From positions 1 to 64,000 of the forward strand of contig JASLPY010000007.1 in NCBI GenBank assembly GCA_030744755.1: a stretch of DNA of 64,000 nucleotides, read 5' to 3'. Source of the stretch: Kiritimatiellia bacterium (lineage in GTDB: Bacteria > Verrucomicrobiota > Kiritimatiellia > UBA8416 > JADHWI01). This document shows positions 1 to 64,000 of the stretch, piece by piece. Under the pieces are notes generated by a model. That model was not told the DNA's origin and did no database searches. It worked only from the letters and a program-made list of their open reading frames with translations. The translations under genes and the position numbers were made by a program. Each line of letters starts with the position of its first letter. Position 1 is the first letter of the stretch.

Positions 1-278
1 TTCTTGAATTCGCTGAACGCCGCACTCAGGAATGCATATAGACCGTGATCCTTCTCCACCGAGAGGACTTCACTTACCCGTCCTGCAAGCTCTTTGGTTA
101 CAACGCCGAGCCCCGGACCAATCTCCAGCACCCTGTCATTCGACTGCAGCTCCGCCGTCTCCAACAGAATTCGTAGGATATTGCGATCGGTCAGGAAGTT
201 CTGCCCCATAGCCTTACTGGGCCTGAGCCCCCGTTCCTGCAGAACGGCTCTCACCTCGGTAGGGGTACATGGTATCAT
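1..278 (-). CDS. rsmA: 16S rRNA (adenine1518-N6/adenine1519-N6)-dimethyltransferase, 5' part only (runs off window start)
   Basis: Reverse translation MIPCTPTEVRAVLQERGLRPSKAMGQNFLTDRNILRILLETAELQSNDRVLEIGPGLGVVTKELAGRV..., the typical KsgA N-terminus (GQNFL, VLEIGPGLGVVT). Confidence 0.9.
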   Translation of the reverse strand, partial: MIPCTPTEVRAVLQERGLRPSKAMGQNFLTDRNILRILLETAELQSNDRVLEIGPGLGVVTKELAGRVSEVLSVEKDHGLYAFLSAAFSEFK

Positions 279-286
279 CTCGAGTC

Positions 287-1267
287 CTAGTAGAGCTCGA
301 CATTGAAGATCTTCACGTACGATTGCCGGCGCAGGCTCTCAATCCATACGGACTGAAGCCGCACTCCTTCCGCCCTGCGTAGTTCCGACTCGATCTCGGA
401 CTGCACTTCCCCAAAGGGAGTAACCGAGGCCTCCTTCCTCTCCTCGACCTTGAGTATGTAGATCTCTTCCTCCGTATCGATCAATTCGCTGACTTTCCCG
501 GGCTTCAATTCTCTTGTCGCATCAGCCAGTACGGACCTGAGAAACTCAGGTTTGACCCATCCCCAGTCTCCACCGTCGGCAGCATGAGTTCCTTTTGAAA
601 CTTCGACGGCCACCTTGGCAAAATCTTCGCCTCCCGAAGTAATACGATCCCGTATCTTCTTTGCCTTCTTTAGAACGTCTTCGCCGGAGACCTTGTCCCT
701 GTGCAGCACGATCATCCGCAATCGGACCTCGCCGGGGGTGAAGTACTCATCCCGCTCAGAATCGTACGCGTCCTTTACGGCCTGTGCGGACACCCTGATA
801 TTGGAGGTCACCTTCGTTGAACGCATCGTGGATACTATCAACCGTTCCCTGATCAACTGTCGCCAATCTTCTTCCAGGAGCCTGTCATCTGCCAGTGCTG
901 CCTTCAGCTTGGCTTCGTCGCCTCCAAAACGATCGTGGACGATCTCCTCTATCCGCTTATCAACTGCCCACTCAGGAAGCTGCCCCCCCTCCATCTCGAA
1001 CGAATCAAGCATGAGCTTCCGTTCAATGGCTCTCTCGGTCGCCCTTGCAAATTCTTCCTTCATCCTGGCCTGGAGCTTCTCTCCGTGCAGTTGGGTTTCG
1101 AGCTTCTGGCGGATGGGACCCACCATCTCCAGAACGTCGGCCACTGTTATCACGTGCTCATTGACATACGCTGCTACGCCATCGAAGAGTATAGTGTTCT
1201 CAGCCATGCCTGCCGGCACTGCCGACAGAAGTGCTGTGAGTAGCGCAATTTTGATGAATACTCGCAT
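287..1267 (-). CDS. SurA/PpiC-type peptidyl-prolyl cis-trans isomerase, exported
   Basis: ORF 287..1303; likely start MRVFIKIALLTALLSAVPAGMAE (signal peptide); SurA-like N-domain plus rotamase segment (GGDWGWVKPEFLRSV). Confidence 0.8.
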   Translation of the reverse strand: MRVFIKIALLTALLSAVPAGMAENTILFDGVAAYVNEHVITVADVLEMVGPIRQKLETQLHGEKLQARMKEEFARATERAIERKLMLDSFEMEGGQLPEWAVDKRIEEIVHDRFGGDEAKLKAALADDRLLEEDWRQLIRERLIVSTMRSTKVTSNIRVSAQAVKDAYDSERDEYFTPGEVRLRMIVLHRDKVSGEDVLKKAKKIRDRITSGGEDFAKVAVEVSKGTHAADGGDWGWVKPEFLRSVLADATRELKPGKVSELIDTEEEIYILKVEERKEASVTPFGEVQSEIESELRRAEGVRLQSVWIESLRRQSYVKIFNVELY

Positions 1268-1355
1268 CCGGATTCGCTCCTGGATTCTCTGTTTAAAATG
1301 CAATACGCCGATGGTTCCTCATCAACTTCCGCACAGTATAGGCGTACAAACGCCG

Positions 1356-1385
1356 TTGACAACCCCTTTCCCGCAGACCTATAAT
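1356..1385 (+). promoter_or_regulatory. Sigma70-like promoter, TTGACA-18 nt-TATAAT
   Basis: Exact consensus hexamers TTGACA (1356-1361) and TATAAT (1380-1385), 9 nt before the ATG at 1395. Confidence 0.7.
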
Positions 1386-1394
1386 TCCTCCGTT

Positions 1395-2087
1395 ATGAAA
1401 ACACGTACCATCGCCGCATTTGTCGTCTGTTCTACAATCGCAACGTTGTTCCTCTGCATGGCAGGTTGCGAAACGGAATCTTCTTCCAGCAGTTCCGTAT
1501 CCATATCACCTTCGTCTGCCACGCTGTACGCCGGTGAATCCAGGGAGTTCACAGCCTCCGGCGGCGACAACTACGAATGGAGCCTCAGCAGTAGCGACTA
1601 CGGGCTGCTCTCTACCAAGTCGGGGGGGTCCACGGTCTATACCAGCATGTACGAGCCAGACACGGGAACGGCCGTTGCAGTGACGCTTAAGGTTGTCGCG
1701 ACGATTGAAGGGGCCGGGCCCACATCTACATCTACCAACGACTCAGGATCAACCACGACCAGGTCCGGCGAAGCCGTAATAACGCATGTAGGCCCTGAAA
1801 GTGAAGAAGCGGAGGAAGAAGAGGAGGAGACGGACCTCTCAGTCAGCCCCGGAAGCGGTGTGACCCTGTTAGACGGTGAAACGCAGATCTACACCGCATC
1901 AGGTGGTGACGGGACATATTCCTGGGCCCTGTCGGACGGTGACCTCGGCTGGATTTCCACAAGCAGTGGAGAGTCCACCACGTACACAAGCACGTTCGCA
2001 TCCGACACCAACACGACCGAAGCAACGCAGTTTCTGACTGTGACGTCCGGTGAGTCCGATTTAACGGTGTCGATCACCCACGAGTAA
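1395..2087 (+). CDS. Putative secreted lipoprotein with two Ig-like (Big-type) repeats
   Basis: MKTRTIAAFVVCSTIATLFLCMAGC signal/lipobox; two similar blocks (SPSSATLYAGESREFTASGGDNYEWSL / SPGSGVTLLDGETQIYTASGGDGTYSWAL). ORF-track start at 615 is an upstream in-frame extension antisense to the SurA-like gene. Confidence 0.65.
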   Translation: MKTRTIAAFVVCSTIATLFLCMAGCETESSSSSSVSISPSSATLYAGESREFTASGGDNYEWSLSSSDYGLLSTKSGGSTVYTSMYEPDTGTAVAVTLKVVATIEGAGPTSTSTNDSGSTTTRSGEAVITHVGPESEEAEEEEEETDLSVSPGSGVTLLDGETQIYTASGGDGTYSWALSDGDLGWISTSSGESTTYTSTFASDTNTTEATQFLTVTSGESDLTVSITHE

Positions 2088-2101
2088 CAGCTGTCCCCGC
2101 C

Positions 2102-2917
2102 ATGAAGGACAATCCGCTCGTCATATCCAGTCTTGGGAACCCCCGCGTTAAAAACGTTGTCAAACTGCGCCAACGCTCACACCGTGACGACATGGGCCTC
2201 ATGATCGTCGAAGGCTACCGCGAAATCCTTCGAGCGTTGGACAACGCCCACTTCCCGAAGGAACTTTTCTACTGCCGCGATCTTTTCCAGGGAGAGAACA
2301 ACGATGCGCTTCTGGACCGGTCCAGGGAGGCTGGAACTGAACTTGTTGACTGTTCCGTGCCGGTCTTTAAAAAGATCTCATACCGGGACCGTCCCGACGG
2401 ACTTCTTGCCCTGGCACCCCAAGTCCACTTCTCTCTTCAGGACCTCGACCTGGGCGACTCGCCACTGGTAATAGTAGCCGAGGCCATAGAGAAACCCGGC
2501 AACCTGGGAACGATCCTCCGAAGCGCTGATGCCGCGGGCGTCGATGCCGTGATAGTCTGCGACCGCTGCACCGACATCAACAACCCCAATGTTGTCCGCG
2601 CCAGCATCGGAACAATCTTTTCCCTGCCGGTTGTTGAAGCCACTTCACGTGAGGCCCAGGACTGGCTCCGGCAGAAAGATATGAAGATCCTCGCCGCCAC
2701 CCCTCATGCATCAAACCTGTACAGCGAAACGGACATGACCGCCGCAACCGCAATAGTGGTTGGAACAGAGCAATACGGCCTGAGCAAGACATGGATGGAA
2801 CAAGCCGACTACAAGGTCAGAATCCCCATGCTTGGACAGTCTGATTCGCTCAACGTAGCGTCCGCCACCACGATCCTTCTGTACGAAGCCATCCGCCAGC
2901 GTGGACATAGCCGATAA
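2102..2917 (+). CDS. TrmH/SpoU-family RNA 2'-O-ribose methyltransferase
   Basis: 271 aa; SpoU motifs EAIEKPGNLGTILRSADAAG, IVVGTEQYGLS, IPMLGQSDSLNVASATTILLYE. Confidence 0.9.
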   Translation: MKDNPLVISSLGNPRVKNVVKLRQRSHRDDMGLMIVEGYREILRALDNAHFPKELFYCRDLFQGENNDALLDRSREAGTELVDCSVPVFKKISYRDRPDGLLALAPQVHFSLQDLDLGDSPLVIVAEAIEKPGNLGTILRSADAAGVDAVIVCDRCTDINNPNVVRASIGTIFSLPVVEATSREAQDWLRQKDMKILAATPHASNLYSETDMTAATAIVVGTEQYGLSKTWMEQADYKVRIPMLGQSDSLNVASATTILLYEAIRQRGHSR

Positions 2918-2956
2918 ATGTCGAATGCAGCATGTGAATGGCCCGTTCACCCCCCC

Positions 2957-3334
2957 CTACTCTTCCGTCTCCTCTTCTTCGAGTCTTTCGAAGTCATCAC
3001 ACAGGTCGGTTGCCTCGATTTCCTTCTCGTGAAAGCCGCAACGCTGGACGAATGGATTGACAATGTAGTGCTTGCAGTACCGGCAGCATTTCTGCTTCTC
3101 GTCTTCACCGAAGATATTCAGGATTTCGGGCCCGTCGTCATCGGAAAAGATACTTGGTTTCTTTGGTTCCCCCCGGGGTATTTCCTCTTCGTCAGCGAAC
3201 TCGTGACCGCATGAAGCACAGACTCGCTTCTCACCGACTTTTTTGAAGCCGTCGTATATTGGCTCTCGCTTGACGAAAGTCTCTTCGCCGCAGGCTGGAC
3301 ACGCTACTTCAAGAAATCCACTCATGATTCGCAT
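2957..3334 (-). CDS. Small zinc-ribbon protein of unknown function
   Basis: CPACGEE...CASCGHEF and CCRYCKHYIVNPFVQRCGFH cysteine pairs; 125 aa ORF in an otherwise unoccupied interval. Confidence 0.6.
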   Translation of the reverse strand: MRIMSGFLEVACPACGEETFVKREPIYDGFKKVGEKRVCASCGHEFADEEEIPRGEPKKPSIFSDDDGPEILNIFGEDEKQKCCRYCKHYIVNPFVQRCGFHEKEIEATDLCDDFERLEEEETEE

Positions 3335-3336
3335 CC

Positions 3337-3546
3337 GGGGTCGGCCCTTAAATTAACAGTTAACGCTTGCAAGCGTTAATCGTTAATTTAACGACGTGTT
3401 GCTCAAACCGAGATTCCTCGACTTCGCTCGGAATGACAGTTTTGGAATTGTCGAGTTCCCTCAGAAACTGTCATGCTGAGCTTGCCGAAGCATCTCGCCG
3501 AAGGCGCGTTTTCGATTTGGGCAACACGCCGTTAAGGGCCGACCCC
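3337..3546. repeat. MITE-like element with 15-bp perfect terminal inverted repeats
   Basis: ggggtcggcccttaa (3337-3351) and ttaagggccgacccc (3532-3546) are exact reverse complements; interior has nested inverted repeats. Confidence 0.75.
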
Positions 3547-3554
3547 TATTCCTG

Positions 3555-5339
3555 TTACTCCAGTACCGCACGGATCCTGCGTACGCCGGCGCTGGACGAT
3601 CCCTCTTTCTTGATTCTGAAATGCCCCAGCTCGCCGGTACGCTCAACGTGAGGTCCGCCGCAGACCTCCTTCGAGAAGTCACCCATGGTGTAGACTTTAA
3701 CCTGTTCCCCGTACTTGCCGGAGAACAAGGCTGTTGCACCTGACTCCCTGGCCTCGCCGAGCGTCATGACTTCCATGGCGACGGAAAGATCCTTCTGGAT
3801 AACTTCGTTCACCATGTCCTGCACCTTCTGCTTCTCCTCGTCCGTCATTTTCGCCGGATGTGAGAAGTCGAATCGCAGCCGTTTCGGCGTAATGTTGGAA
3901 CCCCTCTGCTGCACGTGATCTCCGAGGACCAGTTGAAGGCTCCTGTGAAGCAGGTGCGTTGCACTGTGCAGGCGGGTCGTAGCCTCGGAATGATCGCCAA
4001 GGCCTCCCTTGAAGGACTCGGCGCCCTGCTTGGACACCTCCCTGTGCTTCTTGAAGGCTTTCTCGAAACCTTTCCGGTCCACGCTCAACCCCTGCTCTGA
4101 ACAGATTTCTTCCGTGAATTCGAGAGGAAAACCGTAAGTATCAAAAAGACGAAAAGCCACCCTGCCGGACACGACAGACTGGTTGTGAACCTTCATCTGT
4201 TCCAAGACCTTGCTGAGTTCCACTGTTCCCCTGTTCAAGGTCTTCTCGAACCTGGCTTCTTCAGTCATCAGTTCAGACAGAACGCGTTCCCGCTGAGTTT
4301 CCAACTCGGGATATGCGTGCTTGTAATTCTCGATGATACGCTCGGCGATTGGACCTGAGAATCCTTCCTGCATGCCGATGTTCCTGGCAAAACGCACCGA
4401 GCGTCGAATCAGGCGGCGCAGGACGTACCCCTGCCCCAGGTTGCCGGGAACAACACCTCTCTCATCACCAAGGATGAACACCGCGCTGCGAAGATGGTCT
4501 GAGATTACCCGGAAAGCCTGTCCTGTGTCCGCATCAGCTTGCATGTCACGCCCGCTGCCTTCGCTGATCGCTTCGATTATCGGGGTAAACAGTTCCGTTT
4601 CAAAAACCGATGCCTTTCCCTGCAGCATAGCCACCGTTCGCTCAACTCCCATGCCCGTATCGACGTTACGCTGGGAAAGCGGCTCAAAGCTACCCGAGTC
4701 CGTCTTGCGGTATTGCATGAAGACATCGTTCCAGATCTCGAAGTACTTACCGCAGGAACACCCGGGCCTGCATTTGGATCCGCACTCGGCCTTCCCGGTA
4801 TCTATGAACATCTCCGTATCCGGACCACAGGGGCCTGTCTTGCCGGCTGGCCCCCACCAGTTATCTTCCATAGGCAGCTCGAAGATCCGTTCCCTGGGAA
4901 TGCCCAGTTTCTCCCATATCCGAATCGATTCATCGTCCACTGGTACGGTTTCATTACCGGCAAAAACCGATACGTGAAGTTGATCCGGGTTGAACCCGAG
5001 ATACTCGCTGGAAGTCAGGAATTCGAAAGACCATGTGATCGCCTCCTCCTTGAAGTAATCACCGAGCGACCAGTTACCAAGCATTTCGAAGAATGTCAGA
5101 TGAGACGAATCTCCAACGGATTCAATATCGCCCGTACGGATGCACTTCTGAACGTTGCATAGTCTTGTGCCCGATGGGTGCGGCTCACCCAGAAGGTACG
5201 GGACGAGCGGATGCATTCCAGCGGTCGTAAAGAGCACCGTGGGATCGTTCTCGGGTATCAGGGAGCTTCCTGAAATAGTCGAATGCCCCTTGCCTTCAAA
5301 GAACTTCAGGTACATCTCTCGGAGTTCGTCTGGCCTCAT
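3555..5339 (-). CDS. alaS: Alanine--tRNA ligase, short form (594 aa) with catalytic and editing domains, no C-Ala domain
   Basis: GKGHSTISGSSLIPENDPTVLFTTAGMHPLVPYLLGEPHPSG...; editing motifs HSATHLLH and CGGPHVERTGELGHFRI; ends RRIRAVLE*. Confidence 0.95.
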   Translation of the reverse strand: MRPDELREMYLKFFEGKGHSTISGSSLIPENDPTVLFTTAGMHPLVPYLLGEPHPSGTRLCNVQKCIRTGDIESVGDSSHLTFFEMLGNWSLGDYFKEEAITWSFEFLTSSEYLGFNPDQLHVSVFAGNETVPVDDESIRIWEKLGIPRERIFELPMEDNWWGPAGKTGPCGPDTEMFIDTGKAECGSKCRPGCSCGKYFEIWNDVFMQYRKTDSGSFEPLSQRNVDTGMGVERTVAMLQGKASVFETELFTPIIEAISEGSGRDMQADADTGQAFRVISDHLRSAVFILGDERGVVPGNLGQGYVLRRLIRRSVRFARNIGMQEGFSGPIAERIIENYKHAYPELETQRERVLSELMTEEARFEKTLNRGTVELSKVLEQMKVHNQSVVSGRVAFRLFDTYGFPLEFTEEICSEQGLSVDRKGFEKAFKKHREVSKQGAESFKGGLGDHSEATTRLHSATHLLHRSLQLVLGDHVQQRGSNITPKRLRFDFSHPAKMTDEEKQKVQDMVNEVIQKDLSVAMEVMTLGEARESGATALFSGKYGEQVKVYTMGDFSKEVCGGPHVERTGELGHFRIKKEGSSSAGVRRIRAVLE

Positions 5340-5352
5340 CTCTGCGTCTTCC

Positions 5353-6357
5353 TTACTGGTTCAAGTTGTCCTTAACAGCCTTTATGAGCTTTTCCGTGAG
5401 GTCAGGGTTCTCTTCCATGTGCAGCCTTGCGGCCTGTTGGCCCTGGCCTATCTGTTCGCCGTCAAACGAGAGCCACGATCCTCTCTTCTGTATGAGGCCC
5501 TGCTTCAAAGCCGAATCCAGAACGGATCCTTCCCATGAAATGCCCTTGGAATAGAGGATGTCGAATTCGGCTTCGGTGAAGGGCGGTGCAACCTTGTTTT
5601 TCACGACCTTAACCCTCGTACGGTTACCCATTACCTTACCTGTAGAATCCTTTATTGCACCTATGCGGCGAATATCGAGTCTGACGGAGGAATAGAATTT
5701 CAGCGCGCGCCCTCCGGGAGTGGTCTCGGGGTTGCCGAACATCACACCGATCTTTTCCCTGATCTGGTTGGTGAAGATGCAAAGCGTTTTGGAGGTGGCT
5801 ATTGCAGCTGTAAGTTTCCGCATGGCCTGGGACATCAATCTGGCCTGCAGCCCCATGTGGGAATCGCCCATGTTGCCTTCCAACTCGGCTCGAGGCGTCA
5901 GGGCTGCCACGGAATCGACCACTACAATGTCCAGCGCTCCGCTGCGCACGAGTGTCTCGGTGATCGTAAGGGCCTCTTCGCCTGATCCCGGCTGGGATAC
6001 GAGAAGATCGTCGAGATTAACCCCGATCTTCTGCGCGTAGCCGGGATCCATGGCGTGTTCCGCATCAACGAAAGCCGCCAGGCCGCCGGCCTTCTGAACA
6101 CTGGCAATCAGGTGTAGCGTCAGCGTGGTCTTACCGGAAGATTCCGGCCCGAAGATCTCCACGACTCTTCCCTTGGGTAACCCCCAGACTCCAAGAGCAA
6201 GGTCCAGAGAGAACGATCCGGTCGAGATGCTGGGGATCTGTATCGATGTATCGACATCGCCCATGCGCATGATAGCGCCGTCGCCAAACTCCTTCTTGAT
6301 CTGGGCCAGTACTGCACTAAGTTCGGTCGGATACTCTTTGTCGGGTTTCTTTGCCAT
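5353..6357 (-). CDS. recA: Recombinase RecA
   Basis: [16 protein letters not shown] Walker [47 protein letters not shown]. Confidence 0.98.
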
Positions 6358-6367
6358 TGTCTTCTCC

Positions 6368-6862
6368 TCAGTGTCTAACTACATCCAGCAACAGGTTCAG
6401 TGCACACTGACTACTCTGCCACTTCAACTCTTCGCGGTCCCCACTATTGCAGAATCTGCGTACAACGCAATCCTTAGCAGTGCTGACTGCCACAAAAACC
6501 AGGCCCACCGGCTTTCCGGGGGTGTCACCACCGGGACCCATGATGCCCGTGATACCGACACCTGCGTCCGTGGCGAAACGTTTCCGCACGCCTTCCGCCA
6601 TTTGCCTGGCAACCGGCTCGCTAACGGCCCCTTCGGAAGCAAGGATGCCCTGGTCTACATCCAGTTCGCGTACCTTGACTTCATTCGAATAGGCTATAAC
6701 TCCGCCGGCAAAGTATCCCGAGCTTCCGCTTACACATGTAATCCGGTGTCCGATCAGGCCCCCGGTGCATGATTCGGCTACGGCAAGTGTAAGACATTCC
6801 TCTGAAAGGAGACTGCCCACCCGCTCTTCTACAGTGCGGTCAACCTGTGTGCTAGTCGCCAT
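6368..6862 (-). CDS. CinA C-terminal-domain protein (nicotinamide-nucleotide amidohydrolase, PncC-like)
   Basis: [42 protein letters not shown]...; likely start [13 protein letters not shown] within ORF 6368..6949, 11 bp overlap with galE. Confidence 0.85.
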
Positions 6863-7823
6863 ATCCTTCGGGGTGTTCCTGGTGCCAGTCCCAGGCACTC
6901 TTGATGATTGATTCGAGGTCGTCCAGTCCAGGACGCCATCCCAAGACATCGTGGGCCTTCTGCGCGGATGCTATGAGTCGTGCAGGATCCCCCGGCCTTC
7001 GCGCGGCCACCCTTGCGGGAATCGGGTGCCCCGTTACGCGTCTCGCAGTTTCAATGACGTCCTTGACCGAGTACCCGGTGCCGTTACCAAGATTGAATGG
7101 ACCGGAATGATCGCCCGTCAGCGCCAGGATGTGGGCCCGCGAGAGGTCAACAATGTGAATGTAATCTCTGAGACAAGTCCCGTCAGGTGTTTCGTAATCA
7201 TCTCCGAAAATCTGTACTTCTTCTCTCTTCCCGAGGGCGACCTGGAGAATTATCGGGATCAGGTGCGTCTCCGGATCGTGATCCTCTCCGAACTTCGCGG
7301 TAGCTCCGCAAGCATTGAAGTAGCGAAGGAACACAGCCTTGATACCGCGGAGTTCCTCGTACCATCGAAGGGCCTTCTCAAGGGCCAGCTTTGACTCCCC
7401 GTAAGGATTCTCCGGCTTCTGCATCTCTTCTTCCGTGATCGGAACGCGGTCCGGTTGACCGTAAGTGGCACAGGTCGACGAGAAGACGATCTTCTTGCAC
7501 CCGGATACCAGCATGGCATCGACCAGGTTGAGTCCGCCAACCAGGTTGTTCTGAAAATAGGTCTCCGGCACCTCCATTGACTCACCGACAAGCGCATAAG
7601 CGGCAAAGTGCATTACGGCGTCCGGTTTGATAACTGCCATTGCTTCGGCTATCCGCGTACGGTTCCTCAAGTCGCCTTCCTCAACGTTCGCACGCACGTC
7701 TATGGCACTCCTGTGACCTCTTTCGAAATTGTCGAACACCGTTACTTCGTGCCCGGCATCCAGGAGCATCTCAGTAGTGACACTTCCGATGTAACCGGCA
7801 CCTCCAGTGACGAGGATTCTCAT
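6852..7823 (-). CDS. galE: UDP-glucose 4-epimerase
   Basis: MRILVTGGAGYIGSVTTEMLLDAGHEVTVFDN; YGESKLALE; NLGNGTGYSVKDVIE. Confidence 0.95.
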   Translation of the reverse strand: MRILVTGGAGYIGSVTTEMLLDAGHEVTVFDNFERGHRSAIDVRANVEEGDLRNRTRIAEAMAVIKPDAVMHFAAYALVGESMEVPETYFQNNLVGGLNLVDAMLVSGCKKIVFSSTCATYGQPDRVPITEEEMQKPENPYGESKLALEKALRWYEELRGIKAVFLRYFNACGATAKFGEDHDPETHLIPIILQVALGKREEVQIFGDDYETPDGTCLRDYIHIVDLSRAHILALTGDHSGPFNLGNGTGYSVKDVIETARRVTGHPIPARVAARRPGDPARLIASAQKAHDVLGWRPGLDDLESIIKSAWDWHQEHPEGYGD

Positions 7824-8884
7824 TCAGTTTCTCCGGCTTCCTTAGAACCTAAAGCCGCAGACAACTCTGCAACACGTTGTTCAAGTTGTGCGAGCCTCTT
7901 CTTCATGTGCGGTATTCGCTTCGTGTGGGCACGCAATCGGGCTGCCTCGGCATGGGGCATTGCCGGATAACCCGATACGAAGGTCGCCGGGGCGACTGAC
8001 TTCGAAACCCCTGCCTGGGCACCGACTATCGCGTTGTCACCGACTTCGAGGTGGCCGGCCAGACCGGCCTGCCCGCCCAGTTGAACATTCTTCCCTACCC
8101 TGGCGCTCCCGGAAATACCTACCTGCGAGGCGATGGCCGTGTTCTCGTCAATCCGGACGTTGTGAGCCACCATCACGAGGTTGTCTATCTTCACGCCCTT
8201 CGCGACAATCGTCTTGCCGAACCTTGCACGGTCAACCGTGGTGTTTGCACCGATTTCAGCATCATCGCCGATCTCCACGGTGCCAACCTGTGGAATCTTC
8301 ACCCACCTCTCCCCTGACTTGTAATAGCCAAAGCCATCGTTTCCCAGAACGGCACCGTCATAGATGATGACCCGGTTGCCCACCGTGGTGTGTTCTCTCA
8401 CGCTAACGTGGGAGTGCAGCAGGCAATCTTCACCGATTGTAACGCCGTGACCAACGTAGCAACCCGCAACGAGCACGGTACGGTCACCTATCTGTGTCCC
8501 GGATTCCACGACGCAATAAGGGCCGATTCCCACGTCTTTCCCAATGGCAACGTCATCCGCCAACACAGCCGTCTCGTGAATCACGCGCGGGTAGACAATT
8601 GGTTCAGGCCCCAACAGAGCTCCCGCCTGCGCAAATGCCCTGTCGGTGTTTTCGACCCTTACCAGGGAACAGGCGTACTCCCCATCCCAGTCGCTGCCCA
8701 CGAGGACAGCCGAAGCTCCCGTGGTAGCCACCTGGGAGGTGTAACGTGGGTTAGAAAGAAACGAGATATCGCCATCCCCGGCCTCTGCAAGAGCTGCAAG
8801 CCCGGTGATCTCAGCATCGCCGTCTCCAGTCAGGACTCCACCCAGTTTTTCGACAAGATCTGATAGTTTCATTTTGTTCGTCAA
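7820..8884 (-). CDS. lpxD: UDP-3-O-acylglucosamine N-acyltransferase
   Basis: Hexapeptide-repeat LbH protein; DGFGYYKSGERWVKIPQVGTVEIGDDAEIGANTTVDRARFGKT. Confidence 0.93.
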   Translation of the reverse strand: MTNKMKLSDLVEKLGGVLTGDGDAEITGLAALAEAGDGDISFLSNPRYTSQVATTGASAVLVGSDWDGEYACSLVRVENTDRAFAQAGALLGPEPIVYPRVIHETAVLADDVAIGKDVGIGPYCVVESGTQIGDRTVLVAGCYVGHGVTIGEDCLLHSHVSVREHTTVGNRVIIYDGAVLGNDGFGYYKSGERWVKIPQVGTVEIGDDAEIGANTTVDRARFGKTIVAKGVKIDNLVMVAHNVRIDENTAIASQVGISGSARVGKNVQLGGQAGLAGHLEVGDNAIVGAQAGVSKSVAPATFVSGYPAMPHAEAARLRAHTKRIPHMKKRLAQLEQRVAELSAALGSKEAGETE

Positions 8885-8885
8885 C

Positions 8886-9485
8886 CTACTCAGTTTCTTT
8901 GGGCTTCAATTCTTCGGGCGCAGTTATCTTCAGTATCTCCTCCGTGATATCAAAGTTGTCTGCACGGTACACAACGGGTTTGCGCGTTGTGAGCCTTGAT
9001 TCGGCAGAGTCCAACACCAGGTTGTAGCCCTTTTTCTCGGCATACTCGGCAACAATACCGCGCAGCTTGAAGTCAATGCGCTCCCGCATCCTGAAGCGCT
9101 GCTCGTTTATCTGCTTGCGGCGGAACTCGGATGTTTCCTGGATTTTGCGCTCGTGATCCTTCAGGGCCATTAACTTGGTTTCGGCAAGCTGCCGCTTCTC
9201 CTCGCGTGCTGCTTCGCTGAGCGCACGGTTGGCGGCTTCTTTCCCGAGAATCTCGAGCTCTTCCCTGAGTTTGCGGTACTCATCGAGCAAATCCTTCTGC
9301 TCGGCCTCGAACTCCTTTACCTGGTCCTCGAGCTGTGCATCCGCCGCTTTCGTCTCGGGATACGTGTTCATAACGCGCGTCAAGTCGACAACGGCAATAT
9401 TCAGTTTCTGGTCTTCAGCGTTAACCGCCGCCACGAACAGAAGCGAGAAACACAGGCACAGCACAGTCAGAACAACACGTTTCAT
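8886..9485 (-). CDS. OmpH/Skp-family periplasmic chaperone
   Basis: Signal peptide; IAVVDLTRVMNTYPETKAADAQLEDQVKEFEAEQKDLLDEYRKL coiled coil; between lpxD and bamA. Confidence 0.85.
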   Translation of the reverse strand: MKRVVLTVLCLCFSLLFVAAVNAEDQKLNIAVVDLTRVMNTYPETKAADAQLEDQVKEFEAEQKDLLDEYRKLREELEILGKEAANRALSEAAREEKRQLAETKLMALKDHERKIQETSEFRRKQINEQRFRMRERIDFKLRGIVAEYAEKKGYNLVLDSAESRLTTRKPVVYRADNFDITEEILKITAPEELKPKETE

Positions 9486-9510
9486 TATTCAACCTTTCTC
9501 CTCAATGGAA

Positions 9511-11856
9511 TCAGTAGTCGTACCCTATCCAGATAACCCAGTCGTCCGCATCGGTATACTCGTCATCAGGATCCATAACGAATGCCCTGTCGACGCGAAT
9601 GGGAAATCCCGGCATATCAAGACGGATCCCCACGCCGGTACTGGAGGCCAGGTCATTGAGATCAATATCGAACGAGTCAGTCCAGACATTTCCAATATCA
9701 TAGAATGCAGCGATGCGCACGAACTTCACGATCGGGACGGCATACTCAACGCTTGCCATTGCGAGGCTCTTGCCCCCCAGCGGACGATAAACAGAACTGA
9801 ACTCGGCATCGTCATCCGCCGGAATCGCCTTGGGGCCCACATCCCGGTACTCGAAACCTCGCAGCGTGCGACCACCTCCCAGGAACAACCTGTCGGATAT
9901 ACCCACCTCATCGCTGTTCCCGTATCTCTCCACGGTGTCGTACCTGCAACGCATCGACAGTACGTGACCGAACCACATGGGGAAGTACTGCCTGGCCTTA
10001 AACCCCGTGCGATAAAGATCCGTGTCGAAGCCAAGCACGCTGCCGGATAATGAGTAGAACGCCGTGGCGGTAGTGCCGCGTGAAGGGAAGAACGGGTTGT
10101 CCCTGGAGTCGTGCGAGACACTCACACGCAGGGAGCTTTCAGTTTCGTCTTCCTCCCTGCTGAAGTAGTAGCTGTCTCCCGTGTCGAGTTCAACGTATTC
10201 GTTCGTATCTGAGATATCACTCACGACATCCCGCTCCAGGCGGTACTGGAGGTCAAGCCGGTTAGCCCCTGGAAGCCCTTTACCCAGTTTGATCGCAAAA
10301 CCCGTCGTCTGGAGGTCGTAGTCATCATAGTCAACATCCCTGTTGTAGATGTCGAATCCAAGTGACAGCCTTCGATTCAGGAACCACGGCTCTGTGAAGG
10401 AGATGTCGAATTCGGTGCGGGAGGAACCGAATTCGCCTCGCAGCTTGAGCTTCTGGCCGCCACCTGTGAAATACGGCCAGCCCATGATATCAAAGTTGCC
10501 CTGTGACAATTCTGCGAAACCAATAAGGTTGTCGATGCTCGAGAACCCTGCCCCTATCATGAACTGCCCGGTGGGTTTTTCTTCTACCTCGATGAGCAGA
10601 TCTTTCTCGTCATCTTTCAACGTTGCCAGCGGATAACTCTGGGCTCTACCGAAGTATCCCAGGTTGTTGATCCTGCGTTCGCTCCTGCGGACTTTCACCT
10701 CGTTGTATATCTCTCCCGGATATACGAGCAGTTCCCGCCGGATAACCTTGTCCCTGGTCCGGTCATTCCCGCGGATGACGATGTTGCGGATCTTGGTAAG
10801 CGTGCCCTCAACAACGGCGAAATGGACATCAACAACATGCGTCGACGGGTCGGGGTCCAGGACGGGACGGGCCGCAGTGTTTATGTAACCCTTTGTACCG
10901 TAGTAATCCCGCACGGACTGGGAAGTGGCCTGTATGGCAAGAGAAGACGCTATTCCGCCGGAGGCTGCCCGGATGGCTCGCCGCACATCCTGCTCGGGGA
11001 ACAGTGTAATGCCGCTGATCGAGATCTTCCCAAAACGATAGACGTTGCCTTCGGTGATGCGCACTACGATGACAGGGCGCCCCTTCTCGTCGCTGACGAT
11101 TTCAGGCTCCCGGACGTCTACGTCCATGTAACCCCTTCGAAGGTATGCATCACGAATTGCAGTTCTGTACATCGAGAGGTCCGCCACATCGTAGCTTGGC
11201 CTACGGAACGGCCGCATGGGGCTCCACCACCTTGGCAGCTCGACCGCCTTCAGCAGTTCGCCTGGCGAAACGGCCTCGTTACCCACAAACGATATCCTCT
11301 TGATCTTGCCCTTGTTGCCCTCGTCCACTGTGACGACAACCTGCGCCCGTCCTTCTTCACGGCTCAGCTCGTTTATCTCCCATGTGACCTTAACGTCCCT
11401 GAAATGATCTTTGTGGTACTCGTCTATAACGCGGCGCACCTTGACGCCCAGTACATGATCATCGACGAGATCCCCCCGTTCCAGTTCGAACCACTTTAGA
11501 ACCTTCCCCTTCCTGAAATGCTCCACACCCACAAGCACGATTTCATGATCCAATCGCCACTTGTTGATTAACGCGTAAATGACATCTATTTCATCGGCTA
11601 ATGGTTTGATTTCCACCGCGACATCAGAAAAAACGCCCGTGTCCAGCAGCCTCTTGACATCCTTCGAGATGATAACACGGTCGAGTGCGGAACCGGGCCT
11701 GAGGGCTATGTGCGATCGAACGAAGCTTTCATCAAGCCGGCCGGGACCACGATTCTCGACCCTGACGTCCTTGACTACACGAATCGACTGCGGTGCGGCA
11801 TGTAACGCCGAACCGGCGGAAAGCAGGGCTGCAGCAATGGTGACGCGTAGAATCAT
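9511..11856 (-). CDS. bamA: Outer membrane protein assembly factor BamA
   Basis: POTRA repeats plus C-terminal barrel with LFLGGGRTLRGFEYRDVGPK; 781 aa. Confidence 0.93.
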   Translation of the reverse strand: MILRVTIAAALLSAGSALHAAPQSIRVVKDVRVENRGPGRLDESFVRSHIALRPGSALDRVIISKDVKRLLDTGVFSDVAVEIKPLADEIDVIYALINKWRLDHEIVLVGVEHFRKGKVLKWFELERGDLVDDHVLGVKVRRVIDEYHKDHFRDVKVTWEINELSREEGRAQVVVTVDEGNKGKIKRISFVGNEAVSPGELLKAVELPRWWSPMRPFRRPSYDVADLSMYRTAIRDAYLRRGYMDVDVREPEIVSDEKGRPVIVVRITEGNVYRFGKISISGITLFPEQDVRRAIRAASGGIASSLAIQATSQSVRDYYGTKGYINTAARPVLDPDPSTHVVDVHFAVVEGTLTKIRNIVIRGNDRTRDKVIRRELLVYPGEIYNEVKVRRSERRINNLGYFGRAQSYPLATLKDDEKDLLIEVEEKPTGQFMIGAGFSSIDNLIGFAELSQGNFDIMGWPYFTGGGQKLKLRGEFGSSRTEFDISFTEPWFLNRRLSLGFDIYNRDVDYDDYDLQTTGFAIKLGKGLPGANRLDLQYRLERDVVSDISDTNEYVELDTGDSYYFSREEDETESSLRVSVSHDSRDNPFFPSRGTTATAFYSLSGSVLGFDTDLYRTGFKARQYFPMWFGHVLSMRCRYDTVERYGNSDEVGISDRLFLGGGRTLRGFEYRDVGPKAIPADDDAEFSSVYRPLGGKSLAMASVEYAVPIVKFVRIAAFYDIGNVWTDSFDIDLNDLASSTGVGIRLDMPGFPIRVDRAFVMDPDDEYTDADDWVIWIGYDY

Positions 11857-13289
11857 TCATCCTCCTCTTCCGGCATACCGACCATCTCTGAGACTCCATC
11901 TACGCCGCGTTCGCGATCTCTGAACCTGGTGAAATCCTCTTCAAAGTTCAGATACACCTCGCCCGTGGGGCCGTTACGCTGTTTTGCCACGTCGACAATG
12001 GCAAGGGTCTCGTCATCATGCTCCTCGTCATCGGGATACTTGCAGGGTCTGCGAAGCATGCACACCACATCGGCATCCTGCTCTATGGCGCCAGAATCAC
12101 GCAAGTCGGAAAGCTTCGGGCGCCCCGTCTTATCGCGCTGTTCAGGCGCGCGACTGAGCTGGCTGAGAACCAGTATGGGGACGCTGAGTTCTTTCGCCAT
12201 GGCCTTGATGTTGCCGGAAATATTCGCGGTTTCAATCTGCCTGCCCTGCCTTCCGTACTCCTTGGAATGAAGAAGCTGGAGATAATCGATAACAATGAGC
12301 TCCACGTCGTACTTCTTTTTCATTCTCCTGGCACGAGCCCGCAATTCCATGATATCCAGGCCGCCTGTATCATCGAGGAACAGGGGCGCTTTCATCAGGA
12401 CCGATGCTGAGTTCGCCAGCTTCTGGTGGTTTGCCTTCGACAGGAAACCGCGGGAAAGGTCGAAAGACGACACACCCGCATGAGAACAGAGCATCCGCAT
12501 TACAAGTGACTCCTGTGACATCTCCAGGCTGAAGATACCCACGGCATGCGGCTTGCTATCGGGGTCTTTCCTGCCAAGTGAAGCGTTCTCCGCGATATTC
12601 ATTGCGAGAGATGTCTTGCCCATCGACGGGCGTGCGGCCAGGACAATCATTTCCCCGCCACGGAGACCGAGCAGTTTTTTGTCCAGGTTTGCATAACCCG
12701 TAGACAGCCCTGTCAAACCACGACGCGTCACGAGAATTTGCTCGATACTCTCCATCGTCTTTTTGACAGCGGCATCCCACGGGGTCATGGTACCGTGTTT
12801 TCGCTCGGTGATATCAAGAAACGCCTGCTCTGTGCGGTTCAGAATGTGATCGGCCGAATCCTGCGATCCGTAGCACTCCTGCTCGGCATCCCTGGAGCAC
12901 TCAATGATCATGCGCAGAATGTGCTTCTGCCTCACGATATCGATGTAGTACTCGGCGTGGGCCGCCGTGGGAGTCGAATCAATGATCTGGTCCAGGGCAG
13001 ACGGGCCGCCTATTCCATCCAGCTTCCCCGCTGTCTTGAGTCGATCCGCCAGCGTAAGAACGTCGATCGCGGCGCCAACCTTGAGCATTTCAAGCAAACT
13101 CGAGTAAATCGTACGATGGGCCGGAACATGAAAGGATTCTGCTACGAGCTGGGCCTGGACGCAGAGATCCAGCACCTTTACCGAGTCCAAAAGGACGGAG
13201 CCTATAACACCCTTTTCGGCCTCGTCACTATAGGGAGGAATCCGGTCAATCCGGTTTTGGGACGGATAGGGATCGGATTCCTTTGCCAT
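11853..13289 (-). CDS. dnaB: Replicative DNA helicase DnaB
   Basis: PPYSDEAEKGVIGSVLLD; GEMIVLAARPSMGKTSLAMNIA; IVIDYLQLL; LSDLRDSGAIEQDADVV. Confidence 0.96.
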   Translation of the reverse strand: MAKESDPYPSQNRIDRIPPYSDEAEKGVIGSVLLDSVKVLDLCVQAQLVAESFHVPAHRTIYSSLLEMLKVGAAIDVLTLADRLKTAGKLDGIGGPSALDQIIDSTPTAAHAEYYIDIVRQKHILRMIIECSRDAEQECYGSQDSADHILNRTEQAFLDITERKHGTMTPWDAAVKKTMESIEQILVTRRGLTGLSTGYANLDKKLLGLRGGEMIVLAARPSMGKTSLAMNIAENASLGRKDPDSKPHAVGIFSLEMSQESLVMRMLCSHAGVSSFDLSRGFLSKANHQKLANSASVLMKAPLFLDDTGGLDIMELRARARRMKKKYDVELIVIDYLQLLHSKEYGRQGRQIETANISGNIKAMAKELSVPILVLSQLSRAPEQRDKTGRPKLSDLRDSGAIEQDADVVCMLRRPCKYPDDEEHDDETLAIVDVAKQRNGPTGEVYLNFEEDFTRFRDRERGVDGVSEMVGMPEEEDE

Positions 13290-13294
13290 ACCGG

Positions 13295-13744
13295 CTATTC
13301 CTCAACGACCCAGACCTTTACAGATCCTTCTACGTTTGCATTGAGCGTAACAGGAACGTTGTAACAGCCAAGTTCCTTTATGGGATGCTCAAGAACGATT
13401 ACATGCCTGTCTATCTCTATTCCCTGTTCTGCCAGGGACGCGGAGATATCGGCTGTTGTAACAGAACCGTAGAGATGCTCCTCTTCGGCCGTCTTGACAG
13501 CGATGGTGCAGGATACCTTGGCCAGCTTGTCCGCCAATGCCTGGGCTGCAGCCTTTACCTCTCGCTGGGACTCTTCGCGCTGCTCCTGTAGCCGGGCAAG
13601 ACGACGACGTGTAGCTTCGCTTACGGGGGCCGCCAGGTTCTGGGGAAGAAGGTAATTCCGGGCGTAACCATCGGCAACGCTTACAACGTCACCTTCGGAA
13701 CCCAGATCCTTCACGTCTGCCATGAGAAGAACTTCAGTTGCCAT
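13295..13744 (-). CDS. rplI: 50S ribosomal protein L9
   Basis: MATEVLLMADVKDLGSEGDVVSVADGYARNYLLPQNLA; upstream part of ORF to 13855 is a non-coding extension. Confidence 0.95.
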   Translation of the reverse strand: MATEVLLMADVKDLGSEGDVVSVADGYARNYLLPQNLAAPVSEATRRRLARLQEQREESQREVKAAAQALADKLAKVSCTIAVKTAEEEHLYGSVTTADISASLAEQGIEIDRHVIVLEHPIKELGCYNVPVTLNANVEGSVKVWVVEE

Positions 13745-13888
13745 AATACTATCCTTACAACACTCCGGTTTTCGGTTTCTTAAGGGCCAGAACGCGCACA
13801 CTCTTTCGCAGTTATAATTGCCGTGCCGTGGCAACTGCGGCCCGAGTGGGACCATCCATAAGGCCGGTCTCGCCCAACAAACAATTGG

Positions 13889-14125
13889 TTACGGAATTAA
13901 CCCCATTACACGGGCACGGCGCACACCACGCTTGATCTGCCTCTGCTGCTTGGCAGTTGCACCTGTAAGCCTTGCCGGGATTATCTTTCCGTGTTCGGTC
14001 ACAAACTTACGAAGCAAATCGTAATCCTGTACACCGATATCGGTAACTTCTTCGAGATGACGAGACCGTTTCCTCTGGAAATCTCGATCTTTTCTTGCTG
14101 TTCGTGGTTTTCTTCTTTCTCGCAT
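13889..14125 (-). CDS. rpsR: 30S ribosomal protein S18
   Basis: DYDLLRKFVTEHGKIIPARLTGATAKQQRQIKRGVRRARVMGLIP. Confidence 0.95.
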   Translation of the reverse strand: MRERRKPRTARKDRDFQRKRSRHLEEVTDIGVQDYDLLRKFVTEHGKIIPARLTGATAKQQRQIKRGVRRARVMGLIP

Positions 14126-14161
14126 GTCTTTACGACAGCCTCCAGTTATCAGCGCCTTCCA

Positions 14162-14659
14162 TCAGAAAGGCAGGTTATCATCATCGCCAAGATTCTCTCC
14201 GCCGGCGGGACTCACTGTACCGGCGGAATCCTGGGCCCCTGCATTGTCAACTGCAGGTCCCGACATGGGCTGGCCCTCGGAACTGTTCCCGGGGGCCGAG
14301 CCATCTGCAAACTCCGCGTTCTTGGGGGGACGACTAAGGAATTGCACACGCTGGGCCCGAACCCGGAGCTTGCTGCGCTTGCCGCCATCTTGGGCTTCCC
14401 ATTCATCCAGGTGGAGTTTGCCCTCAACAAGGATCGGAGATCCCTTTGAGAGATACTGCCCGCAGGCTTCCGCCTGCTTCCGCCAGACAACCACGTCCAC
14501 GTAGCAGGTTGTCTCAACCTGCTCACCGGACGCCCTGCTGCGGTAAGTCTCGCTAACGGCAAGACGCAGATCGGCCACGGGAGTACCATCCGGAAGGTAC
14601 TTGACCTCAGGATCCCTTGTAAGATTCCCAACCAGGTATACCCTGTTCAGAGAAGCCAT
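14162..14659 (-). CDS. ssb: Single-stranded DNA-binding protein
   Basis: MASLNRVYLVGNLTRDPEVKYLPDGTPVADLRLAVS...; C-terminal DDDNLPF tip. Confidence 0.97.
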   Translation of the reverse strand: MASLNRVYLVGNLTRDPEVKYLPDGTPVADLRLAVSETYRSRASGEQVETTCYVDVVVWRKQAEACGQYLSKGSPILVEGKLHLDEWEAQDGGKRSKLRVRAQRVQFLSRPPKNAEFADGSAPGNSSEGQPMSGPAVDNAGAQDSAGTVSPAGGENLGDDDNLPF

Positions 14660-14712
14660 ATCTGCCCCTTTCCACTGAATTGAATCAAAACACCATGGTT
14701 CCGCAGTGCCCC

Positions 14713-15048
14713 TCAGGCTTCTGCTTCAACCGGGTCTTCAACCTTATCCACAACCATCTTTGTAGGATCGGCTACTGTAATCTGGACACGGAAAACATCC
14801 TCGTTGAGTTTGTAACGTGCCAGCAGGGCATCGATCTTCGAAGCATCAAGAAAGAAGCCTACGCGTATGAAGTTGCCTGTGTCGCGTTTCTTCATGGGCC
14901 TGGCAAAAGTCTTCTTTCCAAGAACACGAGTTCCGGTGATATCACCACCAAGCCTGACAATCTCGTCCTTCGCTTTATCAACAACCTTGTCCAACTCAGC
15001 TTCCTTGTGCTGACTGGAAAAAATGAACAACGCTTCGTACGTCTTCAA
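14713..15048 (-). CDS. rpsF: 30S ribosomal protein S6
   Basis: MKTYEALFIFSSQHKEAELDKVVDKAKDEIVRLGGDITGTRVLGKKTFARPMKKRDTGNFIRVGF; upstream of ssb. Confidence 0.93.
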   Translation of the reverse strand: MKTYEALFIFSSQHKEAELDKVVDKAKDEIVRLGGDITGTRVLGKKTFARPMKKRDTGNFIRVGFFLDASKIDALLARYKLNEDVFRVQITVADPTKMVVDKVEDPVEAEA

Positions 15049-15062
15049 CTGACTTTCTCCTC

Positions 15063-15647
15063 TCAGATGTCCTGATCCGGCGGCAACCCGTTAAACTCAT
15101 TCATGGCCGTCTCCGCGCCCGATGACACGATGCACATGACTGCCTGGGCCGCCCGTTTTATTACCGGGCCTATTCTTTCTCTTTCACCTGCCGAAAACCG
15201 CGACAAGACATGCTGCACCAGCCCCCTGCCCCGCTCATCATGCCCTACGCCAATTCTGACCCGGGCAAAATCGCTGCTTCCAACACTCTCTATAATCGAT
15301 GCCATCCCTCGATGGCCGCCACTCCCGCCATTCGGCCGGATTCGTATCCGCCCCAGCGGAAGGTCCGCGTCATCAACCACTATCACCAGGTCTGCCGGAG
15401 TCAGTTTGCGGTACCTCATAACCGAGGAAACCGATACGCCGCTTCTGTTCATGAACGTCTGCGGTTTAACCAGCAGCACGTCCTGCCCATCTCCGGTGCC
15501 AGAGGCAATACGCGCCTTGAACCTCAAGCTTCTGCGAAAATCACAAGACAAAAGCCGCGAGAGTTCGTCCGCCACCTCGAAGCCCGTGTTATGCGGGGTA
15601 CCTTCGTACTTCTTCCCGGGATTGCCAAGGCCAGCGACGATCTTCAC
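15063..15647 (-). CDS. pth: Peptidyl-tRNA hydrolase
   Basis: MKIVAGLGNPGKKYEGTPHNTGFEVADELS; LVKPQTFMNRSG; VVDDADLPLGRIRIRPNGGSGGHRGMASI. Confidence 0.97.
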   Translation of the reverse strand: MKIVAGLGNPGKKYEGTPHNTGFEVADELSRLLSCDFRRSLRFKARIASGTGDGQDVLLVKPQTFMNRSGVSVSSVMRYRKLTPADLVIVVDDADLPLGRIRIRPNGGSGGHRGMASIIESVGSSDFARVRIGVGHDERGRGLVQHVLSRFSAGERERIGPVIKRAAQAVMCIVSSGAETAMNEFNGLPPDQDI

Positions 15648-15652
15648 AACAG

Positions 15653-16342
15653 TTATTCCGAACTTTCCTCGCCTTTGTCCTTTTCTTCCTCTTCCTCACC
15701 AATTACGGCAGGTTCGGCCCCTTCTTCACCCTCTTCCTCGGCCTCTTCTTCCTCTTCCTCGACTACTACCGTCGGAGCCGCAACAGCGGCTACTGCAACA
15801 TCACCGGCGGTAAGAATGGTCAATTTGTCGCTGACGACCAGATCCTCTACGCGAACCGAATCACCTATTTCAAGACCAGTGACATCGATTTCGATGGCGT
15901 CGATAACATCCGCGGGAAGGCATTGAACCTCCACTTCCCTTAGCAGGTGGTCCAGCAGTCCGCCACCGGTCGTGACGCCGACAGGTTCTCCAACCAGCTT
16001 GACAGCGATTGCCAGGTGCATCTTCTCGGTCATCGAGATTTCAAGGAAATCCGCGTGCTGTGTTCGGCCCGTTACCGGGTGACGCTGGATCTCGGAGAGA
16101 AGCACTTTCAAGGGCTTCTCACCGTCAACCGTGATATCAACCAGCATGCTTTCACCCGAGTGGCCTCTCAACATCATGTCGAAATCATGATGGTTCAAGA
16201 CTATCGGCACCGAGGCACCATCCCTCTTCCCAAGAACACCGGGAAGAACTCCCGCCCTTCGTAAACGCCGCGCGGCACCAGTACCGGTCTCCTCGCGTGT
16301 CTGGGCTTCAATTACTGCATCCTTCGTCATTTTCTCTCCCAA
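15653..16342 (-). CDS. rplY: 50S ribosomal protein L25/general stress protein Ctc with long acidic C-terminal tail
   Basis: GTGAARRLRRAGVLPGVLGKRDG...; TGRTQHADFLEISMTEKMHLAIAVKLVGEPVGV; tail VVVEEEEEEAEEEGEEGAEPAVIGEEEEEKDKGEESSE. Confidence 0.93.
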   Translation of the reverse strand: MGEKMTKDAVIEAQTREETGTGAARRLRRAGVLPGVLGKRDGASVPIVLNHHDFDMMLRGHSGESMLVDITVDGEKPLKVLLSEIQRHPVTGRTQHADFLEISMTEKMHLAIAVKLVGEPVGVTTGGGLLDHLLREVEVQCLPADVIDAIEIDVTGLEIGDSVRVEDLVVSDKLTILTAGDVAVAAVAAPTVVVEEEEEEAEEEGEEGAEPAVIGEEEEEKDKGEESSE

Positions 16343-16345
16343 CCT

Positions 16346-17281
16346 CTATAATCTGAATAGCGACGTTACCGACCTATTCTCGTGAATCCGCAACATTGCC
16401 TCCCCCAGAAGCTCCGCCACGGAGAGAACGGTTACGGGGAAGCCGTCGAACTGCTGAACGGGTACCGTATCAGTTACCACCAGTTCCTTTATGGTCGAAG
16501 ACTTCAGCCGTTCAATACCCTCTTCCGTTATTGTGCCGTGACTCACTGCCGCGTACACATCCTTTGCGCCGTGCTCAGTGAGGATCTCAGCCGCTGAACA
16601 TAGGGTCCCGGCGGTCGTAGTCATGTCATCGACCATGATCGCCGAACGTCCCTCTACATCGCCAACCAGCGTAAATGCCTCGACCTCGGTGGCACTCTTG
16701 CGCTGCTTGGCAACCACCGCAAGGCCACATTCGAGCATGCGGGCATAAGCATAAGCCGCCTTAACACCACCCGTGTCCGGGGCAACAACCACGCAATCCT
16801 CAATTTCCTTCTGCCTGAGGTACTTGACGAATACGGGCGATGCATACAGATGATCGACCGGTATATCAAAGAATCCCTGGATCTGCTGCGCATGCAGGTC
16901 CATTGTCAGAAGGCGGTTAGCCCCCGCAGCAACAAGCAGGTTGGCCACCAGCTTTGCGGTTATCGGGACCCGGGGCTGATCCTTCCTGTCCTGCCTGCCA
17001 TACCCGTAAAACGGTATTACCGCAGTTATCCTGTCCGCCGAAGCACGACGCATCGCGTCGATCATTATCAGCAACTCCATCAGGTTCTCGTTCGGCGGCG
17101 AGCAGGTCGGCTGCACCACGAAAACATCATGTCCGCGAATATTCTCCTTAACTTTTACGAAGATTTCGCCGTCAGGAAAGTGGTTGATGTCTATTTCACC
17201 AAGTTCGACACCGAGACCCTTCGTGATCTTTCGCGCAAGTTCCGGATTCGCATTGCCAGTAAAGATTCTCATATCAAACAT
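16346..17281 (-). CDS. prs: Ribose-phosphate pyrophosphokinase
   Basis: MRIFTGNANPELARKITKGLGVELGEIDINHFPDGEIFVKV; VVAPDTGGVKAAYAYA; IMVDDMTTTAGTL. Confidence 0.96.
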   Translation of the reverse strand: MFDMRIFTGNANPELARKITKGLGVELGEIDINHFPDGEIFVKVKENIRGHDVFVVQPTCSPPNENLMELLIMIDAMRRASADRITAVIPFYGYGRQDRKDQPRVPITAKLVANLLVAAGANRLLTMDLHAQQIQGFFDIPVDHLYASPVFVKYLRQKEIEDCVVVAPDTGGVKAAYAYARMLECGLAVVAKQRKSATEVEAFTLVGDVEGRSAIMVDDMTTTAGTLCSAAEILTEHGAKDVYAAVSHGTITEEGIERLKSSTIKELVVTDTVPVQQFDGFPVTVLSVAELLGEAMLRIHENRSVTSLFRL

Positions 17282-17331
17282 GCCGCCCTGTTCCTACATA
17301 CAAAAAACACAGCAAAGCCCTTCCGCCCCCC

Positions 17332-17405
17332 TGGTTGCCCGACTAGGACTTGAACCTAGACTCAGGCCTCCAAAGGGCCGTGTGCTACCATTACACCATC
17401 GGGCA
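17332..17405 (-). tRNA. tRNA-Gln (anticodon TTG), encoded CCA
   Basis: Reverse complement TGCCCGATGGTGTAATGGTAGCACACGGCCCTTTGGAGGCCTGAGTCTAGGTTCAAGTCCTAGTCGGGCAACCA folds as a cloverleaf; TGCCCGA/TCGGGCA acceptor; loop CTTTGGA. Confidence 0.95.
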
Positions 17406-18327
17406 TCGTTTTTGCAACGCGTGTCCAGACCGCCCCATCAAGCCTGTTCTTGAATTCGGCCTCGACTCCACGCGCGTGTTCAGCATCTCTCGCGAGACCA
17501 AAAACTGTGGCACCACTGCCTGAAACCAAGGTCCCGATTGCCCCTGCGGCATCTAGCTCACTGAGCATAATACCGATGAGTGGGTACTTCCTGGTAACAG
17601 TCGACTGAAGCCCATTAAACAGCGCCCGCGACGCCCCGGAGACGTCACCGGTCTCCAGAGAGAAAACCATATTCTTAAAGGCTCCGTCCGCTGAAGTCAA
17701 GGACGGCCTGTATCGGGAATAAATGTCCTTCGTAGATACCGCCACCCCGGGGTTCGCAAGAACCAGCCACCAACCGTCGGCACCACCGTTTTGCAGGTTC
17801 ACGGAGGATACCTTCTCTCCCGTTCCCTCCACTATCACGGCGCCACCGTGCGTCATTGCAGGAACGTCGCAACCGATCATGGAGCCTACTTCCATCAAGT
17901 CCTGTTTGGACAGATCCGTCCCCCATAATTCGTTGAGCCCCACAAGTACGGCGGCCGCGTTACCGCTGCCCCCGCCAAGACCGCCGCCAACAGGAATATT
18001 CTTCTTTATTGTTATGCGGGCGCCACCTTCGTGCCCGGTCTTAGCCTTCAGGGCTTCCGCCGCACGTACCGCCAGATTCCTGCCCGAATCCATGCGCTCG
18101 AGGTCAGCCATGTCATCGACATCACCGCACTCGAATGCTGCCTCAATCCCGCCATCCTGCATTTCCATGGTGATCTTGTCGCAGAGCGACACCGGAACAA
18201 GTGCACTGAGGATGTCGTGGTAACCGTCATCCCTTGTACCGAGAACATCCAGAAACAGGTTGATCTTGGCTGGAGCCTCTAGCTCTATACTCTTTTTCGC
18301 AAAAAACATGGCCGCCGCAAATATCAT
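17362..18327 (-). CDS. ispE: 4-diphosphocytidyl-2-C-methyl-D-erythritol kinase
   Basis: LEAPAKINLFLDVLGTRDDGYHDI; NIPVGGGLGGGSGNAAAVLVGLN; VSGSGATVFGLA; 3' end overlaps the tRNA-Gln gene. Confidence 0.95.
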   Translation of the reverse strand: MIFAAAMFFAKKSIELEAPAKINLFLDVLGTRDDGYHDILSALVPVSLCDKITMEMQDGGIEAAFECGDVDDMADLERMDSGRNLAVRAAEALKAKTGHEGGARITIKKNIPVGGGLGGGSGNAAAVLVGLNELWGTDLSKQDLMEVGSMIGCDVPAMTHGGAVIVEGTGEKVSSVNLQNGGADGWWLVLANPGVAVSTKDIYSRYRPSLTSADGAFKNMVFSLETGDVSGASRALFNGLQSTVTRKYPLIGIMLSELDAAGAIGTLVSGSGATVFGLARDAEHARGVEAEFKNRLDGAVWTRVAKTMPDGVMVAHGPLEA

Positions 18328-18396
18328 ACCCCCATATACATGTCAAGAACCCGCTTGAAATAGCGCGTGCCCGTGACAGTGCAATAACGGCATACT

Positions 18397-21084
18397 TCAG
18401 CTCGATGTACCCGTGAGCACATCAAGCAAATGTTCAACTTTCGTCCTTCGTTCTATAAGCTCTTGCTTCAAAGCCTTCTGCCTGTCAACAACCTCTTCCG
18501 GTGCCTTGCTAACAAAGCCTTCGTTGCCCAGCTTCGCCTCGCACCTGGACAAGTTCCCGTCTATCTCATCAAGTTGTCCGGTCAGCTTCAGCTTCTCCGC
18601 CTCGATATCGATCACGCCTTCCAGCTTTACATATATGCTGCCGAGGCTGCTGAGCGCGCCGGGCATACTTTTGCCGGGAGAGGCATCCACGTCTATATCG
18701 AGACTTCCTGCCTTCAATGCGGCCTTCAGGGATACCTCGTCAGCGCCCAGACGCTTCGCCTGGTTGCTGCTATGCGGCTTCACTACATAGTCGACGGTTT
18801 GCGTCGGCAGTATTCCGTAATCCGACTTCAAGGCCCTGCCCACGCGTATCAGATCGTGCTTGTCATCGACGTAGTCCGCGGCGGAACCGTCGATTTCGAC
18901 CCCCGGCAGTCCCATGCCGTCACATGGCTCGGGCCAGGCGGCAGTCATTATGCTGTCACTGCCCTCTCCATATCCCATGGCATGCCACAGCTCCTCCGTA
19001 ACGAAAGGCATGATCGGATGCAACAGGCGCAGCGCGTTCGAGAACACGTGGTACATGATTGCAAGCACCGTGTCCCGCCTCGCCTCATCATCGCCGTACA
19101 GCGCTTCCTTGGAGTACTCCACGTACCAGTCGCAGTACTGGTGCCACACGAACTCGTATAGCTCACGCGCGTAGTCGTTGAAACGGTACTTGCCAAGGTT
19201 CTCTGCACAGATCTCCGCCGCCTGTGCCAGTCGCGCCAGGATGTGATGATCGTCCGGGCTCAACAGCGCCGAGTCGACCTCAGCGGCTTTTGCCGCGGGT
19301 CTGCCACCGGCGCTCTCTGCCTGCATTTCCATGAAACGCGCGGCATTCCAGAGTTTCGTCCCGAAATTCCTGCCGATCTCGAACTTCTCATTCGATACGT
19401 AGACGTCCTGCCCGGTGGCCGTTATCATCATGAGGCTGAACCTAAGGGCATCCGCACTGAACTCGTCGATGATAGTAAGTGGATCTATCGAGTTACCCAG
19501 GCTCTTGCTCATCTTGCGGCCAACGTCGTCGCGGACGGTGCCGTGAATGTAAACGGTTCGGAAAGGAAGATCCCCCATGAACTCGTAACCGGCCATGATC
19601 ATCCTGGCTACCCAGAAGAAGATGATCTCAGACGCCGTCACCAGGTCGTGCGTAGGATAGTAGAACGACTGATCCCTGTTCTCGCCAGGCCAACCAAGCG
19701 TGCTGAAGGGCCACAGCCACGAAGAGAACCATGTGTCGAGGACGTCTTCATCCTGGCGAATCTCTGTTGCGGAACAGGCCGGACAGGTTTCGGGCCGTCC
19801 CTTCGCCGCCCACTCGTGATTGCAGGCATCGCAATAGAAGATCGGAATGCGGTGACCCCACCATATCTGCCGCGATATGCACCAGTCACGGATGTTCTCC
19901 ATCCAGTCCATGTAGACCTTGGTCCATCTCTCCGGAACGAAGTTTATCTTCCCGGATTTCACGGCCTCAAGGGCAGGCTCGGCCAGCGGTTTCATCTTCA
20001 CGAACCACTGCGGTGACAGACGCGGCTCAACTACCGTATGGCAGCGATAGCAATGACCGACCGCATGCTTGTGTTCATCGATCTTCTCAATCAGGTCGTC
20101 TGCCTCAAGATCGGCAAGGATCTTCTTCCGGCATTCAAACCGGTCCATCCCCGCGTAAGGTCCGGCTTCTTCGTTCATGGTACCGTCACCGTTCATGACG
20201 TTGACCGGCGTCAGCTCGTGCCGTAGGCCCATCTCGAAATCGTTTGGATCGTGCGCCGGGGTTACCTTCACTACGCCCGTGCCGAATTCAGGATCCACAA
20301 AGTCATCCCGAATCACCAGGAGTTCACGGTTCAGAACAGGAAGCAGAATCTTCTTGGTGTCGAGATCCGAGTACCGCCCGTCCTGCGGGTTCACAGCAAC
20401 GGCAACATCTCCCAGAAGCGTCTCGGGACGCGTTGTTGCGACAACGATGAAAGACCGGTTATCCGTACCGTCATCAACCGGGTAGCGAATGTAGTACAAC
20501 TTGCCGTCCAGGTCCTCGTGTTCGGATTCCTCGTCGGACAACGCCGTATGGCATCTCGGACACCAGTTGATAATGTAGTTGGCCCTGTGTATCAGCCCCT
20601 TGTCGTAGAGCCTCACAAAGACCTCGGCAACCGCGTCGCTCAACCCCTCGTCCATGGTAAAACGTTCGCGCTCCCAGTCACACGCACATCCGAGGCGGCG
20701 GAGCTGGGAAGTGATCGTATTGCCGTATTCCTCACGCCACTTCCAGACCCGGTCGATGAATACATCGCGGCCGAGATCTTCACGGGACTTGCCCTCTTCT
20801 CGCAGTGCCCGTTCGACAACGTTCTGCGTGGCAATGCCGGCATGATCCGTTCCGGGTATCCAGACAGAGTTCCGACCCTGCATTTTGCGCCAGCGAATAA
20901 GAATGTCCTGGATGGTGTTGTTGAGGGCATGCCCCATGTGGAGTATACCGGTAACGTTTGGCGGAGGAATCACGATGCAGTATGGATTGGACTCTCCGTC
21001 CGGCTCGCCGTGAAAGAGTCCCTGCTCCGTCCAGAAACTATACCACTTCTCCTCTATCTGCTTCGGATCGTATCGTTTTTCCAT
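18397..21084 (-). CDS. valS: Valine--tRNA ligase
   Basis: PPPNVTGILHMGHALNNTIQDILIRW; GTDHAGIATQ; GRKMSKSLGNSIDPL; C-terminal coiled coil. Confidence 0.97.
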   Translation of the reverse strand: MEKRYDPKQIEEKWYSFWTEQGLFHGEPDGESNPYCIVIPPPNVTGILHMGHALNNTIQDILIRWRKMQGRNSVWIPGTDHAGIATQNVVERALREEGKSREDLGRDVFIDRVWKWREEYGNTITSQLRRLGCACDWERERFTMDEGLSDAVAEVFVRLYDKGLIHRANYIINWCPRCHTALSDEESEHEDLDGKLYYIRYPVDDGTDNRSFIVVATTRPETLLGDVAVAVNPQDGRYSDLDTKKILLPVLNRELLVIRDDFVDPEFGTGVVKVTPAHDPNDFEMGLRHELTPVNVMNGDGTMNEEAGPYAGMDRFECRKKILADLEADDLIEKIDEHKHAVGHCYRCHTVVEPRLSPQWFVKMKPLAEPALEAVKSGKINFVPERWTKVYMDWMENIRDWCISRQIWWGHRIPIFYCDACNHEWAAKGRPETCPACSATEIRQDEDVLDTWFSSWLWPFSTLGWPGENRDQSFYYPTHDLVTASEIIFFWVARMIMAGYEFMGDLPFRTVYIHGTVRDDVGRKMSKSLGNSIDPLTIIDEFSADALRFSLMMITATGQDVYVSNEKFEIGRNFGTKLWNAARFMEMQAESAGGRPAAKAAEVDSALLSPDDHHILARLAQAAEICAENLGKYRFNDYARELYEFVWHQYCDWYVEYSKEALYGDDEARRDTVLAIMYHVFSNALRLLHPIMPFVTEELWHAMGYGEGSDSIMTAAWPEPCDGMGLPGVEIDGSAADYVDDKHDLIRVGRALKSDYGILPTQTVDYVVKPHSSNQAKRLGADEVSLKAALKAGSLDIDVDASPGKSMPGALSSLGSIYVKLEGVIDIEAEKLKLTGQLDEIDGNLSRCEAKLGNEGFVSKAPEEVVDRQKALKQELIERRTKVEHLLDVLTGTSS

Positions 21085-21085
21085 C

Positions 21086-22681
21086 TCAGTCTTCCCCGGA
21101 ACCTTTGCGTTCCTCTTCCTTGAAAAGCTTGTACTCGACGCTGTCTACCAGCGCTTCCCAGGATGCTTCAATGATGTTCTCGGACACGCCGACGGTACCC
21201 CACCTGTCGTCGCCATCTGACGACTCTATCAATACGCGGGTAGTAGCCGCAGTAGCATCCTCTGGATCGAGAATTCTCACGCGGAAGTCCGTCAACTGGA
21301 CTTTCGAGATCTCCGGGTAGAACCGTACCAGCGCCTTTCTCAAAGCACTGTCAAGTGCGTTCACGGGACCGTCACCCTCAGCAACCGTCTGTTCGATGTC
21401 GCCTTTGACCCGAAGCTTCAGGGTGGCTTCTGAGATGCAGGGCTGATCCTTTCCGCGTTTCTCGACGATTACCCTGAATCCATCCAGGTCGAAGAATGAT
21501 TTGTGCTTCTTGAGAACTTTCTGAATCAGTATGCGAAAAGATGCATCCGCGGCTTCGAAGGCGTAGCCCTTGTGCTCCAGGGCCTTGAGATTGTTCAGGA
21601 TCTCCCTGGCCTCTTCTTTCGATGTTGCGCCCGATGCTCCGAGCTCAACGGCTTTGAGAAGCACACTGCTCCCGCCGGAAAGTTCGGATATCAAAGTATT
21701 CCGCTTGTTGCCGACCTTTTCAGGTTGAATGTGCTCGAACGTGATCGGGTTCTTCTTCACGGCGTTAACGTGGGGTCCGCCCTTGTGAGCGAAGGCGCTT
21801 CTACCGACATAAGGCGCGCGACTGTCCGGCCTCAGGTTGATCATGTCGTCCACGAACAGCGAGAGATCCCGGAGGCGGGCCAACTTCCGGGCGTGGATGC
21901 AGGGGTGTCCCATTTTGAGTTTGAGCGCGGGGATTACCGTGCAGAGATTCGCGTTGCCGCATCGCTCTCCGTACCCGTTCATCGTTCCCTGCACCTGGAC
22001 AACCCCTGCCCTTACGGCAGACAGCGTGTTGGCCACGGCCAGCCCACCATCATTGTGCGCATGGATCCCCAGCGGTGTTTCAACACGCCCGGCGGCAGCC
22101 ATCGTGAATTCATTCACCTCTTCGGGCAACGATCCACCGTTGGTATCGCACAGAATGATACAGTCGGCACCGGCCGCCTCGACCGTTTCGAGCACCTTCA
22201 GTGCAAATTCCGGATCGTCCTTGTACCCGTCAAAGTAGTGCTCTGCATCAAAGAACACTTCCTTACCCTTGTCCTTCAGATAGCCGACGGTATCGGATAT
22301 CATTGCAAGGTTCTCTTTTACACTGGTGCGCAACACGTCGCGAACATGCAGCTTCCAGGTCTTGCCGAATACGGCCACGGTCGGGGTGCCGGCATCAAGA
22401 AGGCTGCGTACATAGGGGTCGGCCTTGACTTTCGTTCTTGCCCGCCGGGTACTGCCGAATGCCACAATCCTGGAATGCGAGAGATTCTCTTTCTTGATGG
22501 CCGAGAAGAACTCCATGTCCTTCGGGTTGGATCCCGGAAACCCACCCTCGATGTAATCAGCGCCAAACGCGTCCAGACGCTTGGCCAACATCAGCTTGCC
22601 CATGGCCGAGAACGAAACTCCTTCGCCCTGCGCGCCATCCCTCAGCGTCGTGTCGTATATCGATATTCTATGCTTTTTCAT
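21086..22681 (-). CDS. cimA: (R)-citramalate synthase
   Basis: ISIYDTTLRDGAQGEGVSFSAMGKLMLAKRLDAFGADYIEGGFPGSNPKDMEFF; CDTNGGSLP; LeuA-dimer-like C-terminus. Confidence 0.9.
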   Translation of the reverse strand: MKKHRISIYDTTLRDGAQGEGVSFSAMGKLMLAKRLDAFGADYIEGGFPGSNPKDMEFFSAIKKENLSHSRIVAFGSTRRARTKVKADPYVRSLLDAGTPTVAVFGKTWKLHVRDVLRTSVKENLAMISDTVGYLKDKGKEVFFDAEHYFDGYKDDPEFALKVLETVEAAGADCIILCDTNGGSLPEEVNEFTMAAAGRVETPLGIHAHNDGGLAVANTLSAVRAGVVQVQGTMNGYGERCGNANLCTVIPALKLKMGHPCIHARKLARLRDLSLFVDDMINLRPDSRAPYVGRSAFAHKGGPHVNAVKKNPITFEHIQPEKVGNKRNTLISELSGGSSVLLKAVELGASGATSKEEAREILNNLKALEHKGYAFEAADASFRILIQKVLKKHKSFFDLDGFRVIVEKRGKDQPCISEATLKLRVKGDIEQTVAEGDGPVNALDSALRKALVRFYPEISKVQLTDFRVRILDPEDATAATTRVLIESSDGDDRWGTVGVSENIIEASWEALVDSVEYKLFKEEERKGSGED

Positions 22682-22720
22682 GATTTCGCTCCTCACCGCA
22701 GAGGGTTTCTGAGCACTTAC

Positions 22721-24070
22721 TCAGCCGAAGAATGCCCTGTAAAGATATTCCACTGCCCGTTTTCTATCTTCAGCTTTCACTCCAAACATCATGCTTATCT
22801 CGGAAGACCCCTGGTTCATCATCTCGATGTTTACTTCCGCATCCGAAAGAGCTTTCGTTGCCTTCGCTGCCACGCCGACGGAGTAGTGCATGCCTTCCCC
22901 AACGATCATGACGAGGGCGAGGCCCCTCTCGATATCCACGTCGTCGATACCCAACTCATTCCTCATTCTGTCGAGGACATGCTTCTCTTTCTCCGCACCC
23001 AGGGCATCCTCCCTGAGAATGATCGACATACTGTCAATACCTGATGGCGTGTGCTCGTACGACAGTCCTTCCTCTTCCAGTACCTGTAGAAGACGCCGGC
23101 CGAAACCGACTTCTCTGTTCATGAGGTACTTGCTCACATAGATCGTGCAGAAACCGTCACTGCAGGCAATGCCAACAACCCTGCTGTCCACGTCCACGTG
23201 CTGGGGAACGATTTTCGTTCCCGGCAGCGAAGGACGTCCCGTGTTCTTAACATAAATAGGGATGCCCGCACGGACCGCCGGCACGATTGCTTCATCGTGA
23301 AGAACCGAGAAGCCCGCGTACGCAAGTTCCCGCATTTCCCTGAAGGTCAGTTCCTTGATGGGCTGAACATCCGGAACAATACGCGGGTCAGCCGCAAACA
23401 CCGAATCAACGTCTGTGAAGTTTTCGTACGCATCCGCCTTGACGGCAGCAGCCAGGATAGACCCGGTAATATCAGAACCACCCCTGGGAAAGGTCGCTAC
23501 CTTACCGCCCCTGGTATACCCAAAGAAACCGGGAAAGATGATCACATCGCTTTCGTCGCTGAGACCTGCAAGATTCTCATAGGATTCCGGAAGCAGCTCG
23601 GCGTTGCCGAACTCATCGCTCAGCAGCATTCCGGCATCCCGCGGATTCACATACTTCGCATTGCATCCACGTGCCCTGAGAGCAGATGCTACGAGCTTGG
23701 CACAGTTGTCTTCCCCCGCGGCCTTCAGCAGATCGGTGAATTCGCCGGAATCACTGCTGTCGCTTTCCATGCGGGAGAAAAGGTCGGCCTGGATATCATC
23801 TATTACGCTTTCCTCAAGCTCGAGCTCCACCTGTATTTCCCTGAAACGGGCAACTACTCTTTCAACGGCCTCCTCGTAGGGCTCGCCGGCAAGCTTCTTC
23901 ATGGCGCAGGTAATCAGCAGGTCCGTCACTTTCGTGTCTCTGTCATCCCTCTTGCCAGGAGCAGACACAACGGCAATCCGCCTGTCATTGTCGGAGCTGA
24001 CAATATCACAGACCATCGAAACTCTCGCGGCATCCGCCAGCGAGCTACCGCCAAACTTACAAACCTTCAT
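22721..24070 (-). CDS. lysC: Aspartate kinase
   Basis: MKVCKFGGSSLADAARVSMV; FPRGGSDITGSILAAAVKADAYENFTDVDSVFAADPRIVPD; ACT domains. Confidence 0.93.
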   Translation of the reverse strand: MKVCKFGGSSLADAARVSMVCDIVSSDNDRRIAVVSAPGKRDDRDTKVTDLLITCAMKKLAGEPYEEAVERVVARFREIQVELELEESVIDDIQADLFSRMESDSSDSGEFTDLLKAAGEDNCAKLVASALRARGCNAKYVNPRDAGMLLSDEFGNAELLPESYENLAGLSDESDVIIFPGFFGYTRGGKVATFPRGGSDITGSILAAAVKADAYENFTDVDSVFAADPRIVPDVQPIKELTFREMRELAYAGFSVLHDEAIVPAVRAGIPIYVKNTGRPSLPGTKIVPQHVDVDSRVVGIACSDGFCTIYVSKYLMNREVGFGRRLLQVLEEEGLSYEHTPSGIDSMSIILREDALGAEKEKHVLDRMRNELGIDDVDIERGLALVMIVGEGMHYSVGVAAKATKALSDAEVNIEMMNQGSSEISMMFGVKAEDRKRAVEYLYRAFFG

Positions 24071-24187
24071 ACCTTCCTCATCAATTCAATGCATCCTGTC
24101 AAAAAACCCATCCCCTCCTTGGAGGGGTGCCCGCAGGCCGGGGTGGGTTCCCTATTCCCCATTCATCATTCCCCATTCCTCATTCCG

Positions 24188-24231
24188 CTGGGCGTTGGAC
24201 GTTGAGCGTTGGACGTTGAGCGTTGGGCGTT
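24188..24231. repeat. Degenerate tandem repeat, ~7/14-bp period (GTTGRRC)
   Basis: ctgggcgttggacgttgagcgttggacgttgagcgttgggcgttcc. Confidence 0.8.
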
Positions 24232-24267
24232 CCTGAAACAAGCGAGCTCGACGAGCGCAGTTTCAGG
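24232..24267. repeat. Hairpin CCTGAAAC...GTTTCAGG adjoining the hom 3' end (terminator-like or dispersed repeat)
   Basis: cctgaaacaagcgagctcgacgagcgcagtttcagg, 8-bp outer stem with inner GCTCGACGAGC palindrome. Confidence 0.6.
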
Positions 24268-25566
24268 CTAGTCCTCAATCCGCAGGACAATCGTGGCCGC
24301 GCCAACAATGCCCATGGCATCGATCTTCTCGAGTGCTTCAACCACCCTGCTTTCTTTTGCGTGGTGCGTAACGATTACAACCGACACATGTTTGCCGACC
24401 TGCTGTTCTTCCTTCTGGAGAACCGAGGCGATGCTTATATCGTGAGCCCCTAAAACCGATGCGATCTCGGCAAATGTCCCGGGTTTATCCAGAACAGAAA
24501 GCCTGAAGTAATACCTTGTTTCCACGTCGCCCATGGCCTTTAAGCGGACACCATTTGACCCGGAACCGGATACCGGCCGTCCTCCCCCTGCTCCACTCGC
24601 AAAGTCCAGAACAGCATCGGACACATCAGCAAGCACTGTGCTGGCCGTGGGCTCGCGTCCAGCACCCCTACCATAATACAAGGTCTCTCCAACCATATCA
24701 CCGCTTATCATGACAGCATTGAACACGCCGTTCACAGAAGCCAACATGTGAGCCACCGGGACAAGCGTGGGATGAATCCGCAATTCGACATCCTGGCCGT
24801 CACGTTTGATTATCGCCAGCAACTTGATCTTGTACCCCAAGTCATGCGCGTACTCGATGTCTTCATCCGCCAGCCCGCGTATACCTTCTATACAGACACC
24901 TTCCGACGGGACGTTGAGTCCGTGAGCAAGACGGGCGATGATTGCTGCCTTGTGGGCAGTATCGTATCCGTCGACATCCAGCGTCGGATCGGCCTCGGCA
25001 AAACCTGCCTCCTGGGCTTCCGCCAGGGCGTCGTCAAAACTCAGCCCCGCTTCTTCCATTCTCTTGAGGATATAGTTGCAGGTTCCGTTCAGAATCCCGT
25101 ATACGGTCTCTATCCTGTTGGCAATAAGCCCTTCGCGCAGCGCACGAATAACGGGGATGCCGCCACCAACGCTGGCGCCGAAGTAGATTCCTGCCCCGTT
25201 TTCCCTGGCCAGGGCAAAGATCTCCTCCCCATGATCGGCAAGCAGGGCCTTGTTGGCAGTCACGACAGACTTGCCTTTAGCAAGCGCCTGCTCAACAACC
25301 GACTTCGCCGCTCCGGTGCCGCCTATCAGCTCAACAACAACCTGGATTTCCGGATCGGCAATGATCTCCGAGGCATCCCTGGTAAGCAACGACGCATCAA
25401 CCGTGACACCACGGTCACTGTCCAGGTCAAGATCGGCGATCTTGCGCAATACGGGCCTTGCGCCAAGCCTTTCTGCGATCAGATCTCCATTGCGTTGAAG
25501 ACCAGATACAACCCCGGCACCAACCGTGCCGAAACCAACTAAACCAACCCCGATTTTCTTCATCAC
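24268..25566 (-). CDS. hom: Homoserine dehydrogenase
   Basis: IGVGLVGFGTVGAGVVSGLQRNGDLI; VTANKALLADHGEEI; GILNGTCNYIL; C-terminal ACT domain. Confidence 0.95.
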   Translation of the reverse strand: MMKKIGVGLVGFGTVGAGVVSGLQRNGDLIAERLGARPVLRKIADLDLDSDRGVTVDASLLTRDASEIIADPEIQVVVELIGGTGAAKSVVEQALAKGKSVVTANKALLADHGEEIFALARENGAGIYFGASVGGGIPVIRALREGLIANRIETVYGILNGTCNYILKRMEEAGLSFDDALAEAQEAGFAEADPTLDVDGYDTAHKAAIIARLAHGLNVPSEGVCIEGIRGLADEDIEYAHDLGYKIKLLAIIKRDGQDVELRIHPTLVPVAHMLASVNGVFNAVMISGDMVGETLYYGRGAGREPTASTVLADVSDAVLDFASGAGGGRPVSGSGSNGVRLKAMGDVETRYYFRLSVLDKPGTFAEIASVLGAHDISIASVLQKEEQQVGKHVSVVIVTHHAKESRVVEALEKIDAMGIVGAATIVLRIED

Positions 25567-25756
25567 GAATCACCATCAATTGCGGCAGAAGCACACAAGC
25601 TCCACCTCTCCAAAAAGAAAACCCCAGAGCTTAGATCATTCCCGAATCCGCTTACAAGCACAAACCCCCTGTCAGAAGAAGGAATGCAGGGTCATTCAGT
25701 TCTCTGCAAGCCATTCAGTATGAGCGTGTTCGTTCTGTTAATGTCACCTGTAGTGG

Positions 25757-25905
25757 ATTCAACGCCCAACGCCCAACGCCCGACAACCAACATCCAAGTG
25801 CGCGATTCTGGTGAATTGATGGTCAAGAGACTAACAATTCTCAACTTTCGCACATTTGGATGTTGGTTGTCGGGCGTTGGGCGTTGGGCGTTGGGCGTTG
25901 AATAC
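25757..25905. repeat. Long imperfect inverted repeat with tandem GTTGGGC units at its base
   Basis: attcaacgcccaacgcccaacgcccgacaaccaacatccaagtgcg mirrored by cgcacatttggatgttggttgtcgggcgttgggcgttgggcgttgggcgttgaat; right arm has one extra 7-mer. Confidence 0.85.
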
Positions 25906-26023
25906 TCAGTGGTTCCGATATTCTGCATAACGGATTGCACAACAGGAAATTGCGTCTGTAGACTAAATGGCCCTGGGGAGGAATGTGTGTGCATATGCGC
26001 TTGCTTCGTTTCTGCTCTCAACG

Positions 26024-26094
26024 CGAGAACGGCGACGAGAACGGTGGACGAGTGGGATCCTCTTTTCTCGTCATCCGCTCTCGTCGCCGTTCTA
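26024..26094. repeat. Inverted repeat (~28-bp arms)
   Basis: gagaacggcgacgagaacggtggacgag vs ctcgtcatccgctctcgtcgccgttcta. Confidence 0.75.
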
Positions 26095-26236
26095 GTTGAC
26101 CGATTCCCCGTCTTCATTACTTTTGACAGTACCGTCTTCGGCTATCTTAGCCTGATCTGTTCATCAACCCTGAAGAAGGCGAGAGGAACCACGGATCACA
26201 CGGATGGCACGGATACAAAACGGAATCAACCAAGAA

Positions 26237-26419
26237 TTACTTCAGTTCTTTCAGCAGGCGGTTGGCCTGTCTTTTGACCTGTTTGTTTTTGGAGCCTTTG
26301 AGGACTTTTTGCAACGCGTTGCGCTGCATGTCCATTGGAATGTGCTGGGCGTTGGACATCAACAGTTGATGGATCGCACTGGGAAAATCCATTCGCAGCG
26401 ATCGCTGCAATCGCGCCAT
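26237..26419 (-). pseudogene. Possible remnant ORF of unknown function in the repeat island
   Basis: MARLQRSLRMDFPSAIHQLLMSNAQHIPMDMQRNALQKVLKGSKNKQVKRQANRLLKELK; frame stays open upstream with no start codon seen (..KEPGSTLKYKYGQRLEGCHVAG). Confidence 0.3.
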
Positions 26420-26701
26420 ACCAGCAACATGACACCCCTCAAGCCTCTGTCCATATTTATACTTTAAGGTCGACCCCGGTTCCTTCCAAAATCCTGTCCA
26501 TCCTGTCCATCCTGTCAGAAAACCTCTCCCTATCCGTGCTCATCTGCTTGCATCCCGCCACTGCGGGGCGCGCCCATCAGCGGTCTAAACTCTTCGCAAC
26601 GGTAAAAGCTCTATACCCCTTGTGCAGTTTCCTGTGCAGTGTCTACAATAACATCGATAGCAATGCGTCTTACATGGAGAATCAATAAGGAGGAAATGAT
26701 A

Positions 26702-27397
26702 ATGAGGAAGACAGGAATAGTATTGGTCGCAGCTCTATTCGTAACGATGATTGCATCCAGCAATGCTCTTGCGCAGAGGGGAAAACCGAAAAGCGGCCGC
26801 ATCGCTCCTTCGGAGAGCGGTATTACAGCCAAGGACGATGCCGAAAAGAAGATCATTGATATCCTGGAAGACATGTACAAGAACCAGAGCAAGGGCAATA
26901 TGAATGTCCCGACATCCGACGGCCGGCTGCTGAGATTACTTACTGAAACGACAGGAGCCAAACACGTTGTTGAAGTCGGAACATCGAACGGCTATTCCGG
27001 CATATGGTTCTGCCTGGCATTGAGAAAGACGGGCGGCAAACTCACCACTTACGAAATAGATGCCAAACGAGCAACGCTGGCCAGGGAAAATTTCAAGCGT
27101 GCCGACGTAGAGGACCTGGTGACTCTTGTAGAAGGCGATGCGCACAAAGAAATCACCAAGCTAAAGGGCCCAGTTGATATTCTTTTCCTCGACGCAGACA
27201 AGGTAGGCTACCCGGATTACATTGAGAAGATCCTGCCGCTCCTGCGTCCTGGCGGACTGATCATCGCTCACAACACCACATCACACGGAAAGTATATGGA
27301 CAAATACTTCGACGCTGTCCTCAAGAAGCCCGAGTTTGAGACATTCTTCCTGCATGTCGACTCTGCTGGAGTTGGCGTGACGATGAAGAAGTACTGA
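26702..27397 (+). CDS. Class I SAM-dependent O-methyltransferase with predicted signal peptide
   Basis: AAGGAGGA upstream; MRKTGIVLVAALFVTMIASSNALAQ; GAKHVVEVGTSNGYSGIWFCLAL; PVDILFLDADKVGYPDYIEKILPLLRPGGLIIAHN. Confidence 0.8.
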   Translation: MRKTGIVLVAALFVTMIASSNALAQRGKPKSGRIAPSESGITAKDDAEKKIIDILEDMYKNQSKGNMNVPTSDGRLLRLLTETTGAKHVVEVGTSNGYSGIWFCLALRKTGGKLTTYEIDAKRATLARENFKRADVEDLVTLVEGDAHKEITKLKGPVDILFLDADKVGYPDYIEKILPLLRPGGLIIAHNTTSHGKYMDKYFDAVLKKPEFETFFLHVDSAGVGVTMKKY

Positions 27398-27539
27398 AGG
27401 CCGCGGCTAATCATCCTTCAGACGCGGGAGAGGGTAGACGACGACGGATAACTCTCTTGGTTAGAACCCCTTACGTCTACATCTGCACGTCCCTGGGGCC
27501 TTAGAATGAAAAAAAACGGCTCTATCCTCTTCTACAGAG

Positions 27540-29606
27540 TCATCCACATATCATTGGTGCAGGTGTTTCGTCTAACTGTGGTAGAAAATGGGAGCATTCC
27601 TCTTCGCCTTCAACAAAGACTGTTCTAATATGATCTATGTAGTTTGGCATTGTAGTTTGATAGTTGATAAGCATTCCTTCGCAGCCGCGATCGATTATCA
27701 TCTCGGCATGTTTTTCCAGATAGAGTTGTGCTGAGATCATGGCTTTGTCGCATGTCTGTGTCACGGTCAGTTTCTGTTCGTCGCTCAAGTTTTCAGGATG
27801 GTCGTGATCACAGAATGCGGCCAGGGACTTCATTGTCTGGGCTGCGTCAAGCTGGAGCAAGGTACACTCCACACGATTGATCAGAAATCGAATGAGATCT
27901 CGGCCTGCAGGCCTGGTCGCCGATGCAATGCATGTCTCCAGTTCGTTGATGACCTGTTGATAGCGTTCACGGCAGGCTGTGATGGCGTCGTCATCCCATC
28001 TCGTGGTCCAGCGAAGACCGGGACGAACCCAGCATGCGTTTACGCAGAAACCAATGTTGAACATCTTCTCTCTTGAGAGGTCGTCCAGGTCGTCGAGCTC
28101 CTGCATAGTGGTTGCGAAGAGTTCCGTGCTTTCCAGGCCAAAGACAGTTGCATATTCCAGATAGAACTCATCCGGTGTTATTGGGCCCCTCATGAATGCT
28201 CTTGCCGCATAGGCGATACAGGCTCTGTTCTCAGCAGTGCGCCAGTGATTCAGTGCCGCGCCTTGGGCCTGTGTTGCACCGGTCAGATTCTTGGCGAATT
28301 CCAATAACTGTTTTGCGCCGATGATGGAGTTCTGTTGAAGGAACATGTTGCCATCGAACTCGATCCAACCGTAGAGCATGGAGCGACTGATGCTTTGACG
28401 GGTGAAATTCATTTGTTTCAGGTTAGTTACTGCCCGTCTGGCGCCATGTGCGGGCAGGAACGTCAGTGATATGTTTTCGGGCGTATAGCGGTGCATGACC
28501 AAATGGAGGATGCGGAGTGAGTCAGGACATGTGATATATGATCCAATCGCAAGGGCGGGTAAGGACTGCGTGGACGATGACTGCAACTCTTCTAGAAGCT
28601 TGATGTTGCGAGCCACATGTCTCAGCCCGCCCTCCAACTGCTGCAAGCCGGGTTTGAGTGACTCAAGCATTTCCTTGTCGAGAACTTCGTCACCGAACAG
28701 TTCGATGAGATACGTTTTGAGTTCATCCACAGACATTGTGCTCTCGGAATTGCCGCATTCCGGAGTGATCAATTCAAAAGTATCTATTGTTGGATAGAGA
28801 TTAAGAACATCGCGACAGGCTGTGATGCCCTCGGCGTGAGTTTTACCGGGAGGTTCAATCGAAAGTTGGACATGCATTCCACAGAGTTGACATTCTGCGA
28901 TAACATTATTTAGCCATTCGGTGGCCATTGTGCTTCGTTCTTCGGGGTTATCTACGGCGGATTCTATCTCCGGGATACAGTAAACAGAACGGTTTCTGAT
29001 ATTGCGTTTGAACAGTTCGTTGTCTGGTATAGAGAAGCGTGATCCATAGAAGAAGTTCCCGCCGTGTTGGTATGCATCATCCTTCGTATAGCCGAACCAT
29101 TGCCCGTTGTAGCTGTGGAATGTCATGTGGTTCATGCGCATCCGGGCAAGATTGCGTATGTATTCCTTAGCTTCCTCAAGCGGATAGGACGAGATGTCCA
29201 TGGTGAAGTTGATGTGTTGTCGAATACCGCGCTTCCTGACAAATGGAGTGATAACTTGAGTTTCAGTCTTCAGTGCCGAAAGATCGAGTTGATCAGGAAG
29301 AACGGGCCCCATGACATCGAAGTAGATCCCGCATTGTTCAAGCATCTCATAGACAGCATGCAGGATGCCGGCGCTATCGTGACCCGCAAGGGTTACCATC
29401 GTGCGGTCATCTGCTTCTGTTACACTGACTGAATAGCAGGTGTCATCCAGGCTGCCGTCTCTACGCAGTGTGAAAGAGTAATCCGCGTGGTTGTCATCAT
29501 CGATGAATATGAGGTTTGCTGTTCTTTCGATAAATGATCTGAGTTCCACTATGGCATATGCAATAGTGGGGTGACTGTCATCGTGGATTATGGCTACAGT
29601 TTTCAT
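27540..29606 (-). CDS. Putative glycoside hydrolase with GH67/GH20-N-like N-terminal domain, no obvious signal peptide
   Basis: 688 aa; LRSFIERTANLIF..YSVSVTEADDRTMVTLAGHDSAGILHAVYEMLEQCGIYFDVMGPVLP, then a TIM-barrel-like segment FVRKRGIRQHINFTMDISSYP. Confidence 0.5.
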   Translation of the reverse strand: MKTVAIIHDDSHPTIAYAIVELRSFIERTANLIFIDDDNHADYSFTLRRDGSLDDTCYSVSVTEADDRTMVTLAGHDSAGILHAVYEMLEQCGIYFDVMGPVLPDQLDLSALKTETQVITPFVRKRGIRQHINFTMDISSYPLEEAKEYIRNLARMRMNHMTFHSYNGQWFGYTKDDAYQHGGNFFYGSRFSIPDNELFKRNIRNRSVYCIPEIESAVDNPEERSTMATEWLNNVIAECQLCGMHVQLSIEPPGKTHAEGITACRDVLNLYPTIDTFELITPECGNSESTMSVDELKTYLIELFGDEVLDKEMLESLKPGLQQLEGGLRHVARNIKLLEELQSSSTQSLPALAIGSYITCPDSLRILHLVMHRYTPENISLTFLPAHGARRAVTNLKQMNFTRQSISRSMLYGWIEFDGNMFLQQNSIIGAKQLLEFAKNLTGATQAQGAALNHWRTAENRACIAYAARAFMRGPITPDEFYLEYATVFGLESTELFATTMQELDDLDDLSREKMFNIGFCVNACWVRPGLRWTTRWDDDAITACRERYQQVINELETCIASATRPAGRDLIRFLINRVECTLLQLDAAQTMKSLAAFCDHDHPENLSDEQKLTVTQTCDKAMISAQLYLEKHAEMIIDRGCEGMLINYQTTMPNYIDHIRTVFVEGEEECSHFLPQLDETPAPMICG

Positions 29607-29628
29607 GGTCTATTCTTCCCGCAAGTTC

Positions 29629-32600
29629 CTATCGGGGTCGGAAGCCAATCGGCACTTCACAGAAGGTAAGAGCGGCGACGCCGTTGGCTCCCCAGACGAT
29701 TGGTGCCTCCTGCCGCCAGGCGCCGCCTTTGATATAGGTGACGGTCTTCGCTGCCGACGGCGCTGCCAGCTTCAGCGTCAAGATGTTGCCCGACACGTCG
29801 CCCGAGACGACCTTGCCATCCTCGCCGTCGAGGTAGAAGCGACCTGCCGCCTCCAGCTCGAAGGTTACGTCCTGGTCAAACACCAGCGCCATCTCGTCCT
29901 TGCCGGCGGTGGTGTAGTAGACATCTTTGATATCTGGTGCTGAGACCGGCTGCTGGAGCGTGACGCCGTAGTTGTGCTTGTTGACCAGTGGGAATATCAG
30001 CTGCGCCATCACCGTATAGCCCTCGGGCGGATGGTGGCAGCCACCCCCCGGCCGGATGCCGAGCGTCGACATAACGCTCATGTTTGAGAACTGCTGAGGC
30101 AATCGTCGCTGCCTCTCTCGCAACCTGTCGTTCTCCACCGACCTACTACCACATGCCCCCGGCCAGATCTGATAGATGTAGTAGTGCTGGATGTTTGGAT
30201 AGTCCTCTTTCCAGGCGGCGGTCATTTGGTTGAAGTATTCCTGATGCTTCTCCCAGCCGAACGTACCCGTTGGCCCGGACGCCCCCTGGTCGGCCTCTCC
30301 CTGGTGCCAGAGCACGCCGCGAATTCCGTGCGTCAGTTTCGCCTGCCGCAAGCGCCACAGCAACCTGCCGTAAATGCTGCTCACGTCCGTCGGCTCATCC
30401 TCGTTGCGCAGGTGCTGGTCAACGCGTGTACCGCCCTGGGCACCGTTGATGATGAAGATTGGTACCTTATGTTCCTCAATCAGCATCTTGCCGAGTTCGA
30501 CACCCCAATAACCAATCTGCAGGTGGTGATGGTTCTCACCGCCGTTAAATGACAGGGCGTTGCCCCAGACCACGTCTCGCGCTTTCTCCTTGTTCGTCGT
30601 CGGCGTACCGAAACTGCGCAGCCAGTCGCTACGATATGGATGCACGACACGCTCATCGGTCCACGCCTCGGCATTTGATTGACCCTGGATGATGAAGGCG
30701 TCGCCGCACACCAGGTTCGTCGCCGTATCGATAACGGTCTCGGTGCGGCCGCGCCTGGTGCCGAACTCGATGCGGTACTTAACCAGTCCCGCCTTCAGCT
30801 TGGTGGAGAGAGCGTATGTCTTGTCGGCGCGAATTCGCTGCTTATCGTTGTCGATGAGCTTGTCCCCCGCATAAAGCTTGAGAAAAACCGAATCCGCCGC
30901 CTCTTCGAGCGTGCCGTTGTAATGGAGGATCGCCTGATCGTTGGCCCCCCGGGCGCAGAACTGGTTGTTCATCGGCTTCTCGGTTGGTCCAGCCGTGCGC
31001 TCGACCCAGTCGTCACGCCCGGGCTCTTTCACGGGAATGGTTACGGTCTGAGACACCGCATCGCCGCCATTGTCGAGTGCCAGCGCTACGGTCAAGAGAC
31101 CGCTGTTCTGCGCCCGTTTCAGGATCAGTTTGTCGCCCTCGATCTTGCTGATCGTGGCCATGCCGGAGACCGTCCACGACTGGTTCAGCCTGTCCGCGCC
31201 GGCGGATTTCATCGCCGCCTGGTTGAAGAGAGTCGGCGCCAATACAAGCTCGTCACGGCCGTCCCATTTCCTCGGCACCTTGAGCCTGTAGGCCGGGTCA
31301 GGGATGGCCTCCTGGACGCTGATGGCGACTGACTTTGTCTTCGTGTCGGAGGCGAACACGGCCTTGAATTGCAGCGTTACCGCCTTGTCAGCGGCGACGC
31401 GGCCAGCCTCAAAAGTGTGGGTAAAGCGGTCAACCGCCAGGATCCGCTCGCTGTCCCCATCCTTCAGCACCCAGGACGTCCTTCGGGCGCCCCCGGCCTT
31501 GGCCGACAGCGTCACAGACGTGCCTTCTTTCATGGTCATCACCGATTCCGAGACGGAAAACTCATTCCCCTCCTGGACCAGCGGCCCGACCAGTGTCTGC
31601 AGCGGCTTCTGATTCTCAAAACACAGCTTCATCCACGCCGACGAGCGCGCCGCCGACTCAAAACGCACCTCGTCCAGGGCGCCGTTGAACGGGCCGCGCC
31701 CGTTGCCGTGGTCACCAAGGTCGACCGGCGTCGACTCCGGCGTCAGCAGAGTGCCGAGCTTGGTCACCTCGTTGGCGCGATTGTCGATCGTCTTTTCGAG
31801 AACACCATCGACGTAGAAGCGCACCATGTTCTGCGAAATACTCAGGGCGACATGGCTCCATTCGTTGCGCGGCAGAATGGTGGCGCATCTCGGATCGAAG
31901 CCATACAGGTGAAAGCGCGGCTGGCCCCTGCCGGTCATGGTCATGTAGGACAGCCCCATGTGTGGCTTCTGCGGGTGTTTGGGTTCACCCCATCCGCCGA
32001 TACTGGCCGAGGCCCAGTTGCGGCCCTCGAAGCTGGTCGGATATGCCCACGCCGACATGCTTCGGTCCTCGTTGCCCGACGGCATGCACGTCACCCGTCG
32101 ATCCGACGTGCTGTTCGGTGGACGAATAACCAGGTGTTTATTGACGCCGAACTCCTGCCCATCGCCGATGATGCCGCCGGCGTTGACGGTTGCCTTTTCG
32201 GGCTTGTCGACCCCGTCCAGATTGTTGGCGGTGGCGTCCTCCAGATTGTCGCCCAGATGCCATACGCCGGCGAAGCCTTCGTCGGTCACGAACACCTTCT
32301 CGCCGTCGCTCTCGCCGGCAGCCTTACTGTGGCCCCAGTGCATGGTGATGGCCTGCTGTGCATTGCCCCTGATCGTTGGGACGCGCACCCAGATGCTGGC
32401 CGTGCCCGCCGTCGCTTGCCATTGCTCGATCTGATACGCCAGTGCTGAACCATCCGCGTCCGTGAAGCGAATGTCCTGGCCATGCGCCTGTGCCTGCTTG
32501 AAGTCGAAGAAGTCCTTGTCCAGCCGTACGAGTAGCGGGAAGTTGTTCTCCACCGCCGCCGCAGGAAGGTCCGCGCCGTCCGCCGTCGTGATGATGTATA

Positions 32601-32739
32601 AGGTCCCGGAATACTGCCAGTTGGACATGTCCGCCGCTGCACTGTCGGTACCGACAAGGGCAAAGCTGATGCAGATCAGCACCAGCAAGATGGATAACAA
32701 TCTTGTCACGCAACTCTCCTTTGAATGGACGCTACTCAT
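29629..32739 (-). CDS. Large secreted protein: DUF2341-like + LamG/concanavalin-like + SASA (sialate O-acetylesterase-like) domains
   Basis: Signal peptide; FPLLVRLDKDFFDFKQAQAHGQDIRFTDADGSALAYQIEQW; GDAFIIQGQSNAEAW; LWHQGEAD. Confidence 0.75.
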   Translation of the reverse strand: MSSVHSKESCVTRLLSILLVLICISFALVGTDSAAADMSNWQYSGTLYIITTADGADLPAAAVENNFPLLVRLDKDFFDFKQAQAHGQDIRFTDADGSALAYQIEQWQATAGTASIWVRVPTIRGNAQQAITMHWGHSKAAGESDGEKVFVTDEGFAGVWHLGDNLEDATANNLDGVDKPEKATVNAGGIIGDGQEFGVNKHLVIRPPNSTSDRRVTCMPSGNEDRSMSAWAYPTSFEGRNWASASIGGWGEPKHPQKPHMGLSYMTMTGRGQPRFHLYGFDPRCATILPRNEWSHVALSISQNMVRFYVDGVLEKTIDNRANEVTKLGTLLTPESTPVDLGDHGNGRGPFNGALDEVRFESAARSSAWMKLCFENQKPLQTLVGPLVQEGNEFSVSESVMTMKEGTSVTLSAKAGGARRTSWVLKDGDSERILAVDRFTHTFEAGRVAADKAVTLQFKAVFASDTKTKSVAISVQEAIPDPAYRLKVPRKWDGRDELVLAPTLFNQAAMKSAGADRLNQSWTVSGMATISKIEGDKLILKRAQNSGLLTVALALDNGGDAVSQTVTIPVKEPGRDDWVERTAGPTEKPMNNQFCARGANDQAILHYNGTLEEAADSVFLKLYAGDKLIDNDKQRIRADKTYALSTKLKAGLVKYRIEFGTRRGRTETVIDTATNLVCGDAFIIQGQSNAEAWTDERVVHPYRSDWLRSFGTPTTNKEKARDVVWGNALSFNGGENHHHLQIGYWGVELGKMLIEEHKVPIFIINGAQGGTRVDQHLRNEDEPTDVSSIYGRLLWRLRQAKLTHGIRGVLWHQGEADQGASGPTGTFGWEKHQEYFNQMTAAWKEDYPNIQHYYIYQIWPGACGSRSVENDRLRERQRRLPQQFSNMSVMSTLGIRPGGGCHHPPEGYTVMAQLIFPLVNKHNYGVTLQQPVSAPDIKDVYYTTAGKDEMALVFDQDVTFELEAAGRFYLDGEDGKVVSGDVSGNILTLKLAAPSAAKTVTYIKGGAWRQEAPIVWGANGVAALTFCEVPIGFRPR

Positions 32740-32830
32740 CCTGTACTCAACTGAATCTTGTCATGTCCACAGTACTCTCCGTCGTCGTGGTCCCGGACAG
32801 CGGCCGCAGATCACTTTGCTACCCACTGTC

Positions 32831-32904
32831 TATTATGCGTTAGTTGGTTGCTCTTTGCAATTGGCTGCAAGATTAAGGTCTTTGTTTTCGCAATTTGGAT
32901 TCTG
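32831..32904 (-). promoter_or_regulatory. Conserved intergenic element, copy A (upstream of 29629..32739)
   Basis: tattatgcgttagttggttgctctttgcaattggctgcaagattaaggtctttgttttcgcaatttggattctga; shares tcgcaatttggattctg exactly with copy F. Confidence 0.6.
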
Positions 32905-32958
32905 AACAGGTGGTGTGCGCTCCTGTTGGATTGATTGGTCGTATTGATCGGATTCGTT

Positions 32959-33900
32959 TTACAGTGTCGGTCCCGCATTGATTGCGTCGGAGTCGATATA
33001 GATCGGTTCGATGTCGCCGTTTTCGCGATAATGAACCGGGCTGATCCAGAAATCACGAAAGAAGCGGTTTCCGGAGAAGCACATCTCGCAATAGGTAAAG
33101 TACCACTTACCCTTCCATTCGAAGAAGTTGCCGTGCCGGCCCTGCGTCGGGCCGTTTGGCCAGGTGCGTTCGCGGAAGCGGGCTTCCATGCGGTCGGGAT
33201 CCACGATGCAGCCGCGACAGGTATAGGGTCCCTTCAGGTCTTCTGACGTTGCGTAGTAGCTGCCCCAGGAGAGATAGTACGTTTGGTTGTACTTGTGCAA
33301 CGACACCTTGTCGTCGGTCTTGCCTTTGCCGTACGGACCTTCAGGGTTGATGACGGTGATCGGCTGCGGCTCCCCTTCGATCGACTTCATGTCATCAGCC
33401 ATTTTCGCGATGAAGTAGTTCCAGACGCCGAACAGGATGTAGACCGTGCCATCGTCTTCCTTGAAGAACGCGGGGTCATAGACGGCCGTATCGACACACC
33501 GATGGGGAAGTAAGGGCTCCCCAAGTTCGTCCGTCCAGGGCCCGCCGGGAGAATCGCCGGCCACCATCCCGACCTGGATCTTGTCGTCGGGACGATTCAC
33601 TTCGGAGAAGGCCCAGTAGTAGCGCCCATTCTTCTCGACAGCATCCGTGGCCCAACAGCCATCGATGCGCTTACCGATGTAGGTGTCTTCCGGCTTGAGG
33701 GTGGATTCCAATTTCCAGTTCAGCAGGTCGTCAGACGACCATACCTGCCAGTCCTGCATGATGAACTTCGGGTTGTCCACGCACAGATCGTGGGATGCGT
33801 AGAGATAGGCACGCCCATCGAAAACATGGATATGCGGATCGTTCACTCCCTGGCCAATGATATTGATGACCTCTTTCAAAGATCGCCTCTTCTGTGCCAT
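32959..33900 (-). CDS. Glycoside hydrolase family 43-like
   Basis: GVNDPHIHVFDGRAYLYASHDL; DWQVWSSDDLLNWK; CWATDAVEKNGRYYWAFSE; YDPAFFKEDDGTVYILFG; start uncertain (ORF to 33966). Confidence 0.85.
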   Translation of the reverse strand: MAQKRRSLKEVINIIGQGVNDPHIHVFDGRAYLYASHDLCVDNPKFIMQDWQVWSSDDLLNWKLESTLKPEDTYIGKRIDGCWATDAVEKNGRYYWAFSEVNRPDDKIQVGMVAGDSPGGPWTDELGEPLLPHRCVDTAVYDPAFFKEDDGTVYILFGVWNYFIAKMADDMKSIEGEPQPITVINPEGPYGKGKTDDKVSLHKYNQTYYLSWGSYYATSEDLKGPYTCRGCIVDPDRMEARFRERTWPNGPTQGRHGNFFEWKGKWYFTYCEMCFSGNRFFRDFWISPVHYRENGDIEPIYIDSDAINAGPTL

Positions 33901-34000
33901 AGACGGATTCTGTTCAACGGCCCTCTGTTTTCTCTTGTTACTTTTTGGGCTTCTTTCTCTGCTCATACTGCTGCAAGGTTTTGCTCTGCGAGCCCGATAA

Positions 34001-35428
34001 TCATCTGAACGCTGCTTCGATCATTTGTGCGTTGAGCTGTTCCCACTCTTTGACGAGTTCCTTGAGCAAGGCAGGTTTCGATTTCGCCAGGTTGTTCTTC
34101 TCTGAAATGTCTTCTGATACATCATAGAGTTCCCACGCTGACCCCTGTCTGACGACCTTCATGTCCCCCTTTCGCAGAGCCCGTTTCGCCCCTTGCCTCC
34201 AGTATAGAGAGTCATGGGGGTTGCCCTCCTTTTCACCCTTGATATACGGGAGAAGATTGACACTATCCAACTTTCCGGCATCCGGCACCGTCAGTCCCGC
34301 CGCTGCGAATGTTGTGGCAAAGATATCGGTGGTTACCACCGGACGTTCATAGGTTCTTCCTTTTGGTATGCTACCTGGCCACTGAACCATGAAAGGAACA
34401 CGGATGCCGCCTTCATACATCTGGCCTTTCTCTCCGCGAAGCGGCAGGTTGCTACTGGTCAGCTCTCTCGTGGGACCTCCATTGTCGCTGATGAAATAGA
34501 TCATGGTGTCATTCTCCAACCCCTCGCGGCGTATCGTTTTGGTGACCTCACCAACACTGTCGTCGAGGTTCGCAAGCATGGCGGCAAAGATCCGTCGCTG
34601 AATGTCCTCAATATGCTCAAACTTCTTCATGTACTTGTCCGCGCCCTGCAGAGGGCTGTGGACGGCGTTGTATGCAAGAAAGAGAAAGAAAGGCTTGTCA
34701 CGGTGTCGCTTGATGAAATCGACCGCTTCCCGGGTAAGGGCGTCCGTCAGGTAGGCCTGCTCGTCAACAGGCTGGCTCCCGCGGAGTATGGGGTTGTCTG
34801 CATCATAGTCCGGCTCATCGTACTTCATGTGCGTGCTGTATGTTACTTTTCCGAACGTCCTGCGTCCTTTTCCGCCTCCCGGCAAGGTCCTGCGTCGCAA
34901 CCAGGTCGAGGTGCCTTTCCACGGGGGCGGAACAAAGTAATGTCCTTCGTGCATGAACCCATAGAACTCGTCGAAGCCACGCCTGTAGGGATGGTAATGT
35001 GCGGAGCCGCCGAGGTGCCATTTCCCGATGACGCCCGTTACATAGCCGGCTTTCTGCAAAGCTTCAGCCAGTGTTTTCTGCTTAAGGGGAAGTCCCATGC
35101 CGGGATCTTCATTCTTGGCGCCGGTCGGGTTGAACTCATGCCCAAAGCGCGTGCCGTAACGCCCCGTGAGCAATCCCGCACGTGACGGACTGCAGTTCGG
35201 TGCCGTAACGTAACCTGAAGTGAAACGCACACCTGCAGCAGCAATGGCATCGATGTGCGGCGTTGGAATTTGATGATTCCCCTGGCAGCCGAGCTCACCG
35301 TATCCAAGGTCATCCGCGAGCAGAATGACCACGTTGGGCATACCAGCCACCCGCTCGGAAACGCCGGGCACAGCCCCCATGGATACCCCCGAAAACAGCA
35401 GCACAGCTATGAAGAATAAGCTTTTCAT
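34001..35428 (-). CDS. Secreted sulfatase (S1 type, Cys formylglycine signature)
   Basis: Signal peptide; NVVILLADDLGYGELGCQG; PNCSPSRAGLLTGRYGTRFG; GKWHLGG. Confidence 0.93.
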   Translation of the reverse strand: MKSLFFIAVLLFSGVSMGAVPGVSERVAGMPNVVILLADDLGYGELGCQGNHQIPTPHIDAIAAAGVRFTSGYVTAPNCSPSRAGLLTGRYGTRFGHEFNPTGAKNEDPGMGLPLKQKTLAEALQKAGYVTGVIGKWHLGGSAHYHPYRRGFDEFYGFMHEGHYFVPPPWKGTSTWLRRRTLPGGGKGRRTFGKVTYSTHMKYDEPDYDADNPILRGSQPVDEQAYLTDALTREAVDFIKRHRDKPFFLFLAYNAVHSPLQGADKYMKKFEHIEDIQRRIFAAMLANLDDSVGEVTKTIRREGLENDTMIYFISDNGGPTRELTSSNLPLRGEKGQMYEGGIRVPFMVQWPGSIPKGRTYERPVVTTDIFATTFAAAGLTVPDAGKLDSVNLLPYIKGEKEGNPHDSLYWRQGAKRALRKGDMKVVRQGSAWELYDVSEDISEKNNLAKSKPALLKELVKEWEQLNAQMIEAAFR

Positions 35429-35476
35429 GTAAACCCGCCCCTTTTTATTTCAATTTGAAGAAAGGTAAAGACTGCC

Positions 35477-37972
35477 TCAGCGTGGGATGTACCAATGCGA
35501 ACGCCAATATTTTTCGTCCGTTTCGTAGATGTCGACCGACGTTTCGTCTGAGAATTTCTCTGGCAAGACGCCGTAATTCTTCATCTCGCGAATGTAATGT
35601 TTGTTGGGTCGAAACTCCGGCATGTCAAATCGTTTGGTGAATTTCTCAAAGCCCTTCTTTATTTTTTCAATTTCTCCCAACAGCGCCTGGTAATCAGGAT
35701 TGCTTTGGTCGGGTAAAACCGGCTCTTCATTTCCGACCGCTTTCGAAGTCAGCTTCTCTCCTTTCTGCCAGCTTTCTAATTCCTCCGTCGACAGTGGACG
35801 GCATATTCCATATCCACCAGCCGATTTTGCAAGCGGGGCGAGCAGGATCATCGAGTTTTCCGGACGGGATAGATTGATAGTCATCTCTCTGCAGAACGGA
35901 AACATCGGATCGTCCTTGATTAGCTGATGCCCTTGTGCAAAGCCTTTAACCCCACCACCACGGTGCAACGTGGTTTTACCTGAATGGCACGACCCACAAC
36001 GGCGTTCTAGAGCCTGTTGATTCACTCTACCTCTGGATGTACCCGATCCCAGCGAAGCGTAAGTGCCGGGATACGGGGCAGCGCTTTCGATCCAATAACG
36101 GATCATGTCGACCTCGTGAGCCGATAGTTTCGCGTCATAGTGCGACCCGTCTATCAGTTTCATCAACGGACTGGCCGAAGTGCCGACCTCCCGCGGCGCA
36201 CGATTACCATCGCCGTTCCGCGCATCGACCACCAGGTTCTTTGCAAACAGAGTGAGATATGAATGTGAATAAGTCGGGCTGCGATCGCCGGAGAGGACTA
36301 TTCCGCCGGCACGTGGACCATCTTTTCCGGTCTTCTGATAGTCGTGACAGGACAGGCAATGCTTATCGAGAATCGGCTGAATATCGCGGGGAAAATCGAA
36401 CACACCGGGGATGTTCTCCAGCGGTTTGATCCTTTGTGCCGGCCTCTTCATGGCCATATTTATACGCGGACTATCCGGTGCCGATGTTCGATCTTCATGA
36501 CACCCGATACAACCAAGCTGTTCGCCCGGTTGCACTGTCAGGAAACTCTGCATTCGCTTGACCGACATGTCATTCTCGTCCAATGCCACGAAGAAGATGC
36601 TTCGCATAGCCGGCAATTCGAAGTTAGCGCTGCCATCCTTTTCGACATCAACAGTGCCGAGAACACGTTCCAGCGTAAACGTGCCGCCAAAGCTGATGGG
36701 CCACCAGCTGCCGTGAAAGTTAACCGGTTTAGGGAGCGCTTCCAGAACCAGCAGTTTCTTAATATCGCCTGGCTTGACGCCCTTCATGCTGCGGCCCTTG
36801 TAGACATTGTCTAACACAACTGTTCCGGTCGATTTCGACTCGTCAACACGCGAAGGGATCACAGGTTCACGTTTTCTTCCACGCAATTGCCTGGGCTCGT
36901 GAACCGTCAGGCCTTCGTCTTGCCATGCTTCAGGCAGAGTCCAGATGGCTTCATAATTGTTGTTTGAGTCAAGCACGCCGAAATCGTTCACATTAGCCAC
37001 GAGAAAGAGTTGTTCGGACAACGGGTACGGATCGCAGTAGAGCTTCCTGCCCGAGATGGGCTTCGCTGACGTCAGATCATCCGGACCATTCCTCGGATCA
37101 ACAATCGTTACCACGCCAAGGTGTTCGGCTTTTCCGTGTTTCGGCGAGAAAGAAGCAACGACTTTTGTCGTATTCGGAATAGGTTTGGCATCGATCATGA
37201 CTGTGTACGGATGCATATTCCCATAATAAACCATCTGGTTACTGCCATCGGGATTCATTGTCCACAGATGGTGGTATCTTATCTGAGCGCGGTCGATATA
37301 TTCCCAGCGCGTGTAGAGGATGCGGCCATCGGGGAGAACCCAGGGAGTATTATCATGTTCGATATTACACGATAGCGCCCGCATGTTTTTGCCACCTGCC
37401 CTGAGCTCCTCTGCCGAAGGGTCCGCATCGCAACGGTAGATGTTGGCAACCCGAACAACCCAGCAGTTCACCCAGCGATTGCAGCGACTTGAACAGAAGA
37501 CGATCCCGCCATCGGGCAGATAGGCGGGTTCAAAATCATCATACGGTCCGTGAGTGATCTGGCGCAGGCCCGAGCCGTCAATGTTGATCTCATAGAGATG
37601 ATAAAACGGCTGGCCGCCTTTCCGGTATGAGAACAGGATCTTCTTCCCGTCGTAGTGCATCTGCGGATCTCGAACGCCGCCGGCGGGATCATCGAGTAGT
37701 ACCTCCAGCTTCTTATCGTGAATGCTGTATCGACAGAGCTTTCCGCCGTCACAATAAAATGTTCTCTCCGGGTTTCCCGAATGATAACTGAAGTTTTCGT
37801 ACCAATGGACTCTCTCCATATGGGTTTTTCGGGCAACAAAAACAATGTCCGAAACACCATGCTGCTTAACTTGATCCAAGAGCGAGGTGTCAGCGTTTGT
37901 GACAGCAGCAAAGCAATGAATTGTGCCGCCTAGCACAATCCCTGTCATTATGATGAGAATCCGTCTGAACAT
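35477..37972 (-). CDS. Secreted TolB-like/HZS-alpha-like protein with three CXXCH heme motifs
   Basis: Signal peptide; INIDGSGLRQITHGPYDDFEPAYLPDGGIVFCSSRC; CIGCH, CLSCH, CGSCH. Confidence 0.7.
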   Translation of the reverse strand: MFRRILIIMTGIVLGGTIHCFAAVTNADTSLLDQVKQHGVSDIVFVARKTHMERVHWYENFSYHSGNPERTFYCDGGKLCRYSIHDKKLEVLLDDPAGGVRDPQMHYDGKKILFSYRKGGQPFYHLYEINIDGSGLRQITHGPYDDFEPAYLPDGGIVFCSSRCNRWVNCWVVRVANIYRCDADPSAEELRAGGKNMRALSCNIEHDNTPWVLPDGRILYTRWEYIDRAQIRYHHLWTMNPDGSNQMVYYGNMHPYTVMIDAKPIPNTTKVVASFSPKHGKAEHLGVVTIVDPRNGPDDLTSAKPISGRKLYCDPYPLSEQLFLVANVNDFGVLDSNNNYEAIWTLPEAWQDEGLTVHEPRQLRGRKREPVIPSRVDESKSTGTVVLDNVYKGRSMKGVKPGDIKKLLVLEALPKPVNFHGSWWPISFGGTFTLERVLGTVDVEKDGSANFELPAMRSIFFVALDENDMSVKRMQSFLTVQPGEQLGCIGCHEDRTSAPDSPRINMAMKRPAQRIKPLENIPGVFDFPRDIQPILDKHCLSCHDYQKTGKDGPRAGGIVLSGDRSPTYSHSYLTLFAKNLVVDARNGDGNRAPREVGTSASPLMKLIDGSHYDAKLSAHEVDMIRYWIESAAPYPGTYASLGSGTSRGRVNQQALERRCGSCHSGKTTLHRGGGVKGFAQGHQLIKDDPMFPFCREMTINLSRPENSMILLAPLAKSAGGYGICRPLSTEELESWQKGEKLTSKAVGNEEPVLPDQSNPDYQALLGEIEKIKKGFEKFTKRFDMPEFRPNKHYIREMKNYGVLPEKFSDETSVDIYETDEKYWRSHWYIPR

Positions 37973-38030
37973 TATTCCGTGCGTCCTATCCTCATTTGGT
38001 CTTCGGCCGCAGAATGGCTTGCCGGCTACT

Positions 38031-38101
38031 ATATACTGTGCGCGGGTTGGCGATTTCGGTCAACTGTCCATTTGAGTGTTTGGTATGGCAGTTTGGATTG
38101 C
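38031..38101 (-). promoter_or_regulatory. Conserved intergenic element, copy B (upstream of 35477..37972)
   Basis: atatactgtgcgcgggttggcgatttcggtcaactgtccatttgagtgtttggtatggcagtttggattgc. Confidence 0.6.
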
Positions 38102-38154
38102 GCGACGAGCGTTGTTGACGGGGGCTTCCGAGAAGGTGCGGAGTGGGGGGGGGG

Positions 38155-39654
38155 CTAATCACTCCCCTTACCCGATCCGGCAGGTTGATCAATGGCGAGT
38201 CTTTCATATTGACAATCTGGGGCATCTGCCTGTTGTAACAGTATCCTGAGCTTCTCTGTCAACTCTCTCTCGCGTTTGTGGTCGTGAACTGGCTTCCTCT
38301 GGTTGGGATCATTCTCAAGATCGTAAATCAAGTGCTGGCCATCGCAGCCTTGAGGGAGGCCTGACTGGCGTATGAGACGAAAGTGGGGGATTCCGTTACT
38401 GTGTTTGAGGTATGTGCCCAGCTCTGCTTTCAGTACTTTGCTCGGGTGTGCTGTGCTGAAATCTGTGAAGTGGAAATCGCATGTGGAGTTCGGGGTTGGC
38501 ATGCGGTGATAGGTATACTTACCATCGGTCATGTTAACTTCCCGGCCAAAGTACCCGAAAAGAAGGCCATCGTGGTGATGGCCGTCCTCTTTGAGGAGAG
38601 GAACGATGCTTTTTCCCATGACAGACTCGGGGATATCCCGGGCCCCGTGCATATCCAGGATTGTTGGCATAACATCTATGGCACCGGTCAATGCCTGCCG
38701 TCGCCCCGGGATTGCTCCAGGATAGCGGACAATGAAAGGCAGGTGCACTAATTCGTCATAGCACATCATGTAGTTCTTTGCCCACAGACCGTGTTCTCCC
38801 AGCAAATAGCCGTGGTCCGTCGTCAGAATCACCGCAGTGTCTTCCCACATATTGAATCTATCCATCATGTCGAGGAGTTGCCCCAACTTACGATCGATCA
38901 TTGTTAGCGTAGCGGCGTAGGCCTTTCGTAGATGCTCAACAGCTTCGGGCGTGTCCTTGTCCCTATGCAAAGGCGCATAATCGGGACAGGTGCTGGGAGG
39001 TCCGTCCCACTGGTCACCGTATTCATCCAGGTATGCCTGAGGGCAATCAAATGGTTCATGGGGATCAAATAGCTCCAAATGAAGATGCCAGTTGTCCTCG
39101 CCATGGTTGCGTTCGATAAAGTGGCAAGCCGCCTCTATGCATTGTACCGACGAGTAAGCATCATCCTTTTCAGTATCCCGGTACTCCAGATTTGCCAAAT
39201 GTTGATGCTGATACCTCTTGCCATAGCAGTACTTCCGGGCTCCTACTGGTAGTGGTTTGGGATTGACAACACCATGCCATGGATCCCAAGGCTGGCCTCT
39301 CATGTACTCCCATGAATCAAATATGTTCTGATATCGATCACCAGCACCACCGTTGAAATAGTGACAGTGATCCGTGATCATATGGGAGTAGGTACCAATC
39401 TCGTCCCTCAGCAGTGTGGGTAGAAGCGCATCCCATGGCTCAAGGGGGCCCCATCCCGTCTCAAGAAAGTTAACCCGACCTGTTAGTAGATCCCGGCGTG
39501 CAGGGATGCAAGGCATGGAGCCGCAGTAATGTCTGTCAAAGATAACCCCTCCCGCCGCCAGCCTGTCGATGCTCGAAGTATTGACCCAGTCGTTGCCGTA
39601 GACTGACAACATGTGCCGATTCAGAGAGTCCATTAAGATGAATATTGTACGCAT
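38155..39654 (-). CDS. Sulfatase without evident signal peptide
   Basis: MRTIFILMDSLNRHMLSVYG; GSMPCIPARRDLLTGR signature; TTDHGYLLGEHGLWAKN. Confidence 0.88.
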   Translation of the reverse strand: MRTIFILMDSLNRHMLSVYGNDWVNTSSIDRLAAGGVIFDRHYCGSMPCIPARRDLLTGRVNFLETGWGPLEPWDALLPTLLRDEIGTYSHMITDHCHYFNGGAGDRYQNIFDSWEYMRGQPWDPWHGVVNPKPLPVGARKYCYGKRYQHQHLANLEYRDTEKDDAYSSVQCIEAACHFIERNHGEDNWHLHLELFDPHEPFDCPQAYLDEYGDQWDGPPSTCPDYAPLHRDKDTPEAVEHLRKAYAATLTMIDRKLGQLLDMMDRFNMWEDTAVILTTDHGYLLGEHGLWAKNYMMCYDELVHLPFIVRYPGAIPGRRQALTGAIDVMPTILDMHGARDIPESVMGKSIVPLLKEDGHHHDGLLFGYFGREVNMTDGKYTYHRMPTPNSTCDFHFTDFSTAHPSKVLKAELGTYLKHSNGIPHFRLIRQSGLPQGCDGQHLIYDLENDPNQRKPVHDHKRERELTEKLRILLQQADAPDCQYERLAIDQPAGSGKGSD

Positions 39655-39718
39655 TATCGATATGTGCTCCTATGGCAATACGCATTGCGAAACGGCCCGG
39701 GCATCAGCCCGGTGCGGA

Positions 39719-41386
39719 CTACTTCAGCAACTGAACATATACAAAGTAGGCACCCCAGGCCGGGTCATCATCAAACCGGGTGGTCATGTCATAGACGCCT
39801 TTCTTCAGGGAGATGTCGATTGGGGCACTGACGTCAGAGGTCTTGATTTCCACTGAAGCTGTGGCAGCGCCAACTGTCAGGCTTGCCTTGGCGGCGCCTA
39901 TGGGCACGGGCGCATCTTTGGGATAACGCCGAAGCTCAAAGCGGTAACGACCATCCTCCGGGACCTCAATAACCCATGTACCGTTGAATGTGCCCTTTAG
40001 TTGTGACTGGCGAAAGGGTTGATCCCCTTTGTACCAGGCGTGCGTGTCCAGCCGGACCTCGTTCACATCGGGTCCGCTGATCAAAATTGTCGGTCGAACG
40101 TCTTCAACACTCGGCAGCGACTTCCAGAACTCGTCATAGTGTGCCTGAAGGAGAGATACCACTTCAGGGTGCGCCTCCGCGACATTGTGTAGCTGCAGCC
40201 AGTCCTTTTCTGCATCAAACAGCTTTGTTCCATTGACCAGTCGCCACTTCCTTGTCTTAACGGAGACATTCGTGTCCTTCTTACGGTCCCGGCTGCGGGG
40301 ACACTGAACAATGAGTTTTCGATCGTCGGCCCAGTCAATCTGCCCCGACAAGAGCGGACGCAGACTACGACCATCCACATTCGCGGGCACCTGGACCCCG
40401 GCAGCTTCCAGGATGGTCGGCATGAGGTCCACCATGCCAGACAGGGCATTCGAGGTGTGACGTTCTCCCTGCCAGGGTGGGTACCGGACGATACAGAAAA
40501 CATGATGGCGGGGGTCATAGCCTTGTGCGGAGTTCAGCTTGATGCCCTCGGGATGTCCACGCCCATACATGCCCTGGTCCGTTGCCACGATCACCATTGT
40601 TTTGTCGGTGAGCTTCAGGCGGTCGAGCTGATCGAGCACATAGCCGACGTTGTCGTCTACATTCTCAACACCCGAGAGCAGACTCAGATGTTTCAGGTCT
40701 TCGGACACGCCCCGCTTGATCATGCGCTCACGGCACCCGGCATGCGGCTTGAAGTCATGTACCGCGGGCGTGGAGATAAAGGCAAAGAAGGGGCGGTCCT
40801 TATTCGCTTCAATGAAATCCATGCCCCGACGAAAAAGCACGTCGGTAGAATGTCCCTTCGTTTTGACGTCCCGGCCATTATGCTCGTAGGTGCCATCCAC
40901 ATAGCCATTGCCGATGTAGTCCTGCATCTGCCCGATGAACCCGCCACGATGCACAAAGACCTCTTCAAAGCCGCGATACTTCGGCTGGTAATCATAGGAA
41001 TGCCCAAGATGCCATTTGCCGAAAATACCGGTGCGATAACCGGCTGACTTCAGATAATCGGCAACCGTCTTCTCCTCCTTGCGCAGAATGCAGAAACCGC
41101 CAATGGTGTTGTGGATTCCGCTGCGCAGAGAATAGCGTCCGGTCATCAGTGACCCGCGGCTGGGAGAACAGTAGGGCGCCGCGTAGAACCGGGTAAAGTC
41201 GACCCCTTGGGAGGCCAGGGCATCGATGCGCGGGGTCTGCACCACCTTATGCCCATGCGCGCTCAGTTCATAATAACTCTGGTTATCCGTCAGGATCAGG
41301 ACGATGTTGGGCTTCTGCGCCGCCGCTGCATAAAAAGCCGCAGACAACAGAAGCCACAGAGATGGCAGAACAAGTCGAATACTCAT
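39719..41386 (-). CDS. Secreted arylsulfatase
   Basis: Signal peptide; NIVLILTDNQSYYELSAHGHKV; PYCSPSRGSLMTGRYSLRSG; FGKWHLGHS. Confidence 0.93.
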   Translation of the reverse strand: MSIRLVLPSLWLLLSAAFYAAAAQKPNIVLILTDNQSYYELSAHGHKVVQTPRIDALASQGVDFTRFYAAPYCSPSRGSLMTGRYSLRSGIHNTIGGFCILRKEEKTVADYLKSAGYRTGIFGKWHLGHSYDYQPKYRGFEEVFVHRGGFIGQMQDYIGNGYVDGTYEHNGRDVKTKGHSTDVLFRRGMDFIEANKDRPFFAFISTPAVHDFKPHAGCRERMIKRGVSEDLKHLSLLSGVENVDDNVGYVLDQLDRLKLTDKTMVIVATDQGMYGRGHPEGIKLNSAQGYDPRHHVFCIVRYPPWQGERHTSNALSGMVDLMPTILEAAGVQVPANVDGRSLRPLLSGQIDWADDRKLIVQCPRSRDRKKDTNVSVKTRKWRLVNGTKLFDAEKDWLQLHNVAEAHPEVVSLLQAHYDEFWKSLPSVEDVRPTILISGPDVNEVRLDTHAWYKGDQPFRQSQLKGTFNGTWVIEVPEDGRYRFELRRYPKDAPVPIGAAKASLTVGAATASVEIKTSDVSAPIDISLKKGVYDMTTRFDDDPAWGAYFVYVQLLK

Positions 41387-41450
41387 AGCGTACTTTTGCC
41401 CTAACTTCAGATATCAATGCACAGTCTCCATGGCGACCGCCAAGGGATTT

Positions 41451-41523
41451 CCTATACCCTACGTCGGTAGGCTATGCCAGACAACTCTCCATTCAGGTCT
41501 TTTGCATGGCAATTCGGATTGCC
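41451..41523 (-). promoter_or_regulatory. Conserved intergenic element, copy C (upstream of 39719..41386)
   Basis: cctataccctacgtcggtaggctatgccagacaactctccattcaggtcttttgcatggcaattcggattgcc. Confidence 0.6.
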
Positions 41524-41707
41524 GATCCGGGAAGGAGAACGAAGGCCCGGCCGCGGAAAGATCCTCGTGGGGTCACTCTCCAGGAGGGCGCTACCCAGTC
41601 GACCTGGTCCCTTTGCAGTCGGGGTAGCCGCTGCATCCCCAGAAGTCGCCCCGATCATCTGGACGACCGTCTTCCCGAGTGGATCCTCTTTCCAGGGGAT
41701 GAGCGCC

Positions 41708-42991
41708 CTATTTCTTGGTGATGCTCTGCCAATATTCCTGACTCATCTTCTTGAGGTGAGTAACGACTTCAGGGGATTGTCCGGCTAGGTTATTTGTCTC
41801 ACCCGGATCGTTTGGGACATCGTAGAGCTCAGTTTTCTTGCCAGTAACAACCAGTTTCCATTTCCCTTCGCGTATGGCCCAGGACCTCCCCGATTTCCAG
41901 TTAAATCCTTCATGAGCGGATGGCGAGTCCGCAGACTTGATGATCGGGGTGAGGCTTTTGCCATCAATCTTGTGGTCTGCAGGCGGAAGTTTACACAGCT
42001 CAAGAAGAGTCGGGTACCAGTCGCAACCCGTTGCCAGTTGGTTGCGTACCTGGTCTTCAGGAAGATGTCCGGGCCATGAGATGATGGCAGGAATGCGCAA
42101 TCCCCCTTCATAAAGACTGAACTTGGCGCCTCGGTACGGTCCCGAATAGCCTCCGCCGCCATGGGCTCGAGATTCCGTTGAATGCCCGTGGTCAGACTGG
42201 AAGATCACAATCGTGTCCTTTGTCAATCCTGAATCATCCACCTTCTTCAGAAGTTGGCCGATACGTTCATCGATCGTGGAGAGGAACGCCGCGTACAGGT
42301 TGCGGGGGTACTTCAGGTTCTTGTAATGCTCCAGCCACTTGGGCGACCCCTGGTAGGGATAGTGCGGAGTGTTCATGGCGAAGTAGATGAAGAACGGCTT
42401 GTCCTTGTTCTTGTCGATGAACTGGCTTGCCTCCTTGACCATGAGATCAGGGAAAAACTCGCCATCGTGAAACACTTCCTTACCGTTGCGCCAGAGATCG
42501 TGCTTGTTCGGACCGCTCCAATAAAAGAAGTGGGAATAGTTATCGATGCATCCAACAAGATGTCCGAAGGAGTGATCGAACCCCTGGCCGTTGGGAATCG
42601 TCTCCTTCGAGTGCCCAAGATGCCATTTTCCTATATGTGCCGTGGCATAGCCGGCTTTCTTGAGTTCTTCAGCAATCGTTACTTGGGACGACGGCATGCC
42701 GACACTGTTGAGGCCGACGTTGCCATTTAAGCCTCCGCGCTGTGGTGTGCGACCAGTCATCAATCCGACCCGTGATGGAGAGCAGACTGGGGCCGCTGCA
42801 TAGAACTGAGTGAAACGTACTCCACTCTTGGCCAGTTTGTCCATGTTAGGCGTGGCGAGATCGGTTGCACCATAGACATTCATATCCATTGAACCCTGAT
42901 CATCGGTGAAAATGATGATCACGTTTGGCTGCCTTGCCATGAGAGTTGATGTCAACAACATGAATGCGAGTAATGTAAGACGGTATATCAT
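41708..42991 (-). CDS. Secreted sulfatase
   Basis: Signal peptide; NVIIIFTDDQGSMDMNVYGATDL; PVCSPSRVGLMTGRTPQRGG; GKWHLGHS. Confidence 0.93.
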   Translation of the reverse strand: MIYRLTLLAFMLLTSTLMARQPNVIIIFTDDQGSMDMNVYGATDLATPNMDKLAKSGVRFTQFYAAAPVCSPSRVGLMTGRTPQRGGLNGNVGLNSVGMPSSQVTIAEELKKAGYATAHIGKWHLGHSKETIPNGQGFDHSFGHLVGCIDNYSHFFYWSGPNKHDLWRNGKEVFHDGEFFPDLMVKEASQFIDKNKDKPFFIYFAMNTPHYPYQGSPKWLEHYKNLKYPRNLYAAFLSTIDERIGQLLKKVDDSGLTKDTIVIFQSDHGHSTESRAHGGGGYSGPYRGAKFSLYEGGLRIPAIISWPGHLPEDQVRNQLATGCDWYPTLLELCKLPPADHKIDGKSLTPIIKSADSPSAHEGFNWKSGRSWAIREGKWKLVVTGKKTELYDVPNDPGETNNLAGQSPEVVTHLKKMSQEYWQSITKK

Positions 42992-43001
42992 GTAGCTCCT
43001 T

Positions 43002-43050
43002 TGTATACTCTACGCCGGTTGGCTATTTTAGCCAACTCTCTAGTTAGACC
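43002..43050 (-). promoter_or_regulatory. Conserved intergenic element, copy D (upstream of 41708..42991; right half interrupted)
   Basis: tgtatactctacgccggttggctattttagccaactctctagttagacc; perfect GTTGGC..GCCAAC. Confidence 0.6.
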
Positions 43051-43055
43051 CCATC

Positions 43056-43200
43056 CGAAGAGGGTGCTGGAGCCCGGCGGGCCTCCGCCGGCTGTGCAAT
43101 GCCAGCGCATTGACTTGCGGCACGGAGGAACTTCGTTCAATTCTGTCACGTTTATGCACATCCCTTGCGCCAGGCGGCGGAGGCCCGCCGCACTCCAGTG
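43056..43200. repeat. MITE-like inverted repeat, GC-rich arms
   Basis: gtgctggagcccggcgggcctccgccgg ... ggcggcggaggcccgccgcactccagtg. Confidence 0.7.
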
Positions 43201-43459
43201 AGTGTTTCCAGGTATTTCAGTGTGTCACCCATTTTCTGACAACGTCTAGTTAGTTTCTGTTGCGCACTGAGCTGGGACGCACCTGTGCTGAACCCCAGAA
43301 AACTCATCAAAGGATTAAAACAATTGTGCCGCGGGGCGGTGCTTGGATGACGCTGATGTTGTCGATGTAGCCGCCCGTCCACTTGGTGCTGGCCAAACTG
43401 CCAGACGGAATATCATACGTCGCGATGGTATTCTTCGCATTTTGGTCTGTCCCCTATTT

Positions 43460-45544
43460 CTATCTTTCGTCAACCCATACGGTGAACGCCTGTTTTTCTT
43501 TCGACCTGTTTCCCCAGGCATATCGAGGTATGGCCATCATATTTACCGGGCGCTGTCCATCCTCCCCGTCAGAAAGAGCTTGGCCGGTGAGGACTGTTGC
43601 GCCGCCCAGCAATTCCGCGCGATACTCCGCCTTGATCGTCGCATCTTTCGGCAGGAATAGAGAGTTCCGGCTCTTGTTCGATTTGAAAACGTCCGTGTCC
43701 GGATAATCGGGTGCCTCAAAACAGTAGACAATCGGTCCCCGCATCAACGCGACCTTGCCCACGTCTTCCTTGACTTTCTCGTGCGCGTATACCCGGTGAA
43801 CAGGCATGGGGAAATCCAGTTCAACGACGTCACCCGCCTTCCATTTACGTTTCAGATGCACGTACCCGTCCCTCTTGGCCTTGGCCTTTGCAGCCTCGCC
43901 ATTGATCTTCAATCCTACAGGCGGCACTTTTGAATCGACAAAACGGTACAGATCGCTGGGAACAGGCCGGCCCAGGGCCCAAGCCGGAATCCTCAGGCAC
44001 AGGGTGAATCTGGACTCATTGTCCGGAGTGACAGTCAGCCGGACATTGCCGTCCCAGGGATAGTTCGTTTCCTGGATCAGTTCCAGCTTCGTCCCGTCAT
44101 CCAGCTTGAGCGAAGCCGTACCCGCGGCAAAAAGGTTGACGTACAACCGGCTCTTACCCCGCGCATAGATGAACCCGCCAACCTGCGGTATGAGGCGGGA
44201 CATGTTCGACGGACAACAGGACAGTCCTATCCACGACCTCCGGCTTTTACCAGAAATGGTCAGCTCGTTCCTGTAGTTGAACTCATTTCCGGATAGCGAG
44301 ATTCCCGAGAGCACTCCATTGTACAGCGCCAATTCCATCACATCGGCATATTTGCTCTGCTCCTTGAGCAAATTCATCCGGTACTGCCAGAACACGTGCG
44401 CCACGTTCGCGCAGGTTTCGCAATAGGTCTTATTTGGCAGAAGGTACGGGTCGCCGAAATCCTCGGCCCCGTATTGGGCCGTGCCTACCCCGCCATCCAC
44501 ATACATCTTGCGGCCCACGATATCGTCCCAGAGGCTGTCCAGCGCCCGCTCGTAACCTGGAGCTTTCATGAACCGGACGATATCTGTCATCGCCGCGTAC
44601 ATGTAACCGGCCCGCACCGCGTGGCCCACGGCCTCCATCTGCTCCACGACCGGCTTGTGGTCCTGGGCCCGGCCGTCGCGCTTCCGCGCCCGTGCCCTGT
44701 TGCGTTTGGCCCGGTCTGGCAAGTCCTTTTCATATTCAGGCGCTATCACGGGTGTACTGGGATCATAAGGCTTGCGCTCCATCCCGTGCTGGTATCCGCG
44801 CTCATCGAGAAAGAACTTCGACAGTTCGACGTAGCGCCGTTCGCCGGTAGCGCGATACAGTTTCACCAGTGCTAACTCAATTTCCTGGTGCCCATCGGCA
44901 TCATAACGTTTGTTTGGACCGAAAATGCCGTCAATGTGGTCGGCAAAGCGCTTCGCGGAATTGAGCACTTTCGGATCACCGGTAAGCTTCTGATGTTCAA
45001 CCGCCATTTCGAAGTAATGCCCGGCGTTATACATCTGGTGCGCGGTCCGCAGCTGGTCCCAACGATACTGCTGTTCCTTGAGCATGAAGTAGGATATCAG
45101 GAACCCATCATCCTGCTGGGCAGCCAGTATTCGGTCGATAATGCCGTCCACGCGTTTGAAGAGCGCCGTGTCTTCCATATGTGTAAAGGTATACATTGCG
45201 CCTTCAAGCGCCTTGTGCAGGTCAGAGTCAAAGGCTTGATGTCCAGCCGGCAGACCATTGGTAACTCCCGCCGCCTTGTCGAAGTTGGTAACATGTCCAT
45301 CTGCTTCCAGGCAATTCAGGGCGTGCGGTATGGTCACTTCAACATGCGTCTTCAGCCGCGGCCCCCAGAAACCACTTTTCAGCTCCACGCGACTGTGGTC
45401 GACTTCCGTCAACCCGCGCGACGGCCGAATCTCAGCCCGCACAACAGTATTCACCAGCAACAGCTGGGCAATAGCCTGACCCAACATCTTTCCGTAGTAT
45501 CTCATAGAAGCAATCCAATTCATACTGTTCCTCACACGATTCAT
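43460..45544 (-). CDS. GH127-like (DUF1680) beta-L-arabinofuranosidase family protein
   Basis: EVDHSRVELKSGFWGPRLKTHVEVTIPHAL; YCETCANVAHVFWQYRMNLL; ISCCPSN-type motif LSCCPSNMSRLIPQVGGFIYA. Confidence 0.88.
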   Translation of the reverse strand: MNRVRNSMNWIASMRYYGKMLGQAIAQLLLVNTVVRAEIRPSRGLTEVDHSRVELKSGFWGPRLKTHVEVTIPHALNCLEADGHVTNFDKAAGVTNGLPAGHQAFDSDLHKALEGAMYTFTHMEDTALFKRVDGIIDRILAAQQDDGFLISYFMLKEQQYRWDQLRTAHQMYNAGHYFEMAVEHQKLTGDPKVLNSAKRFADHIDGIFGPNKRYDADGHQEIELALVKLYRATGERRYVELSKFFLDERGYQHGMERKPYDPSTPVIAPEYEKDLPDRAKRNRARARKRDGRAQDHKPVVEQMEAVGHAVRAGYMYAAMTDIVRFMKAPGYERALDSLWDDIVGRKMYVDGGVGTAQYGAEDFGDPYLLPNKTYCETCANVAHVFWQYRMNLLKEQSKYADVMELALYNGVLSGISLSGNEFNYRNELTISGKSRRSWIGLSCCPSNMSRLIPQVGGFIYARGKSRLYVNLFAAGTASLKLDDGTKLELIQETNYPWDGNVRLTVTPDNESRFTLCLRIPAWALGRPVPSDLYRFVDSKVPPVGLKINGEAAKAKAKRDGYVHLKRKWKAGDVVELDFPMPVHRVYAHEKVKEDVGKVALMRGPIVYCFEAPDYPDTDVFKSNKSRNSLFLPKDATIKAEYRAELLGGATVLTGQALSDGEDGQRPVNMMAIPRYAWGNRSKEKQAFTVWVDER

Positions 45545-45670
45545 ATACCGGCAACCTATATTGAGCGTTCTTGCGCTGTGAGCGCAGAACGCAGTGGTTA
45601 GTGGTTAGTTGCCTAGCGCCTAATCCCTGCGTTGCCCTACCCATCACTCAGATCCTCGCAAGACTCGTCT

Positions 45671-47995
45671 TCATTCTTTTATGGAACTTTTGACACTAGC
45701 CACTGCCCAAATCGACATATCAAAGGCGCAGTGTTCGACAGCCGCTACTTTCGTTTTCAGCTCGTTCTTTCCTTTTCGAAGCAGTCCGAGAGAGGTCTGT
45801 TTCAGGCGAATCTTCTGATTCTTATGGCCTTGCGTACTCTTATCGCACCGGATATCAAGGATCTTTTCGCCGTTGAGATACACCTGTCCGCGTTTGACCA
45901 GCCAGGCCTCGACCATGAGCGCCTTGATTGCCGAGGGGTCGTCGAGTTCGAAACTGGTTTCGAACTCCGCTTCCTGCGAGTTCCAACGCGTCTTGCATTT
46001 CGGCAAATCGCCAATGGGCAGCGAACCGGTTTGCCAGTCGGTTTCACCCGCCTTCTTTGACGTTTTTTGTGCTTTCTCTGCGACAACCGGCTGGCCCAGC
46101 GACCGGAATCTGCACGGGCCCAGTTCGAGTTTTGACCAATTACCCGTCTCCTCCAGCACCGGACACTTCTTTAAGGCTTTGGCCGCCATCTCCGAGTAGG
46201 CCCCGGCTTTCGTGCTCTTCGCCAGATGCGCGAGAGTCTTGCGGCTTCTCTCAAAGCTCGGCTGGAAGCCGAATCGTTCGAACCCACGATCGTCAGTGCG
46301 CGTAACCCCTTTGACTGCCTGATAATAGCCCTTGGCCGCAGCAAAGATTTCTTCGTTTTCCGGGGTGTCGATCCTCTTGAGCAGTCCATCGATCTTCGGC
46401 AGCTTGTCGGCAGGGGTAATCGGTCGGAGCGCTTCGAGTTGGAGCTTGGCCTGATAGATGTCGCCAGCCTTGAGTTCCTTCTCAATTTCAGCGAAACCAT
46501 GTTGCCAGGCGATCTTGGCAATGTCCTTCGTGGGGCGGGTGCCCTTCGGCGCGCCGAGGATGCGTAACGATTTCAGTGGTATGGCATAGGCCAGGCCTAT
46601 GCCGCCGGTACTCCACATCGGACCTTTCTTGACGTAGTTGCCGTAGCCCAGATCGCCTTCGCGGCCGTGCGGCCAGGGTTGCGTGATCAGGCTGCCGTCG
46701 GGTCGGCGGAGCAGATCGTAATACCACTGTTGCTCGCGCATGAATTGACTAAACGGCGCGCGCCCTGCCCGCAACGCACCGAGCGGGCCCCAGACATAGC
46801 TGAAAAAGTTGCCCGAGTGACCATTCTCACGTTCGTTGTACGAAACAGCGACCAGGTGGCTATACCATTTGGCAATCTTGTCGCGCCCTATCAGATCGAA
46901 TGCAACGGCGGCACTGGCGTTCTTACCATTGGCGGTATTGTCCATGGTTGCCGGTTCGTGATCCCCATACGGGATGCCGCCGACCCCGGCAAACTTTCCA
47001 AAAAAGAGCGTTGAGTGCCACAGTACCTGTTGATCAACCTCAACGCCGCACTCTTTGGCCAGGATGAGTGAGATGTAACAGATCAACCCAGCCTGGTTCA
47101 TCGCCCCGTACCCGCCGATCCGGCCGCCGGCCTCCGCCATGCCGTGGCCCCAGGTTCCAGGTACGCCCTGACCGGCAGCGATGTACTTGGTATACTCTCG
47201 GATTGCGGGCAGGACGTGCTTGTCGCCTGTCTTGAGATAGTACTCCGTCAAAAACAAGTTGCAGTAACCCCACGTCCAGGCGAGCATCCCGACGCGACCC
47301 TCGAGATTCAGGTCCGTGGGACCTATCTGATAGGCCGTGCGACGGACTTCGTCGAGATACTCGGGCTTGTTCGACGCCAGAAGAAGCAATGCGTGCAACG
47401 GCCCCTGCACCCCTGCGTTATAGCCTTCCGGCGGCATTTGCTCGGCCAGGAACTTGCAGGCATCGTCGAGGATCCTCGCTGATTTCGCACAGCCGAACGG
47501 CGCCGTCTTGGAGTAGGCCGGCATCTTTGGAACCGGGATCGTTACAGACTCGGTCTTGCCATCACGCCAACGAAGCACGACGAGCCGGCCCTTGCACTCC
47601 GCCTCGGTTATCGCGCGGCCTATTGATTTGCGTGCGTCCGAATCAAATCGCTTGCCGTCAACACCCACAATGATATCAAACGGTTTGAGAATCCCGTCGG
47701 CAGGAGAACCGGGTTCGATCGACTTGATCAGGACCTCGCGGCTGTCGCCGGAGTCACCTTGCCAGCCAAAGACCCACCCGCGAGCGCCAGTGGTCCCCAG
47801 ATTCCAGCTGATATGAGCGACACGTACAGGATAGGTGACCGGCGTTTCGTATTTGCCGAGCTTCGAGAACTCGGGGACAATGGCGTCCTCGGGGCCTTCG
47901 GCCACAGCCATGCCGGCCGCCAGTACCATAAGGATAAGGGCGACGGGCGCCGCCAGCCAGGTGAAGATGCTTGATATGGCAGATGTCCGCTTCAT
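45671..47995 (-). CDS. Secreted DUF6288-like protein with PDZ domain
   Basis: Signal peptide; LIKSIEPGSPADGILKPFDIIVGVDGKRFDSDARKSIGRAITEAE; large helical/toroid-like region. Confidence 0.6.
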   Translation of the reverse strand: MKRTSAISSIFTWLAAPVALILMVLAAGMAVAEGPEDAIVPEFSKLGKYETPVTYPVRVAHISWNLGTTGARGWVFGWQGDSGDSREVLIKSIEPGSPADGILKPFDIIVGVDGKRFDSDARKSIGRAITEAECKGRLVVLRWRDGKTESVTIPVPKMPAYSKTAPFGCAKSARILDDACKFLAEQMPPEGYNAGVQGPLHALLLLASNKPEYLDEVRRTAYQIGPTDLNLEGRVGMLAWTWGYCNLFLTEYYLKTGDKHVLPAIREYTKYIAAGQGVPGTWGHGMAEAGGRIGGYGAMNQAGLICYISLILAKECGVEVDQQVLWHSTLFFGKFAGVGGIPYGDHEPATMDNTANGKNASAAVAFDLIGRDKIAKWYSHLVAVSYNERENGHSGNFFSYVWGPLGALRAGRAPFSQFMREQQWYYDLLRRPDGSLITQPWPHGREGDLGYGNYVKKGPMWSTGGIGLAYAIPLKSLRILGAPKGTRPTKDIAKIAWQHGFAEIEKELKAGDIYQAKLQLEALRPITPADKLPKIDGLLKRIDTPENEEIFAAAKGYYQAVKGVTRTDDRGFERFGFQPSFERSRKTLAHLAKSTKAGAYSEMAAKALKKCPVLEETGNWSKLELGPCRFRSLGQPVVAEKAQKTSKKAGETDWQTGSLPIGDLPKCKTRWNSQEAEFETSFELDDPSAIKALMVEAWLVKRGQVYLNGEKILDIRCDKSTQGHKNQKIRLKQTSLGLLRKGKNELKTKVAAVEHCAFDMSIWAVASVKSSIKE

Positions 47996-47998
47996 GAT

Positions 47999-49123
47999 CT
48001 ATCGCTTCCTTTTCGGTTCTTCAGTAATTGCCTTGATCGTCTGCTCTGCCAGCTTGACATGGGCTTTGTGGTCACCGTGTTTGTGTTTTTGGGCTGCCCA
48101 GCTTTCGATCAACTTTTTCACATCTGGTGCTGTATGTTTGGCCATCGTACCGTAGGTGCCCAGCGCTTTCAGCGCAGCCGGGAGGCGGTGTCCGAACCCC
48201 CATCGATTCTCCTTGGCGACCATAACACAAAGCGGTATGCCCTCTTTGATCTTCCAGTTCGCGAGCATCTGAAGTGCCTGTACTCGCGAACCGTCAGCAA
48301 ACATTCCGTCACGCATGGCCCGATTATTGATACACCAGATAAGATCTGGAACTGCAACCTTTGCCCGATCGCCATACTTCGCGATCGAACGGACCGCATG
48401 GCCGCGTGCCCGGGGTTTGGGGTGACGAATCATCTTTGTCAGCAGGGGAAGAACCTTTTCGGGGTCGGCCTCCTTAAATCCAATGTACTTGTCAAGAAAC
48501 CGCATCGACGGACCTCCTACCCAGTCGGGTGAAGTCACCGATATTTCGAGCATCTTTAATGCGGCAGGCTGAGCCGCGCCTCCAAGATCGCCAAGCAAGT
48601 TAGTCACCTGGTAGAGGATCAACGGCTGTGGGTCGTCGAGCAACTCGGTCAGCTTCGGCACCTGCGCGCTGATTGCCGCTTTAACCTTCTCGACATCACC
48701 TATTTCCTTCTTGGAAACAGGAAGGTGCATCCGTTTTCGCTTATCAAGTTCTCTAGTGTAATAACGCCACATGGTCCGCAGCGCCGTCGCCGCACCGCAT
48801 CGAACCTGGTAGTTGGGGTCGTCGAGCCCGACCACTATCGCTGGAATCGCCGCCGAACCTTTTACAGCCAACGCCTTGCTGATCTGAACACGATAGGCGG
48901 GTGACCAGTGATTAAGCTTCTTAACCAGCTGGTCGATAGACAGTTTATCCAGCGCTTCAAGCGTTGGCGGCGCACCAAGCGTTTGCCCGTAGTCCGCAGG
49001 ACAACGCGCCTCAATGGCATCAAGCTGCGCTTTCAACGACGCCTCTTCAGCAAGGGCAAACCCAGACAAGCCGCCCCAGAAGAATCCGAGCATTAACAAT
49101 ACAAACAATGATTTGCGTTTCAT
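47999..49123 (-). CDS. Secreted HEAT-repeat protein
   Basis: Signal peptide; GSAAIPAIVVGLDDPNYQVRCGAATALRTM; HPKPRARGHAVRSIAKYG. Confidence 0.7.
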   Translation of the reverse strand: MKRKSLFVLLMLGFFWGGLSGFALAEEASLKAQLDAIEARCPADYGQTLGAPPTLEALDKLSIDQLVKKLNHWSPAYRVQISKALAVKGSAAIPAIVVGLDDPNYQVRCGAATALRTMWRYYTRELDKRKRMHLPVSKKEIGDVEKVKAAISAQVPKLTELLDDPQPLILYQVTNLLGDLGGAAQPAALKMLEISVTSPDWVGGPSMRFLDKYIGFKEADPEKVLPLLTKMIRHPKPRARGHAVRSIAKYGDRAKVAVPDLIWCINNRAMRDGMFADGSRVQALQMLANWKIKEGIPLCVMVAKENRWGFGHRLPAALKALGTYGTMAKHTAPDVKKLIESWAAQKHKHGDHKAHVKLAEQTIKAITEEPKRKR

Positions 49124-49132
49124 GGTAGTCTC

Positions 49133-51202
49133 CTATTGTTTCTTCGGAAGCTGGGCAGTTAGACGTCCTAGGGTCGGGCGGCTTCTGATTACTTTACCAT
49201 TGGCGTGAACTTGAAGCCCTTTTCCCTCGCCATACTTCTTGCCGTCCTTGTCCCAGGTGATCGTCAGAATCCGCCCGTGATACGAGACGTTGTCGAGCTT
49301 GAACCAATCCCAGCTTCCCTCAGGCACGAGCGGGTTGACCTCGATCGTATCATCAGCGCGAGGACGAAGCCCAACCAGGCCATTGATCACCAGGTCGCAG
49401 AATGACGAATGGTTATAGTCCTTGCCCCGCTCGATGATGATGCCCTTGGTTTGGCCTTTCTCTCGCCGCTTTTCATTTTGCTCGTGGACCCGCCTGCGGG
49501 CGATCCAGGTACCGGTGAACGGGTCGATGTTCTCGTCGATCCAGGAAACGACCGAGCCGTCGACAAGCGTTCGGCGATGACTGAACGCATAAACCTTCAG
49601 TATGTTGAGGTAATCCGCCCGGTCGATGACATTCTGCTCGTAGTTATTCAAAACGTTCGCCATCGCCGTGAGCGTGACCGAGGTGGACAGCGGCCAACTT
49701 GGGCCGTTCCACTGACAGCCGTGGCCTTCGTACGAAATCTTGAACCCCGGATGACGCTGCTCGGCCGTAGTCGGGCCAAACTTCGCGTAGAATCCCTTGC
49801 GGTCCATGAGTTGCCGCCAAGCCACCTCGCGACCTTGGCCCGGCTGCGGTAAGTTGAAATACCATGGCGTGTAGCCATGCAGTTCTCGTACATCAACGAG
49901 CGAAGCGTCCTTTGAAGCATCGGCCCCGTCGTTGAGCGTCTTCGTGGTGTTGCCCCAGGGGTTCGGACGTCGGTTGACCGAGTCGGTGATCTTCGCGGCG
50001 CCGGCTATGTTTTTATCGCCCGAGAAGACGCGCCATTCGTGAATGCCGGCCGCCTTGCCTTCGGGCGACTGGACCTCGAGACGGATCGCACTGACCTTGA
50101 GCTTCTCGAACTCGACGCGGCAGTAAGTGTCGAGCTTGATCGGGTAAGGCGTGGTCGCTTTGACGGGCGTCCAAACATCGTCGACCTGATAGCTGATGCG
50201 CCACTCGGCCGGGAGCGGATTGATCTTGTTTTGAACAAGCCAATGGACCTCGGCGGCGCCGACTTCGACAGGCTCGGGAAAGGTGTACTGAAACCATTCG
50301 AGCGTGCCGCGATGGTCGTTGTCATACCAGTGAATCCGCGTGACCGAACCGTCGGCCGACGAGCGGGGCTCTGTTTTTTCGTACTGCGAGCGAGGCAGCG
50401 TTTTATAGAACTTCGCGTCGTCGTCCCACAGCGTCTCGTTCACCAGACGGCGAAGTCGCTGGGCCTTCTCGGCATAGACTTTCGCGATGTCATCTCGCTC
50501 GGCAAGCTTTGCGATCCTCGAGATGGCCACCGCATCGCCGTACATGTAGCTGTTGATCGTTGCTCGCTTACCGCTCTTTCCGACCGAGCATTCCATGCCG
50601 TCGCGATCGTCGATCTGCCAGAAAAGTCCATCGGGCAACAATCTCGAAGCCTCCCATCCTTCGTAGTTCGTGACCAGATCGTCCAGCAGTTCGATCACAC
50701 GTTCTTTGTCGCCATGGACCAGATAATCGGCCCACATCGCGTCGGCAGCCCAGAAGCTGTACTGGCGCGGCGCACCTCCTTTGCGGAACCAGAACAGGGC
50801 GTAATCGCTCATAATCTTCCGGTCGTGCAGCCAACGCCCTTCGTAGAAGTGATGGCCGGCCGGGCAGCAGATCGTATTGTGCTTGCGTGACCACGGAACG
50901 TCGGGCAGAAACTCGGTCACCACATAGCCGTCGTCCGTCAACCTCACATGCTTGCGATACGTCCACCAACGAAAGTAGTACGCCCGCTCGATCTCTTCGT
51001 CGGGGCACTCCAGTCGCGGGATGTTCCGCTTGAGGAAGTCAAGCGCGTCAGCATTCTTGATATTCGAGTAGAGTTCGTTGTCCTCGGCGTTGAACTTCTC
51101 GACATAAGACTCCAAGGTTGCAGCCGACGCCAAGCCGGGCGACGCCAACGCCCCGCCAATAGCAAGGGCGACGATCAGAGAACATTGTAGATAGCTTCGC
51201 AT
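49133..51202 (-). CDS. Secreted (alpha/alpha)6-type glycosidase, MGH1/GH63-like
   Basis: Signal peptide; YYFRWWTYRKHV; PRQYSFWAADAMWADYLVHGDK; NGPSWPLSTSVTLTAMANVL. Confidence 0.65.
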   Translation of the reverse strand: MRSYLQCSLIVALAIGGALASPGLASAATLESYVEKFNAEDNELYSNIKNADALDFLKRNIPRLECPDEEIERAYYFRWWTYRKHVRLTDDGYVVTEFLPDVPWSRKHNTICCPAGHHFYEGRWLHDRKIMSDYALFWFRKGGAPRQYSFWAADAMWADYLVHGDKERVIELLDDLVTNYEGWEASRLLPDGLFWQIDDRDGMECSVGKSGKRATINSYMYGDAVAISRIAKLAERDDIAKVYAEKAQRLRRLVNETLWDDDAKFYKTLPRSQYEKTEPRSSADGSVTRIHWYDNDHRGTLEWFQYTFPEPVEVGAAEVHWLVQNKINPLPAEWRISYQVDDVWTPVKATTPYPIKLDTYCRVEFEKLKVSAIRLEVQSPEGKAAGIHEWRVFSGDKNIAGAAKITDSVNRRPNPWGNTTKTLNDGADASKDASLVDVRELHGYTPWYFNLPQPGQGREVAWRQLMDRKGFYAKFGPTTAEQRHPGFKISYEGHGCQWNGPSWPLSTSVTLTAMANVLNNYEQNVIDRADYLNILKVYAFSHRRTLVDGSVVSWIDENIDPFTGTWIARRRVHEQNEKRREKGQTKGIIIERGKDYNHSSFCDLVINGLVGLRPRADDTIEVNPLVPEGSWDWFKLDNVSYHGRILTITWDKDGKKYGEGKGLQVHANGKVIRSRPTLGRLTAQLPKKQ

Positions 51203-51253
51203 CGGTAGTTACTCCAGGTTGGTTAGCAAAAGGTTTTTCGTGTTCATGGGGGA

Positions 51254-53014
51254 CTACTTCTGCGTTTTGCTCCACGCTTCGTATTCTTCGAGGACTTTGC
51301 GGGCCTGCTCGGCTTTGCGTTTCCAGGCCTGACGTTTCGCATCGTCACCTGTCGGGACCTCGGGGTTGACGACCGCGTTGATCATGGACGTGTCGTTCCA
51401 GGCGGGCCAGTCGTCCGTGCGGAACGGCACGGCGGGGCCCGCCCGGTTGCCGAAGTTCGCCTGCGGATGAACGCCCCACGCATAACGGACGGCGACCGGC
51501 TCTTTCACGAATTCGCTCGAGGCTGCGTACGTGCTACCCCCTACGTGCACGACCTTGGCCGGGTAGAAGTGGCGATCCTTCCCCGCGATGACGAATCCCC
51601 TCGGTGAGACGCGACTGCCATAAACACAACCCGGATAGCTGGTTTTGATGAACGAAAGCACAATCTTGTCGCCCTCGACCTCCCAGGACTCGAGCATCGG
51701 GATGATGTACTTAATCCCCGGGACTTCATAGACGTCGGCCAACGCCCAGCGTGCGGCGCGGGTGCCGATCGGCTTTTTGTTCGGCGAGTGCATTTGAATA
51801 TGGCCCAGGTCGTAGGTGCAAACCAGGCCCGTGTTTTCGTTTTCAAGGTGTGCTTTCGTCTGTGCTTCACGAGTGCCGGCCGCCTTTGAGAGCATAAAGA
51901 ACTCCGGCTCGTTCGCGTCATTGGGATAGCCCCAACTGGTCATCTGGATCATGCAAAACGGCAGGTCTTTGTCGCCAAACGCTTTTCGCCAATCGGGAAT
52001 CAGTGCCGGATACATCTTCATACCAAGGTTGGGATTCGCCTGTTTGCCGACCGAGTTGTTCATCCCTTGATAGAAGAGCACGCCCTTGATTGAGAACTTC
52101 TGGATCGGCGCGATCAGTGCGTTGAAACAACCGCCCGGGAAACCTTGGGTATATTTGTACGTCTCCGGTACAACCGGTTTGGCCGACGGCTTGTGCCCCT
52201 TGGCTTTCATAGATTCCGCATGACGGCGCCAATTGCCCATCCTCCGTTCGAGCTCCACTTCAGGATCGTAGCTAGCGGCCAGGTTGTCGTAATACTTGAT
52301 CAGCTCGTCCGCTTCGGGGATCGAAGAAAGTGTCTCGCGCGAAATCCAGGTCTCGACGGCGCTTCCACCCCACGAGTTGTCGATCAATCCGATCGGGACG
52401 CCGGTCGTCTCATGCACGATCTTCGCGAAACGATAGCCGACGGCTGGGAACTGACGCGTGTTCTCGGGCGTACTGGTTCGCCAAACGCCCTTCAGCTCGA
52501 CGTAGTACGGATTGCGCTCTTCGATCGGGAAGTTGTCGAGCGGTGTGGGGGTCGAGCGAAGCGGAATGGTGAGGCAGCGGATGTTCGAATGGTTGGCCCG
52601 CGGCATATCGATATCCGAATCGAAGATCCCGCCCGCCTCCGCTTCCATGTTGCTTTGTCCACTACACAGCCATACGTCACCGACGACAACATTCTTGAAC
52701 ACCAGGAATTCCCTCTTCCCCTTGACTTTCAGTTCCCGAGGCTTGGCATTCACGGGCATTGGCTCGAGGGTCAGCGTCCAATTGCCGTTATCGTCAACGG
52801 TCGTCTTCTCTGCCTGTCCTCCAAACTCGACGCTGATGGAGTCGCCCTTGTCACCCCAGCCCCAGACATTTACCGGCTTGTCGCGCTGCATGACCATACC
52901 CTCTCCAAAAATGCGCGGCAGCTCCAGCTTCGCTACAGCCGGCATGGCAGCCTGGAAGAACGCGGCAACCATTGAAATGCAGACTATATACGTACGATAG
53001 TGGTTTATCTTCAT
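51254..53014 (-). CDS. Sialate O-acetylesterase-like protein, secreted
   Basis: LPRIFGEGMVMQRDKPVNVWGWGDKGD; VVVGDVWLCSGQSNMEAE; IDNSWGGSAVETWIS; FYQGMNNSV; likely start MKINHYRTYIVC within ORF to 53101. Confidence 0.87.
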   Translation of the reverse strand: MKINHYRTYIVCISMVAAFFQAAMPAVAKLELPRIFGEGMVMQRDKPVNVWGWGDKGDSISVEFGGQAEKTTVDDNGNWTLTLEPMPVNAKPRELKVKGKREFLVFKNVVVGDVWLCSGQSNMEAEAGGIFDSDIDMPRANHSNIRCLTIPLRSTPTPLDNFPIEERNPYYVELKGVWRTSTPENTRQFPAVGYRFAKIVHETTGVPIGLIDNSWGGSAVETWISRETLSSIPEADELIKYYDNLAASYDPEVELERRMGNWRRHAESMKAKGHKPSAKPVVPETYKYTQGFPGGCFNALIAPIQKFSIKGVLFYQGMNNSVGKQANPNLGMKMYPALIPDWRKAFGDKDLPFCMIQMTSWGYPNDANEPEFFMLSKAAGTREAQTKAHLENENTGLVCTYDLGHIQMHSPNKKPIGTRAARWALADVYEVPGIKYIIPMLESWEVEGDKIVLSFIKTSYPGCVYGSRVSPRGFVIAGKDRHFYPAKVVHVGGSTYAASSEFVKEPVAVRYAWGVHPQANFGNRAGPAVPFRTDDWPAWNDTSMINAVVNPEVPTGDDAKRQAWKRKAEQARKVLEEYEAWSKTQK

Positions 53015-53123
53015 GACCCAGATACTCCTATCCGTGTGTTCCGTGACTGTAAGAGGAATTCGGTTTCGCCGACTTCTTCTCTTGACCGACCCTCCGGTCA
53101 ACCCGACTACGACTACAGGTTCC

Positions 53124-53192
53124 TAATATTGCGCCAGTGGTTGCGTTTCCGCAACTAGCGATTCGGGTCTTTCTTATCGCCATTTGGAGTCT
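53124..53192 (-). promoter_or_regulatory. Conserved intergenic element, copy E (upstream of 51254..53014)
   Basis: taatattgcgccagtggttgcgtttccgcaactagcgattcgggtctttcttatcgccatttggagtctg; perfect GTTGCG..CGCAAC; homology to copy F continues to ~53247. Confidence 0.65.
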
Positions 53193-53355
53193 GTCGACTA
53201 TAGTTGATCATTGACTGGGTGAGACAACGACAATCGACAAGAGGGCACTTCAGGGATTAGCGGGGGATATTCTGTCCGAAACCGAAGTTCAGAAGCCGGA
53301 AAGGGCCGGAATCTGCTGCCGGCCGTGGGACACACCATCGCCCGCGGGCCAGGAG

Positions 53356-54255
53356 TCATACAACCTCGATACGATCGGCAATCCGGCGGAAGAAGTCATT
53401 CGACCAGACCTCCACGGCACGGCGATCCCGCAGGAACCGCACCACTTCCGTGCGGGCCCGGGGAACATCGAGCTCGTCTGCCGCGTCGCCAAGCCTGTCA
53501 ACAAGGGCTTTGCGGCTCAGCGGAGAGGGATCGCTGTAGTCGCCGGACTGGCGCATCCTTGCTTCAAGATGACTCAGATGCAGCGGTGTCCCCCGGCCGA
53601 GATACCACGCCAGGTCATACCAATCGCGCCCCTTGACCCGGGTCTTCCACCGGCGGCAGAGAACAGCGTGCAGTTTCCCCGCAAAGAGGTCGGGGAGCGC
53701 GTAGACGCGGACAGAGAACGGAATGGGCTGAAGCAGGTATTGGTTCTCCGTCTGGAAGCCCGGCGGCGGGTCCGTATCGATCTCGACCTTCACCTTCAGC
53801 TGCCTGTCCGGGTGCAGGCCTTTCAGGATGCCTGGATCGGCTTCGATCACCATGAGTTCGCGCAGCGTGTTCGTCTTCAGAAATGCCGACTCAATCGCTG
53901 TTTGTCGTTCGGCGGGGCGTGTGGGTTGCTCGAAATTGACATGAAAGCCGAAACTGCGGATCTCGCGCTGCAGACTGTCGCCATATGCGCCGAGGCGAAA
54001 GTCGGGATTCGGGGCCAGCAGGGAGAAGTCAAGATCCTCGGAGTAACGGTCCAAGCCATACAGCACCCGAAGGGCCGTACCGCCATAGAACGCGGCGTGC
54101 TCGAAGAACTTCGACCGCCAGAGACCGAGCAGGGCAACTTCCTGGATGATCTCACGCGCCGCATTCTCGTAGTCATCGCGAGTCCGGCAATTGTAGGCAT
54201 CAAGCATTGTCTTTACGGCGTCATGCACGGGCGGGCTCCCTGAGGGTGTTGACAT
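53356..54255 (-). CDS. AbiEii/AbiGii-family nucleotidyltransferase toxin
   Basis: FYGGTALRVLYGLDRYSEDLDFSLL; DLFAGKLHAVLCRRWKTRVKGRDWYDLAWYLGRG. Confidence 0.88.
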   Translation of the reverse strand: MSTPSGSPPVHDAVKTMLDAYNCRTRDDYENAAREIIQEVALLGLWRSKFFEHAAFYGGTALRVLYGLDRYSEDLDFSLLAPNPDFRLGAYGDSLQREIRSFGFHVNFEQPTRPAERQTAIESAFLKTNTLRELMVIEADPGILKGLHPDRQLKVKVEIDTDPPPGFQTENQYLLQPIPFSVRVYALPDLFAGKLHAVLCRRWKTRVKGRDWYDLAWYLGRGTPLHLSHLEARMRQSGDYSDPSPLSRKALVDRLGDAADELDVPRARTEVVRFLRDRRAVEVWSNDFFRRIADRIEVV

Positions 54256-54874
54256 AGCGGATCAGTCGGTCAATCTTCCGGGAGCTGTAGGCTACACACA
54301 CAGCCTCGAGCCGTTCCCCATCCAGCAACCGGAGGCGCTCGATATCAACACGCAGATCATGTGCAAGGTAGTCCTCGTATGCGGCCACGGTCGCTCCAGA
54401 GAAGCGCTTGTCATCCCACACCTTATCGGCGAGGGCCTTTTCCGGTGATGCGAGCAGGAACGACTCATTCTCGCCCTGCTGCAGCAACACCGCCGTCGCG
54501 TACCGTGGTTCCGGGAGAGATCGGTAGGTGAAGATTCCGAACGGCGTTGTGAAACTGCGCGAACGCCCGGTGGTCACCGAGGTCACGGTGGTCACCCGTT
54601 CCGGTATGAGGCCGTGCCATGCGAGGGCGTAGTCCAGACTGATGTAGGAGGGGCCGTAGATCAGGTTGGCCAGAAGCTCCCGGCTCACGGGAGCGCGCCG
54701 GTAGGCATCGCCAAAGACGTAGAGGCCCTTCTTGACGCGGACAATATCGCCCGCATCCAGTAGCCGCTTGACTCTATCGCGTGGCTTTGCGTAGGTGGTC
54801 AGGCACTGAAGAAGCCTCTGATAGTCAAAGACCTCTCTGTCAATCTGCTGCCTTATCTGCCCAATAGTTCGCAT
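54221..54874 (-). CDS. AbiEi-like antitoxin/transcriptional regulator
   Basis: RVKRLLDAGDIVRVKKGLYVFG; LANLIYGPSYISLDYALAWHGLIPERV; overlaps the toxin gene. Confidence 0.85.
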   Translation of the reverse strand: MRTIGQIRQQIDREVFDYQRLLQCLTTYAKPRDRVKRLLDAGDIVRVKKGLYVFGDAYRRAPVSRELLANLIYGPSYISLDYALAWHGLIPERVTTVTSVTTGRSRSFTTPFGIFTYRSLPEPRYATAVLLQQGENESFLLASPEKALADKVWDDKRFSGATVAAYEDYLAHDLRVDIERLRLLDGERLEAVCVAYSSRKIDRLIRYVNTLREPARA

Positions 54875-55027
54875 TTACTAATCCATTTTCAGCATGCTAT
54901 GTCCACGATCCATGGACATAATACTACAAGAATAGGCATAAAAGGCAAGCGAAATTGACCTGCCCCCCCCCTCTGAAGCGAGCTAGTGCGCAGAGAAAAG
55001 GGGCCAATAGCCAATAAGGATTTTTCC

Positions 55028-55044
55028 TACGGGGTCGGACCACG
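55028..55044 (+). repeat. Third, partial copy of the GGGGTCGGACCACGG repeat core
   Basis: acggggtcggaccacgg. Confidence 0.6.
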
Positions 55045-55133
55045 GCAAGAGCCTTCTGCGAAGCGATGTAGATCAATGCTGCCAGTGAGATCTAAACGCG
55101 TGAGATTCTCCTTACCCCACAGCATGAGGTATT

Positions 55134-55216
55134 AGGCGCTAGGCAACTAGTGGTTAGGTCCTGCTAGTCCCTAGCAAACTAACGCCTAACACCTGCGATT
55201 TGCGCGACAGCGCAAA
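55134..55216 (+). repeat. Dispersed repeat related (inverted) to 45567..45640
   Basis: ttaggcgctaggcaacta...tttgcgcgacagcgcaaaacgctc vs reverse complement of 45567..45640 (ttaggcgctaggcaacta...tgcgctcacagcgcaagaacgctc). Confidence 0.55.
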
Positions 55217-55309
55217 ACGCTCTCTACCCAAAAGGCTTGACCTGTGATCCGTAAGTGATACTATATGATCCGAGGTGTGACCCATATGCCGAACCACAAG
55301 GAGGCCAAA

Positions 55310-55567
55310 ATGAAGTCATTGACGCTACACGCGATGGATGATCAACTGGCGGATCAAATCAGGCGTCGAGCAAGCGAGATGTCGATAAGCATGAATGAGC
55401 TCGCCAAACGCGTTCTGGCTGAAGGCCTTGGGATCAAGACGCCGGCGAAGCCGCCTCATAGGGATGACTTTGCGCCATTCTGTGGAACCTGGAGCGAGCA
55501 TGACCTCGAGGAGTTCAACCGCTGCGTGGCCGATATGGAAACAGTAGACGCAGAGGACTGGCGATGA
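55310..55567 (+). CDS. FitA/VapB-like RHH antitoxin
   Basis: AAGGAGG upstream; MKSLTLHAMDDQLADQIRRRASEMSISMNELAKRVLAEGLG; 4-bp overlap with the PIN gene. Confidence 0.8.
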   Translation: MKSLTLHAMDDQLADQIRRRASEMSISMNELAKRVLAEGLGIKTPAKPPHRDDFAPFCGTWSEHDLEEFNRCVADMETVDAEDWR

Positions 55568-55953
55568 AGAAGGTGCTTCTGGATACAAATGCATACACCG
55601 CGTTGCGGAGCGGCGATGAAAGCATCCTGGATGTGCTGGGACGAGCCGAAACGGTCTTTATGTCCGCCATCGTACTGGGGGAACTGCACGCCGGTTTCAA
55701 GGGGGGAAGCAAGGAGGCCGTGAACCGCGGAGAGCTTGAAGAATTCAACAGTCGGCCAACCGTACGGATCCTGCACGTCACCCAGGAGACCGCGGAAATC
55801 TTCGGGACGATCAAGCATCGCCTCAAAACAGCGGGAACACCCATTCCCGTCAACGACGTCTGGATCGCCGCTCACGCGACCGAAGCCGGCGCATTCCTCG
55901 TCACTCACGACGAACATTTCAACGCCGTTCCCGGCCTTCTGCTCTGGCAGTAA
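55564..55953 (+). CDS. VapC-like PIN-domain ribonuclease toxin
   Basis: VLLDTNAYTALRSGDESILD; VFMSAIVLGELHAGFKGG; PIPVNDVWIAAHATEAGAFLVTHDEHFNAVPGLLLW. Confidence 0.92.
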   Translation: MKKVLLDTNAYTALRSGDESILDVLGRAETVFMSAIVLGELHAGFKGGSKEAVNRGELEEFNSRPTVRILHVTQETAEIFGTIKHRLKTAGTPIPVNDVWIAAHATEAGAFLVTHDEHFNAVPGLLLWQ

Positions 55954-56140
55954 GGCTCCACCCGCAACATCAGTCCCTATAAGAATTGATAAGCAATCGC
56001 TTTCCGGGAGTCGCCGCTGCAGAAAGGCTGGCCGCCCGGACTTCCGCAATAAGCAGGTAGTCGCCGCTATGCGAGATCGTGACACGGTTGGCCTCCACGT
56101 TCGCCGGAGGCGTATAGCGCCCATACAGCAGGTTCCCATC

Positions 56141-56190
56141 GCACTTATCTCCCTCCAAGCATGTGACTTACCGTGGTCCGACCCCTATGG
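56141..56190 (-). repeat. 50-bp repeat, left copy (inverted relative to 58761..58810)
   Basis: Reverse complement ccataggggtcggaccacggtaagtcacatgcttggagggagataagtgc; 49/50 identity to the right copy. Confidence 0.9.
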
Positions 56191-56231
56191 ATAACCGGCC
56201 AATAACGGCCGGACCTGAGCTAGCCGAAGGC

Positions 56232-56933
56232 CTACTTCCCGTAGATCAACGTCCCAGAGGTGGCGGGGTCGACGACTGTGCCTTGTACCGCGAATCCGTC
56301 GAAACCGACGAAGATTCCGCCGCCGATACCTCCTCCGTCGCCGACCTGTAAGTTGAGAGTCCAGGTATCGCTACTGGTGAGTGTAACCGGTGTTCCGAAA
56401 GAGAATGTCTCTACTCCGGCAGGGCCGCCCCAATCCCCAGCCCCAGGATCGAGCGTTACTTGGCCGACTTGCCCGGCACTTGCCCCACTCAACGTCACGA
56501 TAATTGGATAGGACCTATTAAGGTAGGTGCCGTTGAAGTTGCCGCTGCCGTTGAAGTGCTGACGACCCAGAATGACATCTGAAATCTGCACGGCCGCGCC
56601 AGTCACGGTCAGGGGGATGTCAACATTCCATTCGCCGTTATTGATGTTAACGCTCGGGGCATAGTGGCCGGTCGCATTCGGCGTCGTGAAAAGCGAGTGG
56701 GTAGGGCTCTGGCTGGCGCCGCTCAGAGAAGACGGACCGGTTAGACTGTTCTCAGTCGTGTAGGTAATATTGCTGAGCGTAGAACCGTCGTTTGATGTGC
56801 CGTCGAATCCGGTTTCAAGCAAGACGTCGGCGTTCGCCGAGGTGGCTGCAAGAACTAGGGTCGCCATCGCCACGGCGACGAGGGCCATTACGATGTTGGT
56901 TCGGTTTCTTGTAATGATTATTGATTTCTTCAT
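56232..56933 (-). CDS. Secreted beta-rich protein of unknown function
   Basis: Signal peptide (VMALVAVAMATLVLAATSANA); Gly/Ser/Thr-rich; resembles PEP-CTERM-type exported proteins but no PEP-CTERM tail. Confidence 0.6.
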   Translation of the reverse strand: MKKSIIITRNRTNIVMALVAVAMATLVLAATSANADVLLETGFDGTSNDGSTLSNITYTTENSLTGPSSLSGASQSPTHSLFTTPNATGHYAPSVNINNGEWNVDIPLTVTGAAVQISDVILGRQHFNGSGNFNGTYLNRSYPIIVTLSGASAGQVGQVTLDPGAGDWGGPAGVETFSFGTPVTLTSSDTWTLNLQVGDGGGIGGGIFVGFDGFAVQGTVVDPATSGTLIYGK

Positions 56934-57313
56934 TCTCTTTGCTCCAATCTTGATCTTACTTCTGCTCTGTTAACTTGCGTGCAATACAGCCCGCTCACGC
57001 GAGCAAACCGATATCCGGCATCAGTTGATCATAGGCAGGGGCCTCCTTTCGGAGTTGGGGGTAGAAGAGAAAGGGTTTCGTGTGTTGGGTGTCGCATGCG
57101 GGGGCCCAATCGTGACCCGCCATCGTCCACCGGTCTTCCGGTCGGTTGACGAGGTTGAACGGTCGCAAAGGAAGCAGCGACGTATCTCCGACGTGTCGCG
57201 GCGAAACGAAGCAAAGACGGAGACGTCGCAGGAGGGGCACGCCTCGGATGCGTGCCTACTGTCGGCCGCCCCACTCACCGCCGGACTCCCGAGGCCGAGG
57301 GAAGACCTCAGTC

Positions 57314-57336
57314 GAGAGAGAGAGAGAGAGAGAGAG
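57314..57336. repeat. GA dinucleotide microsatellite (23 nt)
   Basis: gagagagagagagagagagagag. Confidence 0.95.
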
Positions 57337-57470
57337 CTAGGGACGTGCCAAATGGCGGGCGGTCTTTCTAGTGCGGCGTTCTGTGTGTATGCAGCAAACA
57401 TCTGGTCCTCTCACAGGTTCCCGATTGGCAAGGGCAGCCCTGTACTGTTCAAACCCTCCCTTTCAACTGT

Positions 57471-57540
57471 GTATTCTGCGCCGGTTGGTTCTTTTAGGCA
57501 ACTAGTGATTCAGATTTTTCTTATCGCAATTTGGATTCTG
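57471..57540 (-). promoter_or_regulatory. Conserved intergenic element, copy F (upstream of the XylR-type regulator gene)
   Basis: gtattctgcgccggttggttcttttaggcaactagtgattcagatttttcttatcgcaatttggattctg. Confidence 0.65.
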
Positions 57541-57599
57541 TCGACTACAGTTGATCATGGAGTATGTTAGACAACGACAGTCGACAAGAGGACATAGCC

Positions 57600-58757
57600 A
57601 TGCCCAGAAAGAAGAAAAGGATCGCTGTTGCTACGGAGTTTTACCCCTTGCGCAAACATTATGACCTGATTCACGGGGTTCAGAAATTTGCCGAGGCTCA
57701 AGACAATTGGGAGCTTGACATCGGCCCTTATCCTGAGGCGCGCAAGAACTTCAGTAAACGCTTTGACGGAGTCGTTGGGCGCATCAGCGCGGAGACGCTG
57801 GCCGCCGCTCGCGCCGCCGGGATCCCCGTGGTAAACACCCATATCCAATCCTCTACCGTCGAAGGGGTGCCCCATGTGCTGATTGACAGTTATAAGGCGG
57901 GGCGAATGGCTGCTGAACATCTGATTGCCCGTGGACTGCGCCGCATCGTCTACATAAGCATACGCGGGAGTTTGGCCAATAATGAGAACTGCAAGGGGGT
58001 CGCAGCCGTAGCCAAGGAACAGGGTTGCGCCTGTAGTCGCTTCTACGTCAACCGCATTTTTTGGAGCTCGTCTCTTCAGCAAAGGCAGTTCGTGGCAACG
58101 CTGACCAAGGCCGCGCAGGACTGGCAAGCGCCGCTCGGTATTGCGACCTTTGAGGATCACCTTGGCCGCAGCGCGGTTACCGAGGTACAAGAGCTCGGCT
58201 GGTCCGTGCCCCAGGACATCGCGGTGATCTCCGCCGGCAACGACGAAATCCACTGCTGTAACCTCTTCCCGACGCTGTCGAGCATCGACCTGGGCTATGA
58301 GCAGAACGGTTACGAAGCCGCCCGTTTACTGGAGGAGCTGATGCTCGGGAAGGCTCCGCCGGAGGAGACGATCCTGGTTCCGCCGAAGGAATTGGTTCTG
58401 CGCCAAACCAGCGACGTGTTCGCGGTCACCGATCCAAGGGTCTCCCGGGCGCTGCGCTTTCTGGCCGACAACTCTCATTGCGAGATTTCCGTCGGTGACG
58501 TCGCCGCAGTGGCGGGCATCAACCGGCAGAACCTCAACCGGCTATTCAACCGTCATATTGGCCACAGTATCAACAGGGAGCTGATCCGCCTGCGGATCGA
58601 GGCCTTCAAGCGTCTGCTGGTGGAATCCGACATGCCGCTCAAAAAGGCCGGTGCGCAGGCCGGCTTCGGCTCCGAATCACAAGTCTACCGCGTCTTCAAA
58701 CGTCTCAACGGCATGACCCCCGCCGAGTATCGGGAAAAGCGGCAGTTGGAGCGATAA
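57600..58757 (+). CDS. XylR-type transcriptional regulator (LacI/periplasmic-binding-like sensor + AraC HTH)
   Basis: MPRKKKRIAVATEFYPLRKHYDLIHGVQKFAEAQDNWELD; FEDHLGRSAVTEVQELGWSVPQDIAVISAGNDE; C-terminal HTH VGDVAAVAGINRQNLNRLFNRHIGHSI..AGFGSESQVYRVFKRLNGMTPAEYR; likely start at 57600. Confidence 0.92.
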   Translation: MPRKKKRIAVATEFYPLRKHYDLIHGVQKFAEAQDNWELDIGPYPEARKNFSKRFDGVVGRISAETLAAARAAGIPVVNTHIQSSTVEGVPHVLIDSYKAGRMAAEHLIARGLRRIVYISIRGSLANNENCKGVAAVAKEQGCACSRFYVNRIFWSSSLQQRQFVATLTKAAQDWQAPLGIATFEDHLGRSAVTEVQELGWSVPQDIAVISAGNDEIHCCNLFPTLSSIDLGYEQNGYEAARLLEELMLGKAPPEETILVPPKELVLRQTSDVFAVTDPRVSRALRFLADNSHCEISVGDVAAVAGINRQNLNRLFNRHIGHSINRELIRLRIEAFKRLLVESDMPLKKAGAQAGFGSESQVYRVFKRLNGMTPAEYREKRQLER

Positions 58758-58760
58758 GGT

Positions 58761-58810
58761 CCATAGGGGTCGGACCACGGTAGGTCACATGCTTGGAGGG
58801 AGATAAGTGC
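58761..58810 (+). repeat. 50-bp repeat, right copy
   Basis: ccataggggtcggaccacggtaggtcacatgcttggagggagataagtgc. Confidence 0.9.
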
Positions 58811-58819
58811 ATATTCGAC

Positions 58820-59218
58820 CTACGTTGCTTCGATCGCCCAGAAGTGAGTGGGAGAGACAATCAAGATGTCTCCTGTCTTCTTCAGATCAAGCAAGTCTTT
58901 ATCTCCTGTAATGATGCATTCACAATTTCCCGACATTGCCGTGGCAATGATATTGTCATCATCTGGATCTCGAGAAACAGGAGAAGGAAGAGTTTGAGTG
59001 GCTACAATTGAACAACGTGACTTCAACAGGCTGACAGCGGCATGAGCTTCTCGCGCTGTAAACTTGAATTCGTCGGTTAGCTTGTCTTTCAGCTCGTCGA
59101 GTATGAACTTTGAAAGAACAACATCGTGATTGAGTACGCAGTGCTCAAGAAGCTCGTTGCATACACCGTGAGAAATGAACGCGGCAATGAGAACATTTGT
59201 GTCTATCACTAGTCTCAT
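58820..59218 (-). CDS. PIN-domain toxin (COG1569-like)
   Basis: MRLVIDTNVLIAAFISHGVCNELLEHCVLNHDVVLSKFILDELKDKL; DPDDDNIIATAMSGNCECIITGDKDLLDLKK. Confidence 0.9.
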   Translation of the reverse strand: MRLVIDTNVLIAAFISHGVCNELLEHCVLNHDVVLSKFILDELKDKLTDEFKFTAREAHAAVSLLKSRCSIVATQTLPSPVSRDPDDDNIIATAMSGNCECIITGDKDLLDLKKTGDILIVSPTHFWAIEAT

Positions 59219-59433
59219 GATACGCGATCGAACACATCTTGATCGGTATAGACTCCGTTTGCGGAAGCCTTGCTCATCATCGACTTGCGCATAGATCGAA
59301 ATCGGCGAATGAATAGATAGTCGCGAAGAGACTCTCTAACGATATCGCTTCTAGAGACTCCATCCTCCCGTGACAATTTCTCGAGTTCTGATTTCATCTG
59401 TTCAGGAACGCTTATGGTTATCGTACTTCTCAT
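59215..59433 (-). CDS. Ribbon-helix-helix antitoxin
   Basis: MRSTITISVPEQMKSELEKLSREDGVSRSDIVRESLRDYL; 4-bp overlap with the PIN gene. Confidence 0.88.
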   Translation of the reverse strand: MRSTITISVPEQMKSELEKLSREDGVSRSDIVRESLRDYLFIRRFRSMRKSMMSKASANGVYTDQDVFDRVS

Positions 59434-59559
59434 ACAAACACCTCTCTTTATCCTGTAATAAAATATAGTACAGCTGTAATAAAGTCAACATATTTGAGCT
59501 TTCTGCGTTGCCGATACCACTCGTCCCCCTTTGAATTCTGCCGATACGATAAATCCGCC

Positions 59560-59655
59560 CTGTTCGCGCAGGCGCTTAGACCTCTCCTGGATTCTGAGGA
59601 TCAGGACGCAGTCGTCAATGATGACGAAAATCAAACGATAGTCACCAACCCGGTA
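59560..59655 (-). pseudogene. RelE/ParE-like toxin C-terminal fragment
   Basis: Reverse translation QYRVGDYRLIFVIIDDCVLILRIQERSKRLREQ; no start or N-terminus. Confidence 0.5.
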
Positions 59656-59656
59656 C

Positions 59657-59745
59657 TGCAGTTATTCCCGACCCTGTCGAGTATCGATCTGGGCTATGAA
59701 CAGAACGGTTACGAAGCCGCCCGCTTGCCGGCGTCCCTGATGCGG
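59657..59745 (+). pseudogene. Fragment of a second XylR-type regulator
   Basis: LFPTLSSIDLGYEQNGYEAARL identical to residues of the 57600..58757 product; DNA similarity stops on both sides. Confidence 0.8.
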
Positions 59746-59761
59746 AGGAGGGGGAAGAGTC

Positions 59762-61069
59762 CTATGGTGCAGCCCAGTCAACGGGTAATTTCGCTTCGGG
59801 ATAGGTCAGGGCGCTGAAACTCCGTTTCGACTTCTTCTGGTAGAATATCCAGTCGGCGAAATCCAAGAGGGCCAGCCAGTCCTCTCCCTTCTGGGCGTGG
59901 CCGCCATCGCGCCAGGAAATCCCCTGTTTGCCCTTGGCATCGAGCCAGTCGAAAACCTTGTTCGCCGCTCGGTAGGTCAACTCAGTTCCATAGGGGTTGG
60001 CCCAGTAGTCCTGGCGGGCGTGGGCGTTGAACATGGCGCGGGGTGCGATGAGGGCCTTGGCGGTATGCGCATCATAGGGCAGGCGATCCTCTTTACCGCC
60101 AAACTGAAAGAAGCGGGCGTGCCACCAATGGGGAAACTGCTTCTTGTGCAGGATGAGTCGCTGCTGCCTCTGGCCTTCTTCGAAATAGCGCAGACTGCCC
60201 GTGCCACCGGTGCCCGATGAATTGGGCGCGGTTATGGCAATACGCTCATCGTAGATACCGGCGCACAGCGCTGTCTTGCCGCCACGGGAATGCCCCGTCA
60301 CGACGATACTATCCATGTCCACGAGTTCGAGCCTGTCCAGCGCATCGATCGTTAGGCTGTGGCCCCAGGCCCAGGCGGCAATCGTCCCCCAGTCGTAATC
60401 AGGGTAGAGCGCCAACACGCCCTTGTTGCGGTTGTTCGCTTTGTCATCGGCAATGTCGGTGCGCATAAAGAGACAGAGCAGGTACCCGCGGTTGACTGCC
60501 TCTTCTGCTGCCGCCCTGTCATACCTGTTCGAGGCGAAGAAGGCCCAGGTGTTCTTGATGATTACCGGCACGCGCTTGAGTTCGTTCGGTCGGATGAGTT
60601 CAAAGCGGACCGTCGCCTTCTTCCCATTTCGCTCCAGGCTGATGGCGTAGCGTTCTTGAAAGGCCTTGCCGGCAAATACCGACTTTGATTCGAGTTTCTC
60701 CAGTCCGACATCTTTCGGCAGGGGCGGGCGTTCGCCGAATTGATAGTATGCCATCATCGCCTTGAGATAGTGGCGCTGTGCCGGCCACTCGGCTTTGGTC
60801 GTCAGCCGAGTGCCGTCAGACTTGACGAAGGGATCGGGCATGCCGCTGTGCACCGGGAGTTCGCCTACCGGCGGAAAGGTATAGGTCTTCGTCGGTTTGG
60901 CCTCCGGCGGCGCGGCGCAGAGCACCAGCGGCGCTGATAGGCTTGTCAGCAAGAAGGCACCCGCCGCAACAAGCGTATCTATCGAGAATCTCTTCATTGT
61001 CACTTCTTCGTCTACTAGATGATTATCATCTATCACTGATGGGCATTTGCTTTCACAACCACTCAGCAT
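59762..61069 (-). CDS. CE15-like glucuronoyl esterase / acetyl-xylan-esterase-type hydrolase, secreted
   Basis: DSIVVTGHSRGGKTALCAGIYDERIAITAPNSSGTGGTGSLRY; FFQFGGKEDRLPYDAHTAKALIAPRAMFNAHARQDYWANPYGTELTYRAANKVF. Confidence 0.8.
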   Translation of the reverse strand: MLSGCESKCPSVIDDNHLVDEEVTMKRFSIDTLVAAGAFLLTSLSAPLVLCAAPPEAKPTKTYTFPPVGELPVHSGMPDPFVKSDGTRLTTKAEWPAQRHYLKAMMAYYQFGERPPLPKDVGLEKLESKSVFAGKAFQERYAISLERNGKKATVRFELIRPNELKRVPVIIKNTWAFFASNRYDRAAAEEAVNRGYLLCLFMRTDIADDKANNRNKGVLALYPDYDWGTIAAWAWGHSLTIDALDRLELVDMDSIVVTGHSRGGKTALCAGIYDERIAITAPNSSGTGGTGSLRYFEEGQRQQRLILHKKQFPHWWHARFFQFGGKEDRLPYDAHTAKALIAPRAMFNAHARQDYWANPYGTELTYRAANKVFDWLDAKGKQGISWRDGGHAQKGEDWLALLDFADWIFYQKKSKRSFSALTYPEAKLPVDWAAP

Positions 61070-61084
61070 TTCTGCTTTTGTGAG

Positions 61085-62644
61085 TTACTCCGAAAGGCTC
61101 AGGTTACTGTAGAACTGCTGGTCCAGCTCATAGTATTCACCGGAATGATCTTCAACCGGAATGAGGTCGACCAGCACGACGGCATTCTTCTCAAGCGTCA
61201 GGTCGAGGTGGAGGCACGTTTCCGTCCTTTGCAGATCATGATAGTGACAGGTTGGTTGGGCCGACTCACGCAGGCGTTCGACATCTTCGCGGGAGGGGTT
61301 GCGCTCACGCCCCAACATCTCCCAGGTACGGTAAGGGTTGGCGTTCAACTCGTCGACAAGCAGTGTTCGGGCTGTGTACGGTGTATCATTATCAGGTAAC
61401 TTGATCCGGTAGTTGACTTGCTGTGCATCACGACTGCTGTCATTGGGATTCCACAGGACGCCAACGACATGTCCATCGTCACGGCGCGTGAAGAGCGAAT
61501 TGGGTGTGCGGTCGAGGACCGTAACCCCCAGTTGACTGAAGAAATGAAACATGTGATAGGTCGGCTTGGGAATGTCGTGGATATTGATCATGCCAAAGCC
61601 GCCATGGAACTCAGCCCGTGGAATTGTCTCTTCGACAAAGATATCAGAGACAGCCCAGTAAGAGAGGCTGTCCGGCGCCTGGGCTTCGCTCACCGTCCGA
61701 GCCAGATAGGCCGCGTTAAACGGCAGATCGTGGATGATCTCGTGCGTCGATGTTGTGCTGTTGTACTCGGTGATGTGGAGCGGCAGATCGGGGATGGGCG
61801 AGCGGTCAATCTCATCACGCATCTGTTGGAACCGGTTTGGCAGGAAGGTGGGTTCTGCAACCTGGTGGTAGGAGAACTCGCCTTTGCGCGCAGATGTGTT
61901 GGCAGAGTAAGAGTGCGACGTCACGAAGTCCACGGGTGTGTTGGTTTCGTGGCAAAAGGTCAGGAACTCATCGATGTAGGCTTTGACCCGACCGGCGGTG
62001 GACGGGCCACCGACGCGGAAGCCGGCATCGGCGGCCTTCACGGCCTTCACGGTGTGCGCGTAGAGCTTGTGGTACTCGTCCATGGTCGACGACCAGAAAC
62101 CGTCCAGGTTGGGCTCGTTCCAGACCTCGTAGTACCAGTTCAACATCTCCTTCTTGCCATAACGTTTGAGCCAATGCCGCATCAGGTTTTCGATCAGCTC
62201 TGTCCAGAGGCCGTAGTCACGCGGCGGAGACGTGTAGGCGTCCCAGCGCATCAGGCTATGACGACTGCTGGCCAGGATGCGCGGCATGAAACCGATCTCC
62301 ACGAACGGGCGGATACCGATATCCAGCAGGCGGTCGATGATCAGGTCGATGAACGCGTAGTTGGCCATGACGTCGCCTTCACCGGCCAACTGGTCCGTAT
62401 CGAATCCCAGTTCCGGATTGAGCCCCGCCTTGCCCTGGTTAGCCCAGGAACAGAGGTCCGGTGAACCGGAGAGAAGACCGTGGCAGCGCAGGTATTCTAC
62501 TCCCAGATCCCGGTGTGCCATCTCGAGGTGTTTAAGCGTCCGTTCATACAGGGCCAGACCCAGGTGTCCGGAGCCGATCACCTTGTTGAAGTTGTGTCTA
62601 AATTGTCCGCCATCCCCATTGGGGGTGAGTTTGATCGTGTTCAT
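61085..62644 (-). CDS. Glycoside hydrolase family 39-like (beta-xylosidase type)
   Basis: FNKVIGSGHLGLALYERTLKHLEMAHRDLGVEYLRCHGLL; WYYEVWNEPNLDGFW; FVTSHSYSA; ITEYNSTTS. Confidence 0.85.
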   Translation of the reverse strand: MNTIKLTPNGDGGQFRHNFNKVIGSGHLGLALYERTLKHLEMAHRDLGVEYLRCHGLLSGSPDLCSWANQGKAGLNPELGFDTDQLAGEGDVMANYAFIDLIIDRLLDIGIRPFVEIGFMPRILASSRHSLMRWDAYTSPPRDYGLWTELIENLMRHWLKRYGKKEMLNWYYEVWNEPNLDGFWSSTMDEYHKLYAHTVKAVKAADAGFRVGGPSTAGRVKAYIDEFLTFCHETNTPVDFVTSHSYSANTSARKGEFSYHQVAEPTFLPNRFQQMRDEIDRSPIPDLPLHITEYNSTTSTHEIIHDLPFNAAYLARTVSEAQAPDSLSYWAVSDIFVEETIPRAEFHGGFGMINIHDIPKPTYHMFHFFSQLGVTVLDRTPNSLFTRRDDGHVVGVLWNPNDSSRDAQQVNYRIKLPDNDTPYTARTLLVDELNANPYRTWEMLGRERNPSREDVERLRESAQPTCHYHDLQRTETCLHLDLTLEKNAVVLVDLIPVEDHSGEYYELDQQFYSNLSLSE

Positions 62645-62672
62645 TTGAGTTGCCTTTGGTATCTTAGTGGAA

Positions 62673-64000
62673 CTATTTGTTCTCTTTCACCCATACCAGC
62701 ATTCTGCCTGGCTCGCGGTTGTTCCAGTGGGAGAAGGGTACGGCCTGCAGCGTTCCGGCGGAATCGGTTAGCGCCGTCACGCCCCCCAACAGGTCGGGAA
62801 GGTGCTTGGCATGGAGTTCAGCCTCGGGAGGAAGAGCGACCTCTTCGGGATCTGTCCCCAGGTCGGTCTCTTCAAGGCAATACAGCAGGGGCCCCCGCAT
62901 CAGCGCGACACGGCCTTGGTTCGCCTCGACCTTGGGATGGGCGTAGACACGCTGAACCTGCATGGGAAAGTCGATCGTGATCTGATCGCCGGTTTGCCAG
63001 GTGCGGTTGATCACGCAGTAGCCTTTGACACGAGCAGTCGTGTCGATGGCCTCATCGTTGACTTTGATCGTTGGGGTGGCACTGCCACCGCGAGTCGAGT
63101 ACAGGTCGCTGGGCACCGGCCTGCCGTCCACCCATCCGGGAATGCGGACATGCATAGCAAAATCAAACGCCGTTTCCGGCTCGACGGTGATCGTGACCCG
63201 GCCTTTCCATGGATACTCTGTTTCCTGCGTGACCTGCACGCCACCGGTGCCCAGATGGATGTTTGCCGCGCTGCCGGCGAAATGATCAACATAAAGGTCG
63301 TTGCCGGTGGTGGCGTAGAGCAAGGCCGGGACTTGGGGGATGATCCGGACCACATTGGTCGGGCAGCAGGCCGGATAGTTCCAGGGGAGGCGTTCGCGCG
63401 GACCGCTGCAGGACAGGGGATTGCGGTAGAAGGTCAGGCAGCCCGAAAGGTCCGTGCTCGACAGGAAGTGGTTGTACAGGATCGTCTCAACCACATCGGC
63501 ATATTTCGCATCACCGGTCAACAGCCCCATACGTTGGGAGAAGAGCATCATGGCCACTCCGCCACAAGTCTCGCAATAGCCGTCGTTCGGCAGTAGATAC
63601 TCGTCACCGAACCCCTCATCATCGTATTGGTGTGTGCCGGCGCCACCGGAGATGTAGAGCTTCTTACTGACGATATTCTCCCAGATGGCTTCGGCCGTGA
63701 CGGCATAATCATGTAGATCACTCTCCATTGCGATATCAGCAATGGCGGTATAGAGATAACCCGCACGGACCGCATGACCAGTTGCTTCACGTTGTTCAAG
63801 AACCGGCAGATGGTCCTGACGATAGGCTGGCGGGCGGTTGCGTCCGGGACGTCGATCGCCTTCCAGGATGGGCTTGCCGGAGTATTCGCGTTTCACGCGT
63901 TCGGTGTCGCCGCGCACGTCCACGAAATACTTGCCCAGTTCGAAGTGTCTCCTTTCACCCGTCACCCGGTAGAGCTTCATGAGCGCCAGTTCGATCCCCT
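62673..64000 (-). CDS. GH127-like (DUF1680) family protein, N-terminus beyond window end
   Basis: MKLYRVTGERRHFELGKYFVDVRG; EATGHAVRAGYLYTAIADIA; YCETCGGVAMMLFSQRM; ACCPTNVVRIIPQVPALLYA. Confidence 0.87.
   Translation of the reverse strand, partial: GIELALMKLYRVTGERRHFELGKYFVDVRGDTERVKREYSGKPILEGDRRPGRNRPPAYRQDHLPVLEQREATGHAVRAGYLYTAIADIAMESDLHDYAVTAEAIWENIVSKKLYISGGAGTHQYDDEGFGDEYLLPNDGYCETCGGVAMMLFSQRMGLLTGDAKYADVVETILYNHFLSSTDLSGCLTFYRNPLSCSGPRERLPWNYPACCPTNVVRIIPQVPALLYATTGNDLYVDHFAGSAANIHLGTGGVQVTQETEYPWKGRVTITVEPETAFDFAMHVRIPGWVDGRPVPSDLYSTRGGSATPTIKVNDEAIDTTARVKGYCVINRTWQTGDQITIDFPMQVQRVYAHPKVEANQGRVALMRGPLLYCLEETDLGTDPEEVALPPEAELHAKHLPDLLGGVTALTDSAGTLQAVPFSHWNNREPGRMLVWVKENK

Follow-up and report, generated by a model that had tools for sequence, protein, structure and literature searches.

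The window, by which we mean the whole stretch of 64,000 nucleotides analysed, raises the question of why six similar intergenic blocks (copies A-F, Table 1) recur beside its carbohydrate genes. A first-pass annotation had offered two options, namely the operator set of an adjacent XylR-type regulator or a structured 5' leader. All six blocks are present where that annotation had placed them. As it had also claimed, F lies upstream of the regulator gene and A-E lie upstream of minus-strand gene starts, which prove to be operon starts. Copy D, described there as interrupted, is truncated to half a copy.

Table 1. Coordinates of the element copies and of the regulator locus in the window, with predicted target genes
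Feature	Position	Strand	Half-site 1	Half-site 2	-35	-10	Predicted targets (strand) and remarks
Copy A	32832..32901	-	32888-32901 (AATCCAAATTGCGA)	32867-32880 (GACCTTAATCTTGC)	TTGCAA 32855-32860	CATAAT 32832-32837	SASA esterase operon 29629-32739, then 27540-29606 (-)
Copy B	38035..38099	-	38086-38099	38065-38078	TTGACC 38058-38063	CACAGT 38035-38040	HZS_alpha-domain protein 35477-37972, sulfatase 34001-35428, GH43 32959-33966 (-)
Copy C	41456..41520	-	41507-41520	41486-41499	TTGTCT 41479-41484	TAGGGT 41456-41461	two sulfatases 39719-41386, 38155-39654 (-)
Copy D	43007..43050	-	lost	43037-43050 (weak)	TTGGCT 43030-43035	TAGAGT 43007-43012	sulfatase 41708-42991 (-); element only 10 bp from gene
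Copy E	53126..53190	-	53177-53190	53156-53169	TTGCGG 53149-53154	CAATAT 53126-53131	five-gene operon: SASA esterase (51254-53014, ATG start), MGH1-like GH, HEAT protein, DUF6288, GH127 (-)
Copy F	57473..57537	-	57524-57537	57503-57516	TTGCCT 57496-57501	CAGAAT 57473-57478	
15-nt imperfect inverted repeat	57539..57586	+					between F and the regulator's ribosome-binding site
XylR-type regulator	57600..58757	+					385 aa; ATG 57600 preceded by AAGAGGA

About 67 columns align across the copies, and 27 of these are identical in all five full copies (A, B, C, E and F). On the minus strand, the direction in which the target genes are transcribed, the copies give the consensus AATCCAAATTGCGATAAnAAAGACCTGAATCGCnAGTTGCCTAAAAnAACCAACCGGCGCAGAATAT. 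The layout given in the first-pass annotation was read opposite to transcription, such that its "TATACTC" end is the promoter -10 on the minus strand. When A, B, C, E and F were each scored with a matrix derived from the four remaining full copies, z values of 8.6-10.5 were obtained, and these leave-one-out scores lie far above anything found in 1 Mb of Markov sequence. The six-copy set is far beyond chance.

A genome scan with a motif model, proposed in the same annotation as a check for a scattered mobile repeat, was run with a sequence-only model on all 6.28 Mb of the genome (530 contigs, 90% complete). The five full copies were recovered with E = 7e-18 to 2e-14 and copy D with 1.9e-4. Beyond these six sites the next best match in the genome has only E = 0.63, and all six fall within one 25-kb stretch. 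It is thus hardly plausible that the element is a repeat that spread by mobility or passive duplication and has no regulatory role. Rather than being scattered regardless of gene context, the copies occur in a single orientation and at operon starts only, with zero copies outside the cluster in 6.3 Mb, and A, B, C and D retain the element although their flanks have diverged so far that no similarity is recognizable. Duplication is evident for one pair. Copies E and F have 118 bp in common at 82% (53130-53247 versus 57477-57594), a stretch that extends past the element into the regulator's leader, of which a remnant adjoins E, and therefore they are not fully independent copies. The 15-nt inverted repeat of this leader recurs at 53192-53239, adjoining E. 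The duplication surrounds an insert of ~4.2 kb, which now carries an AbiEii-type gene. Copy F and the leader sequence shared with E suggest that the regulator and the SASA operon once diverged from a single promoter region, of which E and F are the duplicated products.

The minus-strand genes run from 53.1 to 27.5 kb, with E heading the first operon and D, C, B and A located at the successive operon breaks. Gene order follows the targets in Table 1 from E back to A, the last operon encoding a SASA/laminin-G protein and a protein without a Pfam match. The cluster contains four sulfatases, two SASA esterases, a GH43, a GH127, an MGH1-like GH and others, and its other intergenic gaps (3-126 bp) carry no copy of the element. 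Judged by family names only, the substrate of the cluster may be a sulfated, acetylated, pentose-rich glycan.

The regulator combines a LacI-like Peripla_BP_3 sensor domain (9e-27) with an AraC-type HTH_18 domain (2.6e-19), which is the arrangement of the XylR subgroup, a LacI/periplasmic-binding-like sensor followed by a C-terminal AraC-type double HTH. No close ortholog was found in the family, order or class genomes searched. Its nearest relatives stand at 41% in the same genome (C85) and at 37% elsewhere, the latter being one relative from a phylum sample, and a scan of genome contigs gave matches to the AraC domain only. The region upstream of the C85 paralog contains no element, and none is obvious in the inspected sequence adjoining the 37% relative. 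Likewise, the element has no match in 345 other genomes of the class (346 scanned including the source genome). With the element confined to the cluster and no close regulator ortholog found elsewhere, motif and regulator are thus present or absent together.

The first-pass annotation took the internal structure of the element to be an inverted repeat. The main repeat is instead a direct one, which it had missed. The best internal repeat of the profile matches columns 1-14 to columns 22-35 at an offset of 21 bp (half-site consensus nAYCYRAATnGCnA), with p = 0.002 when this offset is preset and p = 0.04 over offsets 10-39 (column permutation). Two direct-repeat half-sites about 21 bp apart, as in tandem operators of the AraC/XylR type, are present in every copy except D, which lacks one. 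Within a copy the half-sites agree at just 8-9 of 14 positions, and we count this against their being an operator. We count in the same way that D keeps its core despite the loss of half-site 1.

All six copies also carry TTG (columns 37-39) and YAnnnT (Y60, A61, T65) at the sigma-70 spacing of 17 bp. Measured from the start of half-site 2, TTG lies at offset 15 and YAnnnT at offset 38 in six of six once a 5-bp insertion in A, which separates half-site 2 from the -35, is removed, and the proximal half-site abuts the -35. The -10 score at the observed position was reached in none of 2000 shuffles, a test that still depends in part on how the register was chosen, the geometry having been spotted by inspection and then shuffle-tested both here and in the second family described below. 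Scans at F, C and D for strict consensus sigma-70 promoters and terminators revealed no strong promoter. Such a poor match to the promoter consensus fits activator-dependent promoters. For copy D, the predicted transcription start (~43000) coincides with the Shine-Dalgarno sequence AGGAG, 9 nt 5' of the sulfatase ATG.

The conserved TTG-17-YAnnnT geometry places most of the element 5' of the transcription start, which argues against a structured cis-regulatory RNA leader at the 5' ends of the cluster mRNAs. The copies do sit 5' of gene starts in a single orientation, as leaders would, and short hairpins could form in E and D. However, the inverted repeat had been said to change in sequence while pairing is kept, and we find that none of its six pairs is compensatory, with 69% of cells paired versus 67% in shuffles. 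The GTTGCG/CGCAAC of E pairs only when the register is moved by 3 bp, and thus involves positions that do not correspond to the pairs of D and B. The copies fold no better than expected (z-scores of -1.3 to +1.4), a search of Rfam with the element gave no match, and a family of unrelated sequence shows the same geometry. The conserved structure with compensatory changes that marks a leader RNA is absent. A hairpin or leader RNA was rejected on folding, pair counts and Rfam, leaving this option of the first-pass annotation unsupported and, in our estimation, extremely improbable.

The inverted repeat might instead serve a different regulator, such as a repressor, encoded elsewhere and acting via GTTG(GC)-N7-(GC)CAAC over the -35 and spacer, in which case the XylR-type neighbor would be incidental or secondary. 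The repeat is perfect in D, the copy without half-site 1, and the C, A and C columns of CCnAC in the -35/-10 spacer are invariant in all six copies. This conserved CCnAC, which forms a partial inverted repeat with GTTG, is left unexplained by an AraC-type site alone. Conversely, the palindrome is broken in C, E and F, and the better conserved part of the element is the direct-repeat half outside it. A distant regulator would also be expected to have sites beyond the cluster, and the genome scan revealed none. A palindromic operator of another factor was rejected because the palindrome alone shows no enrichment genome-wide (14 sites versus 15 for the reversed control). We therefore consider control by a different regulator unlikely.

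Similar designs were sought near other XylR-type genes of the same genome, and a second family was found on contig C519. Its half-site, GTGCGCAAAC, is repeated at 22 bp in the layout GTGCGCAAAC-N12-GTGCGCAAAY-nn-nGGTAG, and its sequence is unrelated to that of copies A-F (family 1). The contig carries eight copies, all of them plus-strand, in the interval 3.8-42.4 kb. It also encodes two XylR-type regulators, a 401-aa protein and a shorter one with 83% identity to it. A scan for the exact pattern gave seven matches genome-wide, every one on C519, and zero in the control. A stricter pattern is present in six genomes of the class. Family 2 also occurs in the genomes G392, G397 and G400. In G392, from another family of the same order, six copies lie on a contig encoding an 85%-identical regulator, and in G400 copies share a contig with a 74% fragment of such a regulator, located at the contig end. 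In 17 of 19 copies from four genomes, the distance from the start of half-site 2 to YAnnnT is 38 or 39 bp, and nearly all copies have TAG, as the -35 triplet, at offset 15.

Family 2 therefore differs from family 1 in its half-site, in the 22-bp spacing and in its distant regulator (26% identity), whereas the tandem half-sites, the -35 and -10 offsets, the restriction to one cluster and the position adjoining XylR-type regulators are alike. That unrelated sequences share one geometry, each family adjoining its own XylR-type regulator, is best explained if they are the operators of those regulators. Cross-species support for family 1 is indirect, coming via family 2, and there is no family-1 counterpart from another species in the collections searched. 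AraC-type loci on C166, C480, C111, C331, C210, C497 and C14 show no recurring strict tandem repeat under a filter that also misses family 1 and is thus uninformative for degenerate sites.

We conclude, with a probability of roughly 80%, that the six copies are activator-dependent promoters and, together, the local operators of the neighboring XylR-type regulator. This option of the first-pass annotation is strongly supported by co-location, placement at operon starts, architecture, geometry and family 2. Binding by the regulator, the inducer, and activation rather than repression are inferred. AraC-type proteins act as a dimer on tandem sites adjoining the -35, and recruit RNA polymerase upon sugar binding to the sensor. 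Here, a regulator dimer would bind both half-sites from the same side of the helix, their 21-bp spacing amounting to two helical turns; the proximal half-site abuts a poor -35 (TTGnnn), and a poor -10 (YAnnnT) follows 17 bp later. The LacI-like sensor domain might bind a sugar, probably a pentose or oligosaccharide freed by the cluster enzymes; going by gene content only, this ligand could be D-xylose or another sugar. The sugar-bound regulator would then recruit RNA polymerase and switch on all five operons.

Copy F points the same way as A-E and lies 60 bp 5' of the plus-strand regulator gene, with its promoter pointing away from that gene. This divergent arrangement could allow the regulator to control itself, and autoregulation via F is probable. 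The F promoter is directed at a gene 530 bp off that is without known function, and this too was counted against an operator role.

Gene content suggests a planctomycete-like phylum for the source genome, and genomes of this sort encode many XylR-type regulators and sulfatases. A tentative extension, which we hold to be possible though doubtful, is that each glycan/sulfatase cluster in the lineage has its own XylR-type regulator and a private tandem operator at every operon, all built to one geometry (half-sites 21-22 bp apart, -35 at +15, -10 at +38/39). If so, the many XylR paralogs would amount to a code from which the operator and substrate of each regulator could be read. The geometry shared by two independent regulons yields a rule for finding operators in glycan clusters, by which regulators might be paired with their targets, and transcription starts predicted, in organisms without genetics.

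Tandem AraC-type operators in glycan clusters are a known kind, but neither this regulon and its motif nor the shared geometry appears to have been described before. We found in the literature no planctomycete XylR/sulfatase regulon and no operator described there for XylR-type regulators. The best PDB match of the window's regulator is E. coli XylR (4fe4/4fe7), with the same order of LacI-like sensor and AraC-type HTH and homology over the full length (E = 7e-29). In the E. coli xylA-xylF region, 21 bp is again the best tandem offset, on both sides. Half-site similarity to the E. coli xyl operators is weak, which we count against the operator reading; it ranks top within the 7.5-kb xyl region but is outscored elsewhere in 50 kb, where it is not significant, and thus geometry alone was used for this comparison. 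The targets differ, being xylose uptake and isomerase genes for E. coli XylR and sulfatases, esterases and glycosidases here, and the set of six local sites is likewise unlike the E. coli XylR system. Arabinose-bound AraC occupies araI1-araI2 and recruits RNA polymerase (PMC4760080). Family 1 shares with AraC/araBAD the two tandem half-sites adjoining the -35 and the divergent regulator gene, whereas the AraC sensor domain is unrelated to that of the regulator studied here. For the AraC-domain HTCS regulators of Bacteroides glycan clusters, predicted tandem sites average 21 bp apart (PMC3878776). HTCS proteins are membrane hybrid two-component proteins, unlike the one-component regulator with a LacI-like sensor found here, but the two systems have in common an AraC-type DNA-binding domain, tandem sites at ~21 bp and a regulon local to one glycan cluster.

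A second tandem element, local to its gene cluster, occurs on contig C519 of the source genome and follows the pattern GTGCGCAAAC-N12-GTGCGCAAAY-nn-nGGTAG. Two XylR-type regulators adjoin this element on C519, and the genes downstream of it encode a sulfatase, a URO-D-type protein and others. The element is also found in the related genomes G392, G397 and G400.

Positions of the second tandem element and of other repeats and genes
Feature	Location	Positions	Loci
Second tandem element	C519	3846, 16904, 17366, 31343, 33023, 36885, 37254, 42412	L032, L042, L043
~77-bp tandem repeats	L030 (C166)	11264-11474	L030
15-nt imperfect inverted repeat	window	57539-57586; 53192-53239
AbiEii-type nucleotidyltransferase gene	window	53356-54874
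51-bp inverted repeat	window	56141-56191; 58760-58810
Partial regulator gene	window	59656-59763

In the window, an imperfect inverted repeat (15 nt, 18-nt loop) lies immediately 5′ of the regulator's ribosome-binding site; the same repeat is retained beside copy E, where there is no regulator gene after it. The insert separating the E and F duplicates carries an AbiEii-type gene, which possibly forms a type IV toxin-antitoxin pair with 54221-54874. A 51-bp inverted repeat (98% identical) brackets the regulator, copy F and gene 56232-56933, and the segment between its arms could have been inverted. About 0.9 kb past the end of the intact regulator gene sits a partial second copy of it (34 aa, 79% identical).

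Tandem repeats also lie 5′ of the XylR-type gene on C166, another source-genome contig, each containing two palindromes, CCAGTTGGCACAACTGGCC and CCAGTTGTGTCAACTGG. At L061 (G542:C273), a TTGCGCAAAC tandem repeat immediately 5′ of a distant XylR-type regulator gene (26% identity) is possibly a further case of autoregulation.
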